Positions 1-64,000 of a DNA stretch of 64,000 nt are shown piece after piece (within the stretch, counting starts at the first letter, position 1; each line of letters opens with the position of its first letter). A program made the position numbers and the translations under genes. The DNA is from Sinohyriopsis cumingii (Eukaryota; Mollusca; Bivalvia; Unionida; Unionidae), in contig JAPYKE020000505.1 in the NCBI GenBank assembly GCA_028554795.2, forward strand, positions 124,001 to 188,000, given 5' to 3'. Below the pieces are notes generated by a model. That model searched no databases. It was not told where the DNA came from and was given only the letters and a program-made list of their open reading frames with translations.

Positions 1-37
1 ATTCGTGGTACTTTATAACTACATCCCAAGTGAACTG
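1..37 (+). repeat. Monomer type B, example copy
   Basis: Left half 1 joined to right half 2, with C26, G32, A34 and C35 (ends CCCAAGTGAACTG). It usually alternates with type A, giving a local 74-bp A+B dimer. Directly adjacent B-B pairs are uncommon; examples lie near 3484-3530 and 6600-6660. Confidence 0.96.
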
Positions 38-74
38 ATTGGTGGTACTTTATAACTACATCTCAAGTCATTTG

Positions 75-111
75 ATTCATGGTACTTTAGGACTATATCC
101 CAAGTGAACTG
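75..111 (+). repeat. Monomer type C, example copy
   Basis: Left half 2 (A5, GG at 16-17, T22) with right half 2 (C26, G32, A34, C35). It differs from type A at eight of 37 positions, clustered as two linked blocks, and so is the most diverged major form. It lacks the TTATAA of types A and B and has CATG at positions 4-7. C copies are isolated, normally preceded by an A-type right half and followed by an A monomer, which gives A-C dimers and A-A-C trimers. Confidence 0.96.
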
Positions 112-148
112 ATTCGTGGTACTTTATAACTACATCTCAAGTCATTTG
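112..148 (+). repeat. Monomer type A, example copy (commonest form)
   Basis: Reference monomer: left half 1 (G at 5, TA at 16-17, C at 22) with right half 1 (T26, C32, T34, T35). It carries one CpG (positions 4-5), one GTAC (8-11 region) and one TTATAA (13-18). It makes up 15 of the first 27 monomers and is often found in runs of two to five. Stops on the + strand are TAA at 16-18 and a TGA spanning the monomer junction; the reverse strand has at least four stops per copy. Confidence 0.97.
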
Positions 149-370
149 ATTCATGGTACTTTAGGACTATATCCCAAGTGAACTCATTCGTGGTACTTTA
201 TAACTACATCTCAAGTCATTTGATTCGTGGTACTTTATAATTACATCTCAAGTCATTTGATTCGTGGTACTTTATAACTACATCCCAAGTGAACTGATTC
301 GTGGTACTTTATAACTACATCTCAAGTCATTTGATTCGTGGTACTTTATAACTACATCCCAAGTGAACTG

Positions 371-407
371 ATTCATGGTACTTTATAACTACATCTCAAG
401 TCATTTG
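371..407 (+). repeat. Monomer type D, example copy
   Basis: Identical to type A except for A at position 5, so the single CpG becomes CpA (ATTCATGG). It is either a deamination product of type A or a recombinant between the first few bases of type C and the rest of A. D copies occur at fixed places in the higher-order repeat, for example the first monomer of each 94-monomer module. Confidence 0.95.
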
Positions 408-2923
408 ATTCATGGTACTTTAGGACTATATCCCAAGTGAACTGATTCGTGGTACTTTATAACTACATCTCAAGTCATTTGATTCATGGTACTTTAGGAC
501 TATATCCCAAGTGAACTGATTCGTGGTACTTTATAACTACATCTCAAGTCATTTGATTCGTGGTACTTTATAACCACATCTCAAGTCATTTGATTCGTGG
601 TACTTTATAACTACATCCCAAGTGAACTGATTCGTGGTACTTTATAACTACATCTCAAGTCATTTGATTCGTGGTACTTTATAACTACATCCCAAGTGAA
701 CTGATTCGTGGTACTTTATAACTACATCTCAAGTCATTTGATTCATTGTACTTTAGGACTATATCCCAAGTGAACTGATTCGTGGTACTTTATAACTACA
801 TCTCAAGTCATTTGATTCATGGTACTTTAGGACTATATCCCATGTGAACTGATTCGTGGTACTTTATAACTACATCTCAAGTCATTTGATTCGTGGTACT
901 TTATAACTACATCTCAAGTCATTTGATTCGTGGTACTTTATAACTACATCTCAAGTCATTTGATTCGTGGTACTTTATAACTACATCTCAAGTCATTTGA
1001 TTCATGGTACTTTAGGACTACATCCCAAGTGAACTGATTCGTGGTACTTTATAACTACATCTCAAGTCATTTGATTCATGGTACTTTATAACTACATCTC
1101 AAGTCATTTGATTCATGGTACTTTAGGACTATATCCCAAGTGAACTGATTCGTGGTACTTTATAACTACATCTCAAGTCATTTGATTCATGGTACTTTAG
1201 GACTATATCCCAAGTGAACTGATTCGTGGTACTTTATAACTACATCTCAAGTCATTTGATTCGTGGTACTTTATAACTACATCTCAAGTCATTTGATTCG
1301 TGGTACTTTATAACTACATCTCAAGTCATTTGATTCATGGTACTTTAGGACTATATCCCAAGTGAACTGATTCGTGGTACTTTATAACTACATCTCAAGT
1401 CATTTGATTCATGGTACTTTATAACTACATCTCAAGTCATTTGATTCATGGTACTTTAGGACTATATCCCAAGTGAACTGATTCGTGGTACTTTATAACT
1501 ACATCTCAAGTCATTTGATTCGTGGTACTTTATAACTACATCTCAAGTCATTTGATTCATGGTACTTTAGGACTATATCCCAAGTGAACTGATTCGTGGT
1601 ACTTTATAACTACATCTCAAGTCATTTGATTCATGGTACTTTAGGACTATATCCCAAGTGAACTGATTCGTGGTACTTTATAACTACATCTCAAGTCATT
1701 TGATTCGTGGTACTTTATAACTACATCTCAAGTCATTTGATTCATGGTACTTTAGGACTATATCCCAAGTGACCTGATTCGTGGTACTTTATAACTACAT
1801 CTCAAGTCATTTGATTCGTGGTACTTTATAACTACATCTCAAGTCATTTGATTCATGGTACTTTAGGACTATATCCCAAGTGAACTGATTCGTGGTACTT
1901 TATAACTACATCTCAAGTCATTTGATTCATCGTACTTTAGGACTATATCCCAAGTGAACTGATTCGTGGTACTTTATAACTACATCTCAAGTCATTTGAT
2001 TCGTGGTACTTTATAACTACATCTCAAGTCATTTGATTCGTGGTACTTTATAACTACATCTCAAGTCATTTGATTCGTGGTACTTTATAACTACATCTCA
2101 AGTCATTTGATTCATGGTACTTTAGGACAATATCCCAAGTGAACTGATTCGTGGTACTTTATAACTACATCTCAAGTCATTTGATTCGTGGTACTTTATA
2201 ACTACATCTCAAGTCATTTGATTCATGGTACTTTAGGACTATATCCCAAGTGAACTGATTCGTGGTACTTTATAACTACATCTCAAGTCATTTGATTCGT
2301 GGTACTTTATAACTACATCTCAAGTCATTTGATTCGTGGTACTTTATAACTACATCCCAAGTGAACTGATTCGTGGTACTTTATAACTACATCTCAAGTC
2401 ATTTGATTCATGGTACTTTATAACTACATCTCAAGTCATTTGATTCATGGTACTTTATAACTACATCTCAAGTCATTTGATTCGTGGTACTTTATAACTA
2501 CATCCCAAGTGAACTGATTCGTGGTACTTTATAACTACATCTCAAGTCATTTGATTCATGGTACTTTAGGACTATATCCCAAATGAACTGATTCGTGGTA
2601 CTTTATAACTACATCTCAAGTCATTTGATTCATTTTACTTTAGGACTATATCCCAAGTGAACTGATTCGTGGTACTTTATAACTACATCTCAAGTCATTT
2701 GATTCGTGGTACTTTATAACTACATCTCAAGTCATTTGATTCGTGGTACTTTATAACTACATCTCAAGTCATTTGATTCGTGGTACTTTATAACTACATC
2801 TCAAGTCATTTGATTCATGGTACTTTAGGACTACATCTCAAGTCATTTGATTCGTGGTACTTTATAACTACATCCCAAGTGAACTGATTCGTGGTACTTT
2901 ATAACTACATCTCAAGTCATTTG

Positions 2924-2960
2924 ATTCGTGGTACTTTAGGACTATATCCCAAGTGAACTG
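2924..2960 (+). repeat. Recombinant monomer: CpG-bearing C type
   Basis: This has the C-type body (GG at 16-17, T22, right half 2) but G at position 5, so it begins ATTCGTGG like types A and B. It is consistent with a crossover or conversion between positions 5 and 16. Such copies typically follow the C-left/A-right recombinant by three monomers, for example near 4145, 9770 and 16510. Confidence 0.88.
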
Positions 2961-4033
2961 ATTCGTGGTACTTTATAACTACATCTCAAGTCATTTGATT
3001 CGTGGTACTTTATAACTACATCCCAAGTGAACTGATTCGTGGTACTTTATAACTACATCTCAAGTCATTTGATTCGTGGTACTTTATAACTACATCCCAA
3101 GTGAACTGATTCGTGGTACTTTATAACTACATCTCAAGTCATTTGATTCATGGTACTTTAGGACTATATCCCAAATGAACTGATTCGTGGTACTTTATAA
3201 CTACATCTCAAGTCATTTGATTCATGGTACTTTAGGACTATATCCCAAGTGAACTGATTCGTGGTACTTTATAACTACATCTCAAGTCATTTGATTCGTG
3301 GTACTTTATAACTACATCTCAAGTCATTTGATTCGTGGTACTTTATAACTACATCTCAAGTCATTTGATTCGTGGTACTTTATAACTACATCTCAAGTCA
3401 TTTGATTCGTGGTACTTTATAACTACATCTCAAGTCATTTGATTCATGGTACTTTAGGACTATATCCCAAGTGAACTGATTCGTGGTACTTTATAACTAC
3501 ATCCCAAGTGAACTGATTCGTGGTACTTTATAACTACATCTCAAGTCATTTGATTCGTGGTACTTTAGGACTATATCCCAAGTGAACTGATTCGTGGTAC
3601 TTTATAACTACATCTCAAGTCATTTGATTCGTGGTACTTTATAACTACATCCCAAGTGAACTGATTCGTGGTACTTTATAACTACATCTCAAGTCATTTG
3701 ATTCGTGGTACTTTATAACTACATCCCAAGTGAACTGATTCGTGGTACTTTATAACTACATCTCAAGTCATTTGATTCATGGTACTTTAGGACTATATCC
3801 CAAATGAACTGATTCGTGGTACTTTATAACTACATCTCAAGTCATTTGATTCATGGTACTTTAGGACTATATCCCAAGTGAACTGATTCGTGGTACTTTA
3901 TAACTACATCTCAAGTCATTTGATTCGTGGTACTTTATAACTACATCTCAAGTCATTTGATTCGTGGTACTTTATAACTACATCTCAAGTCATTTGATTC
4001 GTGGTACTTTATAACTACATCTCAAGTCATTTG

Positions 4034-4070
4034 ATTCATGGTACTTTAGGACTATATCTCAAGTCATTTG
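4034..4070 (+). repeat. Recombinant monomer: C-type left half, A-type right half
   Basis: Left half 2 (AGGACTATAT) is joined to right half 1 (CTCAAGTCATTTG), the combination missing from the main classes. The same form occurs at 16392, 18612, 30859, 33745, 44475, 44956, 46029, 51654 region and 58387 among others, always at an equivalent place in the higher-order map. It therefore looks like an old exchange near positions 23-25 of the monomer that was later copied with the larger unit. Confidence 0.9.
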
Positions 4071-6808
4071 ATTCGTGGTACTTTATAACTACATCCCAAG
4101 TGAACTGATTCGTGGTACTTTATAACTACATCTCAAGTCATTTGATTCGTGGTACTTTAGGACTATATCCCAAGTGAACTGATTCGTGGTACTTTATAAC
4201 TACATCTCAAGTCATTTGATTCGTGGTACTTTATAACTACATCTCAAGTCATTTGATTCGTGGTACTTTATAACTACATCTCAAGTCATTTGATTCGTGG
4301 TACTTTATAACTACATCCCAAGTGAAGTGATTCGTGGTACTTTATAACTACATCTCAAGTCATTTGATTCGTGGTACTTTATAACTACATCTCAAGTCAT
4401 TTGATTCATGGTACTTTAGGACTATATCCCAAGTGAACTGATTCGTGGTACTTTATAACTACATCTCAAGTCATTTGATTCGTGGTACTTTATAACTACA
4501 TCTCAAGTCATTTGATTCATGGTACTTTAGGACTATATCCCAAGTGAACTGATTCGTGGTACTTTATAACTACATCTCAAGTCATTTGATTCGTGGTACT
4601 TTATAACTACATCTCAAGTCATTTGATTCGTGGTACTTTATAACTACATCTCAAGTCATTTGATTCATGGTACTTTAGGACTATATCCCAAGTGAACTGA
4701 TTCGTGGTACTTTATAACTACATCTCAAGTCATTTGATTCGTGGTACTTTATAACTACATCCCAAGTGAACTGATTCGTGGTACTTTATAACTACATCTC
4801 AAGTCATTTGATTCGTGGTACTTTATAACTACATCCCAAGTGAACTGATTCGTGGTACTTTATAACTACATCTCAAGTCATTTGATTCAAGGTACTTTAG
4901 GACTATATCCCAAGTGAACTGATTCGTGGTACTTTATAACTACATCTCAAGTCATTTGATTCGTGGTACTTTATAACTACATCTCAAGTCATTTGATTCG
5001 TGGTACTTTATAACTACATCCCAAGTGAACTGATTCGTGGTACTTTATAACTACATCTCAAGTCATTTGATTCATGGTACTTTAGGACTATATCCCAAGT
5101 GAACTGATTCGTGGTACTTTATAACTACATCTCAAGTCATTTGATTCCAGGTACTTTATAACTACATCTCAAGTCATTTGATTCGTGGTACTTTATAACT
5201 ACATCTCAAGTCATTTGATTCGTGGTACTTTATAACTACATCCCAAGTGAACTGATTCGTGGTACTTTATAACTACATCTCAAGTCATTTGATTCGTCGT
5301 ACTTTATAACTACATCTCAAGTCATTTGATTCATGGTACTTTATAACTACATCTCAAGTCATTTGATTCGTGGTACTTTATAACTACATCTCAAGTCATT
5401 TGATTCGTGGTACTTTATAACTACATCTCAAGTCATTTGATTCGTGGTACTTTATAACTACATCTCAAGTCATTTGATTCGTGGTACTTTATAACTACAT
5501 CCCAAGTGAACTGATTCGTGGTACTTTATAACTACATCTCAAGTCATTTGATTCGTGGTACTTTATAACTACATCTCAAGTCATTTGATTCATGGTACTT
5601 TAGGACTATATCCCAAGTGAACTGATTCGTGGTACTTTATAACTACATCTCAAGTCATTTGATTCGTGGTACTTTATAACTACATCTCAAGTCATTTGAT
5701 TCATGGTACTTTAGGACTATATCCCAAGTGAACTGATTCGTGGTACTTTATAACTACATCTCAAGTCATTTGATTCGTGGTACTTTATAACTACATCTCA
5801 AGTCATTTGATTCGTGGTACTTTATAACTACATCTCAAGTCATTTGATTCATGGTACTTTAGGACTATATCCCAAGTGAACTGATTCGTGGTACTTTATA
5901 ACTACATCTCAAGTCATTTGATTCGTGGTACTTTATAACTACATCTCAAGTCATTTGATTCGTGGTACTTTATAACTACATCTCAAGTCATTTGATTCAT
6001 GGTACTTTAGGACTATGTCCCAAGTGAACTGATTCGTGGTACTTTATAACTACATCTCAAGTCATTTGATTCGTGGTACTTTATAACTACATCTCAAGTC
6101 ATTTGATTCGTGGTACTTTATAAATACATCTCAAGTCATTTGATTCGTGGGACTTTATAACTACATCTCAAGTCATTTGATTCGTGGTACTTTATAACTA
6201 CATCTCAAGTCATTTGATTCATGGTACTTTATAACTACATCTCAAGTCATTTGATTCGTGGTACTTTATAACTACATCTCAAGTCATTTGATTCGTGGTA
6301 CTTTATAACTACATCTCAAGTCATTTGATTCGTGGTACTTTATAACTACATCTCAAGTCATTTGATTCGTGGTACTTTATAACTACATCCCAAGTGAACT
6401 GATTCGTGGTACTTTATAACTACATCTCAAGTCATTTGATTCGTGGTACTTTATAATTACATCTCAAGTCATTTGATTCATGGTACTTTAGGACTATATC
6501 CCAAGTGAACTGATTCGTGGTACTTTATAACTACATCTCAAGTCATTTGATTCATGGTACTTTATAACTACATCTCAAGTCATTTGATTCGTGGTACTTT
6601 ATAACTACATCCCAAGTGAACTGATTCGTGGTACTTTATAACTACATCCCAAGTGAACTGATTCGTGGTACTTTATAACTACATCTCAAGTCATTTGATT
6701 CGTGGTACTTTATAACTACATCTCAAGTCATTTGATTCGTGGTACTTTATAACTACATCTCAAGTCATTTGATTCGTGGTACTTTATAACTACATCTCAA
6801 GTCATTTG

Positions 6809-9800
6809 ATTCATGGTACTTTATAACTACATCTCAAGTCATTTGATTCGTGGTACTTTATAACTACATCCCAAGTGAACTGATTCGTGGTACTTTATAA
6901 CTACATCTCAAGTCATTTGATTCATGGTACTTTAGGACTATATCCCAAGTGAACTGATTCGTGGTACTTTATAACTACATCTCAAGTCATTTGATTCATG
7001 GTACTTTAGGACTATATCCCAAGTGAACTCATTCGTGGTACTTTATAACTACATCTCAAGTCATTTGATTCGTGGTACTTTATAACTACATCTCAAGTCA
7101 TTTGATTCGTGGTACTTTATAACTACATCCCAAGTGAACTGATTCGTGGTACTTTATAACTACATCTCAAGTCATTTGATTCGTGGTACTTTATAACTAC
7201 ATCCCAAGTGAACTGATTCATGGTACTTTATAACTACATCTCAAGTCATTTGATTCATGGTACTTTAGGACTATATCCCAAGTGAACTGATTCGTGGTAC
7301 TTTATAACTACATCTCAAGTCATTTGATTCATGGTACTTTAGGACTATATCCCAAGTGAACTGATTCGTGGTACTTTATAACTACATCTCAAGTCATTTG
7401 ATTCGTGGTACTTTATAACCACATCTCAAGTCATTTGATTCGTGGTACTTTATAACTACATCCCAAGTGAACTGATTCGTGGTACTTTATAACTACATCT
7501 CAAGTCATTTGATTCGTGGTACTTTATAACTACATCCCAAGTGAACTGATTCGTGGTACTTTATAACTACATCTCAAGTCATTTGATTCATGGTACTTTA
7601 GGACTATATCCCAAGTGAACTGATTCGTGGTACTTTATAACTACATCTCAAGTCATTTGATTCATGGTACTTTAGGACTATATCCCATGTGAACTGATTC
7701 GTGGTACTTTATAACTACATCTCAAGTCATTTGATTCGTGGTACTTTATAACTACATCTCAAGTCATTTGATTCGTGGTACTTTATAACTACATCTCAAG
7801 TCATTTGATTCGTGGTACTTTATAACTACATCTCAAGTCATTTGATTCATGGTACTTTAGGACTACATCCCAAGTGAACTGATTCGTGGTACTTTATAAC
7901 TACATCTCAAGTCATTTGATTCATGGTACTTTAGGACTATATCCCAAGTGAACTGATTCGTGGTACTTTATAACTACATCTCAAGTCATTTGATTCGTGG
8001 TACTTTATAACTACATCTCAAGTCATTTGATTCATGGTACTTTAGGACTATATCCCAAGTGAACTGATTCGTGGTACTTTATAACTACATCTCAAGTCAT
8101 TTGATTCGTGGTACTTTATAACTACATCTCAAGTCATTTGATTCGTGGTACTTTATAACTACATCTCAAGTCATTTGATTCATGGTACTTTAGGACTATA
8201 TCCCAAGTGAACTGATTCGTGGTACTTTATAACTACATCTCAAGTCATTTGATTCATGGTACTTTATAACTACATCTCAAGTCATTTGATTCATGGTACT
8301 TTAGGACTATATCCCAAGTGAACTGATTCGTGGTACTTTATAACTACATCTCAAGTCATTTGATTCGTGGTACTTTATAACTACATCTCAAGTCATTTGA
8401 TTCATGGTACTTTAGGACTATATCCCAAGTGAACTGATTCGTGGTACTTTATAACTACATCTCAAGTCAATTGATTCATGGTACTTTAGGACTATATCCC
8501 AAGTGAACTGATTCGTGGTACTTTATAACAACATCTCAAGTCATTTGATTCGTGGTACTTTATAACTACATCTCAAGTCATTTGATTCATGGTACTTTAG
8601 GACTATATCCCAAGTGAACTGATTCGTGGTACTTTATAACTACATCTCAAGTCATTTGATTCGTGGTACTTTATAACTACATCTCAAGTCATTTGATTCA
8701 TGGTACTTTAGGACTATATCCCAAGTGAACTGATTCGTGGTACTTTATAACTACATCTCAAGTCATTTGATTCATCGTACTTTAGGACTATATCCCAAGT
8801 GAACTGATTCGTGGTACTTTATAACTACATCTCAAGTCATTTGATTCGTGGTACTTTATAACTACATCTCAAGTCATTTGATTCGTGGTACTTTATAACT
8901 ACATCTCAAGTCATTTGATTCGTGGTACTTTATAACTACATCTCAAGTCATTTGATTCATGGTACTTTAGGACAATATCCCAAGTGAACTGATTCGTGGT
9001 ACTTTATAACTACATCTCAAGTCATTTGATTCGTGGTACTTTATAACTACATCTCAAGTCATTTGATTCATGGTACTTTAGGACTATATCCCAAGTGAAC
9101 TGATTCGTGGTACTTTATAACTACATCTCAAGTCATTTGATTCGTGGTACTTTATAACTACATCTCAAGTCATTTGATTCGTGGTACTTTATAACTACAT
9201 CCCAAGTGAACTGATTCGTTGTACTTTATAACTACATCTCAAGTCATTTGATTCATGGTACTTTATAACTACATCTCAAGTCATTTGATTCATGGTACTT
9301 TATAACTACATCTCAAGTCATTTGATTCGTGGTACTTTATAACTACATCCCAAGTGAACTGATTCGTGGTACTTTATAACTACATCTCAAGTCATTTGAT
9401 TCATGGTACTTTAGGACTATATCCCAAGTGAACTGATTCGTGGTACTTTATAACTACATCTCAAGTCATTTGATTCATGGTACTTTAGGACTATATCCCA
9501 AGTGAACTGATTCGTGGTACTTTATAACTACATCTCAAGTCATTTGATTCGTGGTACTTTATAACTACATCTCAAGTCATTTGATTCGTGGTACTTTATA
9601 ACTACATCTCAAGTCATTTGATTCATGGTACTTTATAACTACATCTCAAGTCATTTGATTCATGGTACTTTAGGACTATATCTCAAGTCATTTGATTCGT
9701 GGTACTTTATAACTACATCCCAAGTGAACTGATTCGTGGTACTTTATAACTACATCTCAAGTCATTTGATTCGTGGTACTTTAGGACTATATCCCAAGTG

Positions 9801-10286
9801 AACTGATTCGTGGTACTTTATAACTACATCTCAAGTCATTTGATTCGTGGTACTTTATAACTACATCCCAAGTGAACTGATTCGTGGTACTTTATAACTA
9901 CATCTCAAGTCATTTGATTCGTGGTACTTTATAACTACATCCCAAGTGAAGTGATTCGTGGTACTTTATAACTACATCTCAAGTCATTTGATTCGTGGTA
10001 CTTTATAACTACATCTCAAGTCATTTGATTCATGGTACTTTAGGACTATATCCCAAGTGAACTGATTCGTGGTACTTTATAACTACATCTCAAGTCATTT
10101 GATTCGTGGTACTTTATAACTACATCTCAAGTCATTTGATTCGTGGTACTTTATAACTACATCTCAAGTCATTTGATTCATGGTACTTTAGGACTATATC
10201 CCAAGTGAACTGATTCGTGGTACTTTATAACTACATCTCAAGTCATTTGATTCGTGGTACTTTATAGCTACATCTCAAGTCATTTG
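6809..10286 (+). repeat. 94-monomer module, copy 1 in S2
   Basis: 3,478 bp. It starts with D, B, A, C, A, C(GAACTC) and ends at a TATAGCTAC monomer (10250), after which the same opening order restarts. Shared module markers, counted from the GAACTC monomer, are TAACCAC at +11, ATCGTAC at +48, GACAAT at +53 and GAAGTG at +79. Its copy-1 signature is ACAACATC at +41 (8511) with no TAATTAC at +2 and no TACGAC at +18. It also holds a private TTCGTTG monomer at 9214. Confidence 0.86.
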
Positions 10287-13200
10287 ATTCATGGTACTTT
10301 ATAACTACATCTCAAGTCATTTGATTCGTGGTACTTTATAACTACATCCCAAGTGAACTGATTCGTGGTACTTTATAACTACATCTCAAGTCATTTGATT
10401 CATGGTACTTTAGGACTATATCCCAAGTGAACTGATTCGTGGTACTTTATAACTACATCTCAAGTCATTTGATTCATGGTACTTTAGGACTATATCCCAA
10501 GTGAACTCATTCGTGGTACTTTATAACTACATCTCAAGTCATTTGATTCGTGGTACTTTATAATTACATCTCAAGTAAATTGATTCGTGGTACTTTATAA
10601 CTACATCCCAAGTGAACTGATTCGTGGTACTTTATAACTACATCTCAAGTCATTTGATTCGTGGTACTTTATAACTACATCCCAAGTGAACTGATTCATG
10701 GTACTTTATAACTACATCTCAAGTCATTTGATTCATGGTACTTTAGGACTATATCCCAAGTGAACTGATTCGTGGTACTTTATAACTACATCTCAAGTCA
10801 TTTGATTCATGGTACTTTAGGACTATATCCCAAGTGAACTGATTCGTGGTACTTTATAACTACATCTCAAGTCATTTGATTCGTGGTACTTTATAACCAC
10901 ATCTCAAGTCATTTGATTCGTGGTACTTTATAACTACATCCCAAGTGAACTGATTCGTGGTACTTTATAACTACATCTCAAGTCATTTGATTCGTGGTAC
11001 TTTATAACTACATCCCAAGTGAACTGATTCGTGGTACTTTATAACTACATCTCAAGTCATTTGATTCATGGTACTTTAGGACTATATCCCAAGTGAACTG
11101 ATTCGTGGTACTTTATAACTACATCTCAAGTCATTTGATTCATGGTACTTTACGACTATATCCCATGTGAACTGATTCGTGGTACTTTATAACTACATCT
11201 CAAGTCATTTGATTCGTGGTACTTTATAACTACATCTCAAGTCATTTGATTCGTGGTACTTTATAACTACATCTCAAGTCATTTGATTCGTGGTACTTTA
11301 TAACTACATCTCAAGTCATTTGATTCATGGTACTTTAGGACTACATCCCAAGTGAACTGATTCGTGGTACTTTATAACTACATCTCAAGTCATTTGATTC
11401 ATGGTACTTTATAACTACATCTCAAGTCATTTGATTCATGGTACTTTAGGACTATATCCCAAGTGAACTGATTCGTGGTACTTTATAACTACATCTCAAG
11501 TCATTTGATTCATGGTACTTTAGGACTATATCCCAAGTGAACTGATTCGTGGTACTTTATAACTACATCTCAAGTCATTTGATTCGTGGTACTTTATAAC
11601 TACATCTCAAGTCATTTGATTCGTGGTACTTTATAACTACATCTCAAGTCATTTGATTCATGGTACTTTAGGACTATATCCCAAGTGAACTGATTCGTGG
11701 TACTTTATAACTACATCTCAAGTCATTTGATTCATGGTACTTTATAACTACATCTCAAGTCATTTGATTCATGGTACTTTAGGACTATATCCCAAGTGAA
11801 CTGATTCGTGGTACTTTATAACTACATCTCAAGTCATTTGATTCGTGGTACTTTATAACTACATCTCAAGTCATTTGATTCATGGTACTTTAGGACTATA
11901 TCCCAAGTGAACTGATTCGTGGTACTTTATAACTACATCTCAAGTCATTTGATTCATGGTACTTTAGGACTATATCCCAAGTGAACTTATTCGTGGTACT
12001 TTATAACTACATCTCAAGTCATTTGATTCGTGGTACTTTATAACTACATCTCAAGTCATTTGATTCATGGTACTTTAGGACTATATCCCAAGTGAACTGA
12101 TTCGTGGTACTTTATAACTACATCTCAAGTCATTTGATTCGTGGTACTTTATAACTACATCTCAAGTCATTTGATTCATGGTACTTTAGGACTATATCCC
12201 AAGTGAACTGATTCGTGGTACTTTATAACTACATCTCAAGTCATTTGATTCATCGTACTTTAGGACTATATCCCAAGTGAACTGATTCGTGGTACTTTAT
12301 AACTACATCTCAAGTCATTTGATTCGTGGTACTTTATAACTACATCTCAAGTCATTTGATTCGTGGTACTTTATAACTACATCTCAAGTCATTTGATTCG
12401 TGGTACTTTATAACTACATCTCAAGTCATTTGATTCATGGTACTTTAGGACAATATCCCAAGTGAACTGATTCGTGGTACTTTATAACTACATCTCAAGT
12501 CATTTGATTCGTGGTACTTTATAACTACATCTCAAGTCATTTGATTCATGGTACTTTAGGACTATATCCCAAGTGAACTGATTCGTGGTACTTTATAACT
12601 ACATCTCAAGTCATTTGATTCGTGGTACTTTATAACTACATCTCAAGTCATTTGATTCGTGGTACTTTATAACTACATCCCAAGTGAACTGATTCGTGGT
12701 ACTTTATAACTACATCTCAAGTCATTTGATTCATGGTACTTTATAACTACATCTCAAGTCATTTGATTCATGGTACTTTATAACTACATCTCAAGTCATT
12801 TGATTCGTGGTACTTTATAACTACATCCCAAGTGAACTGATTCGTGGTACTTTATAACTACATCTCAAGTCATTTGATTCATGGTACTTTAGGACTATAT
12901 CCCAAATGAACTGATTCGTGGTACTTTATAACTACATCTCAAGTCATTTGATTCATGGTACTTTAGGACTATATCCCAAGTGAACTGATTCGTGGTACTT
13001 TATAACTACATCTCAAGTCATTTGATTCGTGGTACTTTATAACTACATCTCAAGTCATTTGATTCGTGGTACTTTATAACTACATCTCAAGTCATTTGAT
13101 TCGTGGTACTTTATAACTACATCTCAAGTCATTTGATTCATGGTACTTTAGGACTATATCTCAAGTCATTTGATTCGTCCTACTTTATAACTACATCCCA

Positions 13201-13727
13201 AGTGAACTGATTCGTGGTACTTTATAACTACATCTCAAGTCATTTGATTCGTGGTACTTTAGGACTATATCCCAAGTGAACTGATTCGTGGTACTTTATA
13301 ACTACATCTCAAGTCATTTGATTCGTGGTACTTTATAACTACATCCCAAGTGAACTGATTCGTGGTACTTTATAACTACATCTCAAGTCATTTGATTCGT
13401 GGTACTTTATAACTACATCCCAAGTGAAGTGATTCGTGGTACTTTATAACTACATCTCAAGTCATTTGATTCGTGGTACTTTATAACTACATCTCAAGTC
13501 ATTTGATTCATGGTACTTTAGGACTATATCCCAAGTGAACTGATTCGTGGTACTTTATAACTACATCTCAAGTCATTTGATTCGTGGTACTTTATAACTA
13601 CATCTCAAGTCATTTGATTCGTGGTACTTTATAACTACATCTCAAGTCATTTGATTCATGGTACTTTAGGACTATATCCCAAGTGAACTGATTCGTGGTA
13701 CTTTATAACTACATCTCAAGTCATTTG
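10287..13727 (+). repeat. 94-monomer module, copy 2 in S2
   Basis: Tandem second copy, offset by 94 monomers at every shared marker (GAACTC 189 to 283, GACAAT 242 to 336, GAAGTG 268 to 362 in monomer index). Homology with copy 1 stops after 93 monomers; the 94th is type B here instead of the TATAGCTAC form. The copy-2 signature is TAATTAC at +2 (10546) and TACGACTATATCCCATG at +18 (11138). A private AAGTAAATTG occurs near 10576. Confidence 0.86.
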
Positions 13728-16391
13728 ATTCGTGGTACTTTATAACTACATCCCAAGTGAACTGATTCGTGGTACTTTATAACTACATCTCAAGTCATTT
13801 GATTCGTGGTACTTTATAACTACATCCCAAGTGAACTGATTCGTGGTACTTTATAACTACATCTCAAGTCATTTGATTCAAGGTACTTTAGGACTATATC
13901 CCAAGTGAACTGATTCGTGGTACTTTATAACTACATCTCAAGTCATTTGATTCGTGGTACTTTATAACTACATCTCAAGTCATTTGATTCGTGGTACTTT
14001 ATAACTACATCCCAAGTGAACTGATTCGTGGTACTTTATAACTACATCTCAAGTCATTTGATTCATGGTACTTTAGGACTATATCCCAAGTGAACTGATT
14101 CGTGGTACTTTATAACTACATCTCAAGTCATTTGATTCCAGGTACTTTATAACTACATCTCAAGTCATTTGATTCGTGGTACTTTATAACTACATCTCAA
14201 GTCATTTGATTCGTGGTACTTTATAACTACATCCCAAGTGAACTGATTCGTGGTACTTTATAACTACATCTCAAGTCATTTGATTCGTCGTACTTTATAA
14301 CTACATCTCAAGTCATTTGATTCATGGTACTTTATAACTACATCTCAAGTCATTTGATTCGTGGTACTTTATAACTACATCTCAAGTCATTTGATTCGTG
14401 GTACTTTATAACTACATCTCAAGTCATTTGATTCGTGGTACTTTATAACTACATCTCAAGTCATTTGATTCGTGGTACTTTATAACTACATCCCAAGTGA
14501 ACTGATTCGTGGTACTTTATAACTACATCTCAAGTCATTTGATTCGTGGTACTTTATAACTACATCTCAAGTCATTTGATTCATGGTACTTTAGGACTAT
14601 ATCCCAAGTGAACTGATTCGTGGTACTTTATAACTACATCTCAAGTCATTTGATTCGTGGTACTTTATAACTACATCTCAAGTCATTTGATTCATGGTAC
14701 TTTAGGACTATATCCCAAGTGAACTGATTCGTGGTACTTTATAACTACATCTCAAGTCATTTGATTTGTGGTACTTTATAACTACATCTCAAGTCATTTG
14801 ATTCGTGGTACTTTATAACTACATCTCAAGTCATTTGATTCATGGTACTTTAGGACTATATCCCAAGTGAACTGATTCGTGGTACTTTATAACTACATCT
14901 CAAGTCATTTGATTCGTGGTACTTTATAACTACATCTCAAGTCATTTGATTCGTGGTACTTTATAACTACATCTCAAGTCATTTGATTCATGGTACTTTA
15001 GGACTATGTCCCAAGTGAACTGATTCGTGGTACTTTATAACTACATCTCAAGTCATTTGATTCGTGGTACTTTATAACTACATCTCAAGTCATTTGATTC
15101 GTGGTACTTTATAAATACATCTCAAGTCATTTGATTCGTGGGACTTTATAACTACATCTCAAGTCATTTGATTCGTGGTACTTTATAACTACATCTCAAG
15201 TCATTTGATTCATGGTACTTTATAACTACATCTCAAGTCATTTGATTCGTGGTACTTTATAACTACATCTCAAGTCATTTGATTCGTGGTACTTTATAAC
15301 TACATCTCAAGTCATTTGATTCGTGGTACTTTATAACTACATCTCAAGTCATTTGATTCGTGGTACTTTATAACTACATCCCAAGTGAACTGATTCGTGG
15401 TACTTTATAACTACATCTCAAGTCATTTGATTCGTGGTACTTTATAATTACATCTCAAGTCATTTGATTCATGGTACTTTAGGACTATATCCCAAGTGAA
15501 CTGATTCGTGGTACTTTATAACTACATCTCAAGTCATTTGATTCATGGTACTTTATAACTACATCTCAAGTCATTTGATTCGTGGTACTTTATAACTACA
15601 TCCCAAGTGAACTGATTCGTGGTACTTTATAACTACATCCCAGGTGAACTGATTCGTGGTACTTTATAACTACATCTCAAGTCATTTGATTCGTGGTACT
15701 TTATAACTACATCTCAAGTCATTTGATTCGTGGTACTTTATAACTACATCTCAAGTCATTTGATTCGTGGTACTTTATAACTACATCTCAAGTCATTTGA
15801 TTCATGGTACTTTATAACTACATCTCAAGTCATTTGATTCGTGGTACTTTATAACTACATCCCAAGTGAACTGATTCGTGGTACTTTATAACTACATCTC
15901 AAGTCATTTGATTCATGGTACTTTAGGACTATATCCCAAGTGAACTGATTCGTGGTACTTTATAACTACATCTCAAGTCATTTGATTCATGGTACTTTAG
16001 GACTATATCCCAAGTGAACTCATTCGTGGTACTTTATAACTACATCTCAAGTCATTTGATTCGTGGTACTTTATAACTACATCTCAAGTCATTTGATTCG
16101 TGGTACTTTATAACTACATCCCAAGTGAACTGATTCGTGGTACTTTATAACTACATCTCAAGTCATTTGATTCGTGGTACTTTATAACTACATCCCAAGT
16201 GAACTGATTCATGGTACTTTATAACTACATCTCAAGTCATTTGATTCGTGGTACTTTATAACTACATCTCAAGTCATTTGATTCGTGGTACTTTATAACT
16301 ACATCTCAAGTCATTTGATTCGTGGTACTTTATAACTACATCTCAAGTCATTTGATTCGTGGTACTTTATAACTACATCTCAAGTCATTTG

Positions 16392-18611
16392 ATTCATGGT
16401 ACTTTAGGACTATATCTCAAGTCATTTGATTCGTGGTACTTTATAACTACATCCCAAGTGAACTGATTCGTGGTACTTTATAACTACATCTCAAGTCATT
16501 TGATTCGTGGTACTTTAGGACTATATCCCAAGTGAACTGATTCGTGGTACTTTATAACTACATCTCAAGTCATTTGATTCGTGGTACTTTATAACTACAT
16601 CCCAAGTGAACTGATTCGTGGTACTTTATAACTACATCTCAAGTCATTTGATTCGTGGTACTTTATAACTACATCCCAAGTGAAGTGATTCGTGGTACTT
16701 TATAACTACATCTCAAGTCATTTGATTCGTGGTACTTTATAACTAAATCTCAAGTCATTTGATTCATGGTACTTTAGGACTATATCCCAAGTGAACTGAT
16801 TCGTGGTACTTTATAACTACATCTCAAGTCATTTGATTCGTGGTACTTTATAACTACATCTCAAGTCATTTGATTCGTGGTACTTTATAACTACATCTCA
16901 AGTCATTTGATTCATGGTACTTTAGGACTATATCCCAAGTGAACTGATTCGTGGTACTTTATAACTACATCTCAAGTCATTTGATTCGTGGTACTTTATA
17001 ACTACATCCCAAGTGAACTGATTCGTGGTACTTTATAACTACATCTCAAGTCATTTGATTCGTGGTACTTTATAACTACATCCCAAGTGAACTGATTCGT
17101 GGTACTTTATAACTACATCTCAGGTCATTTGATTCAAGGTACTTTAGGACTATATCCCAAGTGAACTGATTCGTGGTACTTTATAACTACATCTCAAGTC
17201 ATTTGATTCGTGGTACTTTATAACTACATCTCAAGTCATTTGATTCGTGGTACTTTATAACTACATCCCAAGTGAACTGATTCGTGGTACTTTATAACTA
17301 CATCTCAAGTCATTTGATTCATGGTACTTTAGGACTATATCCCAAGTGAACTGATTCGTGGTACTTTATAACTACATCTCAAGTCATTTGATTCCAGGTA
17401 CTTTATAACTACATCTCAAGTCATTTGATTCGTGGTACTTTATAACTACATCTCAAGTCATTTGATTCGTGGTACTTTATAACTACATCCCAAGTGAACT
17501 GATTCGTGGTACTTTATAACTACATCTCAAGTCATTTGATTCGTCGTACTTTATAACTACATCTCAAGTCATTTGATTCATGGTACTTTATAATTACATC
17601 TCAAGTCATTTGATTCGTGGTACTTTATAACTACATCTCAAGTCATTTGATTCGTGGTACTTTATAACTACATCTCAAGTCATTTGATTCGTGGTACTTT
17701 ATAACTACATCTCAAGTCATTTGATTCGTGGTACTTTATAACTACATCCCAAGTGAACTGATTCGTGGTACTTTATAACTGCATCTCAAGTCATTTGATT
17801 CGTGGTACTTTATAACTACATCTCAAGTCATTTGATTCATGGTACTTTAGGACTATATCCCAAGTGAACTGATTCGTGGTACTTTATAACTACATCTCAA
17901 GTCATTTGATTCGTGGTACTTTATAACTACATCTCAAGTCATTTGATTCATGGTACTTTAGGACTATATCCCAAGTGAACTGATTCGTGGTACTTTATAA
18001 CTACATCTCAAGTCATTTGATTCGTGGTACTTTATAACTACATCTCAAGTCATTTGATTCGTGGTACTTTATAACTACATCCCAAGTGAAGTGATTCGTG
18101 GTACTTTATAACTACATCTCAAGTCATTTGATTCGTGGTACTTTATAACTACATCTCAAGTCATTTGATTCATGGTACTTTAGGACTATATCCCAAGTGA
18201 ACTGATTCGTGGTACTTTATAACTACATCTCAAGTCATTTGATTCGTGGTACTTTATAACTACATCTCAAGTCATTTGATTCATGGTACTTTAGGACTAT
18301 ATCCCAAGTGAACTGATTCGTGGTACTTTATAACTACATCTCAAGTCATTTGATTCGTGGTACTTTATAACTACATCTCAAGTCATTTGATTCGTGGTAC
18401 TTTATAACTACATCTCAAGTCATTTGATTCATGGTACTTTAGGACTATATCCCAAGTGAACTGATTCGTGGTACTTTATAACTACATCTCAAGTCATTTG
18501 ATTCGTGGTACTTTATAACTACATCTCAAGTCATTTGATTCGTGGTACTTTATAACTACATCTCAAGTCATTTGATTCGTGGTACTTTATAACTACATCT
18601 CAAGTCATTTG
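16392..18611 (+). repeat. 60-monomer repeat, copy 1 in S3
   Basis: 2,220 bp from one C-left/A-right monomer (16392) to the next (18612). It includes GAAGTG (monomer ending 16687), the CAGGTCATTTG/TTCAAGG pair (17132), TTCCAGG (17391), TTCGTCG (17539), ACTGCATC (17761) and a second GAAGTG ending at 18093. The second copy lacks CAGGTCATTTG and ACTGCATC. Confidence 0.8.
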
Positions 18612-19906
18612 ATTCATGGTACTTTAGGACTATATCTCAAGTCATTTGATTCGTGGTACTTTATAACTACATCCCAAGTGAACTGATTCGTGGTACTTTA
18701 TAACTACATCTCAAGTCATTTGATTCGTGGTACTTTAGGACTATATCCCAAGTGAACTGATTCGTGGTACTTTATAACTACATCTCAAGTCATTTGATTC
18801 GTGGTACTTTATAACTACATCTCAAGTCATTTGATTCGTGGTACTTTATAACTACATCTCAAGTCATTTGATTCGTGGTACTTTATAACTACATCCCAAG
18901 TGAAGTGATTCGTGGTACTTTATAACTACATCTCAAGTCATTTGATTCGTGGTACTTTATAACTACATCTCAAGTCATTTGATTCATGGTACTTTAGGAC
19001 TATATCCCAAGTGAACTGATTCGTGGTACTTTATAACTACATCTCAAGTCATTTGATTCGTGGTACTTTATAACTACATCTCAAGTCATTTGATTCATGG
19101 TACTTTAGGACTATATCCCAAGTGAACTGATTCGTGGTACTTTATAACTACATCTCAAGTCATTTGATTCGTGGTACTTTATAACTACATCTCAAGTCAT
19201 TTGATTCGTGGTACTTTATAACTACATCTCAAGTCATTTGATTCATGGTACTTTAGGACTATATCCCAAGTGAACTGATTCGTGGTACTTTATAACTACA
19301 TCTCAAGTCATTTGATTCGTGGTACTTTATAACTACATCCCAAGTGAACTGATTCGTGGTACTTTATAACTACATCTCAAGTCATTTGATTCGTGGTACT
19401 TTATAACTACATCCCAAGTGAACTGATTCGTGGTACTTTATAACTACATCTCAAGTCATTTGATTCAAGGTACTTTAGGACTATATCCCAAGTGAACTGA
19501 TTCGTGGTACTTTATAACTACATCTCAAGTCATTTGATTCGTGGTACTTTATAACTACATCTCAAGTCATTTGATTCGTGGTACTTTATAACTACATCCC
19601 AAGTGAACTGATTCGTGGTACTTTATAACTACATCTCAAGTCATTTGATTCATGGTACTTTAGGACTATATCCCAAGTGAACTGATTCGTGGTACTTTAT
19701 AACTACATCTCAAGTCATTTGATTCCAGGTACTTTATAACTACATCTCAAGTCATTTGATTCGTGGTACTTTATAACTACATCTCAAGTCATTTGATTCG
19801 TGGTACTTTATAACTACATCCCAAGTGAACTGATTCGTGGTACTTTATAACTACATCTCAAGTCATTTGATTCGTCGTACTTTATAACTACATCTCAAGT
19901 CATTTG
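18612..19906 (+). repeat. 60-monomer repeat, copy 2 in S3 (partial)
   Basis: Repeats the opening of copy 1: recombinant monomer 18612, GAAGTG ending 18907, TTCAAGG 19463, TTCCAGG 19722, TTCGTCG 19870. The offset from copy 1 grows from 60 to 63 monomers between GAAGTG and TTCAAGG, so three monomers were gained in this copy or lost in the other. It lacks the CAGGTCATTTG change and thus resembles the X-unit tail more than copy 1. Confidence 0.78.
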
Positions 19907-21238
19907 ATTCATGGTACTTTATAACTACATCTCAAGTCATTTGATTCGTGGTACTTTATAACTACATCTCAAGTCATTTGATTCGTGGTACTTTATAACT
20001 ACATCTCAAGTCATTTGATTCATGGTACTTTAGGACTATATCCCAATTGAACTGATTCGTGGTACTTTATAACTACATCTCAAGTCATTTGATTCGTGGT
20101 ACTTTATAAGTACATCTCAAGTCATTTGATTCATGGTACTTTAGGACTATATCCCAAGTGAACTGATTCGTGGTACTTTATAACTACATCTCAAGTCATT
20201 TGATTCGTGGTACTTTATAACTACATCTCAAGTCATTTGATTCGTGGTACTTTATAACTACATCTCAAGTCATTTGATTCATGGTACTTTAGGACTATAT
20301 CCCAAGTGAACTGATTCGTGGTACTTTATAACTACATCTCAAGTCATTTGATTCGTGGTACTTTATAACTACATCTCAAGTCATTTGATTCGTGGTACTT
20401 TATAACTACATCTCAAGTCATTTGATTCATGGTACTTTAGGACTATGTCCCAAGTGAACTGATTCGTGGTACTTTATAACTACATCTCAAGTCATTTGAT
20501 TCGTGGTACTTTATAACTACATCTCAAGTCATTTGATTCGTGGTACTTTATAAATACATCTCAAGTCATTTGATTCGTGGGACTTTATAACTACATCTCA
20601 AGTCATTTGATTCGTGGTACTTTATAACTACATCTCAAGTCATTTGATTCATGGTACTTTATAACTACATCTCAAGTCATTTGATTCGTGGTACTTTATA
20701 ACTACATCTCAAGTCATTTGATTCGTGGTACTTTATAACTACATCTCAAGTCATTTGATTCGTGGTACTTTATAACTACATCTCAAGTCATTTGATTCGT
20801 GGTACTTTATAACTACATCCCAAGTGAACTGATTCGTGGTACTTTATAACTACATCTCAAGTCATTTGATTCGTGGTACTTTATAATTACATCTCAAGTC
20901 ATTTGATTCATGGTACTTTAGGACTATATCCCAAGTGAACTGATTCGTGGTACTTTATAACTACATCTCAAGTCATTTGATTCATGGTACTTTATAACTA
21001 CATCTCAAGTCATTTGATTCGTGGTACTTTATAACTACATCCCAAGTGAACTGATTCGTGGTACTTTATAACTACATCCCAAGTGAACTGATTCGTGGTA
21101 CTTTATAACTACATCTCAAGTCATTTGATTCGTGGTACTTTATAACTACATCTCAAGTCATTTGATTCGTGGTACTTTATAACTACATCTCAAGTCATTT
21201 GATTCGTGGTACTTTATAACTACATCTCAAGTCATTTG

Positions 21239-24200
21239 ATTCATGGTACTTTATAACTACATCTCAAGTCATTTGATTCGTGGTACTTTATAACTACATC
21301 CCAAGTGAACTGATTCGTGGTACTTTATAACTACATCTCAAGTCATTTGATTCATGGTACTTTAGGACTATATCCCAAGTGAACTGATTCGTGGTACTTT
21401 ATAACTACATCTCAAGTCATTTGATTCATGGTACTTTAGGACTATATCCCAAGTGAACTCATTCGTGGTACTTTATAACTACATCTCAAGTCATTTGATT
21501 CGTGGTACTTTATAACTACATCTCAAGTCATTTGATTCGTGGTACTTTATAACTACATCCCAAGTGAACTGATTCGTGGTACTTTATAACTACATCTCAA
21601 GTCATTTGATTCGTGGTACTTTATAACTACATCCCAAGTGAACTGATTCATGGTACTTTATAACTACATCTCAAGTCATTTGATTCATGGTACTTTAGGA
21701 CTATATCCCAAGTGAACTGATTCGTGGTACTTTATAACTACATCTCAAGTCATTTGATTCATGGTACTTTAGGACTATATCCCAAGTGAACTGATTCGTG
21801 GTACTTTATAACTACATCTCAAGTCATTTGATTCGTGGTACTTTATAACCACATCTCAAGTCATTTGATTCGTGGTACTTTATAACTACATCCCAAGTGA
21901 ACTGATTCGTGGTACTTTATAACTACATCTCAAGTCATTTGATTCGTGGTACTTTATAACTACATCCCAAGTGAACTGATTCGTGGTACTTTATAACTAC
22001 ATCTCAAGTCATTTGATTCATGGTACTTTAGGACTATATCCCAAGTGAACTGATTCGTGGTACTTTATAACTACATCTCAAGTCATTTGATTCATGGTAC
22101 TTTAGGACTATATCCCATGTGAACTGATTCGTGGTACTTTATAACTACATCTCAAGTCATTTGATTCGTGGTACTTTATAACTACATCTCAACTCATTTG
22201 ATTCGTGGCACTTTATAACTACATCTCAAGTCATTTGATTCGTGGTACTTTATAACTACATCTCAAGTCATTTGATTCATGGTACTTTAGGACTACATCC
22301 CAAGTGAACTGATTCGTGGTACTTTATAACTACATCTCAAGTCATTTGATTCATGGTACTTTATAACTACATCTCAAGTCATTTGATTCATGGTACTTTA
22401 GGACTATATCCCAAGTGAACTGATTCGTGGTACTTTATAACTACATCTCAAGTCATTTGATTCATGGTACTTTAGGACTATATCCCAAGTGAACTGATTC
22501 GTGGTACTTTATAACTACATCTCAAGTCATTTGATTCGTGGTACTTTATAACTACATCTCAAGTCATTTGATTCGTGGTACTTTATAACTACATCTCAAG
22601 TCATTTGATTCATGGTACTTTAGGACTATATCCCAAGTGAACTGATTCGTGGTACTTTATAACTACATCTCAAGTCATTTGATTCATGGTACTTTATAAC
22701 TACATCTCAAGTCATTTGATTCATGGTACTTTAGGACTATATCCCAAGTGAACTGATTCGTGGTACTTTATAACTACATCTCAAGTCATTTGATTCGTGG
22801 TACTTTATAACTACATCTCAAGTCATTTGATTCATGGTACTTTAGGACTATATCCCAAGTGAACTGATTCGTGGTACTTTATAACTACATCTCAAGTCAT
22901 TTGATTCATGGTACTTTAGGACTATATCCCAAGTGAACTGATTCGTGGTACTTTATAACAACATCTCAAGTCATTTGATTCGTGGTACTTTATAACTACA
23001 TCTCAAGTCATTTGATTCATGGTACTTTAGGACTATATCCCAAGTGAACTGATTCGTGGTACTTTATAACTACATCTCAAGTCATTTGATTCGTGGTACT
23101 TTATAACTACATCTCAAGTCATTTGATTCATGGTACTTTAGGACTATATCCCAAGTGAACTGATTCGTGGTACTTTATAACTACATCTCAAGTCATTTGA
23201 TTCATCGTACTTTAGGACTATATCCCAAGTGAACTGATTCGTGGTACTTTATAACTACATCTCAAGTCATTTGATTCGTGGTACTTTATAACTACATCTC
23301 AAGTCATTTGATTCGTGGTACTTTATAACTACATCTCAAGTCATTTGATTCGTGGTACTTTATAACTACATCTCAAGTCATTTGATTCATGGTACTTTAG
23401 GACAATATCCCAAGTGAACTGATTCGTGGTACTTTATAACTACATCTCAAGTCATTTGATTCGTGGTACTTTATAACTACATCTCAAGTCATTTGATTCA
23501 TGGTACTTTAGGACTATATCCCAAGTGAACTGATTCGTGGTACTTTATAACTACATCTCAAGTCATTTGATTCGTGGTACTTTATAACTACATCTCAAGT
23601 CATTTGATTCGTGGTACTTTATAACTACATCCCAAGTGAACTGATTCGTGGTACTTTATAACTACATCTCAAGTCATTTGATTCATGGTACTTTATAACT
23701 ACATCTCAAGTCATTTGATTCATGGTACTTTATAACTACATCTCAAGTCATTTGATTCGTGGTACTTTATAACTACATCCCAAGTGAACTGATTCGTGGT
23801 ACTTTATAACTACATCTCAAGTCATTTGATTCATGGTACTTTAGGACTATATCCCAAGTGAACTGATTCGTGGTACTTTATAACTACATCTCAAGTCATT
23901 TGATTCATGGTACTTTAGGACTATATCCCAAGTGAACTGATTCGTGGTACTTTATAACTACATCTCAAGTCATTTGATTCGTGGTACTTTATAACTACAT
24001 CTCAAGTCATTTGATTCGTGGTACTTTATAACTACATCTCAAGTCATTTGATTCATGGTACTTTATAACTACATCTCAAGTCATTTGATTCATGGTACTT
24101 TAGGACTATATCTCAAGTCATTTGATTCGTGGTACTTTATAACTACATCCCAAGTGAACTGATTCGTGGTACTTTATAACTACATCTCAAGTCATTTGAT

Positions 24201-24716
24201 TCGTGGTACTTTAGGACTATATCCCAAGTGAACTGATTCGTGGTACTTTATAACTACATCTCAAGTCATTTGATTCGTGGTACTTTATAACTACATCCCA
24301 AGTGAACTGATTCGTGGTACTTTATAACTACATCTCAAGTCATTTGATTCGTGGTACTTTATAACTACATCCCAAGTGAAGTGATTCGTGGTACTTTATA
24401 ACTACATCTCAAGTCATTTGATTCGTGGTACTTTATAACTACATCTCAAGTCATTTGATTCATGGTACTTTAGGACTATATCCCAAGTGAACTGATTCGT
24501 GGTACTTTATAACTACATCTCAAGTCATTTGATTCGTGGTACTTTATAACTACATCTCAAGTCATTTGATTCGTGGTACTTTATAACTACATCTCAAGTC
24601 ATTTGATTCATGGTACTTTAGGACTATATCCCAAGTGAACTGATTCGTGGTACTTTATAACTACATCTCAAGTCATTTGATTCGTGGTACTTTATAGCTA
24701 CATCTCAAGTCATTTG
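21239..24716 (+). repeat. 94-monomer module, copy 1 in S4
   Basis: Opens with a D monomer and the standard order. GAACTC monomer ends at 21460, ACAACATC at 22941, ATCGTAC at 23200, GACAAT at 23385. It ends with TATAGCTAC at 24680, as in S2 and S7. Private changes near 22190-22210 (CTCAACTC and GTGGCAC) are in adjacent monomers. Confidence 0.85.
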
Positions 24717-27700
24717 ATTCATGGTACTTTATAACTACATCTCAAGTCATTTGATTCGTGGTACTTTATAACTACATCCCAAGTGAACTGATTCGTGGTA
24801 CTTTATAACTACATCTCAAGTCATTTGATTCATGGTACTTTAGGACTATATCCCAAGTGAACTGATTCGTGGTACTTTATAACTACATCTCAAGTCATTT
24901 GATTCATGGTACTTTAGGACTATATCCCAAGTGAACTCATTCGTGGTACTTTATAACTACATCTCAAGTCATTTGATTCGTGGTACTTTATAATTACATC
25001 TCAAGTCATTTGATTCGTGGTACTTTATAACTACATCCCAAGTGAACTGATTCGTGGTACTTTATAACTACATCTCAAGTCATTTGATTCGTGGTACTTT
25101 ATAACTACATCCCAAGTGAACTGATTCATGGTACTTTATAACTACATCTCAAGTCATTTGATTCATGGTACTTTAGGACTATATCCCAAGTGAACTGATT
25201 CGTGGTACTTTATAACTACATCTCAAGTCATTTGATTCATGGTACTTTAGGACTATATCCCAAGTGAACTGATTCGTGGTACTTTATAACTACATCTCAA
25301 GTCATTTGATTCGTGGTACTTTATAACCACATCTCAAGTCATTTGATTCGTGGTACTTTATAACTACATCCCAAGTGAACTGATTCGTGGTACTTTATAA
25401 CTACATCTCAAGTCATTTGATTCGTGGTACTTTATAACTACATCCCAAGTGAACTGATTCGTGGTACTTTATAACTACATCTCAAGTCATTTGATTCATG
25501 GTACTTTAGGACTATATCCCAAGTGAACTGATTCGTGGTACTTTATAACTACATCTCAAGTCATTTGATTCATGGTACTTTACGACTATATCCCATGTGA
25601 ACTGATTCGTGGTACTTTATAACTACATCTCAAGTCATTTGATTCGTGGTACTTTATAACTACATCTCAAGTCATTTGATTCGTGGTACTTTATAACTAC
25701 ATCTCAAGTCATTTGATTCGTGGTACTTTATAACTACATCTCAAGTCATTTGATTCATGGTACTTTAGGACTACATCCCAAGTGAACTGATTCGTGGTAC
25801 TTTATAACTACATCTCAAGTCATTTGATTCATGGTACTTTATAACTACATCTCAAGTCATTTGATTCATGGTACTTTAGGACTATATCCCAAGTGAACTG
25901 ATTCGTGGTACTTTATAACTACATCTCAAGTCATTTGATTCATGGTACTTTAGGACTATATCCCAAGTGAACTGATTCGTGGTACTTTATAACTACATCT
26001 CAAGTCATTTGATTCGTGGTACTTTATAACTACATCTCAAGTCATTTGATTCGTGGTACTTTATAACTACATCTCAAGTCATTTGATTCATGGTACTTTA
26101 GGACTATATCCCAAGTGAACTGATTCGTGGTACTTTATAACTACATCTCAAGTCATTTGATTCATGGTACTTTATAACTACATCTCAAGTCATTTGATTC
26201 ATGGTACTTTAGGACTATATCCCAAGTGAACTGATTCGTGGTACTTTATAACTACATCTCAAGTCATTTGATTCGTGGTACTTTATAACTACATCTCAAG
26301 TCATTTGATTCATGGTACTTTAGGACTATATCCCAAGTGAACTGATTCGTGGTACTTTATAACTACATCTCAAGTCATTTGATACATGGTACTTTAGGAC
26401 TATATCCCAAGTGAACTGATTCGTGGTACTTTATAACTACATCTCAAGTCATTTGATTCGTGGTACTTTATAACTACATCTCAAGTCATTTGATTCATGG
26501 TACTTTAGGACTATATCCCAAGTGAACTGATTCGTGGTACTTTATAACTACATCTCAAGTCATTTGATTCGTGGTACTTTATAACTACATCTCAAGTCAT
26601 TTGATTCATGGTACTTTAGGACTATATCCCAAGTGAACTGATTCGTGGTACTTTATAACTACATCTCAAGTCATTTGATTCATCGTACTTTAGGACTATA
26701 TCCCAAGTGAACTGATTCGTGGTACTTTATAACTACATCTCAAGTCATTTGATTCGTGGTACTTTATAACTACATCTCAAGTCATTTGATTCGTGGTACT
26801 TTATAACTACATCTCAAGTCATTTGATTCGTGGTACTTTATAACTCCATCTCAAGTCATTTGATTCATGGTACTTTAGGACAATATCCCAAGTGAACTGA
26901 TTCGTGGTACTTTATAACTACATCTCAAGTCATTTGATTCGTGGTACTTTATAACTACATCTCAAGTCATTTGATTCATGGTACTTTAGGACTATATCCC
27001 AAGTGAACTGATTCGTGGTACTTTATAACTACATCTCAAGTCATTTGATTCGTGGTACTTTATAACTACATCTCAAGTCATTTGATTCGTGGTACTTTAT
27101 AACTACATCCCAAGTGAACTGATTCGTGGTACTTTATAACTACATCTCAAGTCATTTGATTCATGGTACTTTATAACTACATCTCAAGTCATTTGATTCA
27201 TGGTACTTTATAACTACATCTCAAGTCATTTGATTCGTGGTACTTTATAACTACATACCAAGTGAACTGATTCGTGGTACTTTATAACTACATCTCAAGT
27301 CATTTGATTCATGGTACTTTAGGACTATATCCCAAATGAACTGATTCGTGGTACTTTATAACTACATCTCAAGTCATTTGATTCATGGTACTTTAGGACT
27401 ATATCCCAAGTGAACTGATTCGTGGTACTTTATAACTACATCTCAAGTCATTTGATTCGTGGTACTTTATAACTACATCTCAAGTCATTTGATTCGTGGT
27501 ACTTTATAACTACATCTCAAGTCATTTGATTCGTGGTACTTTATAACTACATCTCAAGTCATTTGATTCATGGTACTTTAGGACTATATCTCAAGTCATT
27601 TGATTCGTCCTACTTTATAACTACATCCCAAGTGAACTGATTCGTGGTACTTTATAACTACATCTCAAGTCATTTGATTCGTGGTACTTTAGGACTATAT

Positions 27701-28157
27701 CCCAAGTGAACTGATTCGTGGTACTTTATAACTACATCTCAAGTCATTTGATTCGTGGTACTTTATAACTACATCCCAAGTGAACTGATTCGTGGTACTT
27801 TATAACTACATCTCAAGTCATTTGATTCGTGGTACTTTATAACTACATCCCAAGTGAAGTGATTCGTGGTACTTTATAACTACATCTCAAGTCATTTGAT
27901 TCGTGGTACTTTATAACTACATCTCAAGTCATTTGATTCATGGTACTTTAGGACTATATCCCAAGTGAACTGATTCGTGGTACTTTATAACTACATCTCA
28001 AGTCATTTGATTCGTGGTACTTTATAACTACATCTCAAGTCATTTGATTCGTGGTACTTTATAACTACATCTCAAGTCATTTGATTCATGGTACTTTAGG
28101 ACTATATCCCAAGTGAACTGATTCGTGGTACTTTATAACTACATCTCAAGTCATTTG
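24717..28157 (+). repeat. 94-monomer module, copy 2 in S4
   Basis: Offset by 94 monomers from copy 1. GAACTC monomer ends at 24938, TAATTAC at +2, TACGAC at 25568, ATCGTAC at 26678, ACTCCATC at 26826, GACAAT at 26863, TTCGTCC at 27603. A private GATACATGG start occurs near 26382. Confidence 0.85.
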
Positions 28158-30414
28158 ATTCGTGGTACTTTATAACTACATCCCAAGTGAACTGATTCGT
28201 GGTACTTTATAACTACATCTCAAGTCATTTGATTCGTGGTACTTTATAACTACATCCCAAGTGAACTGATTCGTGGTACTTTATAACTACATCTCAAGTC
28301 ATTTGATTCAAGGTACTTTAGGACTATATCCCAAGTGAACTGATTCGTGGTACTTTATAACTACATCTCAAGTCATTTGATTCGTGGTACTTTATAACTA
28401 CATCTCAAGTCATTTGATTCGTGGTACTTTATAACTACATCCCAAGTGAACTGATTCGTGGTACTTTATAACTACATCTCAAGTCATTTGATTCGTGGTA
28501 CTTTATAACTACATCCCAAGTGAACTGATTCGTGGTACTTTATAACTACATCTCAAGTCATTTGATTCAAGGTACTTTAGGACTATATCCCAAGTGAACT
28601 GATTCGTGGTACTTTATAACTACATCTCAAGTCATTTGATTCCAGGTACTTTATAACTACATCTCAAGTCATTTGATTCGTGGTACTTTATAACTACATC
28701 TCAAGTCATTTGATTCGTGGTACTTTATAACTACATCCCAAGTGAACTGATTCGTGGTACTTTATAACTACATCTCAAGTCATTTGATTCGTCGTACTTT
28801 ATAACTACATCTCAAGTCATTTGATTCATGGTACTTTATAACTACATCTCAAGTCATTTGATTCGTGGTACTTTATAACTACATCTCAAGTCATTTGATT
28901 CGTGGTACTTTATAACTACATCTCAAGTCATTTGATTCGTGGTACTTTATAACTACATCTCAAGTCATTTGATTCGTGGTACTTTATAACTACATCCCAA
29001 GTGAACTGATTCGTGGTACTTTATAACTACATCTCAAGTCATTTGATTCGTGGTACTTTATAACTACATCTCAAGTCATTTGATTCATGGTACTTTAGGA
29101 CTATATCCCAAGTGAACTGATTCGTGGTACTTTATAACTACATCTCAAGTCATTTGATTCGTGGTACTTTATAACTACATCTCAAGTCATTTGATTCATG
29201 GTACTTTAGGACTATATCCCAAGTGAACTGATTCGTGGTACTTTATAACTACATCTCAAGTCATTTGATTCGTGGTACTTTATAACTACATCTCAAGTCA
29301 TTTGATTCGTGGTACTTTATAACTACATCTCAAGTCATTTGATTCATGGTACTTTAGGACTATATCCCAAGTGAACTGATTCGTGGTACTTTATAACTAC
29401 ATCTCAAGTCATTTGATTCGTGGTACTTTATAACTACATCTCAAGTCATTTGATTCGTGGTACTTTATAACTACATCTCAAGTCATTTGATTCATGGTAC
29501 TTTAGGACTATGTCCCAAGTGAACTGATTCGTGGTACTTTATAACTACATCTCAAGTCATTTGATTCGTGGTACTTTATAACTACATCTCAAGTCATTTG
29601 ATTCGTGGTACTTTATAAATACATCTCAAGTCATTTGATTCGTGGGACTTTATAACTACATCTCAAGTCATTTGATTCGTGGTACTTTATAACTACATCT
29701 CAAGTCATTTGATTCATGGTACTTTATAACTACATCTCAAGTCATTTGATTCGTGGTACTTTATAACTACATCTCAAGTCATTTGATTCGTGGTACTTTA
29801 TAACTACATCTCAAGTCATTTGATTCGTGGTACTTTATAACTACATCTCAAGTCATTTGATTCGTGGTACTTTATAACTACATCCCAAGTGAACTGATTC
29901 GTGGTACTTTATAACTACATCTCAAGTCATTTGATTCGTGGTACTTTATAATTACATCTCAAGTCATTTGATTCATGGTACTTTAGGACTATATCCCAAG
30001 TGAACTGATTCGTGGTACTTTATAACTACATCTCAAGTCATTTGATTCATGGTACTTTATAACTACATCTCAAGTCATTTGATTCGTGGTACTTTATAAC
30101 TACATCCCAAGTGAACTGATTCGTGGTACTTTATAACTACATCCCAAGTGAACTGATTCGTGGTACTTTATAACTACATCTCAAGTCATTTGATTCGTGG
30201 TACTTTATAACTACATCTCAAGTCATTTGATTCGTGGTACTTTATAACTACATCTCAAGTCATTTGATTCATGGTACTTTATAACTACATCTCAAGTCAT
30301 TTGATTCGTGGTACTTTATAACTACATCCCAAGTGAACTGATTCGTGGTACTTTATAACTACATCTCAAGTCATTTGATTCATGGTACTTTAGGACTATA
30401 TCCCAAGTGAACTG

Positions 30415-33152
30415 ATTCGTGGTACTTTATAACTACATCTCAAGTCATTTGATTCATGGTACTTTAGGACTTTATCCCAAGTGAACTCATTCGTGGTACT
30501 TTATAACTACATCTCAAGTCATTTGATTCGTGGTACTTTATAACTACATCTCAAGTCATTTGATTCGTGGTACTTTATAACTACATCCCAAGTGAACTGA
30601 TTCGTGGTACTTTATAACTACATCTCAAGTCATTTGATTCGTGGTACTTTATAACTACATCCCAAGTGAACTGATTCATGGTACTTTATAACTACATCTC
30701 AAGTCATTTGATTCGTGGTACTTTATAACTACATCTCAAGTCATTTGATTCGTGGTACTTTATAACTACATCTCAAGTCATTTGATTCGTGGTACTTTAT
30801 AACTACATCTCAAGTCATTTGATTCGTGGTACTTTATAACTACATCTCAAGTCATTTGATTCATGGTACTTTAGGACTATATCTCAAGTCATTTGATTCG
30901 TGGTACTTTATAACTACATCCCAAGTGAACTGATTCGTGGTACTTTATAACTACATCTCAAGTCATTTGATTCGTGGTACTTTAGGACTATATCCCAAGT
31001 GAACTGATTCGTGGTACTTTATAACTACATCTCAAGTCATTTGATTCGTGGTACTTTATAACTACATCCCAAGTGAACTGATTCGTGGTACTTTATAACT
31101 ACATCTCAAGTCATTTGATTCGTGGTACTTTATAACTACATCCCAAGTGAAGTGATTCGTGGTACTTTATAACTACATCTCAAGTCATTTGATTCGTGGT
31201 ACTTTATAACTACATCTCAAGTCATTTGATTCATGGTACTTTAGGACTATATCCCAAGTGAACTGATTCGTGGTACTTTATAACTACATCTCAAGTCATT
31301 TGATTCGTGGTACTTTATAACTACATCTCAAGTCATTTGATTCGTGGTACTTTATAACTACATCTCAAGTCATTTGATTCATGGTACTTTAGGACTATAT
31401 CCCAAGTGAACTGATTCGTGGTACTTTATAACTACATCTCAAGTCATTTGATTCGTGGTACTTTATAACTACATCCCAAGTGAACTGATTCGTGGTACTT
31501 TATAACTACATCTCAAGTCATTTGATTCGTGGTACTTTATAACTACATCCCAAGTGAACTGATTCGTGGTACTTTATAACTACATCTCAGGTCATTTGAT
31601 TCAAGGTACTTTAGGACTATATCCCAAGTGAACTGATTCGTGGTACTTTATAACTACATCTCAAGTCATTTGATTCGTGGTACTTTATAACTACATCTCA
31701 AGTCATTTGATTCGTGGTACTTTATAACTACATCCCAAGTGAACTGATTCGTGGTACTTTATAACTACATCTCAAGTCATTTGATTCATGGTACTTTAGG
31801 ACTATATCCCAAGTGAACTGATTCGTGGTACTTTATAACTACATCTCAAGTCATTTGATTCCAGGTACTTTATAACTACATCTCAAGTCATTTGATTCGT
31901 GGTACTTTATAACTACATCTCAAGTCATTTGATTCGTGGTACTTTATAACTACATCCCAAGTGAACTGATTCGTGGTACTTTATAACTACATCTCAAGTC
32001 ATTTGATTCGTCGTACTTTATAACTACATCTCAAGTCATTTGATTCATGGTACTTTATAACTACATCTCAAGTCATTTGATTCGTGGTACTTTATAACTA
32101 CATCTCAAGTCATTTGATTCGTGGTACTTTATAACTACATCTCAAGTCATTTGATTCGTGGTACTTTATAACTACATCTCAAGTCATTTGATTCGTGGTA
32201 CTTTATAACTACATCCCAAGTGAACTGATTCGTGGTACTTTATAACTGCATCTCAAGTCATTTGATTCGTGGTACTTTATAACTACATCTCAAGTCATTT
32301 GATTCATGGTACTTTAGGACTATATCCCAAGTGAACTGATTCGTGGTACTTTATAACTACATCTCAAGTCATTTGATTCGTGGTACTTTATAACTACATC
32401 TCAAGTCATTTGATTCATGGTACTTTAGGACTATATCCCAAGTGAACTGATTCGTGGTACTTTATAACTACATCTCAAGTCATTTGATTCGTGGTACTTT
32501 ATAACTACATCTCAAGTCATTTGATTCGTGGTACTTTATAACTACATCCCAAGTGAAGTGATTCGTGGTACTTTATAACTACATCTCAAGTCATTTGATT
32601 CGTGGTACTTTATAACTACATCTCAAGTCATTTGATTCATGGTACTTTAGGACTATATCCCAAGTGAACTGATTCGTGGTACTTTATAACTACATCTCAA
32701 GTCATTTGATTCGTGGTACTTTATAACTACATCTCAAGTCATTTGATTCATGGTACTTTAGGACTATATCCCAAGTGAACTGATTCGTGGTACTTTATAA
32801 CTACATCTCAAGTCATTTGATTCGTGGTACTTTATAACTACATCTCAAGTCATTTGATTCGTGGTACTTTATAACTACATCTCAAGTCATTTGATTCATG
32901 GTACTTTAGGACTATATCCCAAGTGAACTGATTCGTGGTACTTTATAACTACATCTCAAGTCATTTGATTCGTGGTACTTTATAACTACATCCCAAGTGA
33001 ACTGATTCGTGGTACTTTATAACTACATCTCAAGTCATTTGATTCGTGGTACTTTATAACTACATCCCAAGTGAACTGATTCGTGGTACTTTATAACTAC
33101 ATCTCAAGTCATTTGATTCAAGGTACTTTAGGACTATATCCCAAGTGAACTG
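30415..33152 (+). repeat. Y-unit internal duplication, copy 1 in S5
   Basis: About 74 monomers. Contains GAACTC (monomer ending 30488), recombinant monomer 30859, GAAGTG ending 31154, TTCAAGG 31599, TTCCAGG 31858 and ACTGCATC 32228, and closes with a second TTCAAGG at 33116. That last TTCAAGG is not followed by TTCCAGG seven monomers later, as elsewhere, because the second copy begins there. Confidence 0.82.
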
Positions 33153-36038
33153 ATTCGTGGTACTTTATAACTACATCTCAAGTCATTTGATTCATGGTAC
33201 TTTAGGACTATATCCCAAGTGAACTCATTCGTGGTACTTTATAACTACATCTCAAGTCATTTGATTCGTGGTACTTTATAACTACATCTCAAGTCATTTG
33301 ATTCGTGGTACTTTATAACTACATCCCAAGTGAACTGATTCGTGGTACTTTATAACTACATCTCAAGTCATTTGATTCGTGGTACTTTATAACTACATCC
33401 CAAGTGAACTGATTCATGGTACTTTATAACTACATCTCAAGTCATTTGATTCGTGGTACTTTATAACTACATCCCAAGTGAACTGATTCGTGGTACTTTA
33501 TAACTACATCTCAAGTCATTTGATTCGTGGTACTTTATAACTACATCCCAAGTGAACTGATTCATGGTACTTTATAACTACATCTCAAGTCATTTGATTC
33601 GTGGTACTTTATAACTACATCTCAAGTCATTTGATTCGTGGTACTTTATAACTACATCTCAAGTCATTTGATTCGTGGTACTTTATAACTACATCTCAAG
33701 TCATTTGATTCGTGGTACTTTATAACTACATCTCAAGTCATTTGATTCATGGTACTTTAGGACTATATCTCAAGTCATTTGATTCGTGGTACTTTATAAC
33801 TACATCCCAAGTGAACTGATTCGTGGTACTTTATAACTACATCTCAAGTCATTTGATTCGTGGTACTTTAGGACTATATCCCAAGTGAACTGATTCGTGG
33901 TACTTTATAACTACATCTCAAGTCATTTGATTCGTGGTACTTTATAACTACATCCCAAGTGAACTGATTCGTGGTACTTTATAACTACATCTCAAGTCAT
34001 TTGATTCGTGGTACTTTATAACTACATCCCAAGTGAAGTGATTCGTGGTACTTTATAACTACATCTCAAGTCATTTGATTCGTGGTACTTTATAACTACA
34101 TCTCAAGTCATTTGATTCATGGTACTTTAGGACTATATCCCAAGTGAACTGATTCGTGGTACTTTATAACTACATCTCAAGTCATTTGATTCGTGGTACT
34201 TTATAACTACATCTCAAGTCATTTGATTCGTGGTACTTTATAACTACATCTCAAGTCATTTGATTCATGGTACTTTAGGACTATATCCCAAGTGAACTGA
34301 TTCGTGGTACTTTATAACTACATCTCAAGTCATTTGATTCGTGGTACTTTATAACTACATCCCAAGTGAACTGATTCGTGGTACTTTATAACTACATCTC
34401 AAGTCATTTGATTCGTGGTACTTTATAACTACATCCCAAGTGAACTGATTCGTGGTACTTTATAACTACATCTCAGGTCATTTGATTCAAGGTACTTTAG
34501 GACTATATCCCAAGTGAACTGATTCGTGGTACTTTATAACTACATCTCAAGTCATTTGATTCGTGGTACTTTATAACTACATCTCAAGTCATTTGATTCG
34601 TGGTACTTTATAACTACATCCCAAGTGAACTGATTCGTGGTACTTTATAACTACATCTCAAGTCATTTGATTCATGGTACTTTAGGACTATATCCCAAGT
34701 GAACTGATTCGTGGTACTTTATAACTACATCTCAAGTCATTTGATTCCAGGTACTTTATAACTACATCTCAAGTCATTTGATTCGTGGTACTTTATAACT
34801 ACATCTCAAGTCATTTGATTCGTGGTACTTTATAACTACATCCCAAGTGAACTGATTCGTGGTACTTTATAACTACATCTCAAGTCATTTGATTCGTCGT
34901 ACTTTATAACTACATCTCAAGTCATTTGATTCATGGTACTTTATAACTACATCTCAAGTCATTTGATTCGTGGTACTTTATAACTACATCTCAAGTCATT
35001 TGATTCGTGGTACTTTATAACTACATCTCAAGTCATTTGATTCGTGGTACTTTATAACTACATCTCAAGTCATTTGATTCGTGGTACTTTATAACTACAT
35101 CCCAAGTGAACTGATTCGTGGTACTTTATAACTGCATCTCAAGTCATTTGATTCGTGGTACTTTATAACTACATCTCAAGTCATTTGATTCATGGTACTT
35201 TAGGACTATATCCCAAGTGAACTGATTCGTGGTACTTTATAACTACATCTCAAGTCATTTGATTCGTGGTACTTTATAACTACATCTCAAGTCATTTGAT
35301 TCATGGTACTTTAGGACTATATCCCAAGTGAACTGATTCGTGGTACTTTATAACTACATCTCAAGTCATTTGATTCGTGGTACTTTATAACTACATCTCA
35401 AGTCATTTGATTCGTGGTACTTTATAACTACATCCCAAGTGAAGTGATTCGTGGTACTTTATAACTACATCTCAAGTCATTTGATTCGTGGTACTTTATA
35501 ACTACATCTCAAGTCATTTGATTCATGGTACTTTAGGACTATATCCCAAGTGAACTGATTCGTGGTACTTTATAACTACATCTCAAGTCATTTGATTCGT
35601 GGTACTTTATAACTACATCTCAAGTCATTTGATTCATGGTACTTTAGGACTATATCCCAAGTGAACTGATTCGTGGTACTTTATAACTACATCTCAAGTC
35701 ATTTGATTCGTGGTACTTTATAACTACATCTCAAGTCATTTGATTCGTGGTACTTTATAACTACATCTCAAGTCATTTGATTCATGGTACTTTAGGACTA
35801 TATCCCAAGTGAACTGATTCGTGGTACTTTATAACTACATCTCAAGTCATTTGATTCGTGGTACTTTATAACTACATCCCAAGTGAACTGATTCGTGGTA
35901 CTTTATAACTACATCTCAAGTCATTTGATTCGTGGTACTTTATAACTACATCCCAAGTGAACTGATTCGTGGTACTTTATAACTACATCTCAAGTCATTT
36001 GATTCAAGGTACTTTAGGACTATATCCCAAGTGAACTG
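33153..36038 (+). repeat. Y-unit internal duplication, copy 2 in S5
   Basis: 78 monomers: GAACTC monomer ending 33226, recombinant monomer 33745, TTCAAGG 34485, TTCCAGG 34744, ACTGCATC 35114, second TTCAAGG 36002. Four extra monomers lie between GAACTC and the recombinant monomer (15 apart, not 11), from repetition of an A-B-A-B/D stretch around 33413-33600. Apart from those four, the marker order matches copy 1. Confidence 0.82.
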
Positions 36039-38147
36039 ATTCGTGGTACTTTATAACTACATCTCAAGTCATTTGATTCGTGGTACTTTATAACTACATC
36101 TCAAGTCATTTGATTCGTGGTACTTTATAACTACATCCCAAGTGAACTGATTCGTGGTACTTTATAACTACATCTCAAGTCATTTGATTCATGGTACTTT
36201 AGGACTATATCCCAAGTGAACTGATTCGTGGTACTTTATAACTACATCTCAAGTCATTTGATTCCAGGTACTTTATAACTACATCTCAAGTCATTTGATT
36301 CGTGGTACTTTATAACTACATCTCAAGTCATTTGATTCGTGGTACTTTATAACTACATCTCAAGTCATTTGATTCGTGGTACTTTATAACTACATCTCAA
36401 GTCATTTGATTCGTGGTACTTTATAACTACATCTCAAGTCATTTGATTCGTGGTACTTTATAACTACATCCCAAGTGAACTGATTCGTGGTACTTTATAA
36501 CTACATCTCAAGTCATTTGATTCGTGGTACTTTATAACTACATCTCAAGTCATTTGATTCATGGTACTTTAGGACTATATCCCAAGTGAACTGATTCGTG
36601 GTACTTTATAACTACATCTCAAGTCATTTGATTCGTCGTACTTTATAACTACATCTCAAGTCATTTGATTCATGGTACTTTATAACTACATCTCAAGTCA
36701 TTTGATTCGTGGTACTTTATAACTACATCTCAAGTCATTTGATTCGTGGTACTTTATAACTACATCTCAAGTCATTTGATTCGTGGTACTTTATAACTAC
36801 ATCTCAAGTCATTTGATTCGTGGTACTTTATAACTACATCCCAAGTGAACTGATTCGTGGTACTTTATAACTACATCTCAAGTCATTTGATTCGTGGTAC
36901 TTTATAACTACATCTCAAGTCATTTGATTCATGGTACTTTAGGACTATATCCCAAGTGAACTGATTCGTGGTACTTTATAACTACATCTCAAGTCATTTG
37001 ATTCGTGGTACTTTATAACTACATCTCAAGTCATTTGATTCATGGTACTTTAGGACTATATCCCAAGTGAACTGATTCGTGGTACTTTATAACTACATCT
37101 CAAGTCATTTGATTCGTGGTACTTTATAACTACATCTCAAGTCATTTGATTCGTGGTACTTTATAACTACATCTCAAGTCATTTGATTCATGGTACTTTA
37201 GGACTATATCCCAAGTGAACTGATTCGTGGTACTTTATAACTACATCTCAAGTCATTTGATTCGTGGTACTTTATAACTACATCTCAAGTCATTTGATTC
37301 GTGGTACTTTATAACTACATCTCAAGTCATTTGATTCATGGTACTTTAGGACTATGTCCCAAGTGAACTGATTCGTGGTACTTTATAACTACATCTCAAG
37401 TCATTTGATTCGTGGTACTTTATAACTACATCTCAAGTCATTTGATTCGTGGTACTTTATAAATACATCTCAAGTCATTTGATTCGTGGGACTTTATAAC
37501 TACATCTCAAGTCATTTGATTCGTGGTACTTTATAACTACATCTCAAGTCATTTGATTCATGGTACTTTATAACTACATCTCAAGTCATTTGATTCGTGG
37601 TACTTTATAACTACATCTCAAGTCATTTGATTCGTGGTACTTTATAACTACATCTCAAGTCATTTGATTCGTGGTACTTTATAACTACATCTCAAGTCAT
37701 TTGATTCGTGGTACTTTATAACTACATCCCAAGTGAACTGATTCGTGGTACTTTATAACTACATCTCAAGTCATTTGATTCGTGGTACTTTATAATTACA
37801 TCTCAAGTCATTTGATTCATGGTACTTTAGGACTATATCCCAAGTGAACTGATTCGTGGTACTTTATAACTACATCTCAAGTCATTTGATTCATGGTACT
37901 TTATAACTACATCTCAAGTCATTTGATTCGTGGTACTTTATAACTACATCCCAAGTGAACTGATTCGTGGTACTTTATAACTACATCCCAAGTGAACTGA
38001 TTCGTGGTACTTTATAACTACATCTCAAGTCATTTGATTCGTGGTACTTTATAACTACATCTCAAGTCATTTGATTCGTGGTACTTTATAACTACATCTC
38101 AAGTCATTTGATTCGTGGTACTTTATAACTACATCTCAAGTCATTTG

Positions 38148-41100
38148 ATTCATGGTACTTTATAACTACATCTCAAGTCATTTGATTCGTGGTACTTTAT
38201 AACTACATCCCAAGTGAACTGATTCGTGGTACTTTATAACTACATCTCAAGTCATTTGATTCATGGTACTTTAGGACTATATCCCAAGTGAACTGATTCG
38301 TGGTACTTTATAACTACATCTCAAGTCATTTGATTCATGGTACTTTAGGACTATATCCCAAGTGAACTCATTCGTGGTACTTTATAACTACATCTCAAGT
38401 CATTTGATTCGTGGTACTTTATAACTACATCTCAAGTCATTTGATTCGTGGTACTTTATAACTACATCCCAAGTGAACTGATTCGTGGTACTTTATAACT
38501 ACATCTCAAGTCATTTGATTCGTGGTACTTTATAACTACATCCCAAGTGAACTGATTCATGGTACTTTATAACTACATCTCAAGTCATTTGATTCATGGT
38601 ACTTTAGGACTATATCCCAAGTGAACTGATTCGTGGTACTTTATAACTACATCTCAAGTCATTTGATTCATGGTACTTTAGGACTATATCCCAAGTGAAC
38701 TGATTCGTGGTACTTTATAACTACATCTCAAGTCATTTGATTCGTGGTACTTTATAACCACATCTCAAGTCATTTGATTCGTGGTACTTTATAACTACAT
38801 CCCAAGTGAACTGATTCGTGGTACTTTATAACTACATCTCAAGTCATTTGATTCGTGGTACTTTATAACTACATCCCAAGTGAACTGATTCGTGGTACTT
38901 TATAACTACATCTCAAGTCATTTGATTCATGGTACTTTAGGACTATATCCCAAGTGAACTGATTCGTGGTACTTTATAACTACATCTCAAGTCATTTGAT
39001 TCATGGTACTTTAGGACTATATCCCATGTGAACTGATTCGTGGTACTTTATAACTACATCTCAAGTCATTTGATTCGTGGTACTTTATAACTACATCTCA
39101 AGTCATTTGATTCGTGGTACTTTATAACTACATCTCAAGTCATTTGATTCGTGGTACTTTATAACTACATCTCAAGTCATTTGATTCATGGTACTTTAGG
39201 ACTACATCCCAAGTGAACTGATTCGTGGTACTTTATAACTACATCTCAAGTCATTTGATTCATGGTACTTTATAACTACATCTCAAGTCATTTGATTCAT
39301 GGTACTTTAGGACTATATCCCAAGTGAACTGATTCGTGGTACTTTATAACTACATCTCAAGTCATTTGATTCATGGTACTTTAGGACTATATCCCAAGTG
39401 AACTGATTCGTGGTACTTTATAACTACATCTCAAGTCATTTGATTCGTGGTACTTTATAACTACATCTCAAGTCATTTGATTCGTGGTACTTTATAACTA
39501 CATCTCAAGTCATTTGATTCATGGTACTTTAGGACTATATCCCAAGTGAACTGATTCGTGGTACTTTATAACTACATCTCAAGTCATTTGATTCATGGTA
39601 CTTTATAACTACATCTCAAGTCATTTGATTCATGGTACTTTAGGACTATATCCCAAGTGAACTGATTCGTGGTACTTTATAACTACATCTCAAGTCATTT
39701 GATTCGTGGTACTTTATAACTACATCTCAAGTCATTTGATTCATGGTACTTTAGGACTATATCCCAAGTGAACTGATTCGTGGTACTTTATAACTACATC
39801 TCAAGTCATTTGATTCATGGTACTTTAGGACTATATCCCAAGTGAACTGATTCGTGGTACTTTATAACTACATCTCAAGTCATTTGATTCGTGGTACTTT
39901 ATAACTACATCTCAAGTCATTTGATTCATGGTACTTTAGGACTATATCCCAAGTGAACTGATTCGTGGTACTTTATAACTACATCTCAAGTCATTTGATT
40001 CGTGGTACTTTATAACTACATCTCAAGTCATTTGATTCATGGTACTTTAGGACTATATCCCAAGTGAACTGATTCGTGGTACTTTATAACTACATCTCAA
40101 GTCATTTGATTCATCGTACTTTAGGACTATATCCCAAGTGAACTGATTCGTGGTACTTTATAACTACATCTCAAGTCATTTGATTCGTGGTACTTTATAA
40201 CTACATCTCAAGTCATTTGATTCGTGGTACTTTATAACTACATCTCAAGTCATTTGATTCGTGGTACTTTATAACTACATCTCAAGTCATTTGATTCATG
40301 GTACTTTAGGACAATATCCCAAGTGAACTGATTCGTGGTACTTTATAACTACATCTCAAGTCATTTGATTCGTGGTACTTTATAACTACATCTCAAGTCA
40401 TTTGATTCATGGTACTTTAGGACTATATCCCAAGTGAACTGATTCGTGGTACTTTATAACTACATCTCAAGTCATTTGATTCGTGGTACTTTATAACTAC
40501 ATCTCAAGTCATTTGATTCGTGGTACTTTATAACTACATCCCAAGTGAACTGATTCGTGGTACTTTATAACTACATCTCAAGTCATTTGATTCATGGTAC
40601 TTTATAACTACATCTCAAGTCATTTGATTCATGGTACTTTATAACTACATCTCAAGTCATTTGATTCGTGGTACTTTATAACTACATCCCAAGTGAACTG
40701 ATTCGTGGTACTTTATAACTACATCTCAAGTCATTTGATTCATGGTACTTTAGGACTATATCCCAAGTGAACTGATTCGTGGTACTTTATAACTACATCT
40801 CAAGTCATTTGATTCATGGTACTTTAGGACTATATCCCAAGTGAACTGATTCGTGGTACTTTATAACTACATCTCAAGTCATTTGATTCGTGGTACTTTA
40901 TAACTACATCTCAAGTCATTTGATTCGTGGTACTTTATAACTACATCTCAAGTCATTTGATTCATGGTACTTTATAACTACATCTCAAGTCATTTGATTC
41001 ATGGTACTTTAGGACTATATCTCAAGTCATTTGATTCGTGGTACTTTATAACTACATCCCAAGTGAACTGATTCGTGGTACTTTATAACTACATCTCAAG

Positions 41101-41625
41101 TCATTTGATTCGTGGTACTTTAGGACTATATCCCAAGTGAACTGATTCGTGGTACTTTATAACTACATCTCAAGTCATTTGATTCGTGGTACTTTATAAC
41201 TACATCCCAAGTGAACTGATTCGTGGTACTTTATAACTACATCTCAAGTCATTTGATTCGTGGTACTTTATAACTACATCCCAAGTGAAGTGATTCGTGG
41301 TACTTTATAACTACATCTCAAGTCATTTGATTCGTGGTACTTTATAACTACATCTCAAGTCATTTGATTCATGGTACTTTAGGACTATATCCCAAGTGAA
41401 CTGATTCGTGGTACTTTATAACTACATCTCAAGTCATTTGATTCGTGGTACTTTATAACTACATCTCAAGTCATTTGATTCGTGGTACTTTATAACTACA
41501 TCTCAAGTCATTTGATTCATGGTACTTTAGGACTATATCCCAAGTGAACTGATTCGTGGTACTTTATAACTACATCTCAAGTCATTTGATTCGTGGTACT
41601 TTATAACTACATCTCAAGTCATTTG
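38148..41625 (+). repeat. 94-monomer module, copy 1 in S6
   Basis: Opens with D at 38148; GAACTC monomer ends at 38369, ATCGTAC 40109, GACAAT 40294. It lacks TAATTAC at +2, as expected of a copy 1, but also lacks ACAACATC at +41 and the terminal TATAGCTAC. It may thus represent the state before those two changes arose. Confidence 0.84.
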
Positions 41626-44511
41626 ATTCATGGTACTTTATAACTACATCTCAAGTCATTTGATTCGTGGTACTTTATAACTACATCCCAAGTGAACTGA
41701 TTCGTGGTACTTTATAACTACATCTCAAGTCATTTGATTCATGGTACTTTAGGACTATATCCCAAGTGAACTGATTCGTGGTACTTTATAACTACATCTC
41801 AAGTCATTTGATTCATGGTACTTTAGGACTATATCCCAAGTGAACTCATTCGTGGTACTTTATAACTACATCTCAAGTCATTTGATTCGTGGTACTTTAT
41901 AATTACATCTCAAGTCATTTGATTCGTGGTACTTTATAACTACATCCCAAGTGAACTGATTCTTGGTACTTTATAACTACATCTCAAGTCATTTGATTCG
42001 TGGTACTTTATAACTACATCCCAAGTGAACTGATTCATGGTACTTTATAACTACATCTCAAGTCATTTGATTCATGGTACTTTAGGACTATATCCCAAGT
42101 GAACTGATTCGTGGTACTTTATAACTACATCTCAAGTCATTTGATTCATGGTACTTTAGGACTATATCCCAAGTGAACTGATTCGTGGTACTTTATAACT
42201 ACATCTCAAGTCATTTGATTCGTGGTACTTTATAACCACATCTCAAGTCATTTGATTCGTGGTACTTTATAACTACATCCCAAGTGAACTGATTCGTGGT
42301 ACTTTATAACTACATCTCAAGTCATTTGATTCGTGGTACTTTATAACTACATCCCAAGTGAACTGATTCGTGGTACTTTATAACTACATCTCAAGTCATT
42401 TGATTCATGGTACTTTAGGACTATATCCCAAGTGAACTGATTCGTGGTACTTTATAACTACATCTCAAGTCATTTGATTCATGGTACTTTACGACTATAT
42501 CCCATGTGAACTGATTCGTGGTACTTTATAACTACATCTCAAGTCATTTGATTCGTGGTACTTTATAACTACATCTCAAGTCATTTGATTCGTGGTACTT
42601 TATAACTACATCTCAAGTCATTTGATTCGTGGTACTTTATAACTACATCTCAAGTCATTTGATTCATGGTACTTTAGGACTACATCCCAAGTGAACTGAT
42701 TCGTGGTACTTTATAACTACATCTCAAGTCATTTGATTCATGGTACTTTATAACTACATCTCAAGTCATTTGATTCATGGTACTTTAGGACTATATCCCA
42801 AGTGAACTGATTCGTGGTACTTTATAACTACATCTCAAGTCATTTGATTCATGGTACTTTAGGACTATATCCCAAGTGAACTGATTCGTGGTACTTTATA
42901 ACTACATCTCAAGTCATTTGATTCGTGGTACTTTATAACTACATCTCAAGTCATTTGATTCGTGGTACTTTATAACTACATCTCAAGTCATTTGATTCAT
43001 GGTACTTTAGGACTATATCCCAAGTGAACTGATTCGTGGTACTTTATAACTACATCTCAAGTCATTTGATTCATGGTACTTTATAACTACATCTCAAGTC
43101 ATTTGATTCATGGTACTTTAGGACTATATCCCAAGTGAACTGATTCGTGGTACTTTATAACTACATCTCAAGTCATTTGATTCGTGGTACTTTATAACTA
43201 CATCTCAAGTCATTTGATTCATGGTACTTTAGGACTATATCCCAAGTGAACTGATTCGTGGTACTTTATAACTACATCTCAAGTCATTTGATTCATGGTA
43301 CTTTAGGACTATATCCCAAGTGAACTGATTCGTGGTACTTTATAACTACATCTCAAGTCATTTGATTCGTGGTACTTTATAACTACATCTCAAGTCATTT
43401 GATTCATGGTACTTTAGGACTATATCCCAAGTGAACTGATTCGTGGTACTTTATAACTACATCTCAAGTCATTTGATTCGTGGTACTTTATAACTACATC
43501 TCAAGTCATTTGATTCATGGTACTTTAGGACTATATCCCAAGTGAACTGATTCGTGGTACTTTATAACTACATCTCAAGTCATTTGATTCATCGTACTTT
43601 AGGACTATATCCCAAGTGAACTGATTCGTGGTACTTTATAACTACATCTCAAGTCATTTGATTCGTGGTACTTTATAACTACATCTCAAGTCATTTGATT
43701 CGTGGTACTTTATAACTACATCTCAAGTCATTTGATTCGTGGTACTTTATAACTCCATCTCAAGTCATTTGATTCATGGTACTTTAGGACAATATCCCAA
43801 GTGAACTGATTCGTGGTACTTTATAACTACATCTCAAGTCATTTGATTCGTGGTACTTTATAACTACATCTCAAGTCATTTGATTCATGGTACTTTAGGA
43901 CTATATCCCAAGTGAACTGATTCGTGGTACTTTATAACTACATCTCAAGTCATTTGATTCGTGGTACTTTATAACTACATCTCAAGTCATTTGATTCGTG
44001 GTACTTTATAACTACATCCCAAGTGAACTGATTCGTGGTACTTTATAACTACATCTCAAGTCATTTGACTCATGGTACTTTATAACTACATCTCAAGTCA
44101 TTTGATTCATGGTACTTTATAACTACATCTCAAGTCATTTGATTCGTGGTACTTTATAACTACATCCCAAGTGAACTGATTCGTGGTACTTTATAACTAC
44201 ATCTCAAGTCATTTGATTCATGGTACTTTAGGACTATATCCCAAATGAACTGATTCGTGGTACTTTATAACTACATCTCAAGTCATTTGATTCATGGTAC
44301 TTTAGGACTATATCCCAAGTGAACTGATTCGTGGTACTTTATAACTACATCTCAAGTCATTTGATTCGTGGTACTTTATAACTACATCTCAAGTCATTTG
44401 ATTCGTGGTACTTTATAACTACATCTCAAGTCATTTGATTCGTGGTACTTTATAACTACATCTCAAGTCATTTGATTCATGGTACTTTAGGACTATATCT
44501 CAAGTCATTTG
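41626..44511 (+). repeat. 94-monomer module, copy 2 in S6 (expanded at its end)
   Basis: GAACTC monomer ends at 41847, TAATTAC at 41885, TACGAC at 42477, ATCGTAC 43587, ACTCCATC 43735, GACAAT 43772, then the C-left/A-right monomer at 44475. From there the normal end is replaced by the locally expanded block. A private GACTCATGG start lies near 44069. Confidence 0.82.
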
Positions 44512-46324
44512 ATTCGTGGTACTTTATAACTACATCCCAAGTGAACTGATTCGTGGTACTTTATAACTACATCTCAAGTCATTTGATTCGTGGTACTTTA
44601 GGACTATATCCCAAGTGAACTGATTCGTGGTACTTTATAACTACATCTCAAGTCATTTGATTCGTGGTACTTTATAACTACATCCCAAGTGAACTGATTC
44701 GTGGTACTTTATAACTACATCTCAAGTCATTTGATTCGTGGTACTTTATAACTACATCCCAAGTGAAGTGATTCGTGGTACTTTATAACTACATCTCAAG
44801 TCATTTGATTCGTGGTACTTTATAACTACATCTCAAGTCATTTGATTCATGGTACTTTAGGACTATATCCCAAGTGAACTGATTCGTGGTACTTTATAAC
44901 TACATCTCAAGTCATTTGATTCGTGGTACTTTATAACTACATCTCAAGTCATTTGATTCATGGTACTTTAGGACTATATCTCAAGTCATTTGATTCGTGG
45001 TACTTTATAACTACATCCCAAGTGAACTGATTCGTGGTACTTTATAACTACATCTCAAGTCATTTGATTCGTGGTACTTTATAACTACATCCCAAGTGAA
45101 CTGATTCGTGGTACTTTATAACTACATCTCAAGTCATTTGATTCATGGTACTTTAGGACTATATCCCAAATGAACTGATTCGTGGTACTTTATAACTACA
45201 TCTCAAGTCATTTGATTCATGGTACTTTAGGACTATATCCCAAGTGAACTGATTCGTGGTACTTTATAACTACATCTCAAGTCATTTGATTCGTGGTACT
45301 TTATAACTACATCTCAAGTCATTTGATTCGTGGTACTTTATAACTACATCTCAAGTCATTTGATTCGTGGTACTTTATAACTACATCTCAAGTCATTTGA
45401 TTCGTGGTACTTTATAACTACATCTCAAGTCATTTGATTCATGGTACTTTAGGACTATATCCCAAGTGAACTGATTCGTGGTACTTTATAACTACATCCC
45501 AAGTGAACTGATTCGTGGTACTTTATAACTACATCTCAAGTCATTTGATTCGTGGTACTTTAGGACTATATCCCAAGTGAACTGATTCGTGGTACTTTAT
45601 AACTACATCTCAAGTCATTTGATTCGTGGTACTTTATAACTACATCCCAAGTGAACTGATTCGTGGTACTTTATAACTACATCTCAAGTCATTTGATTCG
45701 TGGTACTTTATAACTACATCCCAAGTGAACTGATTCGTGGTACTTTATAACTACATCTCAAGTCATTTGATTCATGGTACTTTAGGACTATATCCCAAAT
45801 GAACTGATTCGTGGTACTTTATAACTACATCTCAAGTCATTTGATTCATGGTACTTTAGGACTATATCCCAAGTGAACTGATTCGTGGTACTTTATAACT
45901 ACATCTCAAGTCATTTGATTCGTGGTACTTTATAACTACATCTCAAGTCATTTGATTCGTGGTACTTTATAACTACATCTCAAGTCATTTGATTCGTGGT
46001 ACTTTATAACTACATCTCAAGTCATTTGATTCATGGTACTTTAGGACTATATCTCAAGTCATTTGATTCGTGGTACTTTATAACTACATCCCAAGTGAAC
46101 TGATTCGTGGTACTTTATAACTACATCTCAAGTCATTTGATTCGTGGTACTTTAGGACTATATCCCAAGTGAACTGATTCGTGGTACTTTATAACTACAT
46201 CTCAAGTCATTTGATTCGTGGTACTTTATAACTACATCTCAAGTCATTTGATTCGTGGTACTTTATAACTACATCTCAAGTCATTTGATTCGTGGTACTT
46301 TATAACTACATCCCAAGTGAAGTG
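44216..46324 (+). repeat. Local expansion block in S6
   Basis: AAATGAACTG monomers start at 44216, 45141 and 45770 (25 and 17 apart). C-left/A-right recombinants are at 44475, 44956 and 46029, and GAAGTG copies end at 44770 and 46324, 42 monomers apart. The second half repeats the S1 block. The first part differs from S1 in holding an additional GAAGTG and recombinant monomer, so one of the two has gained or lost pieces. Confidence 0.82.
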
Positions 46325-48803
46325 ATTCGTGGTACTTTATAACTACATCTCAAGTCATTTGATTCGTGGTACTTTATAACTACATCTCAAGTCATTTGAT
46401 TCATGGTACTTTAGGACTATATCCCAAGTGAACTGATTCGTGGTACTTTATAACTACATCTCAAGTCATTTGATTCGTGGTACTTTATAACTACATCTCA
46501 AGTCATTTGATTCATGGTACTTTAGGACTATATCCCAAGTGAACTGATTCGTGGTACTTTATAACTACATCTCAAGTCATTTGATTCGTGGTACTTTATA
46601 ACTACATCTCAAGTCATTTGATTCGTGGTACTTTATAACTACATCTCAAGTCATTTGATTCATGGTACTTTAGGACTATATCCCAAGTGAACTGATTCGT
46701 GGTACTTTATAACTACATCTCAAGTCATTTGATTCGTGGTACTTTATAACTACATCCCAAGTGAACTGATTCGTGGTACTTTATAACTACATCTCAAGTC
46801 ATTTGATTCGTGGTACTTTATAACTACATCCCAAGTGAACTGATTCGTGGTACTTTATAACTACATCTCAAGTCATTTGATTCAAGGTACTTTAGGACTA
46901 TATCCCAAGTGAACTGATTCGTGGTACTTTATAACTACATCTCAAGTCATTTGATTCGTGGTACTTTATAACTACATCTCAAGTCATTTGATTCGTGGTA
47001 CTTTATAACTACATCCCAAGTGAACTGATTCGTGGTACTTTATAACTACATCTCAAGTCATTTGATTCATGGTACTTTAGGACTATATCCCAAGTGAACT
47101 GATTCGTGGTACTTTATAACTACATCTCAAGTCATTTGATTCCAGGTACTTTATAACTACATCTCAAGTCATTTGATTCGTGGTACTTTATAACTACATC
47201 TCAAGTCATTTGATTCGTGGTACTTTATAACTACATCCCAAGTGAACTGATTCGTGGTACTTTATAACTACATCTCAAGTCATTTGATTCGTCGTACTTT
47301 ATAACTACATCTCAAGTCATTTGATTCATGGTACTTTATAACTACATCTCAAGTCATTTGATTCGTGGTACTTTATAACTACATCTCAAGTCATTTGATT
47401 CGTGGTACTTTATAACTACATCTCAAGTCATTTGATTCGTGGTACTTTATAACTACATCTCAAGTCATTTGATTCGTGGTACTTTATAACTACATCCCAA
47501 GTGAACTGATTCGTGGTACTTTATAACTACATCTCAAGTCATTTGATTCGTGGTACTTTATAACTACATCTCAAGTCATTTGATTCATGGTACTTTAGGA
47601 CTATATCCCAAGTGAACTGATTCGTGGTACTTTATAACTACATCTCAAGTCATTTGATTCGTGGTACTTTATAACTACATCTCAAGTCATTTGATTCATG
47701 GTACTTTAGGACTATATCCCAAGTGAACTGATTCGTGGTACTTTATAACTACATCTCAAGTCATTTGATTCGTGGTACTTTATAACTACATCTCAAGTCA
47801 TTTGATTCGTGGTACTTTATAACTACATCTCAAGTCATTTGATTCATGGTACTTTAGGACTATATCCCAAGTGAACTGATTCGTGGTACTTTATAACTAC
47901 ATCTCAAGTCATTTGATTCGTGGTACTTTATAACTACATCTCAAGTCATTTGATTCGTGGTACTTTATAACTACATCTCAAGTCATTTGATTCATGGTAC
48001 TTTAGGACTATGTCCCAAGTGAACTGATTCGTGGTACTTTATAACTACATCTCAAGTCATTTGATTCGTGGTACTTTATAACTACATCTCAAGTCATTTG
48101 ATTCGTGGTACTTTATAAATACATCTCAAGTCATTTGATTCGTGGGACTTTATAACTACATCTCAAGTCATTTGATTCGTGGTACTTTATAACTACATCT
48201 CAAGTCATTTGATTCATGGTACTTTATAACTACATCTCAAGTCATTTGATTCGTGGTACTTTATAACTACATCTCAAGTCATTTGATTCGTGGTACTTTA
48301 TAACTACATCTCAAGTCATTTGATTCGTGGTACTTTATAACTACATCTCAAGTCATTTGATTCGTGGTACTTTATAACTACATCCCAAGTGAACTGATTC
48401 GTGGTACTTTATAACTACATCTCAAGTCATTTGATTCGTGGTACTTTATAATTACATCTCAAGTCATTTGATTCATGGTACTTTAGGACTATATCCCAAG
48501 TGAACTGATTCGTGGTACTTTATAACTACATCTCAAGTCATTTGATTCATGGTACTTTATAACTACATCTCAAGTCATTTGATTCGTGGTACTTTATAAC
48601 TACATCCCAAGTGAACTGATTCGTGGTACTTTATAACTACATCCCAAGTGAACTGATTCGTGGTACTTTATAACTACATCTCAAGTCATTTGATTCGTGG
48701 TACTTTATAACTACATCTCAAGTCATTTGATTCGTGGTACTTTATAACTACATCTCAAGTCATTTGATTCGTGGTACTTTATAACTACATCTCAAGTCAT
48801 TTG

Positions 48804-51800
48804 ATTCATGGTACTTTATAACTACATCTCAAGTCATTTGATTCGTGGTACTTTATAACTACATCCCAAGTGAACTGATTCGTGGTACTTTATAACTACA
48901 TCTCAAGTCATTTGATTCATGGTACTTTAGGACTATATCCCAAGTGAACTGATTCGTGGTACTTTATAACTACATCTCAAGTCATTTGATTCATGGTACT
49001 TTAGGACTATATCCCAAGTGAACTCATTCGTGGTACTTTATAACTACATCTCAAGTCATTTGATTCGTGGTACTTTATAACTACATCTCAAGTCATTTGA
49101 TTCGTGGTACTTTATAACTACATCCCAAGTGAACTGATTCGTGGTACTTTATAACTACATCTCAAGTCATTTGATTCGTGGTACTTTATAACTACATCCC
49201 AAGTGAACTGATTCATGGTACTTTATAACTACATCTCAAGTCATTTGATTCATGGTACTTTAGGACTATATCCCAAGTGAACTGATTCGTGGTACTTTAT
49301 AACTACATCTCAAGTCATTTGATTCATGGTACTTTAGGACTATATCCCAAGTGAACTGATTCGTGGTACTTTATAACTACATCTCAAGTCATTTGATTCG
49401 TGGTACTTTATAACCACATCTCAAGTCATTTGATTCGTGGTACTTTATAACTACATCCCAAGTGAACTGATTCGTGGTACTTTATAACTACATCTCAAGT
49501 CATTTGATTCGTGGTACTTTATAACTACATCCCAAGTGAACTGATTCGTGGTACTTTATAACTACATCTCAAGTCATTTGATTCATGGTACTTTAGGACT
49601 ATATCCCAAGTGAACTGATTCGTGGTACTTTATAACTACATCTAAAGTCATTTGATTCATGGTACTTTAGGACTATATCCCATGTGAACTGATTCGTGGT
49701 ACTTTATAACTACATCTCAAGTCATTTGATTCGTGGTACTTTATAACTACATCTCAAGTCATTTGATTCGTGGTACTTTATAACTACATCTCAAGTCATT
49801 TGATTCGTGGTACTTTATAACTACATCTCAAGTCATTTGATTCATGGTACTTTAGGACTACATCCCAAGTGAACTGATTCGTGGTACTTTATAACTACAT
49901 CTCAAGTCATTTGATTCATGGTACTTTATAACTACATCTCAAGTCATTTGATTCATGGTACTTTAGGACTATATCCCAAGTGAACTGATTCGTGGTACTT
50001 TATAACTACATCTCAAGTCATTTGATTCATGGTACTTTAGGACTATATCCCAAGTGAACTGATTCGTGGTACTTTATAACTACATCTCAAGTCATTTGAT
50101 TCGTGGTACTTTATAACTACATCTCAAGTCATTTGATTCGTGGTACTTTATAACTACATCTCAAGTCATTTGATTCATGGTACTTTAGGACTATATCCCA
50201 AGTGAACTGATTCGTGGTACTTTATAACTACATCTCAAGTCATTTGATTCATGGTACTTTATAACTACATCTCAAGTCATTTGATTCATGGTACTTTAGG
50301 ACTATATCCCAAGTGAACTGATTCGTGGTACTTTATAACTACATCTCAAGTCATTTGATTCGTGGTACTTTATAACTACATCTCAAGTCATTTGATTCAT
50401 GGTACTTTAGGACTATATCCCAAGTGAACTGATTCGTGGTACTTTATAACTACATCTCAAGTCATTTGATTCATGGTACTTTAGGACTATATCCCAAGTG
50501 AACAGATTCGTGGTACTTTATAACAACATCTCAAGTCATTTGATTCGTGGTACTTTATAACTACATCTCAAGTCATTTGATTCATGGTACTTTAGGACTA
50601 TATCCCAAGTGAACTGATTCGTGGTACTTTATAACTACATCTCAAGTCATTTGATTCGTGGTACTTTATAACTACATCTCAAGTCATTTGATTCATGGTA
50701 CTTTAGGACTATATCCCAAGTGAACTGATTCGTGGTACTTTATAACTACATCTCAAGTCATTTGATTCATCGTACTTTAGGACTATATCCCAAGTGAACT
50801 GATTCGTGGTACTTTATAACTACATCTCAAGTCATTTGATTCGTGGTACTTTATAACTACATCTCAAGTCATTTGATTCGTGGTACTTTATAACTACATC
50901 TCAAGTCATTTGATTCGTGGTACTTTATAACTACATCTCAAGTCATTTGATTCATGGTACTTTAGGACAATATCCCAAGTGAACTGATTCGTGGTACTTT
51001 ATAACTACATCTCAAGTCATTTGATTCGTGGTACTTTATAACTACATCTCAAGTCATTTGATTCATGGTACTTTAGGACTATATCCCAAGTGAACTGATT
51101 CGTGGTACTTTATAACTACATCTCAAGTCATTTGATTCGTGGTACTTTATAACTACATCTCAAGTCATTTGATTCGTGGTACTTTATAACTACATCCCAA
51201 GTGAACTGATTCGTGGTACTTTATAACTACATCTCAAGTCATTTGATTCATGGTACTTTATAACTACATCTCAAGTCATTTGATTCATGGTACTTTATAA
51301 CTACATCTCAAGTCATTTGATTCGTGGTACTTTATAACTACATCCCAAGTGAACTGATTCGTGGTACTTTATAACTACATCTCAAGTCATTTGATTCATG
51401 GTACTTTAGGACTATATCCCAAGTGAACTGATTCGTGGTACTTTATAACTACATCTCAAGTCATTTGATTCATGGTACTTTAGGACTATATCCCAAGTGA
51501 ACTGATTCGTGGTACTTTATAACTACATCTCAAGTCATTTGATTCGTGGTACTTTATAACTACATCTCAAGTCATTTGATTCGTGGTACTTTATAACTAC
51601 ATCTCAAGTCATTTGATTCATGGTACTTTATAACTACATCTCAAGTCATTTGATTCATGGTACTTTAGGACTATATCTCAAGTCATTTGATTCGTGGTAC
51701 TTTATAACTACATCCCAAGTGAACTGATTCGTGGTACTTTATAACTACATCTCAAGTCATTTGATTCGTGGTACTTTAGGACTATATCCCAAGTGAACTG

Positions 51801-52281
51801 ATTCGTGGTACTTTATAACTACATCTCAAGTCATTTGATTCGTGGTACTTTATAACTACATCCCAAGTGAACTGATTCGTGGTACTTTATAACTACATCT
51901 CAAGTCATTTGATTCGTGGTACTTTATAACTACATCCCAAGTGAAGTGATTCGTGGTACTTTATAACTACATCTCAAGTCATTTGATTCGTGGTACTTTA
52001 TAACTACATCTCAAGTCATTTGATTCATGGTACTTTAGGACTATATCCCAAGTGAACTGATTCGTGGTACTTTATAACTACATCTCAAGTCATTTGATTC
52101 GTGGTACTTTATAACTACATCTCAAGTCATTTGATTCGTGGTACTTTATAACTACATCTCAAGTCATTTGATTCATGGTACTTTAGGACTATATCCCAAG
52201 TGAACTGATTCGTGGTACTTTATAACTACATCTCAAGTCATTTGATTCGTGGTACTTTATAGCTACATCTCAAGTCATTTG
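48804..52281 (+). repeat. 94-monomer module, copy 1 in S7
   Basis: Opens with D at 48804; GAACTC monomer ends at 49025, ACAACATC 50506, ATCGTAC 50765, GACAAT 50950; the final monomer is TATAGCTAC at 52245. All markers match S2 copy 1 at +1,135 monomers, except that the TTCGTTG variant of S2 copy 1 is absent at the matching place (51209). Confidence 0.85.
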
Positions 52282-55200
52282 ATTCATGGTACTTTATAAC
52301 TACATCTCAAGTCATTTGATTCGTGGTACTTTATAACTACATCCCAAGTGAACTGATTCGTGGTACTTTATAACTACATCTCAAGTCATTTGATTCATGG
52401 TACTTTAGGACTATATCCCAAGTGAACTGATTCGTGGTACTTTATAACTACATCTCAAGTCATTTGATTCATGGTACTTTAGGACTATATCCCAAGTGAA
52501 CTCATTCGTGGTACTTTATAACTACATCTCAAGTCATTTGATTCGTGGTACTTTATAATTACATCTCAAGTCATTTGATTCGTGGTACTTTATAACTACA
52601 TCCCAAGTGAACTGATTCGTGGTACTTTATAACTACATCTCAAGTCATTTGATTCGTGGTACTTTATAACTACATCCCAAGTGAACTGATTCATGGTACT
52701 TTATAACTACATCTCAAGTCATTTGATTCATGGTACTTTAGGACTATATCCCAAGTGAACTGATTCGTGGTACTTTATAACTACATCTCAAGTCATTTGA
52801 TTCATGGTACTTTAGGACTATATCCCAAGTGAACTGATTCGTGGTACTTTATAACTACATCTCAAGTCATTTGATTCGTGGTACTTTATAACCACATCTC
52901 AAGTCATTTGATTCGTGGTACTTTATAACTACATCCCAAGTGAACTGATTCGTGGTACTTTATAACTACATCTCAAGTCATTTGATTCGTGGTACTTTAT
53001 AACTACATCCCAAGTGAACTGATTCGTGGTACTTTATAACTACATCTCAAGTCATTTGATTCATGGTACTTTAGGACTATATCCCAAGTGAACTGATTCG
53101 TGGTACTTTATAACTACATCTCAAGTCATTTGATTCATGGTACTTTACGACTATATCCCATGTGAACTGATTCGTGGTACTTTATAACTACATCTCAAGT
53201 CATTTGATTCGTGGTACTTTATAACTACATCTCAAGTCATTTGATTCGTGGTACTTTATAACTACATCTCAAGTCATTTGATTCGTGGTACTTTATAACT
53301 ACATCTCAAGTCATTTGATTCATGGTACTTTAGGACTACATCCCAAGTGAACTGATTCGTGGTACTTTATAACTACATCTCAAGTCATTTGATTCATGGT
53401 ACTTTATAACTACATCTCAAGTCATTTGATTCATGGTACTTTAGGACTATATCCCAAGTGAACTGATTCGTGGTACTTTATAACTACATCTCAAGTCATT
53501 TGATTCATGGTACTTTAGGACTATATCCCAAGTGAACTGATTCGTGGTACTTTATAACTACATCTCAAGTCATTTGATTCGTGGTACTTTATAACTACAT
53601 CTCAAGTCATTTGATTCGTGGTACTTTATAACTACATCTCAAGTCATTTGATTCATGGTACTTTAGGACTATATCCCAAGTGAACTGATTCGTGGTACTT
53701 TATAACTACATCTCAAGTCATTTGATTCATGGTACTTTATAACTACATCTCAAGTCATTTGATTCATGGTACTTTAGGACTATATCCCAAGTGAACTGAT
53801 TCGTGGTACTTTATAACTACATCTCAAGTCATTTGATTCGTGGTACTTTATAACTACATCTCAAGTCATTTGATTCATGGTACTTTAGGACTATATCCCA
53901 AGTGAACTGATTCGTGGTACTTTATAACTACATCTCAAGTCATTTGATTCATGGTACTTTAGGACTATATCCCAAGTGAACTGATTCGTGGTACTTTATA
54001 ACTACATCTCAAGTCATTTGATTCGTGGTACTTTATAACTACATCTCAAGTCATTTGATTCATGGTACTTTAGGACTATATCCCAAGTGAACTGATTCGT
54101 GGTACTTTATAACTACATCTCAAGTCATTTGATTCGTGGTACTTTATAACTACATCTCAAGTCATTTGATTCATGGTACTTTAGGACTATATCCCAAGTG
54201 AACTGATTCGTGGTACTTTATAACTACATCTCAAGTCATTTGATTCATCGTACTTTAGGACTATATCCCAAGTGAACTGATTCGTGGTACTTTATAACTA
54301 CATCTCAAGTCATTTGATTCGTGGTACTTTATAACTACATCTCAAGTCATTTGATTCGTGGTACTTTATAACTACATCTCAAGTCATTTGATTCGTGGTA
54401 CTTTATAACTCCATCTCAAGTCATTTGATTCATGGTACTTTAGGACAATATCCCAAGTGAACTGATTCGTGGTACTTTATAACTACATCTCAAGTCATTT
54501 GATTCGTGGTACTTTATAACTACATCTCAAGTCATTTGATTCATGGTACTTTAGGACTATATCCCAAGTGAACTGATTCGTGGTACTTTATAACTACATC
54601 TCAAGTCATTTGATTCGTGGTACTTTATAACTACATCTCAAGTCATTTGATTCGTGGTACTTTATAACTACATCCCAAGTGAACTGATTCGTTGTACTTT
54701 ATAACTACATCTCAAGTCATTTGATTCATGGTACTTTATAACTACATCTCAAGTCATTTGATTCATGGTACTTTATAACTACATCTCAAGTCATTTGATT
54801 CGTGGTACTTTATAACTACATCCCAAGTGAACTGATTCGTGGTACTTTATAACTACATCTCAAGTCATTTGATTCATGGTACTTTAGGACTATATCCCAA
54901 ATGAACTGATTCGTGGTACTTTATAACTACATCTCAAGTCATTTGATTCATGGTACTTTAGGACTATATCCCAAGTGAACTGATTCGTGGAACTTTATAA
55001 CTACATCTCAAGTCATTTGATTCGTGGTACTTTATAACTACATCTCAAGTCATTTGATTCGTGGTACTTTATAACTACATCTCAAGTCATTTGATTCGTG
55101 GTACTTTATAACTACATCTCAAGTCATTTGATTCATGGTACTTTAGGACTATATCTCAAGTCATTTGATTCGTCCTACTTTATAACTACATCCCAAGTGA

Positions 55201-55722
55201 ACTGATTCGTGGTACTTTATAACTACATCTCAAGTCATTTGATTCGTGGTACTTTAGGACTATATCCCAAGTGAACTGATTCGTGGTACTTTATAACTAC
55301 ATCTCAAGTCATTTGATTCGTGGTACTTTATAACTACATCCCAAGTGAACTGATTCGTGGTACTTTATAACTACATCTCAAGTCATTTGATTCGTGGTAC
55401 TTTATAACTACATCCCAAGTGAAGTGATTCGTGGTACTTTATAACTACATCTCAAGTCATTTGATTCGTGGTACTTTATAACTACATCTCAAGTCATTTG
55501 ATTCATGGTACTTTAGGACTATATCCCAAGTGAACTGATTCGTGGTACTTTATAACTACATCTCAAGTCATTTGATTCGTGGTACTTTATAACTACATCT
55601 CAAGTCATTTGATTCGTGGTACTTTATAACTACATCTCAAGTCATTTGATTCATGGTACTTTAGGACTATATCCCAAGTGAACTGATTCGTGGTACTTTA
55701 TAACTACATCTCAAGTCATTTG
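52282..55722 (+). repeat. 94-monomer module, copy 2 in S7
   Basis: GAACTC monomer ends at 52503, TAATTAC 52541, TACGAC 53133, ATCGTAC 54243, ACTCCATC 54391, GACAAT 54428, TTCGTCC 55168. It carries TTCGTTG at 54687, seven monomers after GACAAT, the same relative place as the TTCGTTG in S2 copy 1 (9214). A private GTGGAAC lies near 54990. Confidence 0.85.
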
Positions 55723-58700
55723 ATTCGTGGTACTTTATAACTACATCCCAAGTGAACTGATTCGTGGTACTTTATAACTACATCTCAAGTCATTTGATTC
55801 GTGGTACTTTATAACTACATCCCAAGTGAACTGATTCGTGGTACTTTATAACTACATCTCAAGTCATTTGATTCAAGGTACTTTAGGACTATATCCCAAG
55901 TGAACTGATTCGTGGTACTTTATAACTACATCTCAAGTCATTTGATTCGTGGTACTTTATAACTACATCTCAAGTCATTTGATTCGTGGTACTTTATAAC
56001 TACATCCCAAGTGAACTGATTCGTGGTACTTTATAACTACATCTCAAGTCATTTGATTCATGGTACTTTAGGACTATATCCCAAGTGAACTGATTCGTGG
56101 TACTTTATAACTACATCTCAAGTCATTTGATTCCAGGTACTTTATAACTACATCTCAAGTCATTTGATTCGTGGTACTTTATAACTACATCTCAAGTCAT
56201 TTGATTCGTGGTACTTTATAACTACATCCCAAGTGAACTGATTCGTGGTACTTTATAACTACATCTCAAGTCATTTGATTCGTCGTACTTTATAACTACA
56301 TCTCAAGTCATTTGATTCATGGTACTTTATAACTACATCTCAAGTCATTTGATTCGTGGTACTTTATAACTACATCTCAAGTCATTTGATTCGTGGTACT
56401 TTATAACTACATCTCAAGTCATTTGATTCGTGGTACTTTATAACTACATCTCAAGTCATTTGATTCGTGGTACTTTATAACTACATCCCAAGTGAACTGA
56501 TTCGTGGTACTTTATAACTACATCTCAAGTCATTTGATTCGTGGTACTTTATAACTACATCTCAAGTCATTTGATTCATGGTACTTTAGGACTATATCCC
56601 AAGTGAACTGATTCGTGGTACTTTATAACTACATCTCAAGTCATTTGATTCGTGGTACTTTATAACTACATCTCAAGTCATTTGATTCATGGTACTTTAG
56701 GACTATATCCCAAGTGAACTGATTCGTGGTACTTTATAACTACATCTCAAGTCATTTGATTCGTGGTACTTTATAACTACATCTCAAGTCATTTGATTCG
56801 TGGTACTTTATAACTACATCTCAAGTCATTTGATTCATGGTACTTTAGGACTATATCCCAAGTGAACTGATTCGTGGTACTTTATAACTACATCTCAAGT
56901 CATTTGATTCGTGGTACTTTATAACTACATCTCAAGTCATTTGATTCGTGGTACTTTATAACTACATCTCAAGTCATTTGATTCATGGTACTTTAGGACT
57001 ATGTCCCAAGTGAACTGATTCGTGGTACTTTATAACTACATCTCAAGTCATTTGATTCGTGGTACTTTATAACTACATCTCAAGTCATTTGATTCGTGGT
57101 ACTTTATAAATACATCTCAAGTCATTTGATTCGTGGGACTTTATAACTACATCTCAAGTCATTTGATTCGTGGTACTTTATAACTACATCTCAAGTCATT
57201 TGATTCATGGTACTTTATAACTACATCTCAAGTCATTTGATTCGTGGTACTTTATAACTACATCTCAAGTCATTTGATTCGTGGTACTTTATAACTACAT
57301 CTCAAGTCATTTGATTCGTGGTACTTTATAACTACATCTCAAGTCATTTGATTCGTGGTACTTTATAACTACATCCCAAGTGAACTGATTCGTGGTACTT
57401 TATAACTACATCTCAAGTCATTTGATTCGTGGTACTTTATAATTACATCTCAAGTCATTTGATTCATGGTACTTTAGGACTATATCCCAAGTGAACTGAT
57501 TCGTGGTACTTTATAACTACATCTCAAGTCATTTGATTCATGGTACTTTATAACTACATCTCAAGTCATTTGATTCGTGGTACTTTATAACTACATCCCA
57601 AGTGAACTGATTCGTGGTACTTTATAACTACATCCCAAGTGAACTGATTCGTGGTACTTTATAACTACATCTCAAGTCATTTGATTCGTGGTACTTTATA
57701 ACTACATCTCAAGTCATTTGATTCGTGGTACTTTATAACTACATCTCAAGTCATTTGATTCGTGGTACTTTATAACTACATCTCAAGTCATTTGATTCAT
57801 GGTACTTTATAACTACATCTCAAGTCATTTGATTCGTGGTACTTTATAACTACATCCCAAGTGAACTGATTCGTGGTACTTTATAACTACATCTCAAGTC
57901 ATTTGATTCATGGTACTTTAGGACTATATCCCAAGTGAACTGATTCGTGGTACTTTATAACTACATCTCAAGTCATTTGATTCATGGTACTTTAGGACTA
58001 TATCCCAAGTGAACTCATTCGTGGTACTTTATAACTACATCTCAAGTCATTTGATTCGTGGTACTTTATAACTACATCTCAAGTCATTTGATTCGTGGTA
58101 CTTTATAACTACATCCCAAGTGAACTGATTCGTGGTACTTTATAACTACATCTCAAGTCATTTGATTCGTGGTACTTTATAACTACATCCCAAGTGAACT
58201 GATTCATGGTACTTTATAACTACATCTCAAGTCATTTGATTCGTGGTACTTTATAACTACATCTCAAGTCATTTGATTCGTGGTACTTTATAACTACATC
58301 TCAAGTCATTTGATTCGTGGTACTTTATAACTACATCTCAAGTCATTTGATTCGTGGTACTTTATAACTACATCTCAAGTCATTTGATTCATGGTACTTT
58401 AGGACTATATCTCAAGTCATTTGATTCGTGGTACTTTATAACTACATCCCAAGTGAACTGATTCGTGGTACTTTATAACTACATCTCAAGTCATTTGATT
58501 CGTGGTACTTTATAACTACATCCCAAGTGAAGTGATTCGTGGTACTTTATAACTACATCTCAAGTCATTTGATTCGTGGTACTTTATAACTACATCTCAA
58601 GTCATTTGATTCATGGTACTTTAGGACTATATCCCAAGTGAACTGATTCGTGGTACTTTATAACTACATCTCAAGTCATTTGATTCGTGGTACTTTATAA

Positions 58701-61700
58701 CTACATCTCAAGTCATTTGATTCATGGTACTTTAGGACTATATCCCAAGTGAACTGATTCGTGGTACTTTATAACTACATCTCAAGTCATTTGATTCGTG
58801 GTACTTTATAACTACATCTCAAGTCATTTGATTCGTGGTACTTTATAACTACATCTCAAGTCATTTGATTCATGGTACTTTAGGACTATATCCCAAGTGA
58901 ACTGATTCGTGGTACTTTATAACTACATCTCAAGTCATTTGATTCGTGGTACTTTATAACTACATCCCAAGTGAACTGATTCGTGGTACTTTATAACTAC
59001 ATCTCAAGTCATTTGATTCGTGGTACTTTATAACTACATCCCAAGTGAACTGATTCGTGGTACTTTATAACTACATCTCAGGTCATTTGATTCAAGGTAC
59101 TTTAGGACTATATCCCAAGTGAACTGATTCGTGGTACTTTATAACTACATCTCAAGTCATTTGATTCGTGGTACTTTATAACTACATCTCAAGTCATTTG
59201 ATTCGTGGTACTTTATAACTACATCCCAAGTGAACTGATTCGTGGTACTTTATAACTACATCTCAAGTCATTTGATTCATGGTACTTTAGGACTATATCC
59301 CAAGTGAACTGATTCGTGGTACTTTATAACTACATCTCAAGTCATTTGATTCCAGGTACTTTATAACTACATCTCAAGTCATTTGATTCGTGGTACTTTA
59401 TAACTACATCTCAAGTCATTTGATTCGTGGTACTTTATAACTACATCCCAAGTGAACTGATTCGTGGTACTTTATAACTACATCTCAAGTCATTTGATTC
59501 GTCGTACTTTATAACTACATCTCAAGTCATTTGATTCATGGTACTTTATAACTACATCTCAAGTCATTTGATTCGTGGTACTTTATAACTACATCTCAAG
59601 TCATTTGATTCGTGGTACTTTATAACTACATCTCAAGTCATTTGATTCGTGGTACTTTATAACTACATCTCAAGTCATTTGATTCGTGGTACTTTATAAC
59701 TACATCCCAAGTGAACTGATTCGTGGTACTTTATAACTGCATCTCAAGTCATTTGATTCGTGGTACTTTATAACTACATCTCAAGTCATTTGATTCATGG
59801 TACTTTAGGACTATATCCCAAGTGAACTGATTCGTGGTACTTTATAACTACATCTCAAGTCATTTGATTCGTGGTACTTTATAACTACATCTCAAGTCAT
59901 TTGATTCATGGTACTTTAGGACTATATCCCAAGTGAACTGATTCGTGGTACTTTATAACTACATCTCAAGTCATTTGATTCGTGGTACTTTATAACTACA
60001 TCTCAAGTCATTTGATTCGTGGTACTTTATAACTACATCCCAAGTGAAGTGATTCGTGGTACTTTATAACTACATCTCAAGTCATTTGATTCGTGGTACT
60101 TTATAACTACATCTCAAGTCATTTGATTCATGGTACTTTAGGACTATATCCCAAGTGAACTGATTCGTGGTACTTTATAACTACATCTCAAGTCATTTGA
60201 TTCGTGGTACTTTATAACTACATCTCAAGTCATTTGATTCATGGTACTTTAGGACTATATCCCAAGTGAACTGATTCGTGGTACTTTATAACTACATCTC
60301 AAGTCATTTGATTCGTGGTACTTTATAACTACATCTCAAGTCATTTGATTCGTGGTACTTTATAACTACATCTCAAGTCATTTGATTCATGGTACTTTAG
60401 GACTATATCCCAAGTGAACTGATTCGTGGTACTTTATAACTACATCTCAAGTCATTTGATTCGTGGTACTTTATAACTACATCCCAAGTGAACTGATTCG
60501 TGGTACTTTATAACTACATCTCAAGTCATTTGATTCGTGGTACTTTATAACTACATCCCAAGTGAACTGATTCGTGGTACTTTATAACTACATCTCAAGT
60601 CATTTGATTCAAGGTACTTTAGGACTATATCCCAAGTGAACTGATTCGTGGTACTTTATAACTACATCTCAAGTCATTTGATTCGTGGTACTTTATAACT
60701 ACATCTCAAGTCATTTGATTCGTGGTACTTTATAACTACATCCCAAGTGAACTGATTCGTGGTACTTTATAACTACATCTCAAGTCATTTGATTCGTGGT
60801 ACTTTATAACTACATCTCAAGTCATTTGATTCATGGTACTTTAGGACTATATCCCAAGTGAACTGATTCGTGGTACTTTATAACTACATCTCAAGTCATT
60901 TGATTCGTGGTACTTTATAACTACATCTCAAGTCATTTGATTCGTGGTACTTTATAACTACATCTCAAGTCATTTGATTCATGGTACTTTAGGACTATAT
61001 CCCAAGTGAACTGATTCGTGGTACTTTATAACTACATCTCAAGTCATTTGATTCGTGGTACTTTATAACTACATCCCAAGTGAACTGATTCGTGGTACTT
61101 TATAACTACATCTCAAGTCATTTGATTCGTGGTACTTTATAACTACATCCCAAGTGAACTGATTCGTGGTACTTTATAACTACATCTCAAGTCATTTGAT
61201 TCAAGGTACTTTAGGACTATATCCCAAGTGAACTGATTCGTGGTACTTTATAACTACATCTCAAGTCATTTGATTCGTGGTACTTTATAACTACATCTCA
61301 AGTCATTTGATTCGTGGTACTTTATAACTACATCTCAAGTCATTTGATTCGTGGTACTTTATAACTACATCTCAAGTCATTTGATTCATGGTACTTTAGG
61401 ACTATATCTCAAGTCATTTGATTCGTGGTACTTTATAACTACATCCCAAGTGAACTGATTCGTGGTACTTTATAACTACATCTCAAGTCATTTGATTCGT
61501 GGTACTTTAGGACTATATCCCAAGTGAACTGATTCGTGGTACTTTATAACTACATCTCAAGTCATTTGATTCGTGGTACTTTATAACTACATCCCAAGTG
61601 AACTGATTCGTGGTACTTTATAACTACATCTCAAGTCATTTGATTCGTGGTACTTTATAACTACATCCCAAGTGAAGTGATTCGTGGTACTTTATAACTA

Positions 61701-63825
61701 CATCTCAAGTCATTTGATTCGTGGTACTTTATAACTACATCTCAAGTCATTTGATTCATGGTACTTTAGGACTATATCCCAAGTGAACTGATTCGTGGTA
61801 CTTTATAACTACATCTCAAGTCATTTGATTCGTGGTACTTTATAACTACATCTCAAGTCATTTGATTCGTGGTACTTTATAACTACATCTCAAGTCATTT
61901 GATTCATGGTACTTTAGGACTATATCCCAAGTGAACTGATTCGTGGTACTTTATAACTACATCTCAAGTCATTTGATTCGTGGTACTTTATAACTACATC
62001 CCAAGTGAACTGATTCGTGGTACTTTATAACTACATCTCAAGTCATTTGATTCGTGGTACTTTATAACTACATCCCAAGTGAACTGATTCGTGGTACTTT
62101 ATAACTACATCTCAGGTCATTTGATTCAAGGTACTTTAGGACTATATCCCAAGTGAACTGATTCGTGGTACTTTATAACTACATCTCAAGTCATTTGATT
62201 CGTGGTACTTTATAACTACATCTCAAGTCATTTGATTCGTGGTACTTTATAACTACATCCCAAGTGAACTGATTCGTGGTACTTTATAACTACATCTCAA
62301 GTCATTTGATTCATGGTACTTTAGGACTATATCCCAAGTGAACTGATTCGTGGTACTTTATAACTACATCTCAAGTCATTTGATTCGTGGTACTTTATAA
62401 CTACATCTCAAGTCATTTGATTCGTGGTACTTTATAACTACATCTCAAGTCATTTGATTCGTGGTACTTTATAACTACATCCCAAGTGAACTGATTCGTG
62501 GTACTTTATAACTACATCTCAAGTCATTTGATTCGTCGTACTTTATAACTACATCTCAAGTCATTTGATTCATGGTACTTTATAACTACATCTCAAGTCA
62601 TTTGATTCGTGGTACTTTATAACTACATCTCAAGTCATTTGATTCGTGGTACTTTATAACTACATCTCAAGTCATTTGATTCGTGGTACTTTATAACTAC
62701 ATCTCAAGTCATTTGATTCGTGGTACTTTATAACTACATCCCAAGTGAACTGATTCGTGGTACTTTATAACTGCATCTCAAGTCATTTGATTCGTGGTAC
62801 TTTATAACTACATCTCAAGTCATTTGATTCATGGTACTTTATAACTACATCTCAAGTCATTTGATTCGTGGTACTTTATAACTACATCTCAAGTCATTTG
62901 ATTCATGGTACTTTAGGACTATATCCCAAGTGAACTGATTCGTGGTACTTTATAACTACATCTCAAGTCATTTGATTCGTGGTACTTTATAACTACATCT
63001 CAAGTCATTTGATTCGTGGTACTTTATAACTACATCCCAAGTGAAGTGATTCGTGGTACTTTATAACTACATCTCAAGTCATTTGATTCGTGGTACTTTA
63101 TAACTACATCTCAAGTCATTTGATTCATGGTACTTTAGGACTATATCCCAAGTGAACTGATTCGTGGTACTTTATAACTACATCTCAAGTCATTTGATTC
63201 GTGGTACTTTATAACTACATCTCAAGTCATTTGATTCATGGTACTTTAGGACTATATCCCAAGTGAACTGATTCGTGGTACTTTATAACTACATCTCAAG
63301 TCATTTGATTCGTGGTACTTTATAACTACATCTCAAGTCATTTGATTCATGGTACTTTAGGACTATATCCCAAGTGAACTGATTCGTGGTACTTTATAAC
63401 TACATCTCAAGTCATTTGATTCGTGGTACTTTATAACTACATCCCAAGTGAACTGATTCGTGGTACTTTATAACTACATCTCAAGTCATTTGATTCGTGG
63501 TACTTTATAACTACATCCCAAGTGAACTGATTCGTGGTACTTTATAACTACATCTCAAGTCATTTGATTCAAGGTACTTTAGGACTATATCCCAAGTGAA
63601 CTGATTCGTGGTACTTTATAACTACATCTCAAGTCATTTGATTCGTGGTACTTTATAACTACATCTCAAGTCATTTGATTCGTGGTACTTTATAACTACA
63701 TCCCAAGTGAACTGATTCGTGGTACTTTATAACTACATCTCAAGTCATTTGATTCATGGTACTTTAGGACTATATCCCAAGTGAACTGATTCGTGGTACT
63801 TTATAACTACATCTCAAGTCATTTG

Positions 63826-63899
63826 ATTCCAGGTACTTTATAACTACATCTCAAGTCATTTGATTCCAGGTACTTTATAACTACATCTCAAGTCATTTG
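63826..63899 (+). repeat. Adjacent pair of TTCCAGG monomers
   Basis: Two consecutive type-A monomers (63826 and 63863) both start ATTCCAGG. At the other 11 sites found (for example 5144, 14135, 47139) this two-base variant is single and followed by an ordinary A monomer. Spacing to the TTCGTCG marker (63974) stays at the usual four monomers, so the neighbour was changed without a length change. Confidence 0.92.
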
Positions 63900-63973
63900 A
63901 TTCGTGGTACTTTATAACTACATCCCAAGTGAACTGATTCGTGGTACTTTATAACTACATCTCAAGTCATTTG

Positions 63974-64000
63974 ATTCGTCGTACTTTATAACTACATCTC
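63974..64000 (+). repeat. Partial monomer at the right edge
   Basis: First 27 bp of monomer 1,730, of the TTCGTCG variant, cut only by the window boundary. The array continues beyond it. Confidence 0.97.

Follow-up and report, generated by a model that had tools for sequence, protein, structure and literature searches.

A recurring 243-monomer spacing lies inside longer, irregular blocks of a 37-bp satellite array

Introduction

When a pair of rare monomer variants returns three times after about 243 monomers of a satellite array, does it mark a higher-order repeat (HOR) of that length, or is the spacing part of something longer and less regular? The question is raised by an array of Sinohyriopsis cumingii in which an earlier note had proposed a HOR of 243 monomers (8,991 bp). 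The window, the whole stretch of DNA that has been analysed here, is 64,000 bp long and covers positions 124001-188000 of a 221,692-bp contig; the assembly comprises 1,138 contigs with a total of 2.90 Gb. In this assembly, a globin reading frame resembles neuroglobin, and 31 matches to tyrosinase domains were counted.

The array and its monomer

The window is filled by one array in a single register.

1-64000, forward strand: 37-bp satellite array, 1,729 whole monomers, 53 variants

The 1,692 GGTACTTTA words of the window all share one phase of 37. The same satellite makes up the contig from end to end (5,991 monomers, 5,971 of them exactly 37 bp), and both contig ends lie inside the array, without flanking unique sequence. 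Satellite DNA is recognised as a long head-to-tail array of one monomer, and the 221,692-bp contig is such an array; when three monomer words were searched in it as reverse complements, each had 0 copies. There are two main monomer types, A and B, with differences at 8 of the 37 positions, and 599 monomers of the contig are mixed, their left part being of type A and their right part of type B. Most monomers of the window are of one or two types, with a single identical sequence accounting for 960 of the 1,729.

In a DNA search of the assembly, all of the matches listed (40 of 84 candidates were scored) lie in this contig. Alpha satellite has been ruled out by monomer length (37 bp vs about 171 bp). 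The CENP-B-box core, NTTCGNNNNANNCGGGN, is absent from both strands of the contig (0 matches), which does not place the array among the CENP-B-box satellites, and the words TTAGGG and CCCTAA occur 0 times in the contig. A satellite of this sequence was not found by title or abstract opening in one open-access literature collection; likewise, six short monomer words had no occurrence in one such collection.

The leader marker

The leader monomer, ATTCGTGGTACTTTATAAATAC..., starts at 6106, 15097, 20536, 29601, 37445, 48101, and 57092, and the GTGGGAC monomer follows it directly at all seven positions, exactly as the earlier note had them. The TAAATAC and GTGGGAC variants have 7 copies each among the 1,729 window monomers. 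Successive leaders in the window are separated by 243, 147, 245, 212, 288, and 243 monomers, so the counts given for the three similar intervals were exact, and the common order of markers claimed for their interior has been confirmed: each pair of the 243/245/243 set aligns over 243 monomers with 95.1-96.3% identity (gapped, in monomer code), and the 245 interval differs in length from the 243s by one 2-monomer gap. The 288 interval, which had been left out of the comparison, is, judging by its alignment, homologous to this set, since 243 of its 288 monomers align with the set at 94.7-96.3% and its 45 extra monomers lie near its end. In the contig as a whole there are 15 leaders, and the 14 intervals between them measure 269, 1218, 1039, 186, 243, 147, 245, 212, 288, 243, 208, 153, 315, and 113 monomers; adjacent equal intervals are not found among these 14.

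The 243-monomer interval as a period

A strict HOR of 243 monomers consists of adjacent head-to-tail copies. It is favoured by the three homologous intervals of 243, 245, and 243 monomers, but these are never adjacent, and the variants that occur once per block do not recur at 243. One variant found exactly four times (11138, 25568, 42477, and 53133) has intervals of 390, 457, and 288 monomers. Another (7660, 22090, 38999, and 49655) likewise repeats at 390, 457, and 288, and it has a fifth copy at 815, within a partial copy at the window start.

The earlier note had predicted self-comparison diagonals at 8,991 and 9,065 bp. At 8,991 bp, the homology above a 120-bit threshold comprises two 76-monomer stretches, 4441-7252 and 46436-49247 against their partners, and not whole units. 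At 9,065 bp, nothing exceeds the threshold, and there is only a 29-monomer stretch around the leader. When the fraction of identical 60-mers is compared over 1,499 monomer-register offsets, 8,991 ranks 19 (z 3.1), whereas 9,065 is at background (rank 662, z 0.0). Among 60-mers present 2-12 times, over 252 offsets, 8,991 is the eighth commonest offset with 813 pairs, a point in favour of the strict period, and 9,065 ranks 42 with 239 pairs; since these rare 60-mer matches remain, 9,065 is not wholly absent. The strongest offset among those looked up is 41,995 bp (rank 1, z 19.7), and the offsets of 27,565, 3,478, 16,909, 14,430, and 10,656 bp have z of 4.9-7.5, with 4.9-6.9 for the last four, and ranks from 4 to 11.

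A strict head-to-tail period of 243 monomers is thus refuted within this contig. The leader has two positions in a block, M1 and M2, both of them inside a 76-monomer module, and 243 monomers is the distance from M1 to M2 inside a longer irregular block.

Units and modules of the block

Measured from M1 to M1, the units comprise 390, 457, 288, and 451 monomers (14.4, 16.9, 10.7, and 16.7 kb), and units 1, 2, and 4 can be divided at M2 into a long and a short arm.

6106-20535, forward strand: unit 1, 390 monomers, 14,430 bp; a long arm of 243 monomers (6106-15096) and a short arm of 147 (15097-20535)
20536-37444, forward strand: unit 2, 457 monomers, 16,909 bp; a long arm of 245 monomers (20536-29600) and a short arm of 212 (29601-37444)
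37445-48100, forward strand: unit 3, 288 monomers, 10,656 bp; shortened long arm, no second marker, short arm mostly missing
48101-64000, forward strand: unit 4, 451 monomers when counted up to the next M1; a long arm of 243 monomers (48101-57091) and a short arm of 208 (starting at 57092)

The M1 that closes unit 4 lies 788 bp past the window end. A rearranged fifth copy follows within 64788-86285; its alignment with unit 4 covers 319 monomers at 95.3% and is interrupted by a single 72-monomer insertion and by small gaps.

Several smaller and larger copies overlap these units.

44771-46435, forward strand: junction segment, 45 monomers near the end of unit 3, matching 2776 onward at 91% of monomers
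2998-16502, forward strand: 365-monomer block, copy 1; offset to its partner 41,995 bp, 96.4% of monomers identical, 27 base differences in 13,505
44993-58497, forward strand: 365-monomer block, copy 2, partner of 2998-16502
4441-7252, forward strand: 76-monomer module at M1, recurring at M2 (13432-16243) at 97.4% of monomers, 8,991 bp apart
46436-49247 and 55427-58238, forward strand: second pair of the 76-monomer module, identical to each other
6809-13727, forward strand: duplication of 94 monomers (3,478 bp) within the long arm of unit 1, present also from 21239, 38074, and 48804 (units 2 to 4)

The nested 94-monomer duplication presumably predates the copying of the units. The match of the junction segment at 2776 is the left flank of unit 1. 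An origin by tandem duplication was considered for the 45 extra monomers in unit 3 and rejected, their best match being at 2776 and not alongside.

Similarity between units and age of the array

Aligned in monomer code, units 1 and 2 are 94.8% identical over 386 monomers, units 1 and 3 92.6% over 284, units 1 and 4 95.3% over 385, units 2 and 3 94.4% over 287, units 2 and 4 96.6% over 435, and units 3 and 4 95.4% over 281. The log-odds scores of these comparisons are 460-879, against a maximum of 29 in 20 Markov-1 arrays and 26-288 in a further 12 contig stretches, some of them containing partial copies. The 128 block matches listed score 120-809 bits, while permuted arrays reach at most 23.8 bits and Markov-1 arrays at most 34.5 (3 of each, at every seventh diagonal). 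Insertions and deletions between units are of whole monomers (2, 18, 45, 51, and so on). At the level of bases, six large ungapped pairs in the window differ at 8, 10, 25, and 27 of 8,362 positions, at 10 of 7,918, and at 27 of 13,505.

Exchange between types A and B has been rejected as the main cause of the differences between copies, as 237 of 271 differing pairs of 37-bp monomers differ at one base. The remaining 34 differ at several bases each, and in 14 of them the differences are confined to A/B positions. The 271 pairs come from 21 segment pairs that are 150 monomers or more in length and overlap, so that the counts are not independent.

Variants seen once in the contig are few at 130-210 kb (0-4 per 10 kb), which places most of the window in a young part of the array. 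Elsewhere, the counts are 13 for the first 10 kb of the contig, 6 for 120-130 kb, and 8 for 210-220 kb. This youth is not special to the window, since the region at 70-120 kb is also low, with 2-4 per 10 kb. Other parts of the contig hold different block families, with offsets of 5,438, 15,761, 24,308, and 38,441 bp and no constant period; blocks are common to 65-75, 90-100, and 105-115 kb, and likewise to regions at 20, 80, and 120 kb. In all, 82% of the monomers of the contig are inside block matches above threshold.

A proposed block-wise mechanism

We consider the window to be a young satellite stretch that unequal exchange or block duplication, in register and over several kilobases, has reshuffled, and we give this reading a probability of about 0.8. 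Homologous unequal exchange in register, or an equivalent homology-guided duplication of blocks, would make the 37-bp array grow and reshuffle it, the shifts ranging from about 50 to several hundred monomers. A rare variant, having arisen once, would have hitch-hiked in each copied block, so that the marker spacing would record block lengths and not a fixed period. The signs behind this model are the whole-monomer insertions and deletions, the irregular spacing, the shortened unit with its junction, and the low divergence, together with nested copies of differing size (76, 94, 154, 226, and 365 monomers). On the present data, exchange looks the same as other kinds of homology-guided block duplication. 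The higher-order arrangement needs no function of its own, and none is shown.

A block of about 42 kb, units 1 to 3, may have been copied in tandem, with a junction near 44,770. Sequence resembling the left flank of unit 1 appears from 44,771, and the 365-monomer match starts at 2998 and 44993. Going by the sequence, the junction looks as expected for a tandem copy of units 1 to 3, which is plausible rather than proven. The register match at 41,995 bp ends at 58.5 kb, and later changes must therefore be assumed for such a duplication. We have rejected the argument that the 41,995-bp offset makes the two 243 intervals copies through the 42-kb duplication; the offset alone proves nothing, because it equals 390 + 457 + 288 monomers, the sum of three units.

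Random duplication and deletion of blocks has also been simulated (30 runs per block size), with markers counted when widely spaced and present in 5-10 copies. With a mean block of 200 monomers, 23 of 30 runs had spaced markers, 12 of 30 had a repeated interval, and 0 had adjacent equal intervals. With 400 monomers the corresponding numbers were 24 of 30, 16 of 30, and 1, and with 50 monomers they were 1 of 30, 0, and 0. In a milder first simulation (less turnover, 4-12 copies), 5 of 12 runs produced spaced markers and 2 of 12 had a repeated interval; since spaced markers were fewer there, the outcome depends on the chosen parameters. The simulation shows that a special mechanism is unnecessary, which is different from showing that block duplication and deletion acted here.

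Other readings of the array

It is possible but unlikely that the array has a true HOR of about 450 monomers (16.7-16.9 kb) in which the marker occupies two sites and of which units 1 and 3 are deletion derivatives. The array would then amplify the unit as a whole, which is compatible with unequal exchange as the driver. Four M1-to-M1 units stand in a row, units 2 and 4 (457 and 451 monomers) are the most alike, unit 1 aligns with unit 4 over most of its length, and the rearranged fifth copy extends the series. Against this, the copies number only four to five and come in four different lengths, and the remainder of the 221.7-kb contig departs from the pattern, with upstream families recurring at 15.8, 24.3, and 38.4 kb. 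A more specific form, in which a unit of about 450 monomers (16.7-16.9 kb) was recently amplified and its two 76-monomer modules served as exchange sites that shorten or lengthen it, seems to us a little less probable again. If true, a unit of this size would far exceed the HORs of alpha satellite in base pairs.

Whether the M1-to-M1 blocks deserve the term HOR depends on how widely it is used. They are adjacent, and 92.6-96.6% of their aligned monomers are fully identical, where counterparts in a HOR are more than 95% alike, but their lengths are 390, 457, 288, and 451 monomers. The monomers within a unit are not clearly diverged from one another, as the share of identical monomers in the window makes plain. 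The blocks are thus HORs loosely, under a wide use of the term, and they lack the stricter features of a constant unit and internally diverged monomers.

Rolling-circle amplification of excised blocks, followed by reinsertion, would likewise yield in-register block copies of several kilobases without unequal exchange, and adjacent near-perfect pairs do exist (154 monomers at 5,661 bp, 150 at 5,438, and 94 at 3,329). This reading is improbable, because it predicts runs of adjacent copies of equal length, whereas only pairs are seen and no marker interval equals its neighbour. We regard an assembly artefact, in which satellite segments were wrongly joined or duplicated by the assembler, as less probable still: a contig that is wholly satellite, with both ends within the array, invites the suspicion, but its longest exact monomer run is 4,625 bp, which long reads can span, and the copies are not duplicates of one sequence, because private variants and whole-monomer insertions and deletions separate them.

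Comparison with known systems

Under the preferred reading of block-wise exchange or duplication, the array is a readable record of satellite turnover in a large genome. Its rare variants reveal block boundaries, the order of events, and relative ages at the resolution of single monomers, and it can be used for testing models of unequal exchange. The irregular spacing of copied blocks is the ordinary way in which such arrays evolve, and the array is ordinary in kind.

The earlier note had also set HORs of over 200 monomers against the much shorter units of alpha satellite. As a claim that such HORs are exceptional, this stands against alpha satellite, for which one report puts the longest HOR unit of human somatic chromosomes at 33 monomers (PMC6718397) and another gives HORs of 2 to 34 monomers (PMC5615363). 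It does not stand against satellites with short monomers. Table 1 of PMC2588610 gives HORs of 3,360, 3,600, and 5,630 bp for the human satellite III (GAATG) arrays of the Y chromosome, which by division correspond to about 670-1,130 pentamers, and the same paper describes complex domain or higher-order organisation in several simple-sequence arrays. Units of hundreds of monomers have therefore already been published, and the known picture of satellite organisation is unchanged by this array.

Among the known systems, human satellite III as described in PMC2588610 resembles the array in its short monomer and in its higher-order units of several kilobases and hundreds of monomers, but its monomer is 5 bp long and of another sequence, and the four units here vary from 10.7 to 16.9 kb. 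The 42-bp monomer of human satellite 1A is of similar length and is arranged in a 9-mer nested tandem repeat; the higher unit reported for it is 378 bp, whereas the blocks here are tens of times longer and irregular (PMC9909926). Alpha satellite shares the amplification of multi-monomer blocks together, but its monomers, of about 170 bp, are described as diverged within the unit (PMC5615363), whereas one or two types prevail here and the unit length varies. The LTR megasatellite HORs of human chromosomes 13, 18, and 21 are unlike this array in their basic unit, which consists of 3.5 kb of LTR sequence and not of a short satellite, and like it in having copies that have lost internal pieces, which PMC2588610 reads as unequal crossing over.

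Probable spread of a monomer variant by copying, and age of the array

The A-type monomer, one of the two main types, contains one CpG, within TTCGTGG (monomer positions 4-5). Deamination acting independently would be expected to produce the two possible changes, T at position 4 and A at position 5, at equal frequency. Across the window (1-64000), A stands at position 5 in 432 of the 1,729 monomers and T at position 4 in only 1; because of this skew the CA form of the CpG seems to have spread via copying.

A block duplication is found near the end of the window and beyond it:

Contig JAPYKE020000505.1, 187160 (window 63160) and 192821 (beyond the window): adjacent duplication of 154 monomers, offset 5,661 bp

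The two copies are nearly perfect, with 98.7% of monomers alike and 2 base differences in 5,698, and the duplication is among the youngest events of the contig. Of the contig's 20 odd-length monomers, 9 lie in its opening 10 kb (1-10000), together with 13 single variants, the highest number of all 10-kb bins; this is as expected for an older array edge.

Other features

The same assembly (GCA_028554795.2) also contains a tyrosinase-domain group on another contig, C15:

C15, 123148763-123412356: 11 tyrosinase-domain matches

These matches are spaced ~16 to 78 kb apart, and 10 of the 11 lie within open frames of 537-577 aa.

The A-type monomer was compared with the core motif of the CENP-B box. 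The full core including CGGG has 0 matches in the satellite contig; TTCGNNNNA, which corresponds to the left portion of a CENP-B-box-like core, is present in the A-type monomer, with 4,492 copies in the contig.
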